Positions 1 to 56,143 of a stretch of DNA of 56,143 nt are shown one piece after another. Below the pieces are notes generated by a model. It did not search any database, was not told the DNA's origin, and saw nothing but the letters and a program-made list of their open reading frames with translations. This stretch comes from Terriglobia bacterium. Its GTDB lineage: Bacteria; Acidobacteriota; Terriglobia; Bryobacterales; Bryobacteraceae. The stretch covers positions 1 to 56,143 of the forward strand of contig JANXYJ010000026.1 in the NCBI GenBank assembly GCA_025350105.1. The letters are read 5' to 3'. Every line of letters starts with the position of its first letter. The first letter of the stretch is position 1. The position numbers were made by a program, and so were the translations under genes.

Positions 1-77
1 GGCTCCTTCTCCAGTAAATGGCGCCTTAGGATGGCGACCTTCTCTTCTGCCGTGTAGTGCTTCCGTGTCTTTTTCAC
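1..77 (-). CDS. IS3-type transposase orfA, N-terminal fragment (cut by window edge)
   Basis: The minus strand starts with GTG at 77-75, preceded by a good Shine-Dalgarno (GGAGA about 6-10 bases upstream), and stays open to the window edge for 25 codons. The product begins MKKTRKHYTAEEKVAILRRH. That is the first helix of the helix-turn-helix found in IS3/IS911-type OrfA proteins, which bind the element ends and act with an OrfB DDE transposase. The rest lies outside the window. It diverges from the IS1182-type transposase at 177, so this is a junction of two elements. The family call is by recall of the N-terminal pattern and rests on only 25 residues. Confidence 0.6.
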   Translation of the reverse strand, partial: MKKTRKHYTAEEKVAILRRHLLEKE

Positions 78-176
78 GCGTTCTCTCCGTTATCTTAACG
101 GGCGAACGCTCCTTCCAGTTCCAGCTGAGGCAAAACAGAAGCCCCCGGGCACCCGTTCTACCAGAAGCTGAACACG

Positions 177-1484
177 GTGTTGAGGGGCGCGAAGTTTGAC
201 GCATTCTGCGAAGAGCAATGCCGCCGGTTCTACCATACGAAGCTAGGCCGCCCGTCGCTGTCCCCAGGCGTGTACTTCCGGCTGCTGCTGATCGGATTCT
301 TTGAAGGCATCGCGAGCGAGCGGGGGATCTGCTGGCGGGTGGCGGACAGCCTGAGCTTGCGACGCTTTCTGAACTACGGACTGGGCGAAGCAACACCGGA
401 CCACGTGACGATGTCGCGTACGCGGCGGTTATTGGATGAGGCCGCGCATCAGGCGGTGTTCACATTCGTGCTAACGGAAGTAGCGCGGCGGGGAATGCTG
501 AAGGGCAAGACCATTGGCATCGATGCAACGACGCTGGAAGCCAACGCGGCGATGCGCTCCATCGTGCGTCGCGACACAGGCCAGAGCTACATGGAGTATC
601 TGCGGCAACTGGCTGCGGAAGCGGGTATCGATCCGAACGACGACGCGGCGGTGCGGCGGATGGATCGCAAGCGCGAGAAGAAGACGTCCAATGACGAGTG
701 GGTGAATCCGCACGATCCGGACGCCGAAGTGATGAAGATGAAGCACGGCTCCACGCACTTGGCCTACAAGGCGGAGCAGGCGGTGGATCTGGACACGGGT
801 GCGATAGTCGCGATCACCACGCAGGGCGGCGCAGTGGGTGATACAAAATCCATCGAAGAAACGTTGCCTGCGGCTGGGCTTGCGGTAGCCGGGCAGATCG
901 ACACGACGACGGCCAAGGGTCACTACAAGGTGCATGGGCAGGGGTTGTGCGAGGTCGTCACCGACAAGGGCTATCACGGCGCGGCGAGTTTGACGCAGAT
1001 GACGGAATGGGGCGTGCGGACGTATGTGTCGGCTCCGCAGCAGAAGCGTGGTGAGGGGAAAGATCGGCCAGCGGTGGTGAAGGCCAACCTGCGCCGGGTG
1101 GAGAGCGATCGCGGCAAGGCGCTGTTACGGCGGCGGGGCGAGTTGCTGGAGCGACCGTTCGCGCATCAGTATGAGACCGGGGCGATGCGACGGTTGCATG
1201 TGAGGGGACGGGAAAATGTGGCCAAGCGCGTCTTGTTGCAAGCCGCGGCATTTAATCTGGCGCTGATTTTACGTTCGATCACGCGGGCGGGGACACCCAG
1301 GGGGTTGGCGGACCTGACGCAAACCGTTCTTTTCGCTTTGTTGCGTGTTCTGGACGCTCTGATCGCTTGTGATGCCCAGGCGCCCCGCTCTCTTACGCAC
1401 ACGCGATTTCATTCAGCAACGAGACATTGCGTTCGAGCTACGTATGCTTCGGTCGAAAATCGGGGTTCTGACACGGGCTGCTAG
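177..1484 (+). CDS. IS1182-type transposase, 5'-truncated or frameshifted
   Basis: DDE transposase of 435 residues from a GTG at 177. Visible signatures are GIDATTLEANA (first Asp), DKGYHG (second Asp) and ERPFAH...RGRENVAKR with the catalytic Glu region. The C-terminus ends in the STGC-like tail (SDTGC) usual for this group, so the 3' end is intact. The true N-terminus is missing. In-frame codons upstream of 177 still read GHPFYQKLNT, which is conserved in the family, but they run into TGA at 126-128 with no start. In the other frame the codons just upstream read VPAEAKQKPPG, so a one-base loss in the C/G run near 141-149 would join the frames. The element is therefore probably a truncated or frameshifted, inactive copy. 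Its right end lies next to the stop codon and cuts into an aminotransferase gene. Confidence 0.85.
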   Translation: MLRGAKFDAFCEEQCRRFYHTKLGRPSLSPGVYFRLLLIGFFEGIASERGICWRVADSLSLRRFLNYGLGEATPDHVTMSRTRRLLDEAAHQAVFTFVLTEVARRGMLKGKTIGIDATTLEANAAMRSIVRRDTGQSYMEYLRQLAAEAGIDPNDDAAVRRMDRKREKKTSNDEWVNPHDPDAEVMKMKHGSTHLAYKAEQAVDLDTGAIVAITTQGGAVGDTKSIEETLPAAGLAVAGQIDTTTAKGHYKVHGQGLCEVVTDKGYHGAASLTQMTEWGVRTYVSAPQQKRGEGKDRPAVVKANLRRVESDRGKALLRRRGELLERPFAHQYETGAMRRLHVRGRENVAKRVLLQAAAFNLALILRSITRAGTPRGLADLTQTVLFALLRVLDALIACDAQAPRSLTHTRFHSATRHCVRATYASVENRGSDTGC

Positions 1485-1486
1485 CC

Positions 1487-2213
1487 GCAAGCCCGGAACA
1501 CCACAGTGTTTGCTCATGCTGCGTACCAACAGCAAGTTGGAAAATTTGTCTGCTACGCTCAACAGGCTGGGGATCGGATCTCCGGCGAAGTCAATGAAGG
1601 ATTCATCCACAATTACCAGTTCCATGTCCTTGGCGTGTTCCAGGAAATCCACCATCTCATCGAGTGAAAAAACCTGGCCGGTGGGGTTGCCAGGGTTTAT
1701 CACCAGCAGCGCTTTTAACCGGCGCCGCCGCGCCCAACCCAGATACGTGGTTAGATCCAGACTGTATTCGCGGTCGGGACGTAAGTTAAACAACTCCGCG
1801 TCGCGATGATCCTTCAGCTTTTCAACATACTCACCAAAGGTTGGGACGGGGACGGCAATCCGGTCAATCAAAGTGGTATTGATCAGCACAATCAGCTCCG
1901 TTGCCCCGTTGCCGATAATCAGGTGATCGGGATTGACGCCAAGCACCGTGGCCAGATGCTGTTGGCCCATCGCTGGGTTGCTGGAAGGGTAAGACTTGAT
2001 CAGATTCGGAAAATTCTCTTGCAAATCCGCTAGCATCTCCGGTGTCGGATAGTACGGGTTCGTGATGAAGCAAAAATCAATGATTTTCTTGGCGTTTTCG
2101 TAACCTGCCAGGTCCGCCAGCGATGGCGAATGCGAGGTCTCATAGAACAAATGCTTGCGCTGCTCCGTCTCAATCAGTGCTGGCGCGGTGAGGTTCCCTT
2201 GCACTTGTTCCAT
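1487..2213 (-). pseudogene. Class I/II aminotransferase, C-terminus removed by IS insertion
   Basis: PLP-dependent aminotransferase of the histidinol-phosphate aminotransferase / threonine-phosphate decarboxylase type. From ATG 2213 (MEQVQGNLT) about 240 residues are intact, including NPGNPTG, the DESFIDF PLP-ring Asp motif and SMSKHCGVPGLRL with the Schiff-base Lys. Right after GLRL the reading frame enters the right end of the IS1182-type element, so the small C-terminal domain (roughly 100 residues in this family) is lost. The reading frame runs on to a stop at 1413 inside the transposase gene, giving a nonsense tail. A longer start at 2306 would overlap the next gene and is unlikely. The remaining copy should not fold into an active enzyme. 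The original substrate is unknown. Confidence 0.8.
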
Positions 2214-2244
2214 ACGCCGTTCTAACACAAAATCGCTATCGCTC

Positions 2245-3023
2245 TCAATTGTGGGCGAGCGATGTGCGCTGCAACGCGGAGCGGATAAGCATCCCTGCGT
2301 ACGCATGATCTTCGTTCACAGGCGTATGGAACGTCAGCCCGTGCCGCCAGCTCGCCGGGGCCTCCGCGTGAACCCCACTCAGTACCACCCAGCCGCTACC
2401 CACGGTTCCTTCGACAATTGCCGGCGTCCCATCGGGATACTTGCCGACAACCGAACCCCAGCCGGTAAGCTGCGGCCCGTCTTCCCAATATTGATCCAGC
2501 GTGCCTTGGGCTGCGCCGTTGATGGCAACCGCCGCTTTACGAATTCCCCGCGCTTCCGCCGCGTAGAAGCGGAACTGCACGCCTTGTGTCAGATTCAAAC
2601 CGTTATAAGGGGAGTTACCGGCAAAGAATGCACCCGCGCAGATTCCCAGGTAATGCAAGCCGTTCTCCACGGCCGAGCGAATGCTGGCGGTGGTATTGGC
2701 GGTCAAGCCGTTGCCGATGTCAACGAAATTTCCGCCCGGAACAATCAGCAGACGATGCGCTCGCATCTTCCCTTCGCTCATGAAATTCAATTCCGTAGAA
2801 TTTACGGTGGAATATTTGAAGTGATTGCCGTTCAAAATGGCTTCGACGGCGTCAACGTCATTCGGCGACGTCCCGGTTCAATGAACAAAAGAATGGGAGC
2901 GATCTCGCTTGATTTCAGCGCTACTTTCTCGGCGTGAACCGAACATGCCGCAGAGAAGAGAAATGCAAACGCGGCGGTACCGGCGACAATTCCAAGGGAC
3001 CACGATCGCATACGTACCGGCAT
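2245..3023 (-). pseudogene. Secreted BPL-N (biotin-protein-ligase N-terminal-like) domain protein, frameshifted
   Basis: Two minus-strand frames together make one protein. The first part (from 3023) is a signal peptide ending near ACSVHA, followed by EKVALKSSEIAPILLF. The second part (to 2245) reads TGTSPNDVDAVEAILNGNHF, then VPGGNFVDIGNGL, HYLGICAGAFFAGNS, and a C-terminus ending LIRSALQRTSLAHN. The frame change falls between about 2875 and 2900, next to an in-frame TGA. The PGG and GICAGA motifs are those of the class-I glutamine-amidotransferase-like fold used by BPL-N proteins, with Cys in the nucleophile-elbow position. A single-base indel in the genome or an assembly error would explain it. 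It lies just upstream of the broken aminotransferase (32 bp apart). Function is unknown beyond the domain. Confidence 0.65.
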
Positions 3024-3033
3024 AAAGGCAGGT

Positions 3034-4137
3034 CTACAAAAACGTCTTAAACTCCATCACATCGCCGTCCTGCACCACGTATTCTTTGCCTTCCGTCCGC
3101 AGCTTGCCCAATTCACGGGCCCGCGCGAAACTCCCGCAAGTTACTAAATCATCGTAGGCAATGGTTTCCGCCGAAATAAAACTCTTTTCAAAATCAGAAT
3201 GGATCACTCCAGCCGCCACCGGAGCTTTGTCTCCTGCGCGAATCGTCCACGCCCGCGTTTCTTTTTCCCCGGTAGTCAAATACGTTCGCAGCCCCAGCAA
3301 ATAATACGCCTCACGAATCAGCGTGCCGGACCCCGTCTGCTTCACGCCCAGCCCTTCCAGATACTCGGCCTGTTCTTCCGCCGGCAGCGTGCACAACTCC
3401 GCTTCGATTTCCGCGGACACTACCACAGCGCGCGTTCCGTGATGATGTTCGGCATAGTCCCGCACCTTCGGCACCCACGGATTCGCGTCCGGATTGGCCA
3501 GTTCGCCTTCCGCCACGTTGCAAGCGAATAGAGTCGGCTTCGCGGTCAGCAGAAACAGACCCTTCAATACCGCTATCTGTTCCGGCGTCATCTCCAGGCT
3601 GTTGGCGAATCTGCCTTCATTCAGCACCGGTTCCAGAAGATCGATCAAATCCAGCTCGGCTTGTGCTTTTTTATCGCCGCCCTTCGCTAGCTTTTGCTGC
3701 TTCGTGCGCCGCTTTTGGACGCTCTCCAGATCGGCCAGCACCAGTTCCGTATTGACGATTTCGATATCGCGGATGGGGTCCACCGAATCCATCACGTGCT
3801 CGATGTTGCTGTTTTCAAAGCAGCGCACCACTTGTATGATGGCGTCCACTTCGCGGATATGGCCAAGAAACTGGTTGCCCAATCCTTCACCCGTGCTGGC
3901 GCCTTTCACCAGGCCCGCAATGTCGACGAACTCAAAGATCGCCGGAATGATTTTCTGCGACCCGCTCAAAGCCGATAGTACCGCCAGTCGCTCGTCGGGC
4001 ACCGTCACGATTCCCTGATTCGGTTCAATCGTGCAAAAGCGATAATTTGCCGCCATCGCCTTACGGGTTTGCGTCACGGCATTGAACAAAGTGCTTTTGC
4101 CGACATTGGGGAGACCTACAATTCCTGCGCTCAACAT
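3034..4137 (-). CDS. ychF: Redox-regulated ATPase YchF (Obg/TRAFAC family)
   Basis: Cytosolic ribosome-associated P-loop NTPase of 367 residues, the usual family length. The N-terminal G domain starts AGIVGLPNVGKSTLFNAVT (Walker A at residues 8-16), with DIAGLVKGAS as the G3 region. A coiled segment rich in Lys, Gln and Glu follows around residues 140-165. The C-terminal TGS domain contains the conserved TIRAGDKAP and HSDFEKSFI. YchF proteins prefer ATP over GTP and bind the ribosome (family knowledge). The start is ATG at 4137. The gene stands alone, with an unusual five-unit tandem repeat in its 5' flank. Confidence 0.97.
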   Translation of the reverse strand: MLSAGIVGLPNVGKSTLFNAVTQTRKAMAANYRFCTIEPNQGIVTVPDERLAVLSALSGSQKIIPAIFEFVDIAGLVKGASTGEGLGNQFLGHIREVDAIIQVVRCFENSNIEHVMDSVDPIRDIEIVNTELVLADLESVQKRRTKQQKLAKGGDKKAQAELDLIDLLEPVLNEGRFANSLEMTPEQIAVLKGLFLLTAKPTLFACNVAEGELANPDANPWVPKVRDYAEHHHGTRAVVVSAEIEAELCTLPAEEQAEYLEGLGVKQTGSGTLIREAYYLLGLRTYLTTGEKETRAWTIRAGDKAPVAAGVIHSDFEKSFISAETIAYDDLVTCGSFARARELGKLRTEGKEYVVQDGDVMEFKTFL

Positions 4138-4159
4138 GTAAGTCTTGAGTGTACCAACG

Positions 4160-4245
4160 CCCGTAGCCCTTTCTAAACCGTAGCTCTTTCGAACCCGTAG
4201 CTCTTTCGAACCCGTAGCTCTTGCTAAAGCGTAGCGCTTTTTAAA
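4160..4245. repeat. Five-unit degenerate tandem repeat, about 17 bp per unit
   Basis: Units at 4160-4177, 4178-4193, 4194-4210, 4211-4228 and 4229-4245 follow the pattern CCGTAGCTCTTTCGAA with small changes. Two are identical over 16 bases. They lie 23 bp upstream of the ychF start, on its leader side. AGCTCT/AGAGCT lets each unit form a small hairpin. No known element name fits. Confidence 0.85.
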
Positions 4246-4368
4246 TCCCCTCCAACCGCCGTCTACCTGCCAGGATGTCCTAAAAACACAGCCCGCAACA
4301 AATGTTTGTCAGGATTTCCGCGGCCCGTGTCAGATAAACCCCTACAAGCCACACAAAAAAAAGTACTT

Positions 4369-4383
4369 GTCTCAAAATGAGAC
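4369..4383. promoter_or_regulatory. Perfect dyad GTCTCA-AAA-TGAGAC, putative operator
   Basis: Six-base arms with a 3-base centre, 58 bp upstream of the start of the small two-helix membrane protein. A perfect, closely spaced dyad in a promoter region suggests a site for a dimeric regulator. The regulator is not identifiable from the window. Confidence 0.4.
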
Positions 4384-4441
4384 TTGATTTCTGCTCTGTC
4401 CCCGGATACACTTTCTAAACGATTTAGGAGATTCTGCACAG

Positions 4442-4849
4442 ATGGCATCACCTTCACCCGCCCCAGCAACGCAAGCTGGCCTCGAATACATTCAAAAACA
4501 GGACCATATCTACTTTCGTCAAGCCTGGGTTCACCGCTGGATCAGTTGGATCTGCGGCTGGGGAGCCGGGGTGCTGGCGGCATCTGGAGTGGTAACCCTT
4601 AGTTGGGCTACTAACGATAACCACGCTGTGCCATTCTGGTGTGGCATCGCATCGGCCGGTCTCACCGCCGTCACGCAAACCGTGAAGCCGGACCTGTGGG
4701 CGAACGCCTACTACCGCGGCCATCTGCTGCTGGAACAGGCCATTGGAGATCACGTCCTAGGCAACGCCACCGCAGAGGACCTCATGAATGCCTGGCACCA
4801 GGCCCAAGGGGGCATGCCGGGAGCCATCAGTTCCGCTGGAAAAAACTAG
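4442..4849 (+). CDS. Small two-helix membrane protein, possibly SLATT-like
   Basis: A 135-residue protein with ATG at 4442 and AGGAG 11 bases upstream. After a hydrophilic N-terminus (residues 1-30) come two membrane helices: about 36-56 (WISWICGWGAGVLAASGVV) and 64-81 (AVPFWCGIASAGLTAVTQTV). A polar C-terminal helix with WANAYYRGHLLLEQAIGDHV follows. Two helices joined by a short loop plus a Trp/Tyr/Arg-rich amphipathic C-terminal helix is the layout of SLATT/DUF4231-like 2TM domains. Those are often effectors of nucleotide-signalled immunity, or orphan membrane proteins. No nucleotide cyclase, SLOG or other partner gene is adjacent, so the SLATT link is inference and the function is unknown. 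Confidence 0.6.
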   Translation: MASPSPAPATQAGLEYIQKQDHIYFRQAWVHRWISWICGWGAGVLAASGVVTLSWATNDNHAVPFWCGIASAGLTAVTQTVKPDLWANAYYRGHLLLEQAIGDHVLGNATAEDLMNAWHQAQGGMPGAISSAGKN

Positions 4850-5304
4850 CACCCGGGTTTTTACTGATCCAATCGCTCAACAGCTTTTAGGGGCCGTACT
4901 CACCTCCCGGCCCTCGTTCTTTCGTCAGTCTGCGATTCAACGCCACTGCAACACTGCATTTCCCCACACCTCAACCACTTGTCACGTCCCTTCACCCCGT
5001 AACCTTGGACTGCCCCGTACATTGTGGGCAAGGAGTCCGAGGCGCTCACTTGTCAGAGGGCCTGGATCGACCAACGGCGGTAATACTAGTAAAAATCGCC
5101 GGGGTTTGCGAGTGATGAGCGTCAAGTCGGAACGTGATCCGATCCCTATGCCGCTGCGGGTTACATGCGTGCCGCCCGATGTCGCCGGCGCTAAACAAGC
5201 GGACCTCTTGTGGCACGATGTAGTGCGGCGGGAGGGAGGGCGCCCTTGAAAGAACGTTTCCGATCCGCTACCTAACAGTGCGGTGTTACGTGGCCCGATG
5301 CGAA

Positions 5305-5343
5305 GAGTGTTTACGGGGAGTGTTTGCGAGGAGTCTTAAGGAA
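5305..5343. repeat. 13-bp tandem repeat, about 3 units
   Basis: GAGTGTTTACGGG, GAGTGTTTGCGAG and GAGTCTTAAGGAA lie head to tail. The first two match at 11 of 13 bases and the third is decayed. It is intergenic, about 150 bp upstream of the peptidase start. Confidence 0.7.
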
Positions 5344-5354
5344 GGAAGATGCGG

Positions 5355-5382
5355 AATAAGCCGGAAGAAATAAACCGGAAGT
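5355..5382. repeat. 14-bp tandem duplication
   Basis: AATAAGCCGGAAGA is followed directly by AATAAACCGGAAGT (12 of 14 bases identical). It lies just after the 13-bp repeat in the same gap. Confidence 0.75.
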
Positions 5383-5495
5383 AGTAAGTGATTAAACTCC
5401 ACAGTACCAGTACATCCTTACGAAAATATACGCGTATTCCTGCTCCAATGCATGTTAGTATTACTTCGTAATTGTCGTGTGCGCGGAGGTCCCCC

Positions 5496-7319
5496 ATGAA
5501 TCAACGCATGAACACGCATCCGGTTTTGTGGCCTGGGATCTGCACAGTTTTCCTGGTTATCCTGCCCACCCTGTCTGCCCAAAGTGTACGTACACGCGCC
5601 GAAGTCCTTACCCAGGACGTCCTCAACGCTAAGGAAAACTTCACTCCCGCCCAACAGAAAATGGACTCAGCTTTGGTTTTCGCCGGTAAGAAGATCCGCG
5701 GCGAGTTAACGGGAGTTTCGTTCGCCGAAGCTATCCCCACCGTGTCCGCCGATCTTGACGGACTGGTGACCATCGACATTCAAGCCGATCCTCAATCCGG
5801 AGTTGACGCCGTAGCCGGACGCCTGGCAACCCTGGGCGGCCAAGTGGTATTCCAGTCGTCGGAATTTAGCAGCGTTCGCGCGCGAATTCCTTTGGTAAAT
5901 ATCGACGCATTAGCCGCTGATAGCGCCATTCGTTTTATCTTTAGCGAAGACAGAATGCTGCACAATGCGGGATCTCTTTCCACCCAAGGCGTGGTCGCTC
6001 ACTCCGCCCGCGATGTGGTCAGCAACCTCGGGTTCAACGGCCGCGGAGTAAAAGTAGGTGTGCTTTCCGATAGCGCCAGCGCAGCCAGAGTTGCAGCCCT
6101 CATCGCATCCGGGGATCTGGCTCTGAATACAACGGTCCTTCCGGGTCTGGGCAGTTCGGGCACCGACGAAGGCACCGCCATGATGGAAATTGTTCAGGAT
6201 ATGGCGCCCGGCGCTCAAATCTTTTTCGCCACCGCTAGCGGCGGCCAAGCTGGATTCGCCAATAACATTACTGCACTGGCGAAAGCCGGCTGCACCATCA
6301 TCGTAGATGACGTCTACTATTTGAACGAGCCGGTTTTTCAGGACGGCCCCATTTCCCGGGCCATCAACGCTTTTACCGCTAGCGGCGGTCTGTATTTTTC
6401 CGCGGCCGGCAACAACGGCAGCATTACCAATTCCACAGCTTCAACCTGGGAGGGGGATTTTGTGGACGGCGGCGCGGCCACCACGCCCGGCGGCGGCATC
6501 GTCCATAGTTTTGGCACCCAGAACTACAACGCCTTCACCAACGCAAGTACTCGTTATATCTCCCTAAAATGGGCTGATCCAGCGGGCGCCAGCACCAACG
6601 ACTACGATCTGTTCATTTACGACAGCACCGGCACCACGGTGAAGGGGATGTCCACCAACACGCAGAACGGGACCCAGGATCCATCGGAACTGATTCAAAT
6701 CGATCCACTGTGCGGCACCACGTCTTCCACTGGTTATTGCCCCGCGATTGGCGATCAAATCGTGATTGTCCGCAAAGCCAACGCCGCTGCGCGCGCGATG
6801 CATTTGGACGCGGGGCAGGGGACGCTGTCGCTGCCAACCAGGGGATCAACGTTTGGACACAGCTCCGCTGCCGCGGCCATTTCGGTTGCCGCCAGTTCCT
6901 GGAACAGCGCCAAGACCGGATCCAATCCATTCACCAACGCAAGCGTGACCGAAACCTTCAGTTCCGATGGACCGCGAACCATGTTTTATGCGCCTGATGG
7001 CTCGCCGCTCACCGCCGGTAATTTTCTCTTCGCCACCAACGGCGGAACGGCCCTGCAAAAGCCCGACCTGACCGCAGCCGATGGAGTCGGTACCACCACG
7101 CCGGGCTTCTTCCCGTTCTACGGAACCTCCGCCGCTGCGCCGCATGTGGCGGGCGTTGCTGCGCTGGTACAATCGGCCCGCCCCGATTATACGAACGCCC
7201 AAATCAAGACGGCTCTGCTGTCCACCGCCGTCGACAACATGACGCCGGGATGGGATCGCGATGGCGGGTATGGATTGGCCAATGCTTTGGCCGCGGTGCA
7301 GTTTGCTTTGGCTCACTAA
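5496..7319 (+). CDS. Secreted S8/S53-like serine peptidase with Glu in place of the catalytic His
   Basis: A 607-residue exported protein. ATG 5496 is chosen over the upstream start because GGAGG lies 5 bases before it. The signal peptide runs to about LPTLSAQS (residue 29), then a propeptide-like region. The catalytic domain shows VKVGVLSDS (Asp192), SAAGNNGS (oxyanion Asn) and YGTSAAAPHVAGVAALV (nucleophile Ser545). Where subtilisins have His-Gly-Thr, this protein has DEGTAMMEIVQDMAPGA, with Glu225 at the His position. That placement resembles sedolisins (S53, Ser-Glu-Asp), although the second sedolisin acid appears to be Met. Activity is therefore uncertain. A DUF11-like exported protein starts at the very next base after the stop, so the two are probably co-transcribed. 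Likely role: an extracellular or periplasmic protein-degrading enzyme. Confidence 0.85.
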   Translation: MNQRMNTHPVLWPGICTVFLVILPTLSAQSVRTRAEVLTQDVLNAKENFTPAQQKMDSALVFAGKKIRGELTGVSFAEAIPTVSADLDGLVTIDIQADPQSGVDAVAGRLATLGGQVVFQSSEFSSVRARIPLVNIDALAADSAIRFIFSEDRMLHNAGSLSTQGVVAHSARDVVSNLGFNGRGVKVGVLSDSASAARVAALIASGDLALNTTVLPGLGSSGTDEGTAMMEIVQDMAPGAQIFFATASGGQAGFANNITALAKAGCTIIVDDVYYLNEPVFQDGPISRAINAFTASGGLYFSAAGNNGSITNSTASTWEGDFVDGGAATTPGGGIVHSFGTQNYNAFTNASTRYISLKWADPAGASTNDYDLFIYDSTGTTVKGMSTNTQNGTQDPSELIQIDPLCGTTSSTGYCPAIGDQIVIVRKANAAARAMHLDAGQGTLSLPTRGSTFGHSSAAAAISVAASSWNSAKTGSNPFTNASVTETFSSDGPRTMFYAPDGSPLTAGNFLFATNGGTALQKPDLTAADGVGTTTPGFFPFYGTSAAAPHVAGVAALVQSARPDYTNAQIKTALLSTAVDNMTPGWDRDGGYGLANALAAVQFALAH

Positions 7320-8285
7320 ATGAAAGTGATTATGGCGAGAATCACATCCCCAATGCTTGCGATTTTCTGTCTGGGTGTGTTCAGCACGTTCGGCACTTTC
7401 AGCCAGGGTGCGGAGCTATTGAACGCCAGCTACGCGTTTTCCGGCAGCGAAACGCCTCAGTTGGGGCGCACCAATCGCAACGGCGTAGCCGCGAAGTGGT
7501 CATCTGCCAAAGCTTTTCCAGGCGCCATCAACCCCACCACTTCGTACGGAGTGAAGCTGTTCACGGTGACACCCGGCGCTGCCCAGTATGTGCAAGTAAA
7601 TTTCAACGATCCGAAGTCAGCCTTTTACGCAGCGGCGTTTCTGGATGACTACACCATCGCCTCGGGACCGGCTGGCAACACATTCTTAGGTGACTCGGGC
7701 GGCACCGGAAATCTGGGTGGCAACCCCAGCTACTTCCAGGTTTTCGTGCCCTTCGGCCACACGCTGAGCGTAGCGGTGAATGAAATCGCTACCGGCGGCG
7801 GTTTGGGGCGTGAATTCAAATTGCAGGTAGAGGGTTTTGGCGACACGCAATTCTCTCCGCCGTTTGCGCTGGGTCCGGATCTTACGGTTTCCGTTAACCA
7901 TCCCGCTCCGTTCTATTTTGGCGGCAGCAACGACTACGTGATTTCAGTGACCAACGCCGGCACCGCGCCATCAGCGGGAACCATCATCGTGACCGATACG
8001 TTGCCTGCAAGCATGACCGCGCTGGCGTTGAGTGGCGCCGGATGGAACTGTGTTTTGGCTTCTCTTACCTGTACCAGTGACGCCGCGCTTTCACCTGGGG
8101 CCAGCGCTTCGCCGATTCGTCTGACGGCAAACGCGCCGGCGTCGGGTACCGGCACGAATCTCATCAACATGGTTACCGTTGCCGGCGGCGGCGATCAAGT
8201 GCCAACCAATAATTCTTCAGGTGACGTGACCAACCTGGTGCAAGGGCGATCGATCAGGCCGCACTCGCCGATCGTGCGGCAGTGA
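7320..8285 (+). CDS. Exported DUF11-type protein following the peptidase
   Basis: A 321-residue protein with ATG immediately after the peptidase TAA (a second start, MARITS, is at 7332). Residues 1-30 form a signal peptide ending at SQGA. The middle (about 40-180) is a beta-rich region without a clear family. From about residue 187 there is a DUF11/conserved-repeat domain: GPDLTVSVNHPAPFYFGG, YVISVTNAGTAPSAG, VTDTLPASM, then WNC...LTC and a Gly/Asn-rich end. DUF11 domains are Ig-like modules of surface or secreted proteins. The direct coupling with the peptidase suggests joint secretion. A binding or anchoring role is inference. Confidence 0.75.
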   Translation: MKVIMARITSPMLAIFCLGVFSTFGTFSQGAELLNASYAFSGSETPQLGRTNRNGVAAKWSSAKAFPGAINPTTSYGVKLFTVTPGAAQYVQVNFNDPKSAFYAAAFLDDYTIASGPAGNTFLGDSGGTGNLGGNPSYFQVFVPFGHTLSVAVNEIATGGGLGREFKLQVEGFGDTQFSPPFALGPDLTVSVNHPAPFYFGGSNDYVISVTNAGTAPSAGTIIVTDTLPASMTALALSGAGWNCVLASLTCTSDAALSPGASASPIRLTANAPASGTGTNLINMVTVAGGGDQVPTNNSSGDVTNLVQGRSIRPHSPIVRQ

Positions 8286-8296
8286 AAACATCTCAG

Positions 8297-9055
8297 TCAC
8301 GATGAAACCGGACTTGCTAGGGGTGCGGTGTTTTCCACTTGGCGCTGGTAGGCCTGCAACACCTCTTCAAGATCACCAGCTAAGCGCAAGTGTCCGTGAT
8401 CCAGCCAGATTGCCTTATCGCACATTTTGCGCAACAGATCGGCGGAATGGGTAACGCAGATCATGGTTTTGCCGGTTTGGCGAAAGCGCAGCATGCGTTC
8501 GAAACATTTGGCCTGAAAACTCTGGTCGCCCACGGCGAAGACTTCGTCAATCAATAAAATATCGGGGTCGGCGTGAATGGCAACGGAAAAAGCCAGCCGC
8601 AGCACCATGCCAGCCGAGTAGGTTCGAATGGGCCGATGGATGAAATGGCCCAATTCGGAAAAATCGACAATCAAGTCGAAGACCGCGTTGGTTCGGCTTC
8701 GGGAGAGACCCAGAAGCGACCCATAGATGCGCAGATTTTCCGCGCCGGTGAGTTCCTGATGAAATCCCGAACCCAATTCCAGCAGAGCAGCCAGGCGCCC
8801 TTGCAATCGGACTTCGCCCTCGTCCGCCTCACACAGGCCGGTGGCCAAGTTGAGCAGAGTACTTTTGCCGGCGCCGTTGGCTCCGATGACGGCTAAGCTT
8901 TCGCCGTCGCGAACGGTGAAGGAAACATTCTTCAGCGCCCACAACACCTGATGCTCGGATCGCCGAAACCAGCTGCCGATGTGCCCGCTTAACAGATGGC
9001 GCTGGGTGGAGAGCGAAAACTTCTTCGACACGCCGGAGAATACAATGCGTTCCAT
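8297..9055 (-). CDS. Polysaccharide-export ABC transporter ATPase (Wzt/TagH type)
   Basis: ATP-binding subunit of 252 residues. Walker A is GANGAGKST at residues 58-66, the signature is YSAGMVLRLAF, Walker B is ILLIDEVFAVGD, and the switch His sits in CVTHSAD. The GHIGSWFRR insert before the core and the AVGD after Walker B are typical of Wzt/TagH-type exporters of O-antigen or teichoic-acid-like glycans. It lacks the extra C-terminal carbohydrate-binding domain of long Wzt proteins. ATG 9055 (MERIVFSGVSKKF) is preferred to an upstream TTG at 9067. It follows the permease gene by 15 bp, so the two form one operon. Confidence 0.92.
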   Translation of the reverse strand: MERIVFSGVSKKFSLSTQRHLLSGHIGSWFRRSEHQVLWALKNVSFTVRDGESLAVIGANGAGKSTLLNLATGLCEADEGEVRLQGRLAALLELGSGFHQELTGAENLRIYGSLLGLSRSRTNAVFDLIVDFSELGHFIHRPIRTYSAGMVLRLAFSVAIHADPDILLIDEVFAVGDQSFQAKCFERMLRFRQTGKTMICVTHSADLLRKMCDKAIWLDHGHLRLAGDLEEVLQAYQRQVENTAPLASPVSS

Positions 9056-9070
9056 GATGCAAACCAATTT

Positions 9071-9835
9071 CTACAAGCGCTCGTAGAAGCGTCGCTGTAA
9101 GTGCTGAAAAATTGCCCATCCCAGCGTGAACATCAGCAGCGCGCTTAGGCTCAACTTCCACAGCAGGCGTGTGTCGGGAGCGGTGGCGTCCATTAAAATC
9201 TGGCGCAAGGAAACAGTCAACGCCGTGATGGGATTGAATTCGTACCAGCCGCGGAAACGGGCTGGCACTCTGTCAATGGAATAGAAAATGGGCACGGCCC
9301 AAAACAACACGCGGATGACGGAATCGACAATGTAGCGCAGATCGCGTACGTAAACGTCAATTGCGCAGGTGGCCAGCACCAGCCCCATGACAAAAACTAC
9401 TTCCAAGGCCCACACCAACGGAAGGAACAACCAATAGCGCGTGATGGGATAGCCCAACACCAACGTAAAGCTGAGCAGAATTGCAATTTGAATCAGCATA
9501 TGGATGCAATTTGCCAGTACGTTTGAGACGGGCAGCAAGGCCCGCGGCAAGGGAATCCGTTTGACGAAGCTGGCATTGTCGGCCACGCAGACCATGCCGC
9601 TGCTCCAGGCCAGGGTGAAAAAGTTGAAAGGGATCAGGCCGCAAAGAATGAAGAGTGGAAAGCCTTTCACGGTTTGGTCCGGAAAAACGTTGGTGAAAAC
9701 GAACACCAGCACGGCCATCATGATGAAGGGGTTCAGCAGGCTCCACAACACGCCCAGGGACATGTTGCGATAGCGGATTTTGAAGTCCTTCAGTACTAAG
9801 TTTTGAACGACAAAAGGATAGTTGGCGGCGGTCAT
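9071..9835 (-). CDS. ABC-2 type polysaccharide exporter permease (Wzm/TagG type)
   Basis: A 254-residue inner-membrane protein with six hydrophobic segments. It shows the ABC-2 pattern KDFKIRYRNMSLGVLWSLLNP near the N-terminus and a conserved YEFNPITALTVSLRQ before the last helix. It pairs with the ATPase encoded just downstream to move a lipid-linked glycan to the periplasmic side. No glycosyltransferases for O-antigen synthesis are next to it, so the exported polymer cannot be named. ATG at 9835. Confidence 0.92.
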   Translation of the reverse strand: MTAANYPFVVQNLVLKDFKIRYRNMSLGVLWSLLNPFIMMAVLVFVFTNVFPDQTVKGFPLFILCGLIPFNFFTLAWSSGMVCVADNASFVKRIPLPRALLPVSNVLANCIHMLIQIAILLSFTLVLGYPITRYWLFLPLVWALEVVFVMGLVLATCAIDVYVRDLRYIVDSVIRVLFWAVPIFYSIDRVPARFRGWYEFNPITALTVSLRQILMDATAPDTRLLWKLSLSALLMFTLGWAIFQHLQRRFYERL

Positions 9836-9885
9836 GCTTGCTTTCTAAGCATAACAGCGCAGGTATTTGGATATGCTAAACAATC

Positions 9886-10347
9886 ATGCGCGTGCTGCTG
9901 GGTTTGCTTTTTGTGCCGGTGGGTTTGATTCCTATGATGACGGGCTGTGGAACGCCGCCGACCGTGGTGAAGGCCGATCCGACGCAGGAGCCCTGGTACG
10001 CTCAGACGGTGGCGCAAGCGGCCGCGATGAATCGTCAGGCGGAGAGTGCTTATAAGACTGGCGATGCGGATAAGGCCGCGGCGTTGATCTTGCAAGGCGA
10101 GCCACTGGTGGCGCGCCTGCTCTCGGTGTCACATCCAACGCTGGAAGCTGCGCAGGCTGCCGGCGACTTGGATCATTTGTATGGGCGCATGCTGTTGGGC
10201 AATCGTCATTACGGGGAAGCGCGTTTGTTGTTTCAGAAAAATTTGGCGCGCTGGCGCAATTGGAATCCACAAAATGAAGACACGCGGCGGCGCTTTCTTC
10301 AAGCTAAGGATGCGATTGCGGAATGCGACCGGCACATCGTTTTCTGA
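9886..10347 (+). CDS. Small TPR-like lipoprotein
   Basis: A 153-residue protein with ATG at 9886. A short hydrophobic signal ends in a lipobox, PMMTGC, at about residues 16-21, so the mature protein is lipid-anchored from Cys21. The remainder is helical, with Ala/Leu spacing (AAAMNRQAESAYKTGDADKAAALILQG, YGRMLLGNRHYGEARLLFQKN) that looks like one or two TPR-like helix pairs. It is divergent from the ABC permease (50 bp). The gene ends exactly where a 15-bp tandem duplication starts. Function not recognised. Confidence 0.75.
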   Translation: MRVLLGLLFVPVGLIPMMTGCGTPPTVVKADPTQEPWYAQTVAQAAAMNRQAESAYKTGDADKAAALILQGEPLVARLLSVSHPTLEAAQAAGDLDHLYGRMLLGNRHYGEARLLFQKNLARWRNWNPQNEDTRRRFLQAKDAIAECDRHIVF

Positions 10348-10374
10348 TGTTTTGGGTTTTGATGTTTTGGGAAT
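10345..10374. repeat. 15-bp tandem duplication starting at a stop codon
   Basis: TGATGTTTTGGGTTT is followed by TGATGTTTTGGGAAT (12 of 15 identical). The first TGA is the stop codon of the lipoprotein gene. Confidence 0.85.
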
Positions 10375-10400
10375 AGTATGCTGGAAGTCACTCCTTCTTC

Positions 10401-11468
10401 ATGTCAAATACCCACGCTCTTTTTACTCCCTTCACATTTAAGGGGCTGACGTTGCCGAACCGGATTGTGATGGCTCCGATGACGCGGTCGAAATCGCCGG
10501 GCAGGGTGCCAGGGCCGGAAGTGGCGGCTTACTACAAGCGCAGAGCGGAGGGCGGCGTGGGGTTGATCGTAAGCGAAGGGACGTTCGTTCCCCATCCGTC
10601 GGCCGGTTTCGATCCTGCGGTTCCGGATTTCGATGGAGAAGAGGCGCTGGCGGGTTGGAAGCGGGTGATTGATGAAGTGCACGCGGTGGGCGGGAAGTTC
10701 GCACCGCAGTTGTGGCACGTGGGAATGAAGGTGACCCAGCATCAGCCCTTGCCCGGAGTGGTGCCCATGGGGCCGGGCAACATGACCCTGCAGGAAATTC
10801 AAGATACGGTGAAGGCCTATGGCGTGGCGGCGAAATCGGCGAAAGATCTGGATTGCGATGCGCTGGAGATTCACGCGGCGCACGGCTATCTGATCGACCA
10901 GTTTTTCTGGGAAGGCAATAACCAGCGGACGGATGCCTACGGCGGCAGCATTGAGGCCCGAACCAAATTCGCCGTGGATGTTTTAAACGAAATCCGGCGA
11001 AATGTTGGCCCTGATTTCCCGGTGATCCTGCGTTTTTCGCAGTGGAAGATTCCCGAGTTCGACGCCAAGCTGGCGCATACCCCGGCAGAGTTGGAACGAT
11101 TTCTTACGCCGTTGGTGGAGGCCAGCGTAGACCTGTTTCATTGTTCGCAGCGCAGGTTCTGGGAGCCCGAGTTTACGGGTAGCGATTTGAATCTGGCGGG
11201 ATGGACCAAAAAGATTACGGGTAAACCGACCATCACTGTAGGGTCGGTGACCTTGAACGAAGAGTTTATGACGTCATTCCGGACCGACACGACATCGAGC
11301 GTGACTGGGTTGGACGAATTGCTGCGCCGGTTAGACCGCGGCGAGTTTGATTTGGTAGCAGTGGGACGGGCGCTGATTGCCAATCCGGATTGGGCCGTGC
11401 GCGTGAAGGGCGAAGGCGTGGAGCACCTGCGCCCGTTCAACCGGAGTTTGTTGGCCCAGCTGGTATAA
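10401..11468 (+). CDS. NADH:flavin oxidoreductase, old yellow enzyme family
   Basis: An FMN-dependent ene-reductase of 355 residues. Motifs in order: TLPNRIVMAPMTRS (FMN-binding start), GLIVSEGTFV, HAVGGKFAPQLWHVG, then LEIHAAHGYLIDQFFWEGNNQRTDAYGGS (active-site region) and DLVAVGRALIANPDW (phosphate binding near the C-terminus). It belongs to the classical OYE/NemA-type group, which reduces electrophilic alkenes, nitro compounds or quinones with NAD(P)H. The natural substrate cannot be read from sequence. It lies directly upstream of the PerR-like gene and may share the oxidative-stress theme, but the regulator has its own promoter. Confidence 0.93.
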   Translation: MSNTHALFTPFTFKGLTLPNRIVMAPMTRSKSPGRVPGPEVAAYYKRRAEGGVGLIVSEGTFVPHPSAGFDPAVPDFDGEEALAGWKRVIDEVHAVGGKFAPQLWHVGMKVTQHQPLPGVVPMGPGNMTLQEIQDTVKAYGVAAKSAKDLDCDALEIHAAHGYLIDQFFWEGNNQRTDAYGGSIEARTKFAVDVLNEIRRNVGPDFPVILRFSQWKIPEFDAKLAHTPAELERFLTPLVEASVDLFHCSQRRFWEPEFTGSDLNLAGWTKKITGKPTITVGSVTLNEEFMTSFRTDTTSSVTGLDELLRRLDRGEFDLVAVGRALIANPDWAVRVKGEGVEHLRPFNRSLLAQLV

Positions 11469-11487
11469 GAATGCAGCCGACGTCAAC

Positions 11488-11516
11488 TTGACAAAATCTA
11501 ACTTTAGACATAGTCT
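11488..11516 (+). promoter_or_regulatory. Promoter of the PerR-like regulator gene
   Basis: TTGACA (11488-11493) is a perfect -35. With a 17-base spacer, TAGTCT (11511-11516) is a weak -10. The expected transcription start is 11522-11524, that is at the ATG (11524), which points to a leaderless mRNA. The TTG inside the -35 could be mistaken for a start codon. Confidence 0.6.
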
Positions 11517-11518
11517 AA
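11504..11518. promoter_or_regulatory. PerR/Fur-type operator over the promoter
   Basis: TTAGACATAGTCTAA is a 7-1-7 near-palindrome with perfect TTAGAC/GTCTAA outer arms, close in form to PerR boxes (TTATAATnATTATAA type). It covers the -10 region of the regulator gene, so autorepression is likely. Confidence 0.65.
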
Positions 11519-11523
11519 TAAGT

Positions 11524-11937
11524 ATGAGAGGGGCCATCCAGCTGGACGAACACTTCGATCGCGTGGGTCTGAGGAAGACTCCGCAGCGATTGGACGTGCT
11601 GGAACATTTGGTGCGGCGCCCGATTCATGCGACGGCGGATGAAATCTTCGCTGCGTTGAACCGACGGGACCCGCGGGTTTCGCGGGCGACGGTGTACAAT
11701 TGCCTGCGCGATTTGGCGCGAACGGGATTGGTGCGGGAAGTACCGGGCGAAGGGAAAGCAGCGCGGTACGATGCCAATCTGCATCGTCATCATCATTTCA
11801 TTTGCGATGTGTGCGGGAATGTGGAAGATATAGAGTGGTTCGATGTGCCGGCTTCTTCGTGGCAAACGGCCGCCGGTAAGCGGCGGATCCGCGAGTCTGA
11901 AGTGGTATTGCGCGGCGTGTGTTCGCGTTGCGCGTGA
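11524..11937 (+). CDS. Fur-family regulator, PerR-like
   Basis: A 137-residue cytosolic repressor. The N-terminal winged helix is DRVGLRKTPQRLDVLEHL then HATADEIFAAL and VSRATVYNCLRDLARTGL (recognition helix). The C-terminal metal domain has HRHHHFICDVCGNVEDI and a final CSRC, giving two CxxC pairs for structural zinc. ATG 11524 is chosen because an upstream TTG at 11488 would use the promoter -35 as coding. With the operator over its promoter and rubrerythrin, a Fe-S oxidoreductase and DUF3501 just downstream, a peroxide-sensing (PerR) role is more likely than iron uptake control. That is inference from context. Confidence 0.88.
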   Translation: MRGAIQLDEHFDRVGLRKTPQRLDVLEHLVRRPIHATADEIFAALNRRDPRVSRATVYNCLRDLARTGLVREVPGEGKAARYDANLHRHHHFICDVCGNVEDIEWFDVPASSWQTAAGKRRIRESEVVLRGVCSRCA

Positions 11938-11978
11938 GGCAAGTTTTCAGCTAAATCAAGAGACAAGGAGAACGTTTT

Positions 11979-12398
11979 ATGGCACAACTAAAAGAGAGCA
12001 AGACCATGCAAAACCTGAAGGACGCTTTCGCGGGCGAGTCCCAGGCGAACCGGCGCTATTTGTACTTCGCGAAACTGGCAGACGTGGAAGGGCATCCCGA
12101 CGTGGCTGGCCTGTTCCGCGATACGGCGGAAGGCGAAACCGGCCACGCGCATGGCCACTTGGACTATATGAAGAAGGTGGGCGATCCGGCAACCGGTCTG
12201 CCTATCGGTCCGACCACCGATAACCTGAAGGCCGCCATCGCCGGCGAAACCCACGAATATACCGATATGTATCCGGGCATGGCGAAGACGGCGCGTGGAG
12301 AAGGCTTCGCGGAAATCGCTGATTGGTTTGAGACTCTGGCCAAGGCCGAAAAATCCCACGCGGGGCGTTTCGCGCAGGGTTTGCAGTCATTGGCCTAG
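11979..12398 (+). CDS. Rubrerythrin (ferritin-like diiron domain only)
   Basis: A 139-residue diiron protein with AAGGAG upstream of ATG 11979. Iron-ligand motifs are spaced as in rubrerythrins: [31 protein letters not shown] and [10 protein letters not shown]. The C-terminal rubredoxin domain of classical rubrerythrin is absent, so electrons must come from another protein. The Fe-S protein encoded next is a natural candidate (inference). Rubrerythrins reduce hydrogen peroxide to water. It is 41 bp downstream of the PerR-like gene. Its last codons (Q-S-L-A-stop) are copied in tandem after the gene. Confidence 0.95.
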
Positions 12399-12425
12399 TC
12401 AGTCATTGGCGTAGTCAGTCATTTG
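12384..12425. repeat. 16-bp tandem repeat containing the rubrerythrin stop codon
   Basis: CAGTCATTGGCCTAGT (last four codons, TAG stop and one base), then CAGTCATTGGCGTAGT, then a partial third unit CAGTCATTTG. The two full units differ at one base. Confidence 0.9.
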
Positions 12426-12451
12426 TTTGAATCGGCGGTTTGAATCGGCAG
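12426..12451. repeat. 13-bp tandem duplication
   Basis: TTTGAATCGGCGG is followed by TTTGAATCGGCAG (12 of 13 identical), immediately after the 16-bp repeat and before the Fe-S gene. Confidence 0.85.
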
Positions 12452-12538
12452 TCTCACACTCATGTTTGAAACGGGCGGATTGGATTCTGTTTCCGGTCCG
12501 CCTTCCCTACCTCCGCCGTAAGCGCTACTCTTCATCAC

Positions 12539-13864
12539 ATGGACGTCATCAAAGGCAAACCCACCGCCGGTCTTACCTACAATCCGAACGAGGAAGTTTA
12601 TTGGGACAAGCCTGCGCTGCAGGGCGAGATCGACCGGGTTTATGAAATTTGCCGTGGCTGCCGGTTGTGCTTCAACTTGTGCCCGTCGTTTCCCGAGCTT
12701 TTCCAGTTTGTGGACCAACACAATGGCGACGTTCGCGCGCTGACGGAACCAGAACACAATCGGGTGATCGACACCTGCTATCAGTGCAAGCTGTGTTACG
12801 TGAAATGTCCGTATACGCCCGACGATAAGCACGAGTTTCAGCTGGATTTTCCGCGTTTGCTGTTGCGGGCCAATGCGGTGCGCAAGAAAGAACACGGCAT
12901 CGATCTGCGGGCGAAGCTGTTGGCGCGTCCGGAAATGCTGGGGCAACTGGGGAGCCTGACGCCGGGAATTGCCAATTGGGCCAACCGGCAACCGCTGCTA
13001 CGGAGCATTGTAGAAGCGACGATTGGGGTTCATCGTGAAAAGATTTTGCCGGAGTTCCAGCCGCAGACTTTTTCTGATTGGATGCGCGAACAGCCGGGGC
13101 CGAAAAATACAGACACGACGGTAGCCCTGTTCACTACATGTTTCGTGGAATATTACAATCCACAGGTGGCGCAAGCCGCTGTGAACGTGTACGCGAAAAG
13201 CGGCGTGGCGCTGGAATGCCCCAAACAAAATTGCTGCGGCATGCCGGCACTGGAATCAGGCGATGTGGAGTTAGCCAAGAAACTGGCGGCGGCCAACGTG
13301 CAATCGTTGTTGCCGGTGGTGGAGCAAGGCAAGAAAATTGTGGCCATCAATCCAACGTGTTCTTACATGTTGAAAAAAGAATATGCAGAACTGGTGGGCA
13401 CAGACGCAGCCAAGCGCGTGGGCGCGGCCACCATGGATTTGACGGAATATTTGTTCGAACGCAAACGCGAAGGTAAGTTCAATCGGGATTTCAAGTCCAC
13501 GCCGGGCAAGGTGGGCTATCATCTGCCGTGTCATTTAAAGGCGCAAAACATTGGCTTTCGCTCACGCGACATGATGAAGCTGATTCCTGGCGCTCAGGTG
13601 GAAATGGTGGAGCAGTGCAGCGCGCACGATGGTACGTTTGCGATGAAGAAAGAATTCTTTCCGCTTTCGATGTTAGCCGGGAAGAAAGCGTTTGACGAGA
13701 TGAAAGAGACCGAAGCCAAGGTTATGGCGACGGACTGCCCGTTGGCGGCGATTCAGTTCGATCAGGCCATTGGCGTGCGGCCGATTCATCCCATTCAAGT
13801 ATTGGCGCGAGCCTATGAAGCCGACGGTTTTCCCGAGAAAATACCTGTCGAAACCAAATCATGA
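12539..13864 (+). CDS. GlpC-like Fe-S oxidoreductase with two CCG domains
   Basis: A 441-residue protein. The N-terminal half has two 4Fe-4S ferredoxin motifs, CRGCRLCFNLCP and CYQCKLCYVKCP. The C-terminal half carries two CCG (DUF3400-type) domains, seen in PKQNCCGMPALESG with a partner CFVEYYNP, and HLPCHLKAQNIG with EQCSAHDGT. It resembles the GlpC and HdrD-type electron-transfer subunits. A gene order of rubrerythrin, GlpC-like protein and DUF3501 recurs in many bacteria (family knowledge). The likely role here is supplying electrons to the rubredoxin-less rubrerythrin. Start ATG 12539, with a weak ribosome site. It precedes the DUF3501 gene by overlapping start and stop (ATGA). Confidence 0.9.
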   Translation: MDVIKGKPTAGLTYNPNEEVYWDKPALQGEIDRVYEICRGCRLCFNLCPSFPELFQFVDQHNGDVRALTEPEHNRVIDTCYQCKLCYVKCPYTPDDKHEFQLDFPRLLLRANAVRKKEHGIDLRAKLLARPEMLGQLGSLTPGIANWANRQPLLRSIVEATIGVHREKILPEFQPQTFSDWMREQPGPKNTDTTVALFTTCFVEYYNPQVAQAAVNVYAKSGVALECPKQNCCGMPALESGDVELAKKLAAANVQSLLPVVEQGKKIVAINPTCSYMLKKEYAELVGTDAAKRVGAATMDLTEYLFERKREGKFNRDFKSTPGKVGYHLPCHLKAQNIGFRSRDMMKLIPGAQVEMVEQCSAHDGTFAMKKEFFPLSMLAGKKAFDEMKETEAKVMATDCPLAAIQFDQAIGVRPIHPIQVLARAYEADGFPEKIPVETKS

Positions 13865-14430
13865 AGCCAGTTGAAATTTCCGAAATCAGCAACATCGCCG
13901 AATACGAAGTGGAACGCGAAACACTGCGCCCCAAGATGATTGCGTTGAAGGACCGCCGGCGAGTGCGCGTGGGCGATCATCTGACGTTCCTGTTTGAGAA
14001 TCGGGAAACGGTGCGCTATCAAATTCAGGAAATGATGCGAGTGGAGCGCATTGTAAAGGCGCACGATATTGCGCACGAAGTGGCCACCTATAACGAACTG
14101 GTACCTGGGCAGGGCGAGTTGTGCGCGTCTCTGCTTGTCGAATACGAAACGCCCGCAGAACGCGATGTAAAGTTACGCGAACTGCTGGGATTGGAACATC
14201 ACATCTGGGTTGAGGTGGAAGGCGCGGGCCGGACACCAGCAATCTTCGATGACCGGCAGATTGCCACCGATCGCATTTCGGCGGTGCAATATTTGCGATT
14301 TCGTTTGAGCGAAGCCCAGCGGACAAACTGGTCCAAAGGCGCGGCGGTGGTGAGCGATCATCCCAAGTATCAAGCTGCGCAGCCATTGAACGCAGCCCAG
14401 TTGGTGGAGATTGGGAACGATTTCCGCTAG
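13861..14430 (+). CDS. DUF3501 family protein
   Basis: A 189-residue soluble protein that starts on the stop codon of the Fe-S gene (ATGA overlap), so it is translationally coupled. Features include SNIAEYEVERETLRPKMIALK near the N-terminus, HLTFLFENRETVRYQIQEMMRVERI and a C-terminal AVQYLRFRLSEAQ. This matches DUF3501, whose genes travel with rubrerythrin and the GlpC-like protein. The molecular role is unknown; a part in the peroxide-reducing complex is inferred from linkage. Its stop overlaps the convergent stop of the next gene (14427-14430). Confidence 0.88.
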   Translation: MKPVEISEISNIAEYEVERETLRPKMIALKDRRRVRVGDHLTFLFENRETVRYQIQEMMRVERIVKAHDIAHEVATYNELVPGQGELCASLLVEYETPAERDVKLRELLGLEHHIWVEVEGAGRTPAIFDDRQIATDRISAVQYLRFRLSEAQRTNWSKGAAVVSDHPKYQAAQPLNAAQLVEIGNDFR

Positions 14431-16799
14431 GCGGTTCGTTTTTCGGTGGTTGCCAGAATCACCAACAGCGCCAGCAAATACAGCACTCCGCCGAACAAGA
14501 GCGTTGCCCGCAGGCCGACGTAGATGGCCAGAACAATGGCGCCGCTGGATCCTAATACGCTGGCCGCGGCGTTGAGCGACCAGGCCCACCGCAGGGACAA
14601 GGGATGCAGTTGTTCCAACCGGCGCAGGCCGCTGGGGAACGGGATGCCCATCAGAAATGCAGCGGGCGCGATCAGCAACGCAGTCAGGATCATTTTCGAG
14701 CCGAGAGGCCACGCTGCGGCACCAGCGACGATCGATGGCGCTGCGAAGGCAAGCATCGTTACGGCGACTGCAACGCCCGCCAGGATTGTGATGAGTGACT
14801 GGTCGGTTGCAGCCAGGCGCTTGCTGCAATAGCTGCCAATGCCACTGGCGACGAGCATGGAAAACACGATGACGGTGAGTGCATATGTCGGGTGGCCCAG
14901 CAAGAGAACAAACTTCTGAATCAAGGCCACCTGAATCAGAATGTAGCCCGCACCTAAACAGAGAAAATACAGCAAGAACGCAAAAACGCCTTTTTGTTTA
15001 GGAAGTCTGGTTCCCAGAATCAGGCGAGGGAGGAACAAAATCACGAGCGTCGCGGCCAGGCTCACCAGCATCAAAGCGCCCAACGTTGGCAGTGCGCGAT
15101 TGATCTTATAGTCGGCGCTTTCTTTGTTGGAGTTGGTGAGGAAGCCGATCAGGTCGCGGGGCTGAACGGTGTAGAAGAAGAACGGACGATCATCGTTGAC
15201 GGGCGAAACATCGAACGGATAGATGGCCCAGAACGCGGGCGGGTTGGGGCTGGCTAACAACTGCGCGAAGGGTGTTGTGGGCGGATCGCCAGGAAGATAG
15301 ATGCCTTGGAGTTTGGAATCGATCAACCACTGACGTGCGTTGGCGACGTCCTCCTGGGTAAATGGCCTGCGAGAGATCAGAACGCTATCTTGCGCTCCCC
15401 AGCCGCGGAGCTTCGAGGCATCGTCACGGACCACCATGACGTGTAGCGCGGGCTCTTTTTCTCCCAAGCGCGCCAGGCCATCCATCGCCAGACTGAGCAA
15501 GCGGAGCGACTCGCGCGGAGGATCGAAGCCCCAGCGCGTGAAAGCGATCACGCCGTCATCGGTAAGGTGCGAAAGGTAATCGTAAAAAGCATCGGTGGTG
15601 TAGAGATTGTTTTCGGAAAGCGCAAACGCGCCGGCAGCGGTGGAGGCCCATGTGTCCACGAGCGTAGCCTGAATCACCTGATATTTTTCGCCGCTGCGGC
15701 GCACGAAGCTGCGGCCGTCCTCGACGAACACGCGCACTTCCGGGCGAAAATACAGACGGTGGCTTTGCTGCGCGAATTTCTGGCGCATGATGTTGGTGGC
15801 GATAATGGGATTGATTTCGACGGCGGTGATGTCGCGGCTGCCGGAAGAAAGAGCCCGGCCGACGTCGTAGCCGCCACCGGCGCCAATCACCAAAGTTTTT
15901 GCGCCGGGGCGAAGGAAATAGGGAAAGCCAGGACCTTCGTGCGAAAGCGTTTTACGTTCGTTGGCGGAGAGGTGATCCCAATCCTGGGGCGCGATGGCGG
16001 TGGCGGCATCGGCGTCGATCACAACACTTAAGTAACCGCGATCGCTACTCACGCCCACGCGCGAAAAACTGTTCCACGCGGTGAATTGTTCCGGCGGAAG
16101 CTTCTGTCCCTTGGCGGTGCTGATGTCCAGGAAATGCCAGCGTCCGTTGGCGATCATGAACATCACCATCAGCAAAGAAACGGCAACGGCCATGGCGCGG
16201 CGGCGTTGGCCGCCGGCTTGATGAAACCAGATGGCTGCAGCGATGGCATAGAAGACGCCCGCGGCGATCAGTGTATTGGGGCCGCCGAAGGTATTGAGGA
16301 AGGGGATCAGCACCAGGCAGCCTGCGGCGGCGCCAGCGAGGTCAAAGAAATAGGCGCGGTGAATGCGTTCAATGGCTTCCGAGATCACCAGCGAAATGAC
16401 GGCACCGGCGAGAAAGAAAGGACAGGCGACGATGAAGTAGACGCCAGCGAGCGCGAAGTAGCCGAGATCGGCGGGGGCCCAAAGAACCAGACGAAGGGCG
16501 AGCACAACAACGACGGCGTTCACCAACGCAAGCACGCCTAACTTGGAGTACAAATTGCCGGGCCGTGTGGCGACAACGTAGGAGAAGACGCCGCCGGCTC
16601 CCAGGCCGAACAGCGCGATGGAGATGGCCAGAAACGCAAAGTGGTAATAAAACACAACCGAGAAAATGCGTGTGAGCGAAAGCTCCAGAACCAGCGTGGC
16701 CAAGGTGGTGAACGCCAGGCCAAGGTAGAGCTGGTTCCAGCGGACATGATCGGGCGCGCGCGCAGAGGCGATATGGGGACTGGAAGTGATGCGGGACAA
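14427..16799 (-). CDS. Spermidine-synthase-like membrane protein (SAM-binding domain between membrane domains)
   Basis: About 790 residues. The N-terminal third has roughly seven membrane helices starting LYLGLAFTTLATLVLELSLT. The middle is a spermidine synthase/methyltransferase fold with KTLVIGAGGGYDVGRALSSG and TAVEINPII (nucleotide-binding loop and acidic residue) and FVEDGRSFVRR. The last third has six to seven more helices. Such fused proteins are common in environmental bacteria and are annotated as spermidine synthase-like. Whether they make polyamines is not established. No in-frame ATG exists at the 5' end. TTG 16799 is chosen, TTG 16844 is an alternative, and both have weak ribosome sites. 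It converges with DUF3501. Confidence 0.8.
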   Translation of the reverse strand: MSRITSSPHIASARAPDHVRWNQLYLGLAFTTLATLVLELSLTRIFSVVFYYHFAFLAISIALFGLGAGGVFSYVVATRPGNLYSKLGVLALVNAVVVVLALRLVLWAPADLGYFALAGVYFIVACPFFLAGAVISLVISEAIERIHRAYFFDLAGAAAGCLVLIPFLNTFGGPNTLIAAGVFYAIAAAIWFHQAGGQRRRAMAVAVSLLMVMFMIANGRWHFLDISTAKGQKLPPEQFTAWNSFSRVGVSSDRGYLSVVIDADAATAIAPQDWDHLSANERKTLSHEGPGFPYFLRPGAKTLVIGAGGGYDVGRALSSGSRDITAVEINPIIATNIMRQKFAQQSHRLYFRPEVRVFVEDGRSFVRRSGEKYQVIQATLVDTWASTAAGAFALSENNLYTTDAFYDYLSHLTDDGVIAFTRWGFDPPRESLRLLSLAMDGLARLGEKEPALHVMVVRDDASKLRGWGAQDSVLISRRPFTQEDVANARQWLIDSKLQGIYLPGDPPTTPFAQLLASPNPPAFWAIYPFDVSPVNDDRPFFFYTVQPRDLIGFLTNSNKESADYKINRALPTLGALMLVSLAATLVILFLPRLILGTRLPKQKGVFAFLLYFLCLGAGYILIQVALIQKFVLLLGHPTYALTVIVFSMLVASGIGSYCSKRLAATDQSLITILAGVAVAVTMLAFAAPSIVAGAAAWPLGSKMILTALLIAPAAFLMGIPFPSGLRRLEQLHPLSLRWAWSLNAAASVLGSSGAIVLAIYVGLRATLLFGGVLYLLALLVILATTEKRTA

Positions 16800-16871
16800 T
16801 CTTCTACTGTAGCAAGGTGCTTGCGTGCAAACATAAACAACCAATTGTGTTGAAATACGTCTAGGAGAGCT

Positions 16872-17399
16872 ATGGGTATCCTTTTCAAGTTGGGTGTGTC
16901 GATGGTGTTGAGTGTGGGATTGATTTGCGCGCAGAGCAGTCCGCCAACGCAGGCGGTGGTGAGGGTTGGCGACAAGAACCTGATGGTGAAATATTCCGCG
17001 CCGTCAGTGCGCGGGCGCAAGATTTTTGGGCCGGGCGGATTGCTGTCGCGCGATCCAAGTTATCCGGCTTGGCGGGCGGGAGCGAACAATGCGACGGCAT
17101 TTCACACGGACACCGATTTGACGGTGGGCAGCGTGAACGTGCCGAAGGGCGATTATACTCTGTATGTCTGGGTGAAAGATCCAGAGGCGTGGGAGCTGAT
17201 CATCAGCAAAGAAACCGGGCAATGGGGCCTGGACTATCACGCCGATAAAGATTTGGGCCGGGTGAAGATGAGCATGGCCAAGCCCTCCGCGCCGGTGGAG
17301 AAATTGCGGTACACGCTGACGGCGGTGGACGGGAAAAGCGCCAAGCTGGAACTGGCGTGGGAAAATCACGAGGCGTCGGTAATGATGATGGTGAAGTAA
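16872..17399 (+). CDS. Exported DUF2911 protein (first of a pair)
   Basis: A 175-residue protein with ATG 16872 behind TAGGAG. Signal peptide ends at ICAQS (about residue 19). The mature part reads as DUF2911: KYSAPSVRGRKIFG, WRAGANNATAFHTDTDLTVG, VPKGDYTLYVWV and WELIISKETGQWGLDYHADKDLGRVKM. DUF2911 proteins are small beta-rich periplasmic proteins of unknown function, frequent in Acidobacteria and Bacteroidetes. It is followed 15 bp later by a second DUF2911 gene, so the two form one transcript. Confidence 0.88.
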   Translation: MGILFKLGVSMVLSVGLICAQSSPPTQAVVRVGDKNLMVKYSAPSVRGRKIFGPGGLLSRDPSYPAWRAGANNATAFHTDTDLTVGSVNVPKGDYTLYVWVKDPEAWELIISKETGQWGLDYHADKDLGRVKMSMAKPSAPVEKLRYTLTAVDGKSAKLELAWENHEASVMMMVK

Positions 17400-17414
17400 T
17401 TCAGGAGGTTGGTT

Positions 17415-17942
17415 ATGTTGAAATTTGCAGCTTTCGTTTTGGCAACATCGGCAGTTTTGATTCCGCCGGTAGTGGCGCAGAGCGGCCCACCGAAAGGCAG
17501 TCCGCCGAAAGTGGTGAACGCGGTTATCGCGGGCAAGAATATCAAGCTGGATTATTTTTCGCCGTCGATGCGCGGACGCAAGATTTACGGTGCACTGGTG
17601 CCGTATGGCGAGGTCTGGTGTCCGGGGGCGAATTGGGCCACCACCATTGCTGTCGATTCAGATTTTCAACTGGGGACGCTGAAGCTGAAGAAGGGCACTT
17701 ACGCGCTTTGGGTCTTGCCGAAAGAGAACGACTTTGAGCTGATCGTCAATAGCAATGCGCGGGCGTTCCATCTGGACTACAGATCCGACACCGATATTGG
17801 CCGCATGAAGATGAACCTGAAGGCGCTGGATAAGCCAGTGGAGTCGCTGATGTTTGAAGTGAGAAACGACGCCGGGAATAAAGGCACGGTGGCGCTGCTG
17901 TGGGAGAACACAGAGGCCAGCGTGCCGATAGTAGTTCAGTAG
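17415..17942 (+). CDS. Exported DUF2911 protein (second of a pair)
   Basis: A 175-residue paralogue of the upstream protein with AGGAGG 7 bases before ATG 17415. The signal peptide ends at VVAQS. Family landmarks: DYFSPSMRGRKIYGALVPYGEVWCPGAN, TIAVDSDFQLG, LKKGTYALWVLP, FELIVNSNARAFHLDYRSDTDIGRMKM. The YGEVW..GAN motif is closer to the family norm than in the first copy, where it is replaced by a RDPSYPAW stretch. This suggests tandem duplication and divergence. Function unknown. Confidence 0.9.
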   Translation: MLKFAAFVLATSAVLIPPVVAQSGPPKGSPPKVVNAVIAGKNIKLDYFSPSMRGRKIYGALVPYGEVWCPGANWATTIAVDSDFQLGTLKLKKGTYALWVLPKENDFELIVNSNARAFHLDYRSDTDIGRMKMNLKALDKPVESLMFEVRNDAGNKGTVALLWENTEASVPIVVQ

Positions 17943-17951
17943 AGCAAAAAA

Positions 17952-20012
17952 CTACATCATCGCTGCGGGTGGCGCGGGATCGTGCGGATTGCCGGCGTTT
18001 GAAAATGGCAGGCGGATCATCACGAAGGCGAGCAGGGCCAGAACCACTAGGCCTGCGGTGTACGATCCGTCCTTGAAGATGTGGGGAAGGTCTTTGTCGA
18101 AGAATTTCCCAGTGGCCACCAGCAAGCCCATCAGCGCTTCGCCGGCGATCAGACCGCTGGCGATGAGGATGCCCACGCTATCGACGCGGGTTCGCTGACC
18201 TTCGTTGAAGGCGGCGCGCTTGCACATTGTGTCGGAGGCCCAGCGGATCAGCCCGCCGCAGAAAATTGCAAACGTGGTGGCAAAGGGCAAATACATTCCC
18301 ACTGCCACCAGCATGGGGCTGCGGACTTTGATCATGATCATCGCCACACCGAAGAGTGCGCCGGTTACGACGAGAGGCCAGGGCATTTCACCGCCGACGA
18401 TGCCTTGCGCGAGTGCCGCCATCAGGCCCGCTTGTGGTGCAGGCAGCGCGGCATCACCAAAACCAGTGCCGCCGCCCTTGATGTTTGCGACGTGAAGAAT
18501 GTAGAGCGGGAAGTACATAACGAGGCTGGACAAGACCACGGAAATGAGTTCGACAATCTGAATGGTGCGCGGCGTGCCGCCTAAGATGTAGCCGGCTTTA
18601 AAGTCTTGCAGCAGTTCACCGGCGACGGCGGATGAAACGCAGACCACCGCGGCCACGCCCAGCACGACGGCGACGCCTTTGGCTCCCGACATTCCAAGTG
18701 ACACCATTAATAACGCCGCGATGATGAGCGTGGAAAGCGTCAGGCCGGAAATGGGATTGTTCGAGGAACCGATCATGCCGACCAGATTCCCCGACGCGGT
18801 GGCGAAGAAGAAGCCCACGATGATCATCACCACTGCTGCGACTACACCTGCCAGAACGTTGCCTGAAAAGTAAATGTACAAACCGACCATCAAAACGAAC
18901 ATGACGCCGATCAGGCCGAAGACCACCTTGGAACCCATGTAGCGTTCGGTGCGCGCCATGGAAGCGAGCGACGGTTGGCCTTGCCGCACTTCGGCGAGAG
19001 CACGGCCGATGCTGGATGTCAGATTCTTGCGCATGCGAAACAGAGTGTTGGCCGCGCCCACCATCATGCCGCCCACGGCGATAGGGCGGACGATGTAGCG
19101 CCAAACGGCTGCTGCTTGTGTGGCCCAGTCGTTGTCACTGGGCCCGGTTGCGTTGGTGGGCATGAATTGCTGCAGGCTGGGTCCCAGAAAGAACAGCATC
19201 AAGGGCACCAGCAGGCCCCAAGCCAGCACGCCGCCGGAAAATTGCAGTGCGGCAAGTTCCGGGCCGATCACATAGCCGACACCTAAGTAAGCCGGACTGA
19301 TGGTAGGCGCGGCGACGACGGAGACGGCTCCGGTCTGCAAAACATTTTTGCTCCCCAGCGGACCCAGCCGTACGATACTTTTGCCCAGTTGGCCCACGCG
19401 CATGAAAATGTTCTGGTCGGCGGCGAACAAGCGCATTTCGCCCAGCGCGTAAACCAGCGCGCCCAGGCCGATGTTCCAGAACAAATAGCGCGCTGCTTCG
19501 GCGCCGCGGCGTCCCGCTTTGTGAATCTCCGATGCGGCGACGGATTCGGGGAAGGGAAGGTCGGGGTCCTCCACCATGGAGCGCCGGACAAGGGATACAA
19601 ATAGTACGCCCAAAATTCCGCCCACTACCATCAACGCCGTGGATTTCCAGTAAGCCACGGAGGGATCGAACGATGCCCAGGAGCCGGCGATCAGAAAAGC
19701 CGGCATGGTGAAAATGGCCCCGGCCGCGACCGATTCACCGATGGACCCGGCAGTGCGCGCCAGGTTTTCCTCCAGAATGGTGCCCTTCCAGATGCGCAGT
19801 ACCGCCATTCCGATTACAGCCGCTGGGTAGGTGGCAGCGATTGTAATGCCAGCACGAAGGCCAAGGTAAGCATTGGCGGCACCCAGGACGACCGACATCA
19901 CCAAACCAAGGAGCACGGCACGCAGCGTGAACTCCTTCATATTGGAATTTTCAGGTACGAAGGGAATGTGCCGGCGGGGCGCGCCCGGCGGAGTGCTGTT
20001 GGGTTGGCTCAT
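17952..20012 (-). CDS. OPT-family oligopeptide transporter
   Basis: A 686-residue inner-membrane protein with about 15-16 hydrophobic segments. N-terminal FTLRAVLLGLVMSVVLGAANAYLGLRAG is the OPT start motif. Others are TAGSIGESVAAGAIFTMPAF, the NPISG motif in GSSNNPISGLTLS, and CKRAAFNEGQRTRVDSVGILIASGLIAGEALMGL near the C-terminus. The bacterial branch is proton-coupled and thought to import oligopeptides or metal chelates; the substrate is not predictable. ATG at 20012. A 12-bp tandem duplication lies 22 bp upstream of its start. It converges with the DUF2911 pair, 9 bp apart. Confidence 0.93.
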   Translation of the reverse strand: MSQPNSTPPGAPRRHIPFVPENSNMKEFTLRAVLLGLVMSVVLGAANAYLGLRAGITIAATYPAAVIGMAVLRIWKGTILEENLARTAGSIGESVAAGAIFTMPAFLIAGSWASFDPSVAYWKSTALMVVGGILGVLFVSLVRRSMVEDPDLPFPESVAASEIHKAGRRGAEAARYLFWNIGLGALVYALGEMRLFAADQNIFMRVGQLGKSIVRLGPLGSKNVLQTGAVSVVAAPTISPAYLGVGYVIGPELAALQFSGGVLAWGLLVPLMLFFLGPSLQQFMPTNATGPSDNDWATQAAAVWRYIVRPIAVGGMMVGAANTLFRMRKNLTSSIGRALAEVRQGQPSLASMARTERYMGSKVVFGLIGVMFVLMVGLYIYFSGNVLAGVVAAVVMIIVGFFFATASGNLVGMIGSSNNPISGLTLSTLIIAALLMVSLGMSGAKGVAVVLGVAAVVCVSSAVAGELLQDFKAGYILGGTPRTIQIVELISVVLSSLVMYFPLYILHVANIKGGGTGFGDAALPAPQAGLMAALAQGIVGGEMPWPLVVTGALFGVAMIMIKVRSPMLVAVGMYLPFATTFAIFCGGLIRWASDTMCKRAAFNEGQRTRVDSVGILIASGLIAGEALMGLLVATGKFFDKDLPHIFKDGSYTAGLVVLALLAFVMIRLPFSNAGNPHDPAPPAAMM

Positions 20013-20328
20013 GAAAAAGTTAGCTCAGCTTTTCTTTATACGAGTCTTTATACGAGTCTGTATGCCGGGCGCCGGTTCATGGGGCGATGACAGGTCCCGT
20101 TCGCATGATGATAACACCGATTGGCTCTGCCTCCGTTCAAGTTGTTATGCGGGCTGGGCGTTCCATTACGTCTTTTTCATGCAAAAAAAACGCCAAAAAC
20201 GCCAGTGAAACTGCATCGAATGCGTGTATGATGTCATCTATAAGCGCGATGTGAATTTGCCAGCGTGGAACCTACGCTTGCCAAGTGATTGAGCGCATTT
20301 GACGAGAAAAATCGAGACCCAATAGTAT
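20013..20328. other. Divergent intergenic gap between OPT and DUF4126 genes
   Basis: A gap of 316 bases. It contains the 12-bp repeat at 20034-20064 and an A-run with a short repeat of AACGCC (about 20180-20205). A TATAAG near 20238-20245 could be the -10 of the DUF4126 gene, but no clear -35 goes with it. No gene seen. Confidence 0.5.
20034..20064. repeat. 12-bp tandem repeat in the OPT gene leader
   Basis: CTTTATACGAGT occurs twice without mismatch (20034-20045, 20046-20057), followed by a decayed partial unit CTGTATG. It lies 22 bp before the OPT start on the minus strand. Confidence 0.85.
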
Positions 20329-20931
20329 ATGGATTGGTTAAGCACTTTAGGCTACGCGATGGGGTCGGCCTGGTTGTCGGGCATCAGCCTGTACGCCACC
20401 GTGGTCACACTGGGATTACTGCAGCGCTTTCATCTGGCGAACCTGCCTGGCGATTTGGGTGTATTGAGCCACTGGTGGGTGATTAGTGTGGCCGGAGCAC
20501 TCTACGCGGTGGAATTTATTGCCGATAAAATCCCGGCCGTCGATTCGGTTTGGCACGCTATCCACACTTTCATTCGTGTTCCGGCGGGCGCCATCATGGC
20601 AGCTTCTGCGTTTGGGCACTTCGATCCATCCGTGCGCACCATTGCCATGCTGGTGGGCGGCGGGGTGGCGCTGACTTCGCATGGAACAAAAGCCGTGACC
20701 CGGCTGGCGGCGAACACTTCGCCCGAACCGTTCAGTAATATCGCGCTGAGTTTCATGGAAGACTTTATCGCGGTGGGATCTTCCATCCTGATGGTGTTTC
20801 ACCCTGTGGTGATTTTGGTCGTGGTGATCCTGTTTATGTGTTTCGCGGCTTGGCTGACTCCCAAGATTGTCCGGTTTTTGCGGAACCTGTTACAAAAGCC
20901 GCCCTTCCGGCGCGCGGCAGCGGCGGTGTAG
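20329..20931 (+). CDS. DUF4126 membrane protein
   Basis: A 200-residue protein with ATG 20329. About five membrane helices: residues 8-28, 48-65, 80-96, 105-120 and a C-terminal hydrophobic block 153-178 (LVVVILFMCFAAWL). The Gly/Ser-rich loops (GSAWLSGISLYATVVTLGLLQR, ASAFGHFD, GGGVALTSHGTKA) match DUF4126. The function of the family is unknown. The start is supported by the family N-terminus rather than by a strong ribosome site. Confidence 0.85.
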   Translation: MDWLSTLGYAMGSAWLSGISLYATVVTLGLLQRFHLANLPGDLGVLSHWWVISVAGALYAVEFIADKIPAVDSVWHAIHTFIRVPAGAIMAASAFGHFDPSVRTIAMLVGGGVALTSHGTKAVTRLAANTSPEPFSNIALSFMEDFIAVGSSILMVFHPVVILVVVILFMCFAAWLTPKIVRFLRNLLQKPPFRRAAAAV

Positions 20932-20983
20932 GCAGGCGCCGTGCAGGCTGCGAGTTGGTGCGCGGAGTGGAGCAGGTTTGAGT

Positions 20984-21009
20984 GGGTGCACTATATGGGT
21001 GCACTATAA
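20984..21009. repeat. 13-bp tandem duplication carrying a -10 element
   Basis: GGGTGCACTATAT is followed by GGGTGCACTATAA (12 of 13 identical). The second copy continues into TATAAT (21005-21010), a perfect -10, upstream of the gene at 21071. The first copy carries the near-match TATATG. Confidence 0.85.
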
Positions 21010-21010
21010 T
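21005..21010 (+). promoter_or_regulatory. Probable -10 element of the Ala/Lys-rich protein gene
   Basis: TATAAT lies 61 bp upstream of ATG 21071 in the second copy of the 13-bp duplication. No clear -35 is seen at the right distance. Confidence 0.5.
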
Positions 21011-21070
21011 TGAGCGATATTCGGCGCGCTCGAATGCGCCAATGGTTTTAGTCCATAAGGAGGACAAACA

Positions 21071-21646
21071 ATGAAGTTGGTTCGAGTAATGATGTTGATG
21101 GCCGCGATATTGGTAGCGGCGACAAACGTGATGACGGCGGCTCCGCAAGCTGCTGCAGCCAAGGCGAGCGCGCCCAGCGATAGCGACATTGCCGCGGCGA
21201 AAGCCAGAGGCATGGTGTGGGTGAATACGGAGTCCAAGGTCTATCACAAAGAAGGGCGCTACTTTGGTCATACCAAACAAGGCCAGTTCATGAGCGAAGC
21301 GGATGCGCAGAAGATGGGCGCCCGCGAAGCGAAATCAGAAATTGGTGAAAAAGGAAGCAAGGCAGTAAAGGCGGCGCCGGCTGCGGCAGCGGCTCCGGCG
21401 GCTGCAGCTGCAAAGTCGGCTCCCGCTGCGGCCCCGGCCGCTGTGACTCCGGCGAAAGCCGCAGTTCCGGCCACTGCGGCGGCAACTCCCGCTGTTGGCG
21501 ATGCCAAGGAAGACGTAAAGAAGGCGACCAAGCGTACCCGCAAGAAAGCCGAAGAAACCGTGGATACGAAATCGGAGGCAGCGACGGAAGAGCCCACGAC
21601 TGCCAAGAAGAAGCGTAAGAAGAAGACTGAAGAAGAGGATAAATAA
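21071..21646 (+). CDS. Exported protein with Ala/Pro- and Lys-rich histone-like tail
   Basis: A 191-residue protein, ATG 21071 after AAGGAGGA. Signal-like N-terminus to about residue 30. Residues 47-82 form a compact domain, VWVNTESKVYHKEGRYFGHTK followed by QGQFMSEADAQKMGARE. It resembles the small His/Tyr-rich modules often seen alone in acidobacterial exported proteins. From residue 95 on the protein is Ala/Pro-rich, then turns strongly basic and acidic (KKATKRTRKKAEE..., KKKRKKKTEEEDK), as in H1-like tails. The basic tail might bind DNA, RNA or polyanions. With a signal sequence an extracytoplasmic site is more likely. Function unknown. Confidence 0.7.
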   Translation: MKLVRVMMLMAAILVAATNVMTAAPQAAAAKASAPSDSDIAAAKARGMVWVNTESKVYHKEGRYFGHTKQGQFMSEADAQKMGAREAKSEIGEKGSKAVKAAPAAAAAPAAAAAKSAPAAAPAAVTPAKAAVPATAAATPAVGDAKEDVKKATKRTRKKAEETVDTKSEAATEEPTTAKKKRKKKTEEEDK

Positions 21647-21654
21647 GGAACTTT

Positions 21655-22059
21655 ATGGGATTACTAGGACAACTAGCGGGTGGATTATTGGGCGGCGGCG
21701 GAGGCGGTGGAGCTGCCGGTTTGGCTGGGGCGCTGTTCAGCATGATCGAGAATCAGCCCGGGGGACTCTCCGGTCTGGTGCAATCCTTCCAGAACAAAGG
21801 GTTGGGCGATGTGGTGAACTCATGGGTGGGAACCGGAGCAAATCAGCCGATTTCACCGGCCCAAGTGCACTCGGCCCTGGGTGCGGATGCCATCAGTGCG
21901 ATGGCGGCCAAGTTAGGTGTTTCACCGGATGTTGCGGCCTCAGGATTGTCCCAATTGCTGCCGTCAGTAGTCGATAAACTGACGCCGAACGGTACCGTGC
22001 CGGATCACTCCAGCGTGATGTCGATGGGCTTAAGTGTGATCCAAAGCCTGTTAAGGTAG
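21655..22059 (+). CDS. YidB-family (DUF937) protein
   Basis: A 134-residue protein starting 9 bp after the previous stop. It opens with the Gly-rich MGLLGQLAGGLLGGGGGGG, then LSGLVQSFQNKGLGDVVNSWVGTGANQPISPAQV and LGADAISAMAAKLGVSPDVAASGLSQLLPSVVDKLTPNG. This is the YidB/DUF937 signature. The cellular role of YidB is not known. It ends its transcription unit before a strong terminator. Confidence 0.9.
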   Translation: MGLLGQLAGGLLGGGGGGGAAGLAGALFSMIENQPGGLSGLVQSFQNKGLGDVVNSWVGTGANQPISPAQVHSALGADAISAMAAKLGVSPDVAASGLSQLLPSVVDKLTPNGTVPDHSSVMSMGLSVIQSLLR

Positions 22060-22083
22060 TCCCTTCGAAGCGTCGTATCTTTC

Positions 22084-22123
22084 CCGTTGCATCCTTACCA
22101 GTTGCACCGTCCAGTTGCATCTT
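22084..22123. repeat. 13-bp tandem repeat, about 3 units, after yidB
   Basis: CCAGTTGCACCGT (22098-22110) and CCAGTTGCATCTT (22111-22123) are head to tail. A weaker first unit, CCGTTGCATCCTTA, is at 22084-22097. It lies just downstream of the YidB-type gene stop (22059). Confidence 0.75.
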
Positions 22124-22146
22124 CGGAAATCCAGGGGAACAGACTG

Positions 22147-22186
22147 AGCGCTCCCGGGCCGCATGGCCTTGGGAGCGCTTTTTATT
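22147..22186 (+). terminator. Strong rho-independent terminator
   Basis: AGCGCTCCC...GGGAGCGCT forms a 9-bp perfect stem, extended inward by GGGCC/GGCCT pairing, followed by TTTTATT. It ends the unit 21071-22059. Confidence 0.92.
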
Positions 22187-22545
22187 GCAGTGGCCACGGT
22201 TTATCTAGTACTACTAGGACTTGAAATACCAGCAAGTGCTTGAATTGCAGGGATATTCCTGCCACACTACCTGCGAGTCGTAATACTCAAATTGCACGAC
22301 TTTGCTCTATTTGACGATTTGCTTACTTTAACGACGTTTCGCCTCGGGTCAAGCCGGGCACAGTCGGAGGGTGCCCGGTTGAATCGGAGCGTTTCCAGGA
22401 ATAGACCACCAGCCACAGAGTACTAATCTCGCTTGGGCCGATGGTCCTACCCCGCCGTAGTATTACATGCTTCCCCCGCCCCCACCTAGGTACTTACTCG
22501 GATTCCCTATCGGACGGTTCAGGAATAGATTTAGAACAGACCGAA
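22187..22545. other. Gap before the TadE/TadG genes
   Basis: About 360 bases without a convincing gene. It contains a short palindrome CTAGTACTACTAG (22205-22217) and a perfect 8-bp hairpin, CCGGGCAC/GTGCCCGG (22354-22361 and 22371-22378), with a 9-base loop and no T-run after it. The hairpin could be a leader structure. It does not match a riboswitch consensus I know. Confidence 0.45.
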
Positions 22546-23196
22546 ATGTGGATTTCTATTCTATCTTTGAAGGCCTGCCATGGGAAAGCCTGCGGTGCAT
22601 CGACGAGCCGCGGCGCCATCGGTGAGGAAGGCGGGGAATCGCGGGCAGTCTGGCCGGTTTCTCCTACACGCAAACGCAGCACCAGCGGCAGCACGCTGGT
22701 GGAAGGCATGTTGATGCTGCTGCCCACTCTGGCTTTGATTTTTGGCTTCGCGGATGTCTCGCTGATGCTGTTCCGCTGGAGCACGCTGCAGAACGCGGTG
22801 CGCGAGGGCGCCCGCTATGCCATCACCTTTCAGCGCAGTGGTGCGTTAGGACAGGATGATTCCATCAAGAAGATCGTTGAACAATATGCCATGGGATTTG
22901 TGAAATCCAGCAATACTCCGGCCACCATCTTCGTAAACTATTTCTCCACCAGCGCCCTGACCACCGCGATACCTTGCGACACGCACGTCAGCGGGTGCAC
23001 CGCTGTCGGCGGCAATGTGCCTGGAAATCTGGTGGAAGTCTCCGCCAGCACACCCTTCAGTTGGCTGGCGCCGCTGAGTGGAACTTATGGTTCGGGAAGC
23101 GATGCGGTATATAGTTCCACGGCGCTGACCATCAAGACCTATTCGTCGGATATTTTGGGTGGTTATCCAGCTGGGGTAAGCAGTGTGACGCGATGA
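22546..23196 (+). CDS. TadE-like pilus/secretion pseudopilin protein
   Basis: About 216 residues from ATG 22546. The core is GSTLVEGMLMLLPTLALIFGFADVSLMLFRWSTLQNAVREGARYA, a TadE motif with the Glu after the hydrophobic start and the REGARYA that follows the single membrane helix. The extracytoplasmic part is Ser/Thr-rich with a Cys pair (CDTHVSGC). The N-terminal 40 residues before the helix look unusual and the start has no clear ribosome site, so the real start may lie elsewhere. It overlaps the next TadE-like gene by 4 bases (ATGA). Confidence 0.78.
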   Translation: MWISILSLKACHGKACGASTSRGAIGEEGGESRAVWPVSPTRKRSTSGSTLVEGMLMLLPTLALIFGFADVSLMLFRWSTLQNAVREGARYAITFQRSGALGQDDSIKKIVEQYAMGFVKSSNTPATIFVNYFSTSALTTAIPCDTHVSGCTAVGGNVPGNLVEVSASTPFSWLAPLSGTYGSGSDAVYSSTALTIKTYSSDILGGYPAGVSSVTR

Positions 23197-23942
23197 AACC
23201 AGCATTCTCAAAACGATTCTTTGCAAATCCGGCTTTAAGCCGGCGGCGGCAGATTGCCCAGCGCGGCCAACAGGCGGTGGAATTTTTGTTGGTGGCGATT
23301 GTCTTTATTCCCGCGCTGATGGGCATGTTTATTGTCGGTTGGAACATGATCCGCACCATTCAGACCAAAGAAGTGGTACGCGATCTGGATAGTTTGTTCA
23401 TTAAGGGAACGGATTTTTCCACCTATCAGGCACAGCAACTTGCACAGAGACTGGCATCCGGACTGGATCTCCAGTTCCCCTCGTTTAGCGGAAGCATTGC
23501 CACCAATACCGCGGCGTCGGGGAGCGGAATCATCATCGTTACCCAGTTGATGTATGTGGGCCCCACAACCGGCAGCCAGTGCGCCTCGGTCGGCGCCAGC
23601 AACTGCGTCAATCACGATAGCTTTGTGTTTACCAAGCGGATTGAATTCGGCAGTTCTACTTGGCTGGCCGCACATCCCAGTGCGATCGGGGAGTACACAG
23701 GCACCGGAACCGACGCGTTGAGCAGCCAAGGCGTAGTACCCAGCGTGTTGACCAACACCAGTGCCAAAGTGGCCTCCGCCGGGCAGGCATTACTGAACAA
23801 TGATTTCCAAAGCAACAATGCTGGGCAGACAGATATCGTCGATGGCCAATTCATCTTCGTGGTGGAAGGCTACTTTGATACGCCCGCGTTCAGTCTGGGT
23901 AATTTAACCAGCCAGGGCGTGTACTCACGATTTTACTTTTAG
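23193..23942 (+). CDS. TadE/TadG-like protein
   Basis: A 249-residue protein, ATG overlapping the stop of the first gene. RGQQAVEFLLVAIVFIPALMGMFIVGWNMIRTIQTKEVVRD is a single-helix pseudopilin start with the conserved Glu (position +5-like) inside it. The rest is a long, Ser/Thr/Gly-rich external domain with one close Cys pair (CASVGASNC). Presumably assembled together with the flanking TadE and TadG proteins in the envelope. Confidence 0.82.
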   Translation: MKPAFSKRFFANPALSRRRQIAQRGQQAVEFLLVAIVFIPALMGMFIVGWNMIRTIQTKEVVRDLDSLFIKGTDFSTYQAQQLAQRLASGLDLQFPSFSGSIATNTAASGSGIIIVTQLMYVGPTTGSQCASVGASNCVNHDSFVFTKRIEFGSSTWLAAHPSAIGEYTGTGTDALSSQGVVPSVLTNTSAKVASAGQALLNNDFQSNNAGQTDIVDGQFIFVVEGYFDTPAFSLGNLTSQGVYSRFYF

Positions 23943-23956
23943 GAGGGTTATCCAAT

Positions 23957-25660
23957 ATGAGACTAGCGAAACGGCGGCAAGGAAAACAGGCGCGAGAGCG
24001 GGGTTACACGTTGGTGTTGGGCGTGTTTGCCTTCTTGTTTATCATCCCGATGCTGGGTTTGGTGGTGGACGTGGGTTTCCTCTATGGAGTGAAAGGCCAA
24101 TTGCAAGCGTCGGTGGACGGAGCCGCGCTGGCCTCGGCCAGGGCGTTGACGTTGGGCGCCACTACCAGTGCGCAGGCCACCAGCGCGAAACAGACCGCGG
24201 TGAACTGGTTCTACGCCAACTTCCCGCCCAATACCTGGGGTACCAGCAACACGGTGATGGACACCACCGACGGGCACGTGATGGTGTACGACGACGCCAC
24301 CAATGCCAATTTACGCCATGTGGACGTGTTGGCCAACACCACCGTTCCTACCTACTTCATGAAGTGGTTCGGTGCGACCACCAACACGATTTACGCCAAA
24401 GGCTATGCCACCCGTCGCGATGTGGTGGCCATGATGGTGCTGGATCGATCCGGTTCCATGGGCTCCAGTTGCGCCAATCTGAAAACCGCCGCTAAAACTT
24501 TTACAGGGCAATTCGCGGCGGGCCGGGATCAGATCGGCCTGATCTCCTTCTCGGGGAGCGTTGTGGTGCAGGCCGCGCCTGCCACCACGTTCCAAACCAC
24601 ACTGGGTTATTCCAATACCTCGGGGTCTGGTAACGGGGCGATCGACAACATTGCGTGCAACGGCGGTACGGCATCCTCCGATGCCATTTCCCTGGCCTAT
24701 AACGAGCTTTACAAAAAGGCGCTGCCGGGTGCATTGAACATCATCATGTTTGAGACAGATGGCCAGCCAGATCAATCCACTTTCAATTGGTGGGATGGCA
24801 CCAGCTTCGGAATTTCCGCGACCAGTAACTGTACAGATAAGAACGGAAGCAAGGCAAGCGGCGGCGGCTGGGTTGCCTCCACCGATGCACGCGCCTGGTT
24901 TCCGGGCATGACGATGGGGCCTAGCGGTTACATGACGGACGTTCCGTCCGGCGCTATCGGCGGCTATTACCGCGATACGACCAGCTATTATATGTTGGGC
25001 AATCCGATCGGAACCAGTGTGAGCAGCGGCAACAACGACGCGCAAATTACTTCCTCTGCACCCGGCTGCACATTTCAAGGCGGCTGGTCCAGTTCCATCG
25101 CCGACTTTGCATGGCTACCCGCCACCGACGTGTACGGAAATGCCGTGAACCCCACCTACCCTTCCGGCACCATCGTGCCCGGCACGGCGTCGACTTCTGC
25201 TTATAAGACGGTGACGACGGGTACCAATGGCCGCATCATCCTCGGCACGTCGAACGACGCTACTTATAGTCTTAACTCGACGATCAACACGGCGGAGAAT
25301 GCCGCCTATCGCGCCCGTGGCTCCTTCAAAAGTTGCAGTGGGACCACCTGCATCTCAACTGGCAGCACACTGCAGGCGTACGTTTTCGCCATCGGTTTAG
25401 GTTCCAACGGCGGAGTGGACCATACGCTGTTGCAGCGTATCGCGAACGATCCCAACGGTGACGTCTACAACTCATCGGTAACGGGCATCTCCGGGGTCAC
25501 CTCGCCCAATACCGGCTACTACAACCCCTGTGCCTTGAATGCGTCCTGCGCCACCTTCAGCAATCAACTCCAGGGCGTCTATATCTATTCGCCAACCGCC
25601 GCGCAGCTTAACAGCGCATTCCTTGCGATCGCTTCCCAGGTACTTCGCTTAAGCAACTAA
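23957..25660 (+). CDS. TadG-like protein with VWA domain
   Basis: A 567-residue protein, ATG 23957 after GGAGGG. The N-terminal helix motif RGYTLVLGVFAFLFIIPMLGLVVDVGFLYGVKGQLQASVDGAALASARAL is the TadG/Flp-associated (PilY1-like minor protein) start. A von Willebrand A domain begins near residue 155 with VAMMVLDRSGSMGSS, a canonical DxSxS metal site, and TDGQPDQS provides the second Asp. The domain holds a long insert (about 280-440) and ends in LQRIANDPNGDVYNS. Three Tad-type genes stand together without the TadA/B/C motor, so assembly genes must be elsewhere in the genome. Confidence 0.88.
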   Translation: MRLAKRRQGKQARERGYTLVLGVFAFLFIIPMLGLVVDVGFLYGVKGQLQASVDGAALASARALTLGATTSAQATSAKQTAVNWFYANFPPNTWGTSNTVMDTTDGHVMVYDDATNANLRHVDVLANTTVPTYFMKWFGATTNTIYAKGYATRRDVVAMMVLDRSGSMGSSCANLKTAAKTFTGQFAAGRDQIGLISFSGSVVVQAAPATTFQTTLGYSNTSGSGNGAIDNIACNGGTASSDAISLAYNELYKKALPGALNIIMFETDGQPDQSTFNWWDGTSFGISATSNCTDKNGSKASGGGWVASTDARAWFPGMTMGPSGYMTDVPSGAIGGYYRDTTSYYMLGNPIGTSVSSGNNDAQITSSAPGCTFQGGWSSSIADFAWLPATDVYGNAVNPTYPSGTIVPGTASTSAYKTVTTGTNGRIILGTSNDATYSLNSTINTAENAAYRARGSFKSCSGTTCISTGSTLQAYVFAIGLGSNGGVDHTLLQRIANDPNGDVYNSSVTGISGVTSPNTGYYNPCALNASCATFSNQLQGVYIYSPTAAQLNSAFLAIASQVLRLSN

Positions 25661-25682
25661 GGCAGTACCAAGTACACAACCG

Positions 25683-25718
25683 GCCCAGTGCGGAAACGCG
25701 CTGGGCTTTTTGTCTTTT
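25683..25718 (+). terminator. Rho-independent terminator of the tad-like operon
   Basis: GCCCAGTGCG-GAAA-CGCGCTGGGC makes a near-perfect stem with a GAAA tetraloop, followed by TTTTTGTCTTTT. Confidence 0.92.
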
Positions 25719-25728
25719 AGAGCGTCTT

Positions 25729-26205
25729 CTAAAGCTCTTTCGACCTGATGATGCAGGCGCACGCCAGGCCGTCTTTCAGCGCCTGTTTGGTTGCGAACGC
25801 CTTCATGCCCGTTTGCACGTAACCCAGCTTTCTATAGAAAGGAGGCAGTTCCGTGCGCAGAGTCAGCACGGTGATGTCCATGTGGGTGCAGCCTTTGGTG
25901 CGGCAGTGCTGTTCGGCGGCGTTGATTATCGTGCGGCCCAGGCCCATGCCTTGGCGCGTAGGGCTGACGGCCAGCATGGCAAAGTAACCGCGCCTACCCG
26001 GAAATTCGCCGCGAAGTTCGGTGTAGACCGAAGCAGCGATGCTGCCATCGTCATCGGCCAGCAAAAATTCGCCGGTGCCCAACATTGCCTGCAGTTCTGC
26101 TTCTGTGGTGCGGGGTCCTGCGATGAAGGTCTCCACTTCAAAGGCAAGGTTGATCAGTGGCAGCATCGCCGGGATGTCGGTGATGGTGGCGTGGCGGATG
26201 ATCAC
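25729..26205 (-). CDS. GNAT-family N-acetyltransferase
   Basis: A 158-residue protein. It has the GNAT fold: MIIRHATITDIPAMLPLINLAFEVE at the N-terminus, AMLAVSPTRQGMGLGRTIINAAEQHCR (acetyl-CoA pyrophosphate loop RQGMGLG) and LPPFYRKLGYVQTG. The acceptor substrate is not predictable. The gene is 8 bp downstream of the cytochrome gene and on the same strand, so it may be the last gene of the sulfite dehydrogenase unit. Confidence 0.88.
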   Translation of the reverse strand: MIIRHATITDIPAMLPLINLAFEVETFIAGPRTTEAELQAMLGTGEFLLADDDGSIAASVYTELRGEFPGRRGYFAMLAVSPTRQGMGLGRTIINAAEQHCRTKGCTHMDITVLTLRTELPPFYRKLGYVQTGMKAFATKQALKDGLACACIIRSKEL

Positions 26206-26212
26206 AGCGCGA

Positions 26213-26737
26213 TTATTTCTTCGCTTTCACATCCGGCCGCTTGTCCAACACAAATCCGTCGCGGTTGGGCATTTTTACTTTGGGCAAGGTCATCGCGTTC
26301 ATCTCGTCGTTATCGCCGATGATGCCGTTGGCGTTTAGCACGAAGGCAACCGCCGCGTACACTTCGTCCGGCTTCAGAGTGCCTGGTTGATCGTAGGGCA
26401 TGGCTCGGCGGACGTAGTCGAAAACGGTGGTGGCGTAGGGCCAATAACTGCCGACGGTTTTGATGGGCTTGGGTGTATTGATGGTTCCCGCGCCGCCCAC
26501 CAGTGCAGGATACTGCCCCTGCCGCCCTTCGCCTTTATCGTTGTGACAAACGGAGCATTTTTCCTTGAATACATCCTTGCCTTTGACGGCGGTGCCGCTG
26601 CCGGGGGGAAGGCCGCGGCCATCGGGGAAGACGGTGAGGTCCATGGCCTTGATCGTCTCCTCTGTTGCGGGCCTGCCTACGCGCGGCGTTTGCCCAAATC
26701 CGATACAGGAAATGGCGATCAGCAAAAAAGTCTTCAT
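26213..26737 (-). CDS. soxD: Cytochrome c, SoxD/SorB-like partner of the sulfite dehydrogenase
   Basis: A 174-residue exported c-type cytochrome. ATG 26737 (MKTFLLIAISCIGFGQTP, signal peptide) lies 2 bases after the stop of the molybdoenzyme gene; an extended upstream reading would run through that gene. One haem site, CSVCH, is at about residues 73-77. Further conserved are GRGLPPGSGTAVKGKDVFKEK and MPYDQPGTLKPDEVYAAVAFVLNANGII, with a Met that can be the sixth haem ligand. It is shorter than classical two-haem SoxD. The symbol is tentative. It would take electrons from sulfite oxidation. Confidence 0.82.
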   Translation of the reverse strand: MKTFLLIAISCIGFGQTPRVGRPATEETIKAMDLTVFPDGRGLPPGSGTAVKGKDVFKEKCSVCHNDKGEGRQGQYPALVGGAGTINTPKPIKTVGSYWPYATTVFDYVRRAMPYDQPGTLKPDEVYAAVAFVLNANGIIGDNDEMNAMTLPKVKMPNRDGFVLDKRPDVKAKK

Positions 26738-26739
26738 GA

Positions 26740-28008
26740 TTACGCGCCCTGCTCCACGTGAGAAACCGTGCCGTCGGCCCGCACAAACCAGGTCTTGATC
26801 TGGTTGTTGTGATAGCCAAAATTTCGGCCGCGCACGGCCAGCATTTCTTCCGCGGCGGGTTGCAGGTAGCCGGTTTCGTCGGTGGCGCGCGATTGAATGG
26901 AGGTTGCGCTGCCGTCCCAAATCCAGGGCATGCGAAAACGGGTAAATGCCTTGGCGAAACCGGCCATTTGCAGTTCAGCATCTTTCCAAATCCTGCCGCC
27001 ATCGGTGGAAATTTCCACGCGAGTGATTTTGCCGCGGCCGGACCAAGCCAACCCCGTGATGTCGTGCATGCCAGGACCTGCCGCGATCTTCTGCCCACCT
27101 GCAGGACGAGTGATCACGCTTTTGGCTTCGTTCTCAAAGCTGAACTGGCGGGCCTTGCCGTCCGGCAACAGGTCAGTGTAGAAAGCGGTTTCGTGCGTGG
27201 TCATGGCCGGGCCGTCAGCCAGGTTCAAACGCCGCAGCCATTTGATGTTGGTGTTGCCTTCCCATCCAGGAAGCAGCAGGCGCATAGGGTAGCCTTGTTC
27301 GGGACGAATGGGTTCGCCGTTCTGGCCATAGACGATCATGGCGTCGTCCAGCAATTTTGCCAGAGGAATGCTGCGGGTCAGCTTGCAGGCGTCACCGCCT
27401 TCGGCAATCAGCCATTTTGCCTCAGGCTTCAGCTTGGCTTCGGCCAGCAATAACTTCACCGGCACACCGGTCCATTCACTGCAACTGGCCAAGCCATGGC
27501 TTGCCTGGGGATCGGGCGCCAGGTTACCCGAATACTCGCTGCGGCCATTGCCAGAGCATTCCACAAAATGGACCCGCGATTGCGCAGGAAAGCGTTTCAA
27601 ATCATCCAGAGAATACACCAGCGGCTGTTCCACCAGCCCGTGAATCAGCAATTCGTGTTTGGCGGGATCAATGTCCGGCACACCAGAGTGATGCCGTTCA
27701 AAATGCAACGACGACGGCGTGATGATGCCGTAGGTATCCTGCAAAGGCGTCCGCGAGGCACCGGTGGAGGGTGTTTTCGATTCCGGCGGCAGCGACCGCG
27801 CAGCAGCCTCATGCGGCGAGCGATTGCCGTATTTGGATGGCGCGGTGCCCAGCATACTCGGTGCGGTTTCGGCCGGCTTGGTGTTGCAAGCGGCAAGCGT
27901 AGTGAGGCCCGCAGCCGCCACACTTGCCGAGAGCGCAATCAGGTTGCGCCGGCTGGGCTTTGTGTTCGGCAACTCTTCTTCTGGCTTTCTCGTCCCGGGC
28001 GTTTTCAT
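26740..28008 (-). CDS. soxC: Molybdopterin sulfite dehydrogenase, SoxC/SorA-like
   Basis: A 422-residue enzyme. N-terminal SRRNLIALSASVAAAG is a twin-arginine-type export signal. The molybdopterin-binding domain has HFVECSGNGRSEYSG, with the Cys that ligates molybdenum, and YPMRLLLPGWEGNTNIKWLRRL. The dimerisation domain has GRGKITRVEISTDGGRIWKDAEL. It oxidises sulfite to sulfate in the periplasm, passing electrons to the cytochrome encoded directly after. The rest of the sox cluster (soxXA, soxYZ, soxB) is not in the window. Hence the pair probably serves sulfite detoxification or energy from sulfite alone (inference). Confidence 0.9.
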   Translation of the reverse strand: MKTPGTRKPEEELPNTKPSRRNLIALSASVAAAGLTTLAACNTKPAETAPSMLGTAPSKYGNRSPHEAAARSLPPESKTPSTGASRTPLQDTYGIITPSSLHFERHHSGVPDIDPAKHELLIHGLVEQPLVYSLDDLKRFPAQSRVHFVECSGNGRSEYSGNLAPDPQASHGLASCSEWTGVPVKLLLAEAKLKPEAKWLIAEGGDACKLTRSIPLAKLLDDAMIVYGQNGEPIRPEQGYPMRLLLPGWEGNTNIKWLRRLNLADGPAMTTHETAFYTDLLPDGKARQFSFENEAKSVITRPAGGQKIAAGPGMHDITGLAWSGRGKITRVEISTDGGRIWKDAELQMAGFAKAFTRFRMPWIWDGSATSIQSRATDETGYLQPAAEEMLAVRGRNFGYHNNQIKTWFVRADGTVSHVEQGA

Positions 28009-28080
28009 AGGGTCAGGCTATCACAAAGGCAGGCGCGGCCAGTAATGCGATTGCAGGAAAACCGAGGTAGGCTTAAGAGT

Positions 28081-31014
28081 ATGAAACATTTACTCGCATG
28101 CATGTATGTCGGAGTATGTTTCCTTGCTGGCGTTGCCAACGGGCAATCGCAAATTGGCGGGGCGACTCTGAACGGAACAGTAACGGACCCATCGGGCGCC
28201 GTGGTGGGAGGGGCGAAAGTAACGGCGACGCAAACCGCAACGGGGTTTACGCGGGTGACGGAAAGCAGTGACCGAGGCTTGTACAGCCTGTCGTCCATCC
28301 CCGTGGGAGCCTACGACATCGCGGTGGAAAAAGGCGGTTTCAATCTTGCGAAATTCAGCGGCATCACGCTGACCATTGGTGCGGTGGCCACCTTGGACGT
28401 TAAATTAGCGGTGGGCGCGGTGGCGGAATCGGTAAGCGTGGAAACCACCCTCCCGGTGGTGGAAACGACGCGTTCGCAAACCTCCACCGTAGTGGATAGC
28501 GCTTCGGTCGGCGGATTGCCGATCAATGGCCGCAATTTCCTGGACTTCGCGTTGCTTACGCCCGGCGTGGTGCGCGATCCAACCCGCGGCGGCGATATTT
28601 CTTTCGGTGGGCAGCGCGGAACGGCGAATAGCTTACAAGTGGATGGCTCCGATGCGAACAATACATTTTTTGGACAATCCACTGGCCGGGCAGGCACGGG
28701 TCGCAGTCCTTATAGCTTCAGCCAGGATGCGGTGCAGGAGTTTCAGGTGAACACGAATACGTATGCGCCGGAGATTGGACGGGCCGGGGGCGGTGTGGTG
28801 AACGTCATCACCAAGAGCGGCAGCAACCAGTTCCACGGCACCGCTTTTGAGTTCTTTCGCGACAAAGGCCTAAACGCCAATAGTTGGGAGAACAATCGCA
28901 TTGGCGTGGCCAAGAGAAACTATCATTACAACCAGTTTGGCGGCAACCTTGGCGGTCCGGTGAAGAAGGACAAAGTGTTCTTCTTTTTCGACTTCGACGG
29001 CCAGCGCAATACGGAGCCCATCACGGTGATTTTGCCGGTGGCGGCGCCCGCCGACGCGCTCTCGCAGCAAGGCCGGGCGGCGATTCAGCAATACCTGGCG
29101 GCATACCCCCGCAGCTTGAATAACAACGTTTACCTGGGTAAAGTGGACTTCAATCTGACCGACAGACAACGGTTGAGTGTGCGCTACAACGCCAATCGAT
29201 TTACCGGCATCAACTATGAAAACTCCGGCGCCACCAGCGCCGCCGGTCACTCCGGCAACGCCAGCGTCCACACCGATAATATTGCCGGCACGCACACGTT
29301 TGTCTTAAGCCCGACCACGGTGCTGGAATCGCGCTTTACTTTCACCCACGATAACGAACCCGGGGAAGCGAATTCCACCGCGCCCGAGGTGGTTTTGCAA
29401 CAGAGTGGCACCACGGTGCTCAGCTTCGGACGCAACAATTTCAGCCCGCGCTACACCAACGCCAAGACTTTTCAATGGGCTGAAGGCCTTTCCCATGTGC
29501 GCGGCGGACACAGTTATAAGATGGGGGTGGATTTGATCTTCCAACGCATCGATAACTTCTTTCCCGGATTCTTCAGCGGATCCTACACCTATACGAGCTT
29601 TGCAAATTTTGCCTCCGGCACGCCCTTCAGCTTTACTCAGGCCTTTGCCGGAGCGAATACGGACGGCCCCTTGTCCAAACCCAATTCCAGCGAATACGCA
29701 TTTTATGCACAGGATTCCTGGCGCGTATCCAATCGTTTAACCCTGAACTATGGCGTCCGTTACGATCTGTTCAGCTATGCCAATCCAACCGTGAAGAGCC
29801 CTGACGCAGGTTTAGCAGCGCTGGGCTTGGATACCAGCCGCATCAATCTGGATACCAACAACTTCGCGGCGCGTTTCGGATTCGCCTACAAGATTTCCGA
29901 CGCCGGCAACATGACCATTCGCGGCGGGTACGGCAACTTTTTTGGCCGCACGCCCAGCATTATGACCGGAACCGCCTTCACGCAAAACGGCATTCAGGTG
30001 CAGACTTATACGCTCAGCTCCAATTTCCCCGTCTATCCCAACGTGTTGTCAGCGCCCCCCGCGCTGAACCGGACTCCCGATATTTTCCTGTTTGACCCGA
30101 ACTACGTGCAGCCGGTCACCCATCAGTGGAGTTTGAACCTGGAGCGTCAACTTGGCCACGATTACTCCGTCACGCTGGGCTACCTGGGTGTACGTGGCGA
30201 ACATCTTAGCCGCACGCGCGATATCAACCTGCTGCCCTCGGTTGCTGTGCAGGGCAGTTTTGCCAACGGCACGCCGGTGACGTTTTTCCGCCATCCGGGC
30301 CGCCCCAATGCAGCCTTCCGGCGCATCAGCCTCTTCGATAGCGGCGCCGATTCCATCTATCACGGCGGCTTCCTGCAGCTTTCCAAACGGCTGTCGCAAA
30401 ACTTCCAGGTGCAGACCTCCTATACCTTGTCGAAAGTGCTGGACACGCGCCCGGACTTCACATCCGTGGTGGTGGGCAGCGACGATAGTAAGAACGCGCA
30501 GGATACCCTGCTTCCCAATGCCGAACGCGGCCGCGGCAATGCCGACATTCGCCACCGTTTTGTGTTTTCGGGAATCTGGAACATCGATTATGGCAAGAGT
30601 CTAAGCAACCCGGTTGCGCGCGCGCTTTCGAGGGGATACCAGTTCTCTTTGATATCGACGCTGCAAAGCGGGCGGCCCATTTCCGCCACCGTGGGCAGCG
30701 ATCCGAATAACGACGGCAACACCGGGACTGACCGTGCACCCGGGCTCGGCCGCAATACGATTGAGGCGCCAGGCTTTGCCCAGATCGACATGCGCTTCAC
30801 GCGCGACATCGCGCTTTACAAAGACCGCACTTCGTTGAAGCTGATTTTTGAGGCGTTTAACTTGTTCAACCGGGCGAACTTCAACGCCATTAACACCGCG
30901 CAATATAGCTTCAACGCCAACACGCGCATCTTCACTCCCAACGCGACGTTCCTGGCGCCGACGTCTACCTTTGATCCCCGCATTCTGCAACTGGCGGCGA
31001 AGATCACTTTCTAG
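28081..31014 (+). CDS. Oar-like TonB-dependent receptor with carboxypeptidase-regulatory domain
   Basis: A 977-residue outer-membrane protein. ATG 28081 is chosen; the open frame continues 5' to 27496 only as the opposite strand of soxC. Signal peptide to GVANGQ (about 22). Residues 25-110 are a CarboxypepD_reg/Cna-B-like domain (GGATLNGTVTDPSGAVVGGAKVTAT). The plug follows with LPINGRNFLDFALLTPGVVRD and SLQVDGSDANNTF. The barrel contains NVITKSGSNQFHGTAFEFFRD, YHYNQFGGNLGGPVKKDKVFFFFDFDGQR, and ends with RNTIEAPGFAQIDMRFTRD and LQLAAKITF (C-terminal Phe). This is the Oar group expanded in Acidobacteria, thought to import oligosaccharides or proteins' breakdown products. The substrate is unknown. 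Confidence 0.93.
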   Translation: MKHLLACMYVGVCFLAGVANGQSQIGGATLNGTVTDPSGAVVGGAKVTATQTATGFTRVTESSDRGLYSLSSIPVGAYDIAVEKGGFNLAKFSGITLTIGAVATLDVKLAVGAVAESVSVETTLPVVETTRSQTSTVVDSASVGGLPINGRNFLDFALLTPGVVRDPTRGGDISFGGQRGTANSLQVDGSDANNTFFGQSTGRAGTGRSPYSFSQDAVQEFQVNTNTYAPEIGRAGGGVVNVITKSGSNQFHGTAFEFFRDKGLNANSWENNRIGVAKRNYHYNQFGGNLGGPVKKDKVFFFFDFDGQRNTEPITVILPVAAPADALSQQGRAAIQQYLAAYPRSLNNNVYLGKVDFNLTDRQRLSVRYNANRFTGINYENSGATSAAGHSGNASVHTDNIAGTHTFVLSPTTVLESRFTFTHDNEPGEANSTAPEVVLQQSGTTVLSFGRNNFSPRYTNAKTFQWAEGLSHVRGGHSYKMGVDLIFQRIDNFFPGFFSGSYTYTSFANFASGTPFSFTQAFAGANTDGPLSKPNSSEYAFYAQDSWRVSNRLTLNYGVRYDLFSYANPTVKSPDAGLAALGLDTSRINLDTNNFAARFGFAYKISDAGNMTIRGGYGNFFGRTPSIMTGTAFTQNGIQVQTYTLSSNFPVYPNVLSAPPALNRTPDIFLFDPNYVQPVTHQWSLNLERQLGHDYSVTLGYLGVRGEHLSRTRDINLLPSVAVQGSFANGTPVTFFRHPGRPNAAFRRISLFDSGADSIYHGGFLQLSKRLSQNFQVQTSYTLSKVLDTRPDFTSVVVGSDDSKNAQDTLLPNAERGRGNADIRHRFVFSGIWNIDYGKSLSNPVARALSRGYQFSLISTLQSGRPISATVGSDPNNDGNTGTDRAPGLGRNTIEAPGFAQIDMRFTRDIALYKDRTSLKLIFEAFNLFNRANFNAINTAQYSFNANTRIFTPNATFLAPTSTFDPRILQLAAKITF

Positions 31015-31023
31015 CTGTTTTCA

Positions 31024-31055
31024 TGCGGGCAGGGACGAACTCTGCCCGCACTTTT
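31024..31055 (+). terminator. Rho-independent terminator after the TonB receptor gene
   Basis: TGCGGGCAG...CTGCCCGCA is a perfect 9-bp stem with a 9-base loop followed by CTTTT. It lies 10 bp after the stop. Confidence 0.88.
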
Positions 31056-31153
31056 CCTGAATCCCTTGCGCCAGGTTGTGCTTCTAATGGAGCTAAGGGC
31101 TGTGTCTGTTTGCAGGCGCAGCCGGCAATCACTACAATGAATAGACATTCCTC

Positions 31154-31191
31154 TTAAGCATCTATATCCATATTAAGCATCTATATCCATG
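31154..31191. repeat. 19-bp tandem duplication ending on the cysM start codon
   Basis: TTAAGCATCTATATCCATA (31154-31172) and TTAAGCATCTATATCCATG (31173-31191) differ only in the last base. The second copy ends with the ATG start of cysM; the first has ATA there. Confidence 0.95.
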
Positions 31192-32133
31192 GCCCTGGCT
31201 GCTTCGCAAACTCCCGTAAAATCAACCAATTCGCTGCTGGCAACCATCGGCAACACGCCGCTGCTGCGCTTGGCGAAAGTGGATCAGGATCTGCCCGGCG
31301 TGGAGATCTACGCCAAGGCCGAGTTTTTCAATCCCGGTGGATCGGTGAAGGACCGCGCGGCTTCGCGCATGATTGAAGAAGGCGAACGGAGCGGGAGGCT
31401 GACCAAGAACCATGTTCTGCTGGACGCCACCAGCGGCAACACGGGCATTGCGTATGCGATGATTTGCTCCATCAAAGGCTACCGGCTGAAGTTGTGCCTG
31501 CCCGCCAATGCCAGCCACGAACGCAAACAGATTCTGAAATCCTACGGCGCGGAAACGGTGTTTTCCGATCCAGGCGAAGGCAGTGACGGCGCGATTCGTT
31601 TGTGCCAGAAGATTTTCGCCGAAGCGGCCGAGAATTACTTTTATCCCGATCAATATGGCAATCCCGCAAACTGGCAGGCCCATTTCGAAGGCACGGGCGT
31701 GGAGATCATCCACCAGACCCAGGGCCGCATCACGCATTTCGTTACCAGCATGGGGACCAGTGGAACTTTCATGGGCACCTCAAGGCGTTTGAAACAGGAC
31801 CTGCCGCGCGTGCAATGTATCTCCGCGCAACCGTCCTCCGGCTTTCATGGGTTGGAAGGCTTGAAGCACATGCCTACAGCCATTGTGCCGGCCATCTACG
31901 ACGAGAACCTAGCCGACGAAAACATCTGGCTGGAAACCGAAGACGCTTATAAAATGACCCGCTGGCTGGGCCGCAACGAAGGATTGCTGGTGGGTATGTC
32001 CGCCGGTGCCAATGTTCACGCCGCGCGTGAAGTGGGTAAGCGCTTAGTGGCGGAAGGGCGCGCGGGCGTGGTGGTAACGGTTCTGTGTGACGGCGCGGCG
32101 AAGTATTTAAGCGAGGCTTTTTGGAATGATTAA
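31189..32133 (+). CDS. cysM: Cysteine synthase B (CysM type, sulfur-carrier-dependent)
   Basis: A PLP enzyme of 314 residues. TIGNTPLLRLAKV opens the fold. Lys54 in NPGGSVKDRAA carries PLP, TSGNTGIAYA at 81-90 binds substrate, and MGTSGTFMGTSRRLK binds the PLP phosphate. Next to a JAMM protease, a CysO-like carrier and a MoeZ-like activator, it most resembles mycobacterial CysM, which uses thiocarboxylated CysO and O-phosphoserine rather than free sulfide (family knowledge; substrate here is inference). There is no strong ribosome site before the ATG; instead the 19-bp duplication reaches into the start codon. It overlaps the JAMM gene by 8 bases. Confidence 0.93.
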   Translation: MALAASQTPVKSTNSLLATIGNTPLLRLAKVDQDLPGVEIYAKAEFFNPGGSVKDRAASRMIEEGERSGRLTKNHVLLDATSGNTGIAYAMICSIKGYRLKLCLPANASHERKQILKSYGAETVFSDPGEGSDGAIRLCQKIFAEAAENYFYPDQYGNPANWQAHFEGTGVEIIHQTQGRITHFVTSMGTSGTFMGTSRRLKQDLPRVQCISAQPSSGFHGLEGLKHMPTAIVPAIYDENLADENIWLETEDAYKMTRWLGRNEGLLVGMSAGANVHAAREVGKRLVAEGRAGVVVTVLCDGAAKYLSEAFWND

Positions 32134-32551
32134 GATCGGTGAACAGGCCTGGTCCGCCATGGTGGCGCACGCAGAAGCAAAGTTTCCCAACGAATGCTGT
32201 GGGGCGATGATTGGCCGTATCGATGGCAACGTGAAAGACGTCACGCTGGCTGCTCCGATGGAAAATGCCTACGTCGGTGAGCAGGGTGCGCGTTACGAAT
32301 TGCGTCCGGAAGATCTACTGGAAGCCGATAAGAAGGCCCGTGCCGCGGGGCTGGACTTGATCGGCATCTTTCATTCGCATCCCGATTGCGATGCGTATTT
32401 TTCGAAAACCGACCTTGAGAATTCGTGCCCGTGGTATTCGTTCGTGGTGCTTTCGGTGAAAAACGGCAAGTTCGATCATGCCAATAGCTTTTTACCCAAC
32501 GCCGAACAAACGGTAGCCGAGAAAGAAGAATTGATATGGCCAAAATCCTGA
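32126..32551 (+). CDS. mec: JAMM (Mov34/MPN) zinc metalloprotease, Mec-like
   Basis: A 141-residue hydrolase with the full JAMM site: Glu23 in NECCG, then His83-Ser-His85 in HSHPDCDAYFSKTD with Asp96 ten residues on. Mec enzymes release cysteine from the C-terminus of CysO; QbsD-like relatives trim residues after the di-glycine of a ThiS-like carrier (family knowledge). The neighbour carrier here has an extended C-terminus, so either or both functions fit. The gene starts inside the end of cysM (ATGATTAA overlap) and overlaps the carrier gene by 16 bases. This makes a tight operon. Confidence 0.92.
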   Translation: MIKIGEQAWSAMVAHAEAKFPNECCGAMIGRIDGNVKDVTLAAPMENAYVGEQGARYELRPEDLLEADKKARAAGLDLIGIFHSHPDCDAYFSKTDLENSCPWYSFVVLSVKNGKFDHANSFLPNAEQTVAEKEELIWPKS

Positions 32552-32832
32552 TTCCCACACCCTTGCGGCAATTTGCCGAAAAGAACGATTCGGTGGAGCT
32601 TGCCGGTTCCACCGTTGCCGAAGTGATGACGGCGCTTACCGCCAAGTTCCCCGATTTGCGCAAGCAGTTGTTCAACGACGAAGGCAAAATGCGCAGCTTC
32701 GTGAACGTCTACCTGAATGACGAAGACATTCGCTATCTGAAAAAAGACGCGACGCCGGTGGCCGCGGCCGACACTTTGTCGATCGTGCCAAGTATTGCTG
32801 GCGGCTCCCCGAGCATTGCCGGAGGACGCTGA
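32536..32832 (+). CDS. ThiS/MoaD-family sulfur carrier (CysO-like) with duplicated C-terminal tail
   Basis: A 98-residue ubiquitin-like protein: MAKILIPTPLRQFAEKNDSVE, GSTVAEVMTALTAKFPDLRKQLFN, FVNVYLNDEDIRYL, ADTLSIVPSIAGG. In active carriers the chain ends in Gly-Gly. Here the sequence goes on: PSIAGGS-PSIAGGR-stop, an in-frame 21-bp duplication. Neither Gly-Gly is at the terminus, so a protease must expose one before adenylation by the MoeZ-like protein encoded next. The JAMM protein encoded just upstream is the obvious candidate. Once thiocarboxylated, the carrier would donate sulfur to CysM. The Shine-Dalgarno of the next gene (GGAGGA) lies inside the second repeat copy. Confidence 0.9.
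   Translation: MAKILIPTPLRQFAEKNDSVELAGSTVAEVMTALTAKFPDLRKQLFNDEGKMRSFVNVYLNDEDIRYLKKDATPVAAADTLSIVPSIAGGSPSIAGGR
32788..32829. repeat. 21-bp in-frame tandem duplication at the sulfur carrier C-terminus
   Basis: Copies at 32788-32808 and 32809-32829 encode PSIAGGS and PSIAGGR. They share 14-15 of 21 bases; most differences are silent. Copy 2 holds GGAGGA, the ribosome site of the downstream gene, where copy 1 has GGCGGC. Confidence 0.9.
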
Positions 32833-32833
32833 A

Positions 32834-34024
32834 ATGGCCACCATCGCGGCACCGCTTGAGTTAAACAAAGACGAAATTCTGCGCTACTCGCGGCATCTGA
32901 TTCTGCCTGAAGTGGGCATGGATGGCCAGAAGAAGTTGAAGAATGCCAAGGTCCTGATGGTGGGCGCGGGGGGCTTGGGCGCGCCATTGGGACTGTATTT
33001 GGCGGCCTCCGGCATTGGGCGCATCGGCATTGTGGACTTCGACGTCGTCGATTTCACCAACCTGCAGCGCCAGGTGATTCACGGCACCAAGGACGTGGGC
33101 AAGAAGAAGCTGGACTCGGCCGCCGAGAGCATGATGGACATCAATCCATATCTGCAGGTGGACAAATTCGACACCGCCATCACCAGCGAAAATGCGCTGG
33201 ACATCATCCGCGATTACGACATGGTGGTGGACGGCACCGATAATTTTCCCACGCGCTATTTGATTAACGATGCGTGCGTGCTGCTGAAGAAGCCCAACGT
33301 CTACGGCTCGATTTTCCGCTTCGAGGGTCAGGCCACGATTTATGCCTACCCGGGCGGGCCCTGCTATCGTTGCTCGTATCCAGAGCCGCCGCCACCGGGG
33401 TTGGTTCCCAGTTGCGCGGAAGGTGGAGTGTTGGGCATTCTGCCCGGGATGATCGGCATGATGCAGGCCACCGAAGCGGTGAAGCTGATCCTGGGCATCG
33501 GTGAGCCGCTGGTTGGCCGTCTTGTGTTATATGACGCGCTGGCCATGCGCTTCCGCGAAATGAAAGTGCGCCGCGATCCGGAATGTCCGGTGTGCGGTGA
33601 CCATCCCAGCATTCATGCATTGATTGACTATCATCAATTCTGCGGCGTGCCGAAGCCACAAGAAGGACAACCCATGGAGGGCGAAAAGATGTCCGGATTC
33701 ATGTCCGATACCGAAATCGATGTAATCGCCCTGAGGGCGCGCCTGGATAAAGGCGACAAGTTCCAGTTCATTGACGTACGCGAACCCAACGAATACCAGA
33801 TCGCAAGCATTCCGGGCGCGAAGCTGATTCCGTTGAACGACGTGCCTAAACGGATCAGCGAACTGGATCCCAACACCGAAGTGATCGTCCATTGCAAGAT
33901 GGGCGGACGCAGCGCCAAGGCCTGCGATTTTCTGCGCGCCAGCGGATTCAAGAACGTGAAGAATATGCTGGGTGGCATCACGGCGTGGAGCGATAAAGTC
34001 GATCCCAGCGTGCCCAAGTACTAG
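32834..34024 (+). CDS. moeZ: MoeZ-like adenylyltransferase/sulfurtransferase (ThiF + rhodanese)
   Basis: A 396-residue two-domain protein. The ThiF/MoeB domain has RYSRHLILPEVGMDGQKKL, VGAGGLGAPLGLYLAASG (nucleotide binding), FDVVDFTNLQRQV, DNFPTRYLIND and zinc Cys pairs in PCYRCSYPEP and CPVCGDH. The C-terminal rhodanese domain (from about residue 300) has FIDVREPNEYQIASIPGA and VHCKMGGRSAKAC, whose Cys carries the persulfide. It adenylates and thiocarboxylates the C-terminal Gly of the carrier encoded just upstream. ATG 32834 with GGAGGA 7 bases before; an in-frame upstream start at 32795 would lie inside the carrier gene and is rejected. Confidence 0.94.
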   Translation: MATIAAPLELNKDEILRYSRHLILPEVGMDGQKKLKNAKVLMVGAGGLGAPLGLYLAASGIGRIGIVDFDVVDFTNLQRQVIHGTKDVGKKKLDSAAESMMDINPYLQVDKFDTAITSENALDIIRDYDMVVDGTDNFPTRYLINDACVLLKKPNVYGSIFRFEGQATIYAYPGGPCYRCSYPEPPPPGLVPSCAEGGVLGILPGMIGMMQATEAVKLILGIGEPLVGRLVLYDALAMRFREMKVRRDPECPVCGDHPSIHALIDYHQFCGVPKPQEGQPMEGEKMSGFMSDTEIDVIALRARLDKGDKFQFIDVREPNEYQIASIPGAKLIPLNDVPKRISELDPNTEVIVHCKMGGRSAKACDFLRASGFKNVKNMLGGITAWSDKVDPSVPKY

Positions 34025-34043
34025 TTCCACGCTGTTTGCGCGG

Positions 34044-34076
34044 GTACCGGCGCCCCTATTTCCCTGGCGCTGGTAC
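34044..34076. terminator. Hairpin after moeZ, possible terminator
   Basis: GTACCGGCGCC / GGCGCTGGTAC is an 11-bp stem with one G-T pair and an 11-base loop. There is no real T-run after it, so it could instead be an mRNA-stabilising 3' structure. Confidence 0.5.
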
Positions 34077-34153
34077 TGGTAATTCTCTTATTCCCCGATA
34101 GTTCCACTTTTGCCTTGCGCTCGCCAGCTGGCCAGCTGTGTTTTCATCGGCGC

Positions 34154-35065
34154 GTGGAAGAACTCAAATCCCTGGAAATCTTGATCGGCGTGAGCGGCGT
34201 CATGCTGCTGCTCAGCTTGCTGGTTACGGCGCTGACACAGATAGCGGTGGAAGCGTTCCGGTTGCGCTCGTCACACCTGGAACGCGGTGTGGCGGAAATG
34301 TTGCAGCAAATGGGCTGGTCACGGATGACGGCGGAAGCGGCCCAGAAGTTGGCGCGGACGGCCTTGCAAGGCGCGGCAGCCATCTCGCGCGAAGAGTTGT
34401 TGGACGGCATTTTGCAGGCGGCCGGACAGGATGCAAGCCACGCGCAGGCGGTGCATCCGTTCGTGGGTACGGATGCGCATTTAACCCTGGAAGATGCGAG
34501 GCACGCCACCATGCGGATTGCAGCGGAGCGGCCAGAACTTCCGATAGCAGCGGTGAGGAACATCGCGCTGCTGCGTGGACCCGCTGCGGGCGCCGCCAGC
34601 GCTATTTTCGGCGCTTTTGAGGGAGCCATGAATCGGGTGTCGGCCCGGTTCACCGCGTCCAGCCGCTTGCTGGTTTGCGTATTCGCGTGGGTGGTGGCGG
34701 TGAGTTTGCCGCTGGATACCTTCGATCTGTTCCGCAGCTTTTCCACCAGCGAAGCAGCACGCCTGTCGGCAGTGAAGATGGCGGAGGGAATAGATCCACA
34801 ACAGATCAGCCCACAAGCAATCGTCACCCTTCCGCAGACATTGGGCCAATGGCGTGCCCGTTGGAACCAGGTGAATATTCTGGGCGTCACGGCGAGCGCT
34901 TTACTGCTTTCGATGGGTGCTCCATTCTGGTTCGGATTGTTGAAGGACCTGTTGCGCTTGCGGGGCACGTTGATCACACCGACTTCGGAAAAGCAACTCT
35001 CAACGGGCCGGCCAGCCGGCGGAGAAAAAGGAGATCTGGATGCACTGGGTGGGATGCGCGAGTAG
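34154..35065 (+). CDS. Unrecognised three-helix membrane protein
   Basis: A 303-residue protein from GTG 34154 (MEELKSLEILIGVSG); a TTG at 34115 is possible but less likely. Membrane helices are at about 8-30 (ILIGVSGVMLLLSLLVTALTQ), 175-193 (LLVCVFAWVVAVSLPLD) and 252-275 (GVTASALLLSMGAPFWFGLLKDLL). The long cytosolic part between the first two helices is helical and Ala/Arg/Glu-rich (RSSHLERGVAEMLQQMGWSRMTAEAAQKLARTAL). The second part around 200-245 (ARLSAVKMAEGIDPQQISPQA) is probably on the other side. I do not recognise the family. It overlaps the amidase gene by 26 bases, so the two are co-expressed. Confidence 0.7.
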   Translation: MEELKSLEILIGVSGVMLLLSLLVTALTQIAVEAFRLRSSHLERGVAEMLQQMGWSRMTAEAAQKLARTALQGAAAISREELLDGILQAAGQDASHAQAVHPFVGTDAHLTLEDARHATMRIAAERPELPIAAVRNIALLRGPAAGAASAIFGAFEGAMNRVSARFTASSRLLVCVFAWVVAVSLPLDTFDLFRSFSTSEAARLSAVKMAEGIDPQQISPQAIVTLPQTLGQWRARWNQVNILGVTASALLLSMGAPFWFGLLKDLLRLRGTLITPTSEKQLSTGRPAGGEKGDLDALGGMRE

Positions 35066-35549
35066 TAATTTTCGAAGCGGTAGACCGGCCGGGTTTAAGC
35101 CGGAGGCCGTCGTGATTCACATCGCGGAAGGGTCGCTTGCTTCGGTGGATGCATGGTTCAACAACCAAGCTGCGGTGGTGTCCGCGCACTATTGCGTGGG
35201 CAAGAACGGCGACGTGCACCAATACGTGAAGGAAGAAGACACAGCCTATCATGCGGGCAATCCGATTCGGCCCGCGTGGAAGCTACTGAAACGTGGGGTA
35301 AATCCAAATTTCTATACCATTGGCATTGAACACGAAGGGCACGCCGGCGATGTTTGGACCGAAGCGCAGTACGCGGCATCGGCTGCATTGGTGGCCGATA
35401 TCGCCAAACGATGGAGCATCCCACTGGACGCCGATCACGTGGTGATGCACCGGGAAATTTATGCGCTCAGAACCTGCCCGGGCTCTCAGTTTGACCGGAG
35501 CAAATTTCTTGCGCTAGTGAAAACGGTGCCGGCAAATCAGCCAACATAA
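35040..35549 (+). CDS. N-acetylmuramoyl-L-alanine amidase (Amidase_2)
   Basis: A 169-residue zinc amidase with ATG 35040 behind a good AGGAG (35028-35032) inside the upstream gene. Zinc-site motifs are VVIHIAEGS (His), AYHAGN and HREIYALRTCPGSQFD (His and Cys). There is no signal peptide, so it is cytosolic unless exported by a partner, and it is single-domain. These small amidases occur as peptidoglycan recyclers, phage-type endolysins or secretion effectors. The coupled membrane protein might place it (inference). No holin, tail or immunity gene is adjacent. Confidence 0.9.
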   Translation: MHWVGCASSNFRSGRPAGFKPEAVVIHIAEGSLASVDAWFNNQAAVVSAHYCVGKNGDVHQYVKEEDTAYHAGNPIRPAWKLLKRGVNPNFYTIGIEHEGHAGDVWTEAQYAASAALVADIAKRWSIPLDADHVVMHREIYALRTCPGSQFDRSKFLALVKTVPANQPT

Positions 35550-35557
35550 AAACAAAA

Positions 35558-35590
35558 GGAGCGCGCCATATCTTGCCTCAGGCGCGCTCC
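35558..35590 (-). terminator. Terminator of the superoxide dismutase gene
   Basis: GGAGCGCGCC/GGCGCGCTCC is a perfect 10-bp stem. On the minus strand it is followed by TTTTGTTTTT, so it works for the sod transcript. It also lies between the convergent amidase and sod genes. Confidence 0.9.
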
Positions 35591-35609
35591 TCGGTAAATC
35601 CAGAAAAAC

Positions 35610-36221
35610 CTATTTGTGTGAGTTAAAGCGCTTTTCGGCTTCCGCCCAGCTGATCACGTTCCACCACGCGCCGATGTAATCCGGACGGCGGTTCTGATAC
35701 TTCAGGTAATAGGCGTGTTCCCAAACATCCAAACCGATCACCGGAAACTTGCCTTCCATCAATGGACAATCCTGATTGGCGGTGGAGGAAATTTCCAAAC
35801 CTGCCGCCGATTTGTTCAACCACGCCCAACCTGAACCGAAGCGCCCAGCAGCGGCGGCGTTGAACTTTTCCTTGAATGCATCGAAGCCGCCAAACGTGCC
35901 GGTGATAGCCGCGGCCAGATTGCCCACCGGAGCGCCGCCGCCATTGGCCGCCAAAATGTTCCAGAACATGGAGTGGTTATAATGTCCGCCGCCATGGTTG
36001 CGCACCGCGGTCTTAATGGCGTCCGGCGCGATGGCGCAATTTCCAGCCAGCAGTTCTTCCAACGTTTTCGAGGCCAACTCCGGCGCCGATTCCAGCGCCT
36101 TATTCAGGTTGGTGACGTAGGCGGCGTGATGTTTGTCATGGTGGATTTCCATGGTCATCGCGTCCAGATGGGGCTCCAGCGCATTGAATGCGTAGGGCAG
36201 AGGGGGCAGGGTAAAAGCCAT
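35610..36221 (-). CDS. sodA: Superoxide dismutase, Fe/Mn family
   Basis: A 203-residue enzyme, usual length. Metal ligands: His27 in [13 protein letters not shown], the His of [10 protein letters not shown], and Asp/His of [16 protein letters not shown]. Starts with ATG 36221 after AAGGAGAA. No signal peptide, so cytosolic. The residues [12 protein letters not shown] and SGWAWL give no safe choice between Fe and Mn. It dismutates superoxide; the peroxide made could go to the rubrerythrin system of this window. A perfect 15-bp tandem duplication lies just upstream of its ribosome site. Confidence 0.95.
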
Positions 36222-36235
36222 TTCTTATTCTCCTT

Positions 36236-36265
36236 GTTTTATGATGCTTGGTTTTATGATGCTTG
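36236..36265. repeat. Perfect 15-bp tandem duplication in the sod leader
   Basis: GTTTTATGATGCTTG occurs twice without mismatch (36236-36250, 36251-36265). On the coding (minus) strand it lies 15-44 bases before the sod start, directly upstream of the ribosome site. Confidence 0.92.
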
Positions 36266-36284
36266 TTCTATCGTATCCGTTCGT

Positions 36285-37721
36285 TCAATGCGTTGCTTGC
36301 TGATACGCATGGGCCAGCCGGAACATCGAACTCTCGTCAAAATGTTTGGCCAGGATTTGCAAGCCCACGGGCAATCCATCGGACGTTTTGCCGCACGGAA
36401 CGCTCATGCACGGAATGCCGGCCAGCGATCCGGTGATGGTATAAATATCGGACAGATACATGGCCACGGGATCCGCCACTTTCTCGCCAATCTTGAAAGC
36501 GGGGAACGGAGAGACTGGTGCGACGATGGCGTCCACTTCCTGGAACGCGGTGGCGAAATCCTGCGCGATCAAACGCCGAACGCGCTGGGCCTTCAGATAG
36601 TAAGCATCGTAGTAACCCGCGCTTAGTACGTAAGTACCCAGCATGATGCGGCGCTTGCACTCTTCGCCAAAGCCTTCGTCGCGCGTGTGCCGGTACATAT
36701 CGCTCAGCGTATTTGCGTTGGTGGAACGCGTGGTATAGCGGACGCCATCATAGCGGGCCAGATTCGCGCTGGCCTCGGCTGTGGCGATCACGTAGTAGCA
36801 GGCAATCGCGTAAGCGGTATGTGGCAGGCTGATCTCATGCAGTTCGCAGCCCAATTTGGTGAGATCGTCCAGCGCCTGGTAAACCCGCGTCGCGGTATCG
36901 CCGCTGAGGCCCGCGAAATATTCCTTGGGAAAGCCGATCTTCAAGCCGCGCACATTGCCATTTAGCGCCGACGCGTAATCCGGCACTGGCGATGATGACG
37001 ATGTCGCGTCCATCTCGTCGCGTCCCGCGGTCACCTGCAACAGCTTCGCGGCGTCTTCAACGGTTTTCGCAAACGGACCAATGTGATCCAGCGAACTGGC
37101 GAACGCAGTCAGTCCATAACGCGAAACGCGCCCATAGGTTGGCGTAACGCCCACAATGCCGCAGAACGACGCTGGTTGACGAATGGATCCGCCCGTATCG
37201 GATCCTAGTGAGACCAGCGCGGTTTCCTGCGCCACAACCGCAGCGGAGCCGCCACTGGATCCACCCGGCACACGGTCCAGCGCAACTGGATTGCGCACCG
37301 CGCCAAACGCCGAATTTTCGTTGGACGAGCCCATGGCAAATTCGTCGCAATTGGTTTTGCCTAAGATCACCGCGCCGGCTTGTTCCAAACGAATGACGGC
37401 AGTGGCATCGTAAGGTGGGATGTAGTTGGCCAACAGCTTCGATCCGCAAGTGGTGCGCACGCCGCGGGTGACGATGACGTCCTTCACCGCAACCGGCACT
37501 CCGGCCAAGGGGCCGGGATCTTCACCCTTGGCGATTTTCGCGTCCACTGCTTTCGCGGCCGCCAATGCGCGTTCCGGCGAAAACGTCAGATATGCGTTGG
37601 TTTTGGGGTTTTCGGTTTCGGCGAACGCCAGGGCCTGCTTGGTCAATTCTTCCGCGCTGAACTTTTTTGTCAAAAGCCCAGCACGAATGGACTCAATCGA
37701 AAGCGAAGCTAGGACGCTCAT
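36285..37721 (-). CDS. gatA: Glutamyl-tRNA(Gln)/aspartyl-tRNA(Asn) amidotransferase subunit A
   Basis: A 478-residue amidase-signature enzyme. The catalytic triad is Lys in VAVKDVI, Ser in [11 protein letters not shown] and the cis-Ser of [11 protein letters not shown]. It frees ammonia from glutamine for transamidation of Glu-tRNA(Gln), with GatB and GatC; GatB is not in the window. Start ATG 37721 ([11 protein letters not shown]); a longer reading to 37910 would run through gatC and the tandem repeat. The gap to gatC consists almost wholly of a 15-bp tandem repeat. Confidence 0.96.
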
Positions 37722-37726
37722 CGGGC

Positions 37727-37770
37727 GATCCTCGTCGTTCGATCCGTCGTCGTTCGATCCGTCATCGTTC
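37727..37770. repeat. 15-bp tandem repeat (3 units) spanning the gatC stop and the gatC-gatA gap
   Basis: Units GATCCTCGTCGTTC (14 bp), GATCCGTCGTCGTTC and GATCCGTCATCGTTC on the plus strand. On the coding strand the first unit is GAACGATGACGGATC, which holds the last codons and TGA of gatC. The later copies have CGA in place of TGA. The array fills the gap to gatA. Confidence 0.92.
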
Positions 37771-38052
37771 GATGACCAGGGGAACTTTGTAGTAGCCGCC
37801 GCTGGTGACCGGCGCGTTGGCCACGGCATCGGCGTTGGATAGCGGCGTGCGTTCCACATCGGCGCGCAATGTTTCTCCCGCAGAAAACACTTGGGCCATC
37901 GGCTCCACATTGGATGTATCCAACTCGTTCAGCTTATCAACGTGCAGGAGAATGCCGTCCAGGTCGCGCGTCATGCGGACCACTTCATCATCACGCAAGG
38001 CAAGGTTGGCCAACTCGGCCACTCGCCGAACTTCTTGTTCGGTGAGCTTCAC
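37762..38052 (-). CDS. gatC: Glutamyl-tRNA(Gln) amidotransferase subunit C
   Basis: A 96-residue protein with GTG start at 38052: [77 protein letters not shown]. This is full-length GatC, which stabilises the GatA-GatB interface. Start overlaps the stop of the upstream DUF721 gene (GTGA). Together with gatA it forms the indirect Gln-tRNA route. Confidence 0.95.
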
Positions 38053-38480
38053 GCGATTCCTCTTTTTTTCGATTGCTGCGCCGATTGCCGATACAGCACG
38101 CCCAGCACCGGGTCGCCAATTCCATCTATGCGATTCGCGGCGACGTTCGACGTCGCTTGCATTTCCATCTGTGCCGGTCTGCGTTTTGGGGCTGGCCGGA
38201 AATCGATCTCGGTAACCAGGTCTTCGCCCAGCGTTTTCGTCAGGTTACGCAATAAAAAATGCCGCAGGGTGTTCAACTGGCGCTGCCAGACCATATCTTC
38301 CACTTCGACAATCAGCGTGCTGCGCACCAACACCGTGGGCCGTGTGTGTTCGGCGATTTTCTTTCCCGCGGCCACTTGCCAGGCGGCCCGCGCGCGCGTT
38401 TCCGGATCCGTCATGGCGGGCGACAGTTTCATCTTTCCCGAGGTTGTCAATTTTCCAATGAGCCGGCCAGCGCGCTGCAT
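38049..38480 (-). CDS. DUF721 protein, DciA-like helicase loader
   Basis: About 143 residues from ATG 38480 (MQRAGRLIGKL); other in-frame ATGs are at 38513 and 38546. Core: AAWQVAAGKKIAEHTRPTVLVRSTLIVEVEDMVWQRQLNTLRHFLLRNLTKTLG, matching DUF721/DciA, a KH-like domain protein that loads the replicative helicase DnaB in bacteria lacking DnaC (family knowledge). The C-terminal part is a basic linker (FRPAPKRRPAQ...). The start overlaps the divergent maf region only if the longest reading is taken, so the short start is preferred. Coupled with gatC (GTGA overlap). Confidence 0.82.
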   Translation of the reverse strand: MQRAGRLIGKLTTSGKMKLSPAMTDPETRARAAWQVAAGKKIAEHTRPTVLVRSTLIVEVEDMVWQRQLNTLRHFLLRNLTKTLGEDLVTEIDFRPAPKRRPAQMEMQATSNVAANRIDGIGDPVLGVLYRQSAQQSKKRGIA

Positions 38481-38560
38481 GTAATGTGTTTGGGGGAACC
38501 TCGATTTTAGCATGCGGCGGGCGCAGCCATGCTCAAGATGGGACATGCTATATCTGGCAA

Positions 38561-39124
38561 GTGCCTGAATTGATTTTAGCGTCCGCCTCGCCACGGCGGC
38601 GGGAGTTGTTAGCCACGGCGGGATTTGTCTTTTCGGTACGTTCGCAGCCGGTGGAAGAGTTGTGGAGTGTGAATGAGAGTCCGCTAGAATACGTCCGGCG
38701 GCTGTCCTATGAAAAAGCAATTGCTGCGGGCGCGAACGCAGATGAAATCATACTGGGCGCCGACACCGTGGTGGTTGTGGATGATGATGTACTGGAGAAA
38801 CCGCGCGATCCGGCCGACGCGCATCGCATGCTCCAATTGTTGAGTGGCCGCCGTCATCAGGTGATTACCGGCGTCTGCTTGCTGCATGACGGGGGCGTGG
38901 TGCAGGATCATGCGGTGACCGAAGTGACCTTCGCGCCGCTCAACGATGCCGAAATTTCGGAATACGTCCAGAGCGGCGAGCCCATGGACAAAGCTGGCGG
39001 CTACGGTATTCAAGGCCTGGCGGCAAAATTTGTGGACCGCATCGATGGTTGTTACTTCAACGTGATGGGCTTGCCGCTCTCGTTGGTGTATCGGCACTGG
39101 AAGGCGCTACTCGCGGGCGAATAA
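38561..39124 (+). CDS. maf: Maf-family nucleoside triphosphate pyrophosphatase
   Basis: A 187-residue protein from GTG 38561 (VPELILASASPRRRELLATAG). Motifs: SASPRRREL at the nucleotide site, ILGADTVVVVDD, KPRDPADAHRMLQLLSGRRHQVITG, and a C-terminal PMDKAGGYGIQGLAAKFVDRIDGCYFNVMGLPLSLV. Maf enzymes hydrolyse dTTP/UTP and modified nucleotides to monophosphates. The start is by homology (the usual MELILASASPRR), since the ribosome site is poor. Its stop overlaps the convergent VWA gene by 18 bases. Confidence 0.93.
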   Translation: MPELILASASPRRRELLATAGFVFSVRSQPVEELWSVNESPLEYVRRLSYEKAIAAGANADEIILGADTVVVVDDDVLEKPRDPADAHRMLQLLSGRRHQVITGVCLLHDGGVVQDHAVTEVTFAPLNDAEISEYVQSGEPMDKAGGYGIQGLAAKFVDRIDGCYFNVMGLPLSLVYRHWKALLAGE

Positions 39125-41587
39125 GCCCTTCCATTTACGCATCAGCAGTTCGGCTAAGTTCAGCAGAATCGCCAAGGCCAACAGGCCGGGCCATAGTTGT
39201 AATGATGATGATAACGACCGCGCACCCGGATCGAACGCAGCTTTCGCCGGGGGCTCAAAGCGTCCACCCGTAAACTCGGAAATTTGTTTTAGCAATCCTG
39301 TGTTGGATCCGTATTCGCTCAACTCCGCTTCCGGGCGGTACAACCCCACTTCGGGAAATGCTTTGGATTCCGCCAATGGACGAACGCGAAACAAGCCTTG
39401 CCGCGCGCCGATAGTCAGCTTCCCGCGATACGCGCCCACGCCAATCTTCTTAACGTCGATGGGCTTCTTGAAACCTTGACTGCCCAACACGAAAATGTCA
39501 GGTACCGTAGCCGGCTCCTCGGCCCCCGGAGGCAGACGATAGTTCACCACCAGTTCGCTATTGGCGCTATCGAACTCCGCGTTGGCCTCGCCCGCCAGGG
39601 TGTGCGGCAACAGATCGCGGCCCAGGTTGGTCCAGAATTTGTCGAAACCTTTCCAGGCCACCCAATCTGCGGCCCAGCGGGACTTGGCGTCGGAGGTAAA
39701 CACCGCGGCCCGGCCCAGGCCGTACTGCCAGCGCGTGAGCAAGGGATCGTGGCGGTCCACGCGCAAAATGGTTTCGGCGGTTGGCTTGGCTTCAAACCGG
39801 ACGTAGCCCTTCAACGGCGGAGCGGTTTCCATGCCCACGCCCTGCAAAATTTCGGTTTGTATTTCGATCACCGGGCTTAAAGGTTTTTCGACGGTGGTGG
39901 TGCCGGTGTGCTCCATCACATCGCGCAGGACGATTTGTTCCAGGCCGGCCGGGTCCTTGACGAAATAGAATTTACCCTCGGCCAGATTCGCAATCATCTC
40001 CAGATATTCGCGATGCACGTCGGCGCCCAGTCCGATGGTCGAAATGGTTACCCGCTGGGCTTTCGCCTCACGGGCGATGGCGTAGCTATTGCCTTCTTCC
40101 GAAATTCCATCGGTCAACAAGAGGATGTGACGGTAGGTTGCTTCCACTGGCAACATGCGTTGATAAGCTTCCGTAAGCGCCGGTGCGATCTGGGTTCCGC
40201 CATCCGGCGTGATGCCCGCGATCAGAGATTGCAGCGCACGCTGATCGTCGGCATGGCGAATGGGCACCGCCCAGCGATGCGAGTTATCGAAAATTAGAAT
40301 GCCGATTTGATCGATGGGGCGCAAGTTCGAAACCACGCCGGTTGCAGCGGAGCGCGCCATCTCCATCTTCGGCCCTTCCATCGACGAGCTTTTGTCGATG
40401 ATTAAAATGACGGCGGTACCCTCTTGCGATTGCGGCGGCAGGAGCTTCGCGGGCAAAGTGCGGTCCAGCGCGTCTTCTACTTTCTTCTTCTCGTTGTAGA
40501 CGTTGCGTTCGCCGCCAATCACCAGCAGCCCACCGCCTTGTTTTACATACTGTTCAATGTCGTTCTTGCGCGGCTCCGGTATGGCTTCCAGATCCTGATT
40601 GTTTAAAACAACAAACTGGTAATTTGTCAGTTTGGTATCGGCCAGATCCTGAATACGGTCCACTTCAAACTGCGCGCTGGCCAGGGCTGCGGGCAGGTGG
40701 CCGTCGATACCCGGGGGATCGGAGGAAACATACAGCGCCTTGGGGCGGCGCATCATGATGGCCTGATCCACATGCAGATCACCCGAGCCCTTGGTGCGCA
40801 CGTTGATGGAAATATCCAGCGCACCGGGAGTCTCCAGACTCGCGCGCATTTTCACCGGATTCAGCCCGGCGTTCAAGGTAACCGGCGTCACACCGAGCGA
40901 ACGATTTTCGGCGGAAAGTTCGATCTCCGCTTGCGTGGCCGCCGGCGCGGTGATGCCCACATCGATGGAAAACGGCTCACCCGTAAAGGCATTCACCGGC
41001 AAACTAACCGATTCCAAACGCAGCGCGGGACGCTCACGGCCAGCCATGGCGTAAGTATCGATGGGGATGCCAAACTGCCGCGCCTGCCAGGCCGCGCGCG
41101 TGATGCTGCCGCGATTTTCTTTGCCGTCGGAAATCAGCGCCAGGCGTGGAAGCATCCCGGAAGGGAGCGACGCAACCGCTTCGCGCACGGCGGCTTCCAG
41201 ATCCGTGGCGCGGCCAGCATCACTTGCTGTCGCGTGCATCTTCCAGGGAGGTTGACCCTCGTCACGATCAGCAACGCGAGTGGTGCGCGCAAACGGAATC
41301 ACCCGCAGCGTGTTGCCGCCGCGTTCGCCGTCCAACTGGGCCGCGATTTTCGAAGCACGGTTCAGATCGGTCGCCGACACGCTGGCGGAGGTGTCCACCA
41401 AGACGCCCAGTGCCAGTTTTCGTGTGGAGATGTTCACACTGGGAACCGCCAGCGCCAGCAGTACCAGCGCCATCGCCGCGGCCTTCAGCATCAGGCCAAT
41501 CATGCGCTCCGTGCGGCGCCATTCGTAAATCACCCAAGCAAGGGGTAACAGGATCAGCAGCAGAACCCAGGGATGCACGAAGCTCAT
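39107..41587 (-). CDS. Large VWA protein with glutamine-amidotransferase-like domain, membrane-anchored
   Basis: A protein of about 826 residues. ATG 41587 overlaps the TGA of the gene before it (ATGA). Two N-terminal helices (residues about 3-50) and one at the C-terminus (LWPGLLALAILLNLAELLM). Region 60-180 is a degenerate VWA domain (VLVDTSASVSATDL). Residues about 290-385 contain a class-I GATase-like fold without the Cys (VLNNQDLEAIPEP, GGGLLVIGGERN). Residues 390-560 are a canonical VWA domain, ILIIDKSSSMEGPKM (DxSxS) and LLLTDGISEEGN. The layout is typical of the last gene in MoxR-DUF58-BatA operons. It may act as envelope scaffold for metal-dependent assembly; the target is unknown. 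Confidence 0.88.
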   Translation of the reverse strand: MSFVHPWVLLLILLPLAWVIYEWRRTERMIGLMLKAAAMALVLLALAVPSVNISTRKLALGVLVDTSASVSATDLNRASKIAAQLDGERGGNTLRVIPFARTTRVADRDEGQPPWKMHATASDAGRATDLEAAVREAVASLPSGMLPRLALISDGKENRGSITRAAWQARQFGIPIDTYAMAGRERPALRLESVSLPVNAFTGEPFSIDVGITAPAATQAEIELSAENRSLGVTPVTLNAGLNPVKMRASLETPGALDISINVRTKGSGDLHVDQAIMMRRPKALYVSSDPPGIDGHLPAALASAQFEVDRIQDLADTKLTNYQFVVLNNQDLEAIPEPRKNDIEQYVKQGGGLLVIGGERNVYNEKKKVEDALDRTLPAKLLPPQSQEGTAVILIIDKSSSMEGPKMEMARSAATGVVSNLRPIDQIGILIFDNSHRWAVPIRHADDQRALQSLIAGITPDGGTQIAPALTEAYQRMLPVEATYRHILLLTDGISEEGNSYAIAREAKAQRVTISTIGLGADVHREYLEMIANLAEGKFYFVKDPAGLEQIVLRDVMEHTGTTTVEKPLSPVIEIQTEILQGVGMETAPPLKGYVRFEAKPTAETILRVDRHDPLLTRWQYGLGRAAVFTSDAKSRWAADWVAWKGFDKFWTNLGRDLLPHTLAGEANAEFDSANSELVVNYRLPPGAEEPATVPDIFVLGSQGFKKPIDVKKIGVGAYRGKLTIGARQGLFRVRPLAESKAFPEVGLYRPEAELSEYGSNTGLLKQISEFTGGRFEPPAKAAFDPGARSLSSSLQLWPGLLALAILLNLAELLMRKWKGLFARE

Positions 41588-43566
41588 GAAGCTTTCCTCC
41601 ATGTCTTACTTCCAAAAGCCGCTTCGCCTGCGCGCAAGTTGGTGCGCGCATTCACACGCACAATGCGTTTGCGTCCATAGAGGAACCAGTCCGCCAGTAA
41701 ACCCAACGCGCCCAGCAGCGCCAGCCACGGCCACAAGGCAGGTGATGACGCCGCCGCGATGCCGTTGCGCGGAATGCCCCGCGCCACGTTCGCGGGTGGA
41801 TTCCAAGCAAGGTCGCCGATGGCCGGAAGGTTCAAGGCGTACACGGTTTCGCGATCGCCGATTCTTACCCGAACATTACCGGGCGCACCGGAGAAGAAGC
41901 GCAGTTGGGTGTTTCCAGCAGCGTTTTCAAGGGTGAACGGCAGTGCCCGCTGATTGGCATCCAGCACGCGGATGCTCTCCTGTTTCACGTCTTTTTCGAG
42001 CGGAACCGTCACCGTACCTACCGTTCCCGCCTGAACATCGGACCGCCGAAATGTTTCGGGTCCCATCCAGCGAAAAATGTTGGCCATCAGTAGCGGCGTA
42101 GCCAGATCGTACTTCATCGCCGACTGCAAGGGATGAAAGCCCAATGCGATGGTTTTGAGCGGCGCATCACGCGCCACCACCACCGGCCCTTCCGCGGTTT
42201 CGGCAATCACCTGAAGATCCCCGGCGGTGCTGAAGATTTGCGCGGTGGCCAACTGTAAGTCGGTGGTATGCAAACCCTCCGCCAGGGGCGATTCCTCATG
42301 CCAGCGCTGCAGCTTAGTCTTTGTCGCCGTACTGCGAATGTTAAAAGGCGAGCCCGCTGGCGGTTGTATCCATAGCGACGGAACTTGTGGTGCGGCCGCT
42401 GGCGTGAAGCGATCCAGAATCACCAGGTCCGCGTCAGGCTTCGGCACGTACGCGCTGGTGGCCGCGAACGCCGTGTCCAGGTGTTCTTTGTCTCCCAGCA
42501 ATGCGCGCAGAAGCTCCGGCTCGTTGGTATACGCCGCGATGCGCAAATGTTTGGATACGGGGACGTCGATGGAGGCTCGGTCATCTTGCGGAAACGCATC
42601 GGCGCGGCCGTTGGTGGACCGGATGCGCGCTTCCACTAAGCCGCCGGTTTTTGCGTGAAATAGAAACGTCTCGCGCGATTCGGCGGAGGCCGGCACCGTG
42701 ATCGTCTTACCGCCAATTGCCGAGCCTGCAAATTGCAGCTCCAGCGAAACTTCGCGCGGACGCGTTCCGTCATTATGAAGCGCTACGAAAAGCTCCCAGG
42801 CGTCACCTTGGGCAGCGCCGTTGGCACTATTTGATGTGCCTGATGCGCTTAATGAAATGGCCGCCCGCCGCAGGCCCAATTTCCGGATGCCCACGTTCTC
42901 GCCGATTGACGGAATCGCCAGCATGCGCAAATTCGCTGGCGGAACGATCAGTTCCGCATCTTCCTGGGCAATTCTACCCGCGCCAGCGAAAACAATTTCT
43001 CCAGCGGTGTGACCCTGTAGACTTTGCGAACGCTGGGCGAACTCCATCGCCTGTTCCAGGTTCAGCGCGGAGCTGCTCGGTTGGGACTGGCGAATCGCCG
43101 CCGCCACGATACTGCGGTTGGACTCAAACTGCGTTACTGGCGTGGGCAGCGCGTCGGCGCGCACCAGCATGACGCGGTCGGAGGCGGGCAGGGAAGCGAG
43201 ATACGCCAGCGCAGCCGTTTTGGCCTGATCCAGCAGATTGCCTTGCCGCGCGCGCGCTCCCATCCACGCCGAAGTATCCAGCAGTAAAACATGATCTCGC
43301 GTCGCGTTGCGATTGCCCCAGAAGGGTTCAGCGATGGCCGCCAACAACAATAGGATGCTCAACAATTGCAGCAGCAAACTCCACGGCTGATGAATGCGGC
43401 GTTTGCGCTTCATCTCCTCCGGCGTCTGTCCGGCGGTCCAGAAGCGCATGGTCGCCACCACCTGCCGGCGCTTGCTGCGGTCCATCAAATACAACGCCAG
43501 CACGGCCGCGGAAATCACCCCGGCCACCGCCAGAAATTCACCGATGCTGAGGTTGAGAAATTCCAT
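41584..43566 (-). CDS. BatA-type membrane protein with degenerate VWA domain
   Basis: A 660-residue protein. The N-terminus LAVAGVISAAVLALYLMDRSKRRQVVATMRFW and WSLLLQLLSILLLLAAIAEPFW is the BatA (TIGR02226-type) double helix. A VWA-like stretch follows (HVLLLDTSAWMGARA): the DxSxW replaces the DxSxS metal site, so the domain has probably lost its metal. A long beta-rich part follows, then a C-terminal helix (LWPWLALLGALGLLADWFLYGRK). It is the third gene of the moxR operon and overlaps the next gene by 4 bases. Confidence 0.87.
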   Translation of the reverse strand: MEFLNLSIGEFLAVAGVISAAVLALYLMDRSKRRQVVATMRFWTAGQTPEEMKRKRRIHQPWSLLLQLLSILLLLAAIAEPFWGNRNATRDHVLLLDTSAWMGARARQGNLLDQAKTAALAYLASLPASDRVMLVRADALPTPVTQFESNRSIVAAAIRQSQPSSSALNLEQAMEFAQRSQSLQGHTAGEIVFAGAGRIAQEDAELIVPPANLRMLAIPSIGENVGIRKLGLRRAAISLSASGTSNSANGAAQGDAWELFVALHNDGTRPREVSLELQFAGSAIGGKTITVPASAESRETFLFHAKTGGLVEARIRSTNGRADAFPQDDRASIDVPVSKHLRIAAYTNEPELLRALLGDKEHLDTAFAATSAYVPKPDADLVILDRFTPAAAPQVPSLWIQPPAGSPFNIRSTATKTKLQRWHEESPLAEGLHTTDLQLATAQIFSTAGDLQVIAETAEGPVVVARDAPLKTIALGFHPLQSAMKYDLATPLLMANIFRWMGPETFRRSDVQAGTVGTVTVPLEKDVKQESIRVLDANQRALPFTLENAAGNTQLRFFSGAPGNVRVRIGDRETVYALNLPAIGDLAWNPPANVARGIPRNGIAAASSPALWPWLALLGALGLLADWFLYGRKRIVRVNARTNLRAGEAAFGSKTWRKAS

Positions 43567-43580
43567 CTTTACTGGATCAC

Positions 43581-44477
43581 TTATTCAATCGCTCCGGCTC
43601 TTACCAACGGACCGAACAGTGCGTCCTCCACCGGTACATCTGTCGGCAGTCCAACGTAGCGCCCACCGTTTCGTAACGCGACATTGCGCAGGTGCGCGGC
43701 ATAATCGTCAAAAGCCTGCGTATAGTTTGCGCGTGCAGTTTCGTCAAACGAGAGTTGCACGCGATTGCCGGTTTCTGCGTCTTCCAAATCCATTTCGCCG
43801 TCCCACGGCGGCCGGCGATCCTCGGGAGCCCATACTTGCACCAGGATCATCTCGTGCCCAAAATCGGAAATGTATTGCAGCGGCTTTTCGGCGTCGGCGT
43901 CGTCCAAAAAATCCGAAATGATCAGGACCAGCCCGCGTTGCGGATAGCGTGAAATGAAATCGCGCGCAATCTGAAAAAAACTGGTACTGCCGCGCGGCAT
44001 GAGTGAGGACAGATAATTCAGCGCTGGTTGAAAACGCTGCCGCCCACCGCTGATTTTCAACTGGTCGCCGAGTTTGTCGCCAAACGGCTGCAGGGTTAGG
44101 GAGTCCAGGCGAACCAAACCAACATAAGTCAGTGCGGCGGCCAGTTTGCGCGCGTAATCGAATTTCGAATACGCGCCGCCGGTGGTCATGCTTTTGCTGA
44201 CGTCCACTAATATGCGCACCGGAACGCGGGGTTCCAGTTGAAACATTTTCAGGAACATTTTGTCCAGCCGCATGTAGGCGCGCCAGTTCACCGCGCGCAA
44301 ATCGTCACCTTGATGAAAATGGCGATGGTCCAAAAACTCCTGGCCCGCGCCGGCAAAACGTGAGGTGTGGTGTCCACCCACCAAGCCGGGAAGCGATTTC
44401 TGCCAATGGATCGCCAACCGCTCCAGCTTGTGCAGTAGCGCAGCATCCATCAACAGCTCACTGGCTGGGGTGGCCAT
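43581..44477 (-). CDS. DUF58 protein
   Basis: A 298-residue protein: LVGGHHTSRFAGAGQEFLDHRHFHQGDDLRAVNWRAYMRLDKMFLKMFQ is the DUF58 core (YxxGDdlRxIdWr type). It is followed by a VWA-like fold RILVDVSKSMTTGG (DxSxS) and LVLIISDFLDDADAEK. DUF58 proteins always accompany MoxR ATPases (family knowledge) and probably act as their substrate or adaptor on the inner membrane. It lies between moxR (5 bp before) and batA (14 bp after). Confidence 0.94.
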   Translation of the reverse strand: MATPASELLMDAALLHKLERLAIHWQKSLPGLVGGHHTSRFAGAGQEFLDHRHFHQGDDLRAVNWRAYMRLDKMFLKMFQLEPRVPVRILVDVSKSMTTGGAYSKFDYARKLAAALTYVGLVRLDSLTLQPFGDKLGDQLKISGGRQRFQPALNYLSSLMPRGSTSFFQIARDFISRYPQRGLVLIISDFLDDADAEKPLQYISDFGHEMILVQVWAPEDRRPPWDGEMDLEDAETGNRVQLSFDETARANYTQAFDDYAAHLRNVALRNGGRYVGLPTDVPVEDALFGPLVRAGAIE

Positions 44478-44482
44478 GAATG

Positions 44483-45472
44483 TCAGCCCTTCGCGGGCAC
44501 CCCGACGCTAGGGATTATTTTGCTGAGCACGGTTTCCGGCGTTTGTCCATCGGCGTGTGCGTCGAAGTTCAAAATCACACGATGCCGCAGTACTGCCGGT
44601 GCCACGGTTTGAATATCTTCAATGGCCAAATGCAAGCGTCCACGCATCAGGGCGTAGATTTGGCCGCACTCCACCAAGGCCTGCGCACCACGCGGGGAGC
44701 TTCCATAGCGGACAAACTTGCGCGCCAACTCATGCGACTGGGTGGCGTCCGGCTGGGTCGCCATCACCAGCTCAATGGCGTAGTCCTGCACGTGCGGCGC
44801 CACCAAAATATCGCGGCCCACGCGGCGCAGCTCCAGAATTTCGTCGCGCGCCAAAATGGTTTCGATGGCGATCTCGTCTTTCTGGATGGTGCGCGTGACG
44901 ATGGTGCTCAGGTCGTCGCGGGTGGGATACTTCACCAGAATCTTCATCAGAAATCGGTCAAGCTGGGCTTCTGGAAGGGGATATGTGCCTTCCATTTCGA
45001 TGGGGTTCTGCGTGGCCATCACCAGAAACGGCGCTTCTAATTCATGCGTGACGGTGCCGCTGGTGACGGTGTGTTCCTGCATGGCTTCCAGCAGCGCCGA
45101 TTGCGTCTTTGGCGTGGCGCGGTTGATTTCGTCGGCCAGCACCAGATGCGCGAAGATCGGCCCGGGCTGAAAGCGCAGCTTCTTGGTGCCGTCGTCGGAA
45201 TCGATCATCATGCTGCCCACAATGTCGGCCGGCATCAGATCAGGCGTGAATTGGATGCGCGAATACTTCAGGTGCAGCACACGCGAAAGGGTGCGCAGCA
45301 GCGTGGTTTTGCCGAGGCCGGGAACGCCTTCCAGAAGGACGTGCCCTCCGGCCAGTAAGCAGATGAGCACACCATCCACCACTTCCTGTTGTCCAACAAT
45401 TACTTTTCCAATTTCCTCGCGCACACGATTTAGCTTTTGGGTGGCGAGAGCGAGAGCGGCGTCCGGTTGCAC
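44483..45472 (-). CDS. moxR: MoxR-family AAA ATPase
   Basis: A 329-residue chaperone ATPase from GTG 45472. Walker A: LLEGVPGLGKTTLLRTLS. Walker B and sensor: LVLADEINRATPKTQSALLEAMQE. Further: FLVMATQNPIEMEGTYPLPEAQLDRFLMKI, the MoxR signature, and VAPHVQDYAIELVMATQ in the helical lid. First gene of a four-gene operon with DUF58, BatA-like and VWA proteins. MoxR proteins help insert cofactors or assemble complexes (by analogy with MoxR in methanol dehydrogenase). The client here is unknown. Confidence 0.96.
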   Translation of the reverse strand: MQPDAALALATQKLNRVREEIGKVIVGQQEVVDGVLICLLAGGHVLLEGVPGLGKTTLLRTLSRVLHLKYSRIQFTPDLMPADIVGSMMIDSDDGTKKLRFQPGPIFAHLVLADEINRATPKTQSALLEAMQEHTVTSGTVTHELEAPFLVMATQNPIEMEGTYPLPEAQLDRFLMKILVKYPTRDDLSTIVTRTIQKDEIAIETILARDEILELRRVGRDILVAPHVQDYAIELVMATQPDATQSHELARKFVRYGSSPRGAQALVECGQIYALMRGRLHLAIEDIQTVAPAVLRHRVILNFDAHADGQTPETVLSKIIPSVGVPAKG

Positions 45473-45523
45473 GCATTATATGATAGCGCAGGGCCGGTGT
45501 CGCGCCCAGCGCATTTAGTACTA

Positions 45524-46459
45524 CTACTTCGCGGGTTCCAGAAAACTCATCAAATCCCGTTCATTCACCACCGGCTCGCCCGCGGCCACGTGATTCAGCT
45601 TGCCTTGCTTCATCCACGTTTCCAGCGTGCCCACCAATTCGAAGAGATGATCGAAGGAACGGATCCAAAACAGCAGAGGCTGATAACGGTTGATCTCGAA
45701 ACTCTGGTTGATTACCCATTCCAGCTGGAACGGAAAGCGCTGGACGTCCGGAGAGGTGACCGCGTGCTCAATTTCCCCGTGGGAACTCAGCAGACCACTG
45801 CCGTAAACCTTCAATTCGTTGGCAGTACCCATGAGGCCGAACTCAATGGTGAACCAAAACATTCGGGCCAGCGCACGGATGATGCTGGTGAGTGCGTGGG
45901 CCCGCTCCTCGGGATCAAAAATGCGCGCCGCCACCTCGACCGCAGTGTGAGCGCAAGTGCCAAACCGAACCAGCGCCTCGGCGAAATGCGGATCGGTGTG
46001 CATAGGAACGTGCCCGGCCAGGTCGTGAAAAATGTCAGGCTCCGGCAAATATTCCAGGTGATCGCCGCGGCGGATGGTGATGGTGGTCGGAAATTCGCGA
46101 TTGCGCAGGCAATCGAAAAACTGAAATGCCGGCACATACCCGCTGACGGCCTTGGCGCGAAAACCTGTGCGCGGCTGTAGAAAACGGTTGACGTCTTCCA
46201 GATGCGGCACCGAATCCTGGGGCAGGCACAGGGTGGCCAGACCTTCCAGAAAATGGCGGTTGGCGTAACGCTCCCATTGCGGAATCATGCGGCCATAGAG
46301 CTGCTGCCACGCCCGGTGATTCGCGGAGGTGTATAGGTCGTAGGGCTGCCGGATGTAGAGCTCGCCACGCTGCCGGGATTGTTCAATGAACGGCGATTCG
46401 TTGGTGGTGAGTCCTAGCCCGCTAAAATCCGTGTGAACGTCTAAAGTAGGACCCTGCAT
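45524..46459 (-). CDS. phhA: Phenylalanine 4-hydroxylase (aromatic amino acid hydroxylase)
   Basis: A 311-residue non-haem iron enzyme. The pterin/iron site is in PEPDIFHDLAGHVPMHTDPHFAEAL (two His) and FWFTIEFGLMGTANELKVYGSGLLSSHGEIEHA (Glu). GYVPAFQFFDCLRNREFPTTITIR precedes it. It converts phenylalanine to tyrosine with tetrahydropterin and oxygen. It is longer than the 260-residue proteobacterial PhhA and lacks the animal ACT domain, so it is the long bacterial form. It stands alone; no pterin-recycling (phhB) gene is next to it. ATG 46459. Confidence 0.93.
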   Translation of the reverse strand: MQGPTLDVHTDFSGLGLTTNESPFIEQSRQRGELYIRQPYDLYTSANHRAWQQLYGRMIPQWERYANRHFLEGLATLCLPQDSVPHLEDVNRFLQPRTGFRAKAVSGYVPAFQFFDCLRNREFPTTITIRRGDHLEYLPEPDIFHDLAGHVPMHTDPHFAEALVRFGTCAHTAVEVAARIFDPEERAHALTSIIRALARMFWFTIEFGLMGTANELKVYGSGLLSSHGEIEHAVTSPDVQRFPFQLEWVINQSFEINRYQPLLFWIRSFDHLFELVGTLETWMKQGKLNHVAAGEPVVNERDLMSFLEPAK

Positions 46460-46604
46460 GAGAGTTTACCGCTCTACTGGCATCATAGCGTCAAACCAGG
46501 ATACGAGTGGCCGATGCTCGGGGATTTCGCGGGCGAATGTAAGGTGATCCCCCAGTTCACTCCTTCGCCTGGCACCGCTAGCCTAGAGATGGAGGACGTG
46601 TGTG

Positions 46605-47324
46605 ATGCGCAATCTGGTACTGGCGACGGGTTTGGTTCTTTCATGTGGGGTAGTCTTCGGGCAGGCGATGTCTGATTCCGGGGCCGTAGCCGCTGGTTCT
46701 ACCGTGGGTGGAGCTGCCGGCAAACCGGTGAGCAACGCTCTTAGCGGTGCACTGCGTGGTGTGGACAAGGCTACCGCTGACGCCGCACAAACAGCTGAAA
46801 AGGCGCAAGAAACCTTGGTTAAAGAACCCTTGGTGAAGGAAACCCCACTGGAAGTGGTGCCAGCCGTGCACGCCTCCGACTTACCGCACGCCCCCGCTGG
46901 CAGCGCAAACAAGGCGTTGCCCAGCTTCAAGGCTCTTACGGCCGGGACCAAGCGGGAAGGTAAAGGGGAAAAATTGCCCGTCCCAGCGCCGGGTGAAAAG
47001 AACAAAGAATTTGATTCCGCTCCGGTGATCGAATCGCTGTTCGAGTTGCCTTCACTTCCCGAAGAATTCATGCCCAAAGGCGATCTGGCGAAGGTTCTGC
47101 CGACCACGCCGCTGGCGCCTCCTCCGGTGATGACGGCCGTAAGCTTCAATAACATTACCTCCGGCATGAGCCGTTCGGAATTGTTGCGCCTGGGTGCGCC
47201 GCAATTCAAAGTAACCATGGACGAAGATGGCCATCTGGCGGAGCTGTACAGCTATGCGCAAGAAGGTCAACGCGTGGGCTCGGTGAAATTATTGGATGGG
47301 GCGGTGGCGGTCATCCGCCGCTAG
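46605..47324 (+). CDS. Exported protein with a BamE/SmpA-like C-terminal motif
   Basis: A 239-residue protein, ATG 46605 after GGAGG (GTG at 46602 possible). The signal peptide ends at VVFGQ (about 19). The middle (20-170) is Ala/Ser/Pro/Lys-rich and probably unstructured. The last 60 residues (FNNITSGMSRSELLRLGAPQFKVTMDEDGHLAELYSYAQEG...) resemble the BamE/SmpA pattern GMsrseVlrlLGxP followed by a two-strand unit. The role is unknown; a surface or periplasmic accessory protein is inferred. Stand-alone gene. Confidence 0.7.
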   Translation: MRNLVLATGLVLSCGVVFGQAMSDSGAVAAGSTVGGAAGKPVSNALSGALRGVDKATADAAQTAEKAQETLVKEPLVKETPLEVVPAVHASDLPHAPAGSANKALPSFKALTAGTKREGKGEKLPVPAPGEKNKEFDSAPVIESLFELPSLPEEFMPKGDLAKVLPTTPLAPPPVMTAVSFNNITSGMSRSELLRLGAPQFKVTMDEDGHLAELYSYAQEGQRVGSVKLLDGAVAVIRR

Positions 47325-47454
47325 TCCGTCCTCCTGTACCGGCTGACTTTATCCGTGAATGGGGAGTTGCACCGGCCACTTCCCATCTTTTTCGGCCGGA
47401 TCCGCCTTCAGGCGGCCCGATACTCCTAAGTAAAATCCGGTGTGGGTAATATTC

Positions 47455-47475
47455 GGAGCAACTGCCAGTTGCTCC
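47455..47475. repeat. 21-bp perfect palindrome (REP-like copy 1)
   Basis: GGAGCAACT-GCC-AGTTGCTCC is a 9-bp perfect stem with a 3-base loop. The core GAGCAACTGCCAGTTGCTC recurs at 53948-53966. It lies 38 bp upstream of the flavin reductase start and may also act as the terminator of the gene before (CGGTTTTC follows). Confidence 0.8.
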
Positions 47476-47513
47476 CGGTTTTCGGGGCCAACCTTTGCGC
47501 GATAATCAGGACT

Positions 47514-48137
47514 GTGATTATCGACCCCAGCAAAGTCTCCGCCATGATTGGCTACACCGTCCTTACCGGAGCCATCATTCCTCGTCCCATTGGCTTCATT
47601 TCCTCGATTTCTGCGGACGGTCACGTGAATCTGGCCCCTTTCAGCTTCTTCAACGCTGTCTGCGGCGAGCCCCCTATGGTCATCTTCGCGCCCATGAACC
47701 GCAATCCGCCCAAGGACACGCTGCTCAACGTCAAAGCCACAGGCGAGTTCGTCGTTAACATCGTCAGTGAGTCCATCGCCGGGCAAATGAACCAAACTGC
47801 CGGCGACTATCCCCCCAACGTCAACGAATTCGACGTATCGAAACTCACGCCGCTGCCCAGCCAGTTGGTGCGTCCGCCGCGTGTGGCCGAATCGCCGGTG
47901 AACATGGAATGCAAGGTTCGCCAGATTATTGAGCTGAGCGACAAGCCCTGGGGCGGGCATCTGATTCTGGGCGAAGTGCTGCTGTTTCACGTTCATGACG
48001 AAATTTTGGTGGACACCGTGAACTACTTCATCGATCCTGACAAGCTATCCGCGATTGGCCGCATGGGCGGACCGCAGTACAGCAAGATCCACGACCGCAT
48101 TGAAATGGTGCGGCCCGTCATTACTGAAAACCGGTGA
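47514..48137 (+). CDS. Flavin reductase family protein (FMN-binding split barrel)
   Basis: A 207-residue protein from GTG 47514 (VIIDPSKVSAMIGYTVLTG). Motifs: IIPRPIGFISSISADGHVNLAPFSFFNAVCGEPPMVIFAP, then KDTLLNVKATGEFVVNIVSE and NMECKVRQIIEL, with HLILGEVLLFHVHDEIL. It is a short flavin-reductase-like domain that binds FMN, often supplying reduced flavin or with unknown substrate. The GTG choice follows the family N-terminus (the usual PxxLxxxxxYxLL), with CAGG a few bases upstream. Confidence 0.9.
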   Translation: MIIDPSKVSAMIGYTVLTGAIIPRPIGFISSISADGHVNLAPFSFFNAVCGEPPMVIFAPMNRNPPKDTLLNVKATGEFVVNIVSESIAGQMNQTAGDYPPNVNEFDVSKLTPLPSQLVRPPRVAESPVNMECKVRQIIELSDKPWGGHLILGEVLLFHVHDEILVDTVNYFIDPDKLSAIGRMGGPQYSKIHDRIEMVRPVITENR

Positions 48138-48181
48138 TGTTCGTGCCACCGGCACCAACGTTATGCTAGGCTGATCCTTTC

Positions 48182-49282
48182 ATGAATGCTCCCGCCGATC
48201 TCTTGAAGACGCCGCTCAACGGCGTCCACCGCGCGCTGGGCGCGAAAATGGTCGACTTCGGCGGTTGGGACATGCCGGTCGAATACTCCAGCCTGATCGA
48301 GGAGCACTGCGCCGTCCGCCAGCGCGTCGGCGTGTTCGACGTCAGCCACATGGGCGAGATCGAAGTGCGTGGCCCGCAGGCGCTGGCGCTGGTGCAGCAC
48401 GTCACCGTGAACGATGCGTCGAAGCTGGCCATAGGGCAGGCCCAGTACTCGGCGCTGCTCTACGATCATGGTGGTTTTGTCGACGACATCCTGGTCCACA
48501 AAGTTGCCGATGATGAGTACTTTCTTTGCGTTAACGCATCGAACCAGGACAAGGACTTCGCGCACATTACCGAACACAATCCTTTCCAGGCGACGGTGGA
48601 AAACGCAGGCCCAAAATACGCTCAAATCGCAGTGCAAGGACAACTCGCAAAAAATACACTCAATAAATTGCTTACACCTGAGTTATTGCACACAAAGCGC
48701 TATCATTTTCTGGACGGGAGCATCGCCGGTGTGCCAGCCAGAATTGCCCGCACCGGCTACACGGGCGAAGACGGTTGGGAGCTGTATCTGGCACCCGAGA
48801 ACGCTGTTCATCTCTGGCAGGAGATCCTGACCGCCGGCACCGAGTTCGGTATTCTTCCCTGTGGGCTTGGCGCGCGCAACACGCTGCGCATGGAGGCGGC
48901 TATGCCTCTTTACGGGCACGAAATTCACGCTTCGATCTCGCCCTGGGAAGCGGGCTTGGATTGGATCGTGAAACTCGATAAAGGCTACTTTATCGGGCGC
49001 GAGTCGTTGATACAACAAAAACAGAAGGGCATCACCCGAAAATTGACTGGGTTTGAAATCATCGGCCGCGGCATCGGCCGCGATGGTTATGAGATTCAGG
49101 TTGGTGGCGTGGGCGCGGGCTGGGTGACCAGCGGCGGGCCGTCACCCACTTTAAATAAGAATATTGGGATGTGTTATATGCCGAACAATATCGCGCTAGG
49201 CACGGCAATCGAAGTCATGGTCCGAGGCAGGGGAGTAGCCGCGCAAACGGTTCCCCTTCCCTTTTACAAGCGAGCCAAATAA
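48182..49282 (+). CDS. gcvT: Aminomethyltransferase, glycine cleavage T protein
   Basis: A 366-residue folate enzyme: LKTPLNGVHRALGAKMVDFGGWDMPVEYSS, RVGVFDVSHMGEIEVRG, RIARTGYTGEDGWELY, and FGILPCGLGARNTLRMEAAMPLYGHEI. The Asp of the active site (VFDVSHMGE) is present. It transfers the aminomethyl group to tetrahydrofolate, releasing ammonia. ATG 48182. Codons 140-160 (about 48600-48690) are notably AT-rich compared with the rest of the gene. It is followed 11 bp later by gcvH; gcvP genes are not in the window. Confidence 0.96.
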   Translation: MNAPADLLKTPLNGVHRALGAKMVDFGGWDMPVEYSSLIEEHCAVRQRVGVFDVSHMGEIEVRGPQALALVQHVTVNDASKLAIGQAQYSALLYDHGGFVDDILVHKVADDEYFLCVNASNQDKDFAHITEHNPFQATVENAGPKYAQIAVQGQLAKNTLNKLLTPELLHTKRYHFLDGSIAGVPARIARTGYTGEDGWELYLAPENAVHLWQEILTAGTEFGILPCGLGARNTLRMEAAMPLYGHEIHASISPWEAGLDWIVKLDKGYFIGRESLIQQKQKGITRKLTGFEIIGRGIGRDGYEIQVGGVGAGWVTSGGPSPTLNKNIGMCYMPNNIALGTAIEVMVRGRGVAAQTVPLPFYKRAK

Positions 49283-49293
49283 GAGGCAATCAT

Positions 49294-49677
49294 ATGTATC
49301 CAGAAACCTACAAATACACCAAGGAACACGAATGGGTGAGCGTGGAAAACGGCGTGGCCACCATAGGCATCACGTTTCATGCCCAAAAGGAACTGGGCGA
49401 CATCGTTTACGTGGAAGTGCCCAAGGTTGGCACCCACGTGGAACAGAACAAGACCTTCGCGGTGGTGGAATCCGTGAAAGCAGCCAGCGATATCTTCGCC
49501 CCGGTGAGCGGCGAGGTGGTAGAGGCCAATGATAGCTTAGCCGCGACGCCCGAACAGTTGAATTCCGATCCTCATGTGGCGGGTTGGATCGCCAAGATTA
49601 AATTAAGCGCGCCCGACGAAGTCAATGCGCTGCTTTCGGCGGCGGACTATCAGGCTTTTGTGGGCGAAGCGAGCTAA
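49294..49677 (+). CDS. gcvH: Glycine cleavage system H protein
   Basis: A 127-residue lipoyl carrier: YKYTKEHEWVSVENGVATIGIT and KTFAVVESVKAASDIFAPVSGEVVEAN, with Lys62 (VESVKAASD) as the lipoylation site. ATG 49294 is chosen; the upstream in-frame reading from 49171 lies in gcvT. It shuttles the aminomethyl group between P and T proteins. Normal length. Confidence 0.97.
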   Translation: MYPETYKYTKEHEWVSVENGVATIGITFHAQKELGDIVYVEVPKVGTHVEQNKTFAVVESVKAASDIFAPVSGEVVEANDSLAATPEQLNSDPHVAGWIAKIKLSAPDEVNALLSAADYQAFVGEAS

Positions 49678-49682
49678 GTTAC

Positions 49683-49722
49683 TTTTCAGCCCACTTGCGT
49701 TCTATTTTTCAGCCCACTCGCG
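49683..49722. repeat. 17-bp direct repeat (period 23 bp) at the end of the hypothetical gene
   Basis: TTTTCAGCCCACTTGCG (49683-49699) and TTTTCAGCCCACTCGCG (49706-49722) differ at one base. On the minus strand the second copy contains codons for EWAEK and the TAG stop; the first is a copy downstream of the stop, out of frame. Confidence 0.88.
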
Positions 49723-50301
49723 CTCCAGCATCCGTGAATATTCGCCCGACGCGTAAATGTCGAAGTCGAAGCCGATGTCGTTGATATCGGCAAACGTAGT
49801 CTCACCCTGCCGCACCATGAACAACTGATCGGCGTAGCGATAATAATTACGGATAAAATCGTTGGTGAGCGAGGCCCGTTCTGGCGCCGCTCCCAACATC
49901 GCGCTTAATCCTAGGGCCCGCGAAAAGATCGCTTTGAAATCCGCCACGCCCCACTTGCGCAGTTTCGCTTGCACCGGCGCGGGAGTCTGATTCACCAGGT
50001 ACGCCGCGAAGCTTTGCCGCTTGATCGCCATCCCCGAAAACTCAGGTGTGCGCTCCACCAGCTCCATGCACTGATCGATCCAGCGCACCAAATCTTTCCC
50101 TACATAGAACAGCATGCGGATTTCGCAGAACCGCCCGTCCAGCAGCGCGCGTTCCAATTCTTCCGCGCTCTTTTCGCCGGTGGGCAGCAGCCCCTGCAGC
50201 ATCAGGTTGGCGCGTGAACTCTCCACCAACCGGTCCGGACCGCCACTGTCGGCGAATGGGTGGAGAATCAAGGGGGGTAACTTGCGAGTCATCGTCTTCA
50301 T
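49702..50301 (-). CDS. Hypothetical protein, helical, 199 residues
   Basis: ATG 50301 (MKTMTRKLPPLILHPFADSGG). The rest is alpha-helical, with RLVESSRANLMLQGLLPTGEKSAEELERALLDGRF, EIRMLFYVGKDLVRWIDQCMELVERTPEF and FIRNYYRYADQLFMVRQGE. No signal peptide, no membrane helix, no motif I recognise. It is convergent with gcvH. Its last codons are repeated after the stop. Function unknown. Confidence 0.7.
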   Translation of the reverse strand: MKTMTRKLPPLILHPFADSGGPDRLVESSRANLMLQGLLPTGEKSAEELERALLDGRFCEIRMLFYVGKDLVRWIDQCMELVERTPEFSGMAIKRQSFAAYLVNQTPAPVQAKLRKWGVADFKAIFSRALGLSAMLGAAPERASLTNDFIRNYYRYADQLFMVRQGETTFADINDIGFDFDIYASGEYSRMLEREWAEK

Positions 50302-50323
50302 TGGCAAAGTCAGTATGCCAATA

Positions 50324-52198
50324 CTATCGGCGTTCCGTCAGCAGGACTTTCGCCTCAATTGTCTGATTCCCCCGCAGTACCTTGACCAGTACTGTCTCTC
50401 CGGGCTGATGGTTACGTAAAGCATAGGTGAAATCGTACAGGTTTCCGATTTCCTTACCCGCAAACTCAATCAAAATATCGGCCGCCCTAAGGCCCGCCTT
50501 AGCTGCGGGGCTTCCTGCGCGAATATCGGCGAAGCGAACACCCTTCGGCGGCTCGTTGAAATCGGGAATACTGCCGAAATCCGGGCCATACCCACTTTGC
50601 GTTCCGCCCCCTACACCCGAGATTGGCCCCGCTGGATGCCGTTCGGCACGCACAAACTGCGGCCGGTCCGGCGTATCGCCGATCTTTTCAGTCAACTGAG
50701 CCACATAGTCCAACAGCTTCGCGGCGTTGTTCGCATCGATCTTGTCCGCCGTGTCGCCCGGCTTGTGATAGTCCCCATGCAGGCCGGAAAAGAAGAACAG
50801 CACCGGAATCTGTTTAGCCACGAAGGAAGCGTGATCGCTGGCGTCGCTCATGTTGGTGCCGGAATCTTTCCCGGTTTGATCCATGTGCAGCGGCTCCGGC
50901 AGGGTGACGTCTTCGAGCAACTTGGCAAATGTCGACCCGGTTTCCGCGCCGCTGACAAACACCCTGCCGTCGCGGATGCGCCCAATCATGTCCAGGTTCA
51001 ACATCGCCACTGCATTTTCATTGGGCAATTCAGGATGATTGGCGTACCAACTGCTGCCCAACAGGCCCAGTTCCTCGCCGGCGAAAGTCAAAAACAAAAT
51101 GCCACGCCTGGGTAGCTTGGCATCTTTTGATGAAGAACTGTCCTTATAGGTCGAGCTAAAATAGCGCGCCAGTTCGATCACCCCAGCCGTTCCTGAAGCG
51201 TTATCGTCCGCGCCAGGGTGAATGGCTTTTCCCACCGTGCCGGGTGCGAGAGAGTGCGAATCGCCCATCCCCAAGTGATCGTAATGCGCGCCGATGATGA
51301 TGTACTCCGGCGTGCTGCCCGGCAAATAGCCGGCCACGTTATGCACGGTTTTCGTATCGTGAATCACATTCACGCCCAATTCAATTTTCGTGTTGGTCAA
51401 CGCAAACGAGTTGGGCTTCAGGTCGCGATCGATGCCCGCCTGCAACTCGCCCAGGCTTTTGCCGTCGGCCTTCAGCCAATGGTCGGCGATGGCCGCTTTC
51501 ACTTGAACAAAGAAGATGCCCGCGTCACGCGGACCATCGTTTACGCCGAATTTCTCCAGCTTGTCTTCTCTTTTGGGATGGACGTCCACGTCATTCACTA
51601 AGATCACCCCGCGCGCGCCATGCATCTTGGCATTCACCATTTTGTCGGTGAAGCTTGCGTAGGTGGTCAGCTTCTTGCCGGCGAAAACGCTCTTCTCGTC
51701 CGTCTCCTGTGGTTCGTGCCGCAGTACCAGCACCAGTTTGTCTTTCACGTCGATGCCCGCGTAGTCGTCGTAGTGATACTCCTTCGCCGTGATGCCGAAG
51801 CCTGCGAAAACAATCTCGCCTGAAAACTTTCCGTTGGTGGAAAACGAGAACGGTTCGTAGTCGCGGCCTTCCACCAGCTTCGCGCCGCCCGGCTTTTCAC
51901 TGATGACGGCGAAAGAATTTCCGTCGCCAAGATGCGCGCCAATTTCCGCCGGAAAGGCCTGTTCGAAATCGCCCCCCACAGGCTGAAGTCCGAAGGACTT
52001 GAAGCGCCCTGCAATATACGCCGCAGCTTTTTCGAGTTCGGGACTACCCGTCGCCCGGCCTTTCAGCTCCGGCGACGCCAGATACTTCACCTCATCCCAA
52101 TAGACTTTCGGATTGATCCCGGGCTTGCTGGCGATATCGGCCGCGTCGGCGGCCAGCAGTAACGCAAAAAATGACACTAGCCATCGAACAGACCGCAT
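50324..52198 (-). CDS. Exported M28 aminopeptidase with PA and PDZ domains
   Basis: A 624-residue protein. ATG 52198 (MRSVRWLVSFFALLLAADAA, signal peptide) with AAAGG upstream; another ATG at 52228 is in frame. The PA insert (about 105-270) has SGEIVFAGFGITAKEY and VLVNDVDVHP. Zinc ligands of the M28 catalytic domain: GAHYDHLG, HPGADDNASG, AGEELGLLGS, LNLDMIGR and GDYHKPGDTADK. A C-terminal PDZ domain (about 545-624) follows: GVRFADIRAGSPAAKAGLRAADILIEFAGKEI. It releases N-terminal residues from peptides in the periplasm or outside, consistent with the secreted peptidase elsewhere in the window. Confidence 0.93.
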   Translation of the reverse strand: MRSVRWLVSFFALLLAADAADIASKPGINPKVYWDEVKYLASPELKGRATGSPELEKAAAYIAGRFKSFGLQPVGGDFEQAFPAEIGAHLGDGNSFAVISEKPGGAKLVEGRDYEPFSFSTNGKFSGEIVFAGFGITAKEYHYDDYAGIDVKDKLVLVLRHEPQETDEKSVFAGKKLTTYASFTDKMVNAKMHGARGVILVNDVDVHPKREDKLEKFGVNDGPRDAGIFFVQVKAAIADHWLKADGKSLGELQAGIDRDLKPNSFALTNTKIELGVNVIHDTKTVHNVAGYLPGSTPEYIIIGAHYDHLGMGDSHSLAPGTVGKAIHPGADDNASGTAGVIELARYFSSTYKDSSSSKDAKLPRRGILFLTFAGEELGLLGSSWYANHPELPNENAVAMLNLDMIGRIRDGRVFVSGAETGSTFAKLLEDVTLPEPLHMDQTGKDSGTNMSDASDHASFVAKQIPVLFFFSGLHGDYHKPGDTADKIDANNAAKLLDYVAQLTEKIGDTPDRPQFVRAERHPAGPISGVGGGTQSGYGPDFGSIPDFNEPPKGVRFADIRAGSPAAKAGLRAADILIEFAGKEIGNLYDFTYALRNHQPGETVLVKVLRGNQTIEAKVLLTERR

Positions 52199-52237
52199 AT
52201 GAGACACGCCTTTCGCTCTCTTTGGCAAACGTCGGAG

Positions 52238-53209
52238 CTACTTCTTGGCCTTCAAACTCGGAATCTCCACCACGCAGCACTTGTCGTCTTCTTTGGCGGC
52301 CTTCGCCGGAATCAGCGTCGCCGCGGCTTTGGGCTCGGCAGCTTTGTGATCGAGTTCAATTTGAATCAACTGCGACAGCACTTCCCATTGCAGCGCGCCT
52401 TCAATCTTGCGTCCATTGATGAACAAGGTCGGCGTCGCGCTCACTTGCAGATCGTGACCCAGCATCATCGATTTCTCCACCTCGGCGGCGGCGCTCTTGT
52501 CAGCCATGCAGGCGCTCACATCCACCTTGTTTTGCTTGGCGAATTCGCCCACCTTCGCATCTAAGTTTTCCAGCGTAATCTCGTTCTGCTTCTGATACAC
52601 CCAATCGTGATAGTCCCAGAATGCTTTTTCGCTATTGCGATACATGCAGCGCGCCGCGATCGATCCCTTCATGGCCCAGGGGTGAATCGACGTCAGCGGA
52701 AAATCGTAAAAATACACCCGAACTTTTTCTCCGAACGCCGCCGGAACATTTTTCCGTAAATCCTGCTCTTCTTTTTGACAAACCGGACATTGGAAATCGC
52801 CAAACACAGCCAGCGTCACCGGAGCCCCCGCCGCGGCGCCGAAAGCTGGTTGTTTATCGGTCTTCAATGCCTCAACGTTGGTTTGGAACGGGCTGCGGGT
52901 GACGTCGTAGGCTGTGCCTTTCACAATATTGCGGCCGTCTTTGGAAACGAAATAGGCTTCGTCTTTGGTGGAGCCGTTATAGGTGAGGTGCACGTTCACA
53001 TCGAAAAAATCGCGCATGGTGGCGGACGGCTTGGGGTCGTCAATCTTCACCGTCACCTGTGGAATCCACAATTCGGAGTAGCGCAGATACGCTTCCAGGT
53101 ACGCCTTGTCCAGCGCCGATTGCGCCAGCGGCTTGGGTTGTGCGTTCAGCGCGATCCCGCACGCCACGGTCAGCAGAGCCATCCATCTAATGACATTCAT
53201 GATTTTCAT
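52238..53209 (-). CDS. Exported DsbA/DsbG-like thiol oxidoreductase
   Basis: A 323-residue protein with signal peptide to ALNAQ. Residues 130-290 form a thioredoxin-fold DsbA domain: VAVFGDFQCPVCQKEEQDL with CPVC at 141-144, the insertion helix region WDYHDWVYQKQNEI and the cis-Pro loop SATPTLFINGRKI. The N-terminal 120 residues are an extra domain. A CC pair occurs near the C-terminus (DDKCCVVE), possibly a metal or redox site. CPVC suits a disulfide reductase, isomerase or vitamin-K-partnered oxidase; the exact role is open. It ends 40 bp before the M28 gene on the same strand. Confidence 0.9.
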   Translation of the reverse strand: MKIMNVIRWMALLTVACGIALNAQPKPLAQSALDKAYLEAYLRYSELWIPQVTVKIDDPKPSATMRDFFDVNVHLTYNGSTKDEAYFVSKDGRNIVKGTAYDVTRSPFQTNVEALKTDKQPAFGAAAGAPVTLAVFGDFQCPVCQKEEQDLRKNVPAAFGEKVRVYFYDFPLTSIHPWAMKGSIAARCMYRNSEKAFWDYHDWVYQKQNEITLENLDAKVGEFAKQNKVDVSACMADKSAAAEVEKSMMLGHDLQVSATPTLFINGRKIEGALQWEVLSQLIQIELDHKAAEPKAAATLIPAKAAKEDDKCCVVEIPSLKAKK

Positions 53210-53254
53210 AACGATTCCATTCTTGCTCAGCGTTGTCGGGCGTCAGGTTTTTCA

Positions 53255-54874
53255 TTGCAAACCCGCTACGAACCCCTCGACGAACATTATACTGAAGACT
53301 TGTCATCTGAGAACACGGCTGGCGAGAACACGGCTGGTGAGAACCGTGCCAGACGGAACCCGGCGCTGTCCAAGCTCATCGGCGTTTTGATTGCGGTTTT
53401 GGCCATTCTGTTTCTGGCGAACTTGAGCAACGTTGGTTTTTTGGGACCCGACGAACCGCGCTACGCCTCCATTGGCCGCGAAATGGCGCGTTCGGGCGAT
53501 TGGATTACGCCGCGGCTGGACGGCAAGCCCTGGTTCGAAAAACCTCCTTTGACCTACTGGCTGACTGCGCTCGGTCACCTGTCCCATTTGACGGACGAAA
53601 ACGCCGCACGGTTGCCTCAGGTGCTGCTCAGTTTGGCATTCCTGTTTTTTTTCTATCGAACGTTGGCAGCGGAGTTTTCGCGGCGCATCGCAACCGTCGC
53701 GGTCTCGATCCTCGCCACATCCGTCGGTTGGATGGCCTACAGCTTCGTCGGATTGACCGATCTGCCGATGTCGGTCACCTTGGCTGCGGCGATGCTATTG
53801 GCGCTGACAAAAAACTGGGACAGAAGCTACGCGAACTGGATCGCGGGCGGATTGCTGGGGTTATCCTTTCTAGCCAAAGGTTTTGTGCCCATGGTGCTAT
53901 TTGCGCCAGTACTGCTGCTGCTGGTGATACGCGGCCCCAAAAACCCAGAGCAACTGCCAGTTGCTCTAGGTTTTTCGAGCGGACTCCGCCTGGCCGCCGG
54001 CGCCCTTATCGTCGCCGCCCCCTGGGTGGTTCTGTGCTGGCTGCGCAACGGCCAAGCTTTTTGGGACGACTTCTTCTGGAAGCAGCACATCGCCCGCTTC
54101 TACTCGCCGACATTGGAGCACGTCCAGCCCTTCTGGTACTACGTTCCGGTGCTCTTGGCTGGCTTGTTTCCCTGGACGCCGTTGGTCGCTTTGCTGGCCA
54201 ATCGCAAACTCTTTCTCGACGTGCGGATCCGCTTTCTGGCCGGTTGGGTTTTGTACGGATTCATCTTCTTTTCCGCCGCGCGCAACAAACTCCCGGGCTA
54301 TCTTCTGCCCCTCGTGCCCGCCATCGCGGTTCTCCTGGCAATTGCGCTTGAACAGTCCATCGGCAAAGGTAGAAGAGCCGCTGTCTGCCTGGTACTCAGC
54401 GCACTTCTGTTGATTCTCCTGCCGGCCGCCGCAGATGTGTTGCCGCTGGCGCTGGTGACCGGCATCCGGCGAGCGGACCTGACATTCGCTCCCCATAGCC
54501 TTATCTTCGCCGCGATCTTCGTTGTAATTGCCTCGGCCGTTGGATGGTTGGCGGCGAAACAGCGCTTTTTGAACGCGATCGAATGTCTCAGCCTGGCCAC
54601 CACCACCGTCATCCTCTATCTAATGTTCACCGTGCTTCCGGTTTTGGACCGCAACTATTCGGTCCGAGGGTTCTATCGCGAGGCACCGGATGCGGTTTCG
54701 GAAGCGTGCCTGGATCACGTGAACCGCGCCTGGGAGTATGGTCTGAATTATTACGCGGGGCATCCGCTGCCGCAATGCGGCGCCGGCCAGGTTGCCAAGG
54801 GGCGTATCATAGTGAAAGATCGCGTGAAAGATCGCATGCAAGATCGCCGGCTGGCTTTCGCTGCGCAGAAGTAG
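53255..54874 (+). CDS. Glycosyltransferase family 39 membrane protein (ArnT-like), non-ATG start
   Basis: About 540 residues with 11-12 hydrophobic segments. The GT39/PMT signature is near the start: NVGFLGPDEPRYASIGREMARSGDWITPRLDGKPWFEKPPLTYWLTAL, in which the DEPRY acidic pair is catalytic in ArnT-like enzymes. It transfers a sugar from a polyprenyl phosphate donor to a lipid or protein. No ATG precedes the core; TTG 53255 or TTG 53300 are the only options, so the 5' end is uncertain. Both ends carry in-frame tandem repeats (ENTAG units near the N-terminus, VKDR units at the C-terminus), and a REP-like palindrome lies inside (53939-53975). Confidence 0.87.
   Translation: MQTRYEPLDEHYTEDLSSENTAGENTAGENRARRNPALSKLIGVLIAVLAILFLANLSNVGFLGPDEPRYASIGREMARSGDWITPRLDGKPWFEKPPLTYWLTALGHLSHLTDENAARLPQVLLSLAFLFFFYRTLAAEFSRRIATVAVSILATSVGWMAYSFVGLTDLPMSVTLAAAMLLALTKNWDRSYANWIAGGLLGLSFLAKGFVPMVLFAPVLLLLVIRGPKNPEQLPVALGFSSGLRLAAGALIVAAPWVVLCWLRNGQAFWDDFFWKQHIARFYSPTLEHVQPFWYYVPVLLAGLFPWTPLVALLANRKLFLDVRIRFLAGWVLYGFIFFSAARNKLPGYLLPLVPAIAVLLAIALEQSIGKGRRAAVCLVLSALLLILLPAAADVLPLALVTGIRRADLTFAPHSLIFAAIFVVIASAVGWLAAKQRFLNAIECLSLATTTVILYLMFTVLPVLDRNYSVRGFYREAPDAVSEACLDHVNRAWEYGLNYYAGHPLPQCGAGQVAKGRIIVKDRVKDRMQDRRLAFAAQK
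53309..53353. repeat. 15-bp in-frame tandem repeat (3 units) at the GT39 N-terminus
   Basis: GAGAACACGGCTGGC, GAGAACACGGCTGGT and GAGAACCGTGCCAGA encode ENTAG, ENTAG and ENRAR. The first two differ at one base; the third is partly decayed. Confidence 0.92.
53939..53975. repeat. Long in-frame palindrome inside the GT39 gene (REP-like copy 2)
   Basis: AAAAACC, C, AGAGCAACT, GCC, AGTTGCTCT, A, GGTTTTT: 9-bp perfect inner stem and 7-bp outer stem with one mismatch. It codes for NPEQLPVALGF in frame. The inner GAGCAACTGCCAGTTGCTC is identical to the palindrome at 47456-47474. Confidence 0.85.
54812..54847. repeat. 12-bp in-frame tandem repeat (3 units) at the GT39 C-terminus
   Basis: GTGAAAGATCGC twice without mismatch, then ATGCAAGATCGC. 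They encode VKDR, VKDR and MQDR, ten codons before the stop. Confidence 0.92.
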
Positions 54875-54928
54875 TACTTGGGCGGCGTCCGAATTTGAAG
54901 TATCATAATCTCTATAGGGAATACGGTC

Positions 54929-56143
54929 ATGTCTATCGCAGAAGTCATCACATCTCAACAACTCCTTGAGCAAGAATACGATAGGGTAGTTCGCGAGGAC
55001 ATTGAATTGTTCCGTTCTCAAGCCGCCGAGCGGATTGCGGGCAAGATGAACGACGACGAACTGCGGCCCCATCGCCTGCGCCGTGGCGTTTACAGCCAGC
55101 GCCAGGAAGGCGTTCACATGATCCGCACAAAGGTGCCAGGCGGCTTGCTGACGTCCAATCAAATGCGCCAGATGGCCAAGGTCGCCGATGAATTTTGTGC
55201 CGGCAAAGGCCACCTGACTACGCGGCAAAACATTCAATATCACTTTGTTCCGCTCCCCAAAGTGGCGGACCTGCTGCACCGGTTGGCAGATGTGCGTTTG
55301 ACCACACGTGAGGCTTGCTATAACACTGTCCGTAATATAACGGCATGCCCGCTTGCCGGTATTCATCCGCACGAGCCCTTTGACGTTCAGCCCTATGCGC
55401 GCATTGCAGCGTTTGCATTTTTGCATAAAGAGCTCACCGATAGCATGCCCCGCAAATTCAAGATCGCGTTTGTGGGTTGCCCAGAAGATTGTATCGCCAC
55501 CACTATCAACGATTGCGGTTTGCGCGCGGTGATTCGCGAAGGCAAACGCGGTTTCCGTGTGACCGTGGCGGGCGGTCTTGGTCCACTCCCCACGGAATCC
55601 AAAGTTCTGCATGAATTCATTCCCGTGGAAGAATTGGTCCCCCGCATTGAATCGATTCTGCGCGTGTTTAACACGTATGGAAATCGTAAGAACAAGAATA
55701 AAGCCCGGTTAAAGTTCGTGCTGCGCGAGCGCGGTTTTGAATGGCTGCGCGATACCATTGAAGAAAATTATCAGGACATTTTGAAGAACGGCGGGATTGC
55801 AACGCCCACTTCCGTGCCGGAGAATTTCGGTGGATTCATGTCCACTAAACCTCCCCTGGGCAACGCGAAATTGCTGCCGGCGTATGAAGTCCATTCGCCG
55901 GAGTTCAACGCCTGGCGCGAAACCAACGCCATGAAGCAGAAGCAGGCTGGCTATTCCATTGTCACCGTCACGACGCCGCAGGGAAATTTGACTGGCGATC
56001 AGATGCGCGGCTTGGCCGATATCGCCGATCAAGCGGGCGACGGCTTCCTGCGTTTTTCCATGAATCAGAACGTCATCTTTGGCTGGATTGCCGAAGGATC
56101 GTTGAAACAGGTTTACGGCGCACTGGCCCAAATGAATTTGTCC
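54929..56143 (+). CDS. Ferredoxin-type nitrite/sulfite reductase, 5' part (cut by window edge)
   Basis: ATG 54929, open for 405 codons to the edge. Reads MSIAEVITSQQLLEQEYDRV, RRGVYSQRQEGVHMIRTKVPGGLLTSNQMRQMAKVADEF, TTRQNIQYHFVPL, NTVRNITACPLAG, FVGCPEDCIATTINDCGLRAV, then the second half-repeat with YSIVTVTTPQGNLTGDQMRGLADIAD. This is the siroheme/4Fe-4S nitrite/sulfite reductase fold: the RQ(N/E) triplets bind siroheme, and the Cys of ACPLAG and the CPEDC pair lie where the cluster ligands of the first half should be. Which substrate it prefers cannot be told. With the CysM-carrier operon, assimilatory sulfite reduction is attractive (inference). Confidence 0.9.
   Translation, partial: MSIAEVITSQQLLEQEYDRVVREDIELFRSQAAERIAGKMNDDELRPHRLRRGVYSQRQEGVHMIRTKVPGGLLTSNQMRQMAKVADEFCAGKGHLTTRQNIQYHFVPLPKVADLLHRLADVRLTTREACYNTVRNITACPLAGIHPHEPFDVQPYARIAAFAFLHKELTDSMPRKFKIAFVGCPEDCIATTINDCGLRAVIREGKRGFRVTVAGGLGPLPTESKVLHEFIPVEELVPRIESILRVFNTYGNRKNKNKARLKFVLRERGFEWLRDTIEENYQDILKNGGIATPTSVPENFGGFMSTKPPLGNAKLLPAYEVHSPEFNAWRETNAMKQKQAGYSIVTVTTPQGNLTGDQMRGLADIADQAGDGFLRFSMNQNVIFGWIAEGSLKQVYGALAQMNLS

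Follow-up and report, generated by a model that had tools for sequence, protein, structure and literature searches.

Short tandem microduplications across a Bryobacteraceae-type genome: a probable lineage-specific duplication process under selective filtering

The genome of a Terriglobia bacterium (GCA_025350105.1; here G000) carries, in the portion sampled, well over a hundred short head-to-tail arrays, neither peculiar to the 56,143-nucleotide stretch analyzed here (the window) nor limited to gene borders. We consider it likely that the arrays stem from microduplication that is particular to this lineage, acts on the whole genome and has its products filtered by selection. Under this proposal, short stretches, mostly of 11–18 bp and most often of 15 bp, would be duplicated head to tail chromosome-wide at an unusually high rate; some of the duplicated pairs would later acquire further copies and diverge; and selection would eliminate nearly all frame-shifting and most in-frame duplications, so that the survivors would lie in gaps, over start and stop codons, in the loose tails of proteins and at protein sites that tolerate them.

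A sequence-only reading of the window had listed 16 such arrays, and 15 of these hold when TRF and an ungapped detector are taken together, the exception being 32788–32829, with a best ungapped score of 5, which is at most a diverged repeat. TRF at score 30 finds 14 of the 16 (that at 10345 only as period 7–8) and the ungapped detector at score 11 finds 13; the array at 22084–22123 is detectable only with gaps, and that at 49683–49722 is found by the ungapped detector and missed by TRF. The detector discards arrays with a sub-period of 1–9; most counts cover periods 10–25, with one extended to period 40, and score thresholds of 11, 12 and 13 were used in different counts. At a score of at least 11, the window contains 16 arrays (a different set from the 16 of the earlier reading) against a mean of 0.3 and a maximum of 2 in 20 dinucleotide shuffles, and at score 12 it contains 12 arrays against 0.05. 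The window is unexceptional within G000 (12 arrays against 11.1 expected), and across the genome sample 134 arrays were detected against 1–4 in five codon-matched shuffles, in which the base content of gaps was kept and their dinucleotide content was not. The excess over codon-matched sequence is large; its absence would have refuted the earlier reading. No Rfam family matched the window above the gathering score. The arrays do not fall into the microsatellite class (units of 1–6 bp), given that the counted excess lies at 10–18 bp, sub-periods of 1–9 having been removed by the detector.

Most of the arrays in the window lie between genes or at their ends, with the caveat that gene borders were called with our own codon-usage gene finder and are therefore approximate, above all at starts. 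Five copies of a 17-bp unit (4161–4245) are located in intergenic DNA 23 bases before the start of a gene for a YchF-like GTPase (3034–4137, minus strand); this unit has no other site in G000 within two mismatches. Three further arrays precede or reach gene starts, namely those at 20033–20063 (period 12, 2.6 copies; 20 bases before the OPT transporter gene 17952–20012, minus strand), 36233–36271 (period 15, with a perfect core at 36236–36265; 14 bases before the superoxide dismutase gene 35610–36221, minus strand) and 31154–31190 (period 19, perfect), which reaches into the start codon of the gene for a PLP-dependent enzyme (31189–32133). At stop ends, a 12-base direct repeat with a lag of 15 (10345–10371) has its first copy opened by the stop codon of 9886–10347, an array of period 16 and 2.5 copies (12384–12423) spans the stop codon of a rubrerythrin-like gene (11979–12398), three copies of period 15 (37726–37773) span the stop end of the called gene 37762–38052 (minus strand), and a 17-base direct repeat with a lag of 23 (49683–49722) spans that of 49702–50301 (minus strand). 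The arrays at 5301–5334 (period 13, 2.6 copies), 12425–12449 (period 13, perfect) and 20983–21008 (period 13, two perfect copies) are intergenic, as are, by the gene calls, those at 5355–5381 (period 14, 1.9 copies; score 10, under the detector threshold) and 22082–22121 (gapped, period 13–14). The gene 53255–54874 is associated with two forward-strand arrays: three copies of period 12 encode the peptide VKDR in its C-terminal tail (54812–54847), and an array of period 15 encoding ENTAG (53309–53344) lies upstream of the region shared by the best matches in relatives, which begins at residues 41–49. The start codon being uncertain, the latter array could be either leader or N-terminal tail.

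The earlier statement that no array lies in the middle of a gene is accurate only as regards the window's strong arrays; at score 11, three weaker forward-strand arrays, none of them on the earlier list, are internal. Two of these are one of period 12 (49060–49082) within 48182–49282, 200 bases from the stop, and one of period 15 (46807–46841) within 46605–47324. The third, of period 18 (21371–21408, within 21071–21646), is low-complexity and GC-rich and may reflect plain codon bias. In the genome sample, moreover, 57 of the 134 arrays are wholly inside genes, and 30 are at least 100 bases from both gene ends. The border pattern itself is real, with 72 of 134 arrays within 60 bases of a border compared to 21% of random 40-base segments, but the arrays are not confined there.

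The distribution within genes bears the mark of a reading-frame filter. Unit lengths are divisible by three in 56 of the 57 arrays inside genes, as opposed to 34 of 73 outside, and arrays are not equally dense in coding DNA (98.6 per Mb) and noncoding DNA (726 per Mb), an equality that would have refuted the sequence-only reading. Because nearly all coding units are multiples of three, in-frame arrays stand at about 29%, and out-of-frame arrays at 0.4%, of the noncoding density. Thus, the earlier idea of a process that escapes selection only at gene edges captures the removal of duplications from genes and misses the in-frame arrays found throughout them, which are in excess in the last 60 bases of genes (17 against 3.4–4.7 expected) and little so in the first 60 (7 against the same expectation). 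The mild excess of multiples of three among noncoding units (p 0.013) is perhaps due to missed genes. Separately, five candidate places of hidden gene splitting by out-of-frame arrays were noted and left unchanged. The frame bias also bears on whether the arrays are an assembly or sequencing artefact, a concern prompted by the draft state of G000 (206 contigs) and by the proneness of tandem repeats to assembly error, as described in the accessible part of PMC6868369. An artefact would ignore reading frame; given, in addition, the substitutions between copies and the similar unit sizes in three other genomes, we regard this explanation as scarcely conceivable.

Could the arrays instead be retained for tuning expression or protein ends? 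Beyond the overall clustering at borders, gap arrays lie within 30 bases of a border in 39% of cases against 24% (16–34%) expected, a modest preference that the proposed filter does not account for, and 19 of 71 gap-centered arrays cross a border against 13.3 (sd 3.3) expected. However, little of the border excess is left when gap length is taken into account; the units are mostly unrelated; 30 of the 134 arrays lie deep in genes; and the promoter-bearing divergent gaps hold 17 arrays against 22.4 expected (co-directional gaps, 46 against 37.9; convergent gaps, 8 against 10.7), which lends no support to the earlier reading's alternative of expression tuning. Retention for tuning is accordingly very improbable in our estimation, and the border pattern is probably for the most part attributable to filtering by selection.

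Comparison across genomes indicates that the trait is limited to some species of one genus. G000 contains 179 arrays per Mb in 671,806 unmasked bases, compared to 10.6 per Mb in a baseline of 17 genomes from its genus, a set chosen once the densities were known; masked bases were excluded from the base counts of this comparison and from none of the earlier ones. The count drew on 22 same-genus relatives minus G009 and G018, which were unsampled, and on 13 genomes of other genera, in a group that holds 14, two further, wholly masked pieces having been dropped. Three other genomes of the genus are raised, namely G012 (127 per Mb), G003 (95) and G002 (62), these densities resting on 8, 8 and 5 arrays, respectively, so that the raised species exceed the genus baseline 6- to 17-fold; G011, of the same genus, is clearly not raised. 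A set of 24 public loci from other bacteria and near relatives shows 19.9 arrays per Mb. Within G000, the arrays are spread slightly unevenly over 45 genome pieces (chi-square 61.7 on 44 degrees of freedom). The nearest genomes compared are only about 65–70% identical over long matches of a 7.9-kb stretch of the window.

Two rival explanations bear on this pattern. An ordinary duplication rate combined with weak selection in the lineage (small population, drift) would be consistent with the long branches of G000 and G012 in both trees and with their G+C content, lower than in most of the sampled genus. Yet the frame filter is very strong, and gaps, which are free of coding selection, still carry 726 arrays per Mb against 17–20 in G011; relaxed selection is therefore improbable, and we infer that the rate of duplication, beyond retention, is raised. 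The other explanation, in which DNA mismatch repair or single-strand exonucleases would have been lost, has some initial appeal: no MutS1 match exceeded the cut-off in G000, G010 and G002, and density is highest in G000. MutS1 absence does not track raised density, however, given that G012 and G003 keep MutS1 and are raised, whereas it is missing from G069 (1 array in 43 kb) and G174 (0 in 60 kb), neither of which is raised; mismatch-repair loss was rejected as the cause on these grounds. Moreover, anmK, the neighbor of mutS, is also missing in all five MutS1-lacking genomes examined for it, which points to a piece missing from the assemblies, and MutL, RecJ, the ExoVII large subunit and Pol I, complete with a 5′–3′ exonuclease domain, were all found in G000. 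Mismatch repair, besides, handles loops of a few bases. We give repair-gene loss only a very slender chance. A lack of the Pol I 3′–5′ exonuclease was likewise set aside: the domain has no Pfam match in G000 and none in the baseline genome G011 either.

The units of perfect arrays fall in a narrow size window. Perfect arrays of at least two copies number 3, 3, 17, 3, 7, 30, 4, 3 and 6 at periods 10 to 18, with the mode at 15, none at periods 19–28 and one at 29; at periods 7 and 8 they are not above chance, and at 9 they equal the scaled G011 count. In G012, G003 and G002, 18 of 23 arrays have periods of 12–20, sizes like those in G000. Between arrays the units are mostly unrelated (comparing units of equal length yields 5 similar pairs for the 134 arrays), so that no single sequence family shared by many sites, of the TAACTGA or REP type, was detected. 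The copies are less uniform than the earlier reading had supposed: mean identity is 0.92–0.95 and perfect arrays make up just 38 of 113, so many arrays are not young. The process itself may still be active.

One candidate for the birth of the arrays is an elevated rate, in this lineage, of classical replication slippage between short direct repeats, with the nascent strand slipping back about 15 nt onto chance microhomology. Among all 72 perfect arrays of two to fewer than three copies, the mean extra match is 3.5 bases, with at least 3 bases in 33 against 3.7 expected, and the Borg arrays discussed below are likewise marked by flanking partial repeats, according to the accessible part of PMC9879509. 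Slippage would also account for the 53 of 113 arrays with three or more copies and for the longer-period arrays, most of them imperfect, that were recovered at score 13 with periods up to 40 (31 of 131 exceed 18). Nevertheless, once arrays with decayed extra copies are removed, the homology signal drops to 7 of 29 sharing at least 3 bases (1.5 expected), three of the seven being possible third copies, and 13 of these 29 clean arrays share no base beyond the copies (16.3 expected by chance). Furthermore, perfect arrays show no excess at 7–9 bp and only one case above 18 bp, sizes at which slippage should also act, and folding is less stable in 80-base windows on arrays than in other gaps, an observation on which hairpins, too, were rejected. 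Given the poor fit of ordinary slippage to the narrow perfect-unit size and the apparently scarce junction homology, we give it appreciable but less than even weight.

We slightly favor, over slippage between microhomologies, a birth step in which a staggered break or displaced end spanning about 15 nt would be copied on its two sides and then joined without homology, copy number changing afterwards by ordinary slippage or unequal exchange; in view of the seven clean arrays with shared bases, some homology may be used. A Ku protein is present over the cut-off in G000, the only genome in which it was sought, and its gene adjoins a LigD-type gene whose phosphoesterase domain is over the cut-off and whose ligase domain is cut by the locus end. 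Among eight array proteins with a homolog spanning the array, five show, in half or more of their matches, a gap there that is at least roughly one unit long, and three show none; one of the five is clean, with LVLRR present twice in G000 and as a single diverged unit in G012, and the others lie in poorly aligned parts. In five more proteins the array is outside the aligned part. A bolder version, which we think rather unlikely, holds that some species possess a duplicating system, heritable and active, whose molecular ruler would be an enzyme or else a staggered break or flap of fixed reach. It would copy 11–18 bp (mode 15) head to tail at any place on the chromosome with no need of homology, continually lengthening gaps and protein tails, and would have been gained or lost within one Bryobacteraceae-type genus.

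Two possible sequence signatures were considered and discarded. A bias toward G/T-rich unit starts and A/C-rich ends, noticed post hoc in 32 perfect pairs of four genomes (z 3.6) and in 54 pairs with at most one mismatch (z 3.0), was rejected as unproven, with z of −0.3 and 0.8 in 117 arrays set aside for testing, where phase is less well defined. A base restricted to G/T four bases past the second copy in 18 pairs has no mirror on the other side, weakens to 39 of 54 pairs in the larger set and was taken as chance.

Tandem microduplication yields small insertions, and in bacteria what causes it at the molecular level can seldom be told apart from background. The 6- to 17-fold rise within one genus, together with the sharp size window of perfect units, should make a causal gene mappable by comparing raised with baseline genomes. 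The process would also illustrate how microduplication adds gaps, shifts stop codons and gives rise to repetitive tails on proteins.

Among known systems, the bacterial VNTRs or minisatellites and prokaryotic satellites, so far as the accessible part of PMC6749651 describes them, share short tandem units that are often multiples of three in genes. The same source reports 42 satellites on the large chromosome of Leptospira interrogans, the intergenic ones mostly in shared families, and 35–406 per genome in Methanosarcina, both under a definition other than ours; in G000, by contrast, arrays number about 179 per Mb and their units are mostly unrelated. The counts are not directly comparable. The intergenic TAACTGA repeats of Beggiatoaceae, in the part of PMC4679880 available, are likewise numerous direct repeats between the genes of a single bacterial lineage but consist of one shared motif. 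Fill-in of staggered breaks followed by Ku-dependent joining, as portrayed in the available portion of PMC8355091, likewise produces local head-to-tail copies, which in that system are mostly free of microhomology, and Ku is found here; that work, however, concerns induced breaks with longer overhangs (43 bp and more) in mouse and human cells, and the source of breaks here is hypothetical. The closest known phenomenon is the tandem repeats of archaeal Borgs, as presented in the accessible part of PMC9879509, so that the earlier remark that no named element has these properties is right for an element and overlooks a close precedent for the phenomenon. The Borg repeats differ in that perfect arrays here are almost only of 10–18 bp, compared to examples of 18–36 nt, and are found on a bacterial chromosome, that copies here are mostly two or three and imperfect, that the Borg rule (perfect, at least 3 units, at least 50 nt) selects only 7.4 arrays per Mb here (5 in 679 kb), where Borgs average 46 per 829 kb, and that there is no marked A-bias here (0.245 in gap arrays, 0.232 in gaps). 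In both cases, the arrays are pervasive and genome-specific, with mostly unrelated units and flanking partial repeats, occur in gaps and genes, have in-gene unit lengths divisible by three, and are almost missing from some close relatives in the present case and from the host in that of Borgs. The arrays of this lineage can thus be viewed as a chromosomal counterpart, in a bacterium, to the Borg repeats.

The short tandem duplications (arrays) of the window belong to a phenomenon that runs through the sampled part of the G000 genome. Fifteen of the 16 arrays listed in the sequence-only reading are recovered by TRF (14) and an ungapped detector (13) combined, and one fails. At a detector score of 11 the window holds 16 arrays as against 0.3 in dinucleotide shuffles (n = 20), and at score 12 it holds 12 as against 0.05 (n = 20). 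The strongest array consists of five 17-bp units (4161-4245) directly before the gene of a YchF-like GTPase; with up to two mismatches, this unit has no second site anywhere in G000. The window is one entire contig, C172, of the assembly (4.74 Mb, 206 contigs, 96.5% complete), and its density is ordinary for the genome (12 arrays, 11.1 expected). Together with 44 further pieces it makes up a sample of 678,648 bases (671,806 unmasked), which at score 12 contains 134 arrays in total, compared with only 1-4 in each of five codon-matched shuffles, a clear excess over codon-matched sequence; the distribution over the pieces is slightly uneven (chi-square 61.7, 44 df).

The nearest named relatives, as judged from a single scan with the SoxC (sulfite dehydrogenase) protein, are a Lake Baikal Bryobacterales MAG (72% identity) and an Acidobacteria MAG (71%), which makes G000 probably a Bryobacteraceae-type acidobacterium. 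DNA identity to same-genus genomes is about 65-70% over long matches of a 7.9-kb stretch of the window, and intergenic gaps are therefore not alignable between species. Densities are compared at score 13 and periods 10-25. G000 reaches 179 per Mb, with 120 arrays counted over 671,806 unmasked bases, and raised densities are also seen in its same-genus relatives G012 (8 in 63,166 bases), G003 (8 in 84,500) and G002 (5 in 80,000). The genus baseline of 17 genomes, comprising G010 (3 in 76,032), G011 (2 in 399,900), G006 (0 in 40,000) and 14 remaining members pooled (4 in 331,477), amounts to 9 arrays in 847,409 bases, or 10.6 per Mb. Ratios to this baseline are 16.8 for G000, 11.9 for G012, 8.9 for G003 and 5.9 for G002, with Poisson P from 3e-100 to 0.002, the baseline having been picked after the densities were known and P being uncorrected for this choice. 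Under the same settings, 13 genomes of other genera yield 6 arrays in 269,775 bases (22 per Mb) and 50 kb of E. coli none; 24 public loci yield 7 in 351,595 (19.9 per Mb). One locus from another family (L153, genome G040) carries two 22-bp arrays with a common core within one 20-kb piece, a shared-unit repeat unlike the G000 arrays.

Phylogenies of Pol I (13 rows) and the protein encoded at 14430-16844 (18 rows) place the raised species in a single part of the genus, where the pair G006-G011 sits among them; neither tree fixes the branching order. G022, which lies beside G003, shows no arrays in a sample of 18 kb that is too small for a verdict. The history of the trait may comprise either one gain and a loss or several gains.

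The sequence-only reading had noticed no array in mid-gene and proposed escape from selection only at gene edges, or a role in tuning expression. In the G000 sample at score 12, 57 of the 134 arrays lie completely within genes, a density of 98.6 per Mb of coding sequence; 73 have under half of their length in genes, which gives 726 per Mb of noncoding sequence, and four are intermediate. Density inside genes is thus far from equal to that outside, and arrays inside genes are nonetheless common. What genes tolerate is governed by frame: units are divisible by three in 56/57 arrays in genes vs 34/73 outside. Relative to noncoding DNA, in-frame units occur at 29% density and out-of-frame units at 0.4%, a value that gene splitting by the gene finder can lower by masking such insertions, the candidate places being only five arrays. 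Coding arrays are concentrated in the final 60 b before gene ends (17, with 3.4-4.7 expected) and, more weakly, the first 60 b (7). Among gap arrays, 39% lie within 30 b of a border (24% expected, 16-34%), and 19 of 71 gap-centred arrays cross one (13.3 expected, sd 3.3). The border pattern thus mostly reflects short gaps (median 90 b) and tolerance in tails, with a modest remainder. The orientation of array-bearing gaps in the sample gives no promoter preference, which argues against expression tuning.

For the product of gene 53255-54874, the best matches in 21 of 22 relatives start at residues 41-49 and stop at 509-532 (G018 has just a distant match); of its two arrays, that at residues 19-30 therefore lies outside the shared part and that at 520-531 at its ragged end. 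Among 56 array proteins, 13 have a homologue in the compared relatives, which spans the array in eight; in five of these a gap falls at the array in at least half of the matches. One is a clean case, LVLRR being present twice in G000 vs a single diverged unit in G012, and the other four align poorly at the array. Several 18-bp coding arrays of G000 encode similar (V/I)WGT-type hexapeptides in 3' parts of genes, and these could be one protein repeat family instead of new duplications.

Perfect arrays of at least two copies in G000 have periods of 10-18 with a peak at 15; periods 7 and 8 are at chance level, 9 equals the scaled G011 count, and 19-28 are empty, with a single array at 29. G011 has no perfect array with a period above 10. 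Noncoding arrays (score 12, searched range 10-25) span periods 11 to 25 and also have their mode at 15, so reading frame alone does not set unit size. Extending the search at score 13 to period 40 yields 131 arrays, of which 31 have periods above 18, including 15 at 27, 30, 33 or 36; for these longer ones 13 net matching bases suffice, and they may be less than full copies. In G012, G003 and G002 together, 18 of 23 arrays have periods of 12-20.

As to cause, none of the candidates mismatch repair, RecJ, ExoVII and Pol I accounts for the arrays. Both mutS1 and its neighbour anmK are missing from the G000 assembly, as from those of G010, G002, G069 and G174; a missing stretch of assembly is more likely than true loss, odd as five of five is. 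A search in G000 also found Ku adjoining, on opposite strands, a LigD-type gene with a 3'-phosphoesterase domain (contig C187, locus L174). Junction homology is scant in perfect arrays of 2 to <3 copies once those with decayed extra copies are excluded, being absent in 13/29 (16.3 expected) and reaching at least three shared bases in 7/29 (1.5 expected); without the decayed-copy filter the latter figure is 33/72 (3.7 expected). We lean slightly towards birth of the duplications by fill-in and then joining of staggered ends, for which there is a precedent in mammals (PMC8355091), over the slippage-type process suggested earlier; slippage or unequal exchange would account for later changes in copy number.

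No publication title among the matches listed concerned tandem duplications of this kind in Acidobacteria, the search covering little of the subscription literature; the Solibacter genome paper applied tandem-repeat programs. The closest known phenomenon that we found is the repeats of Borgs. Perfect long arrays are a feature of Borgs, whereas G000 has just five in 679 kb, and the A-bias of Borg repeats is not common to the G000 arrays; the two nevertheless share mostly unrelated units, the frame rule, genome specificity and partial repeats at the flanks.
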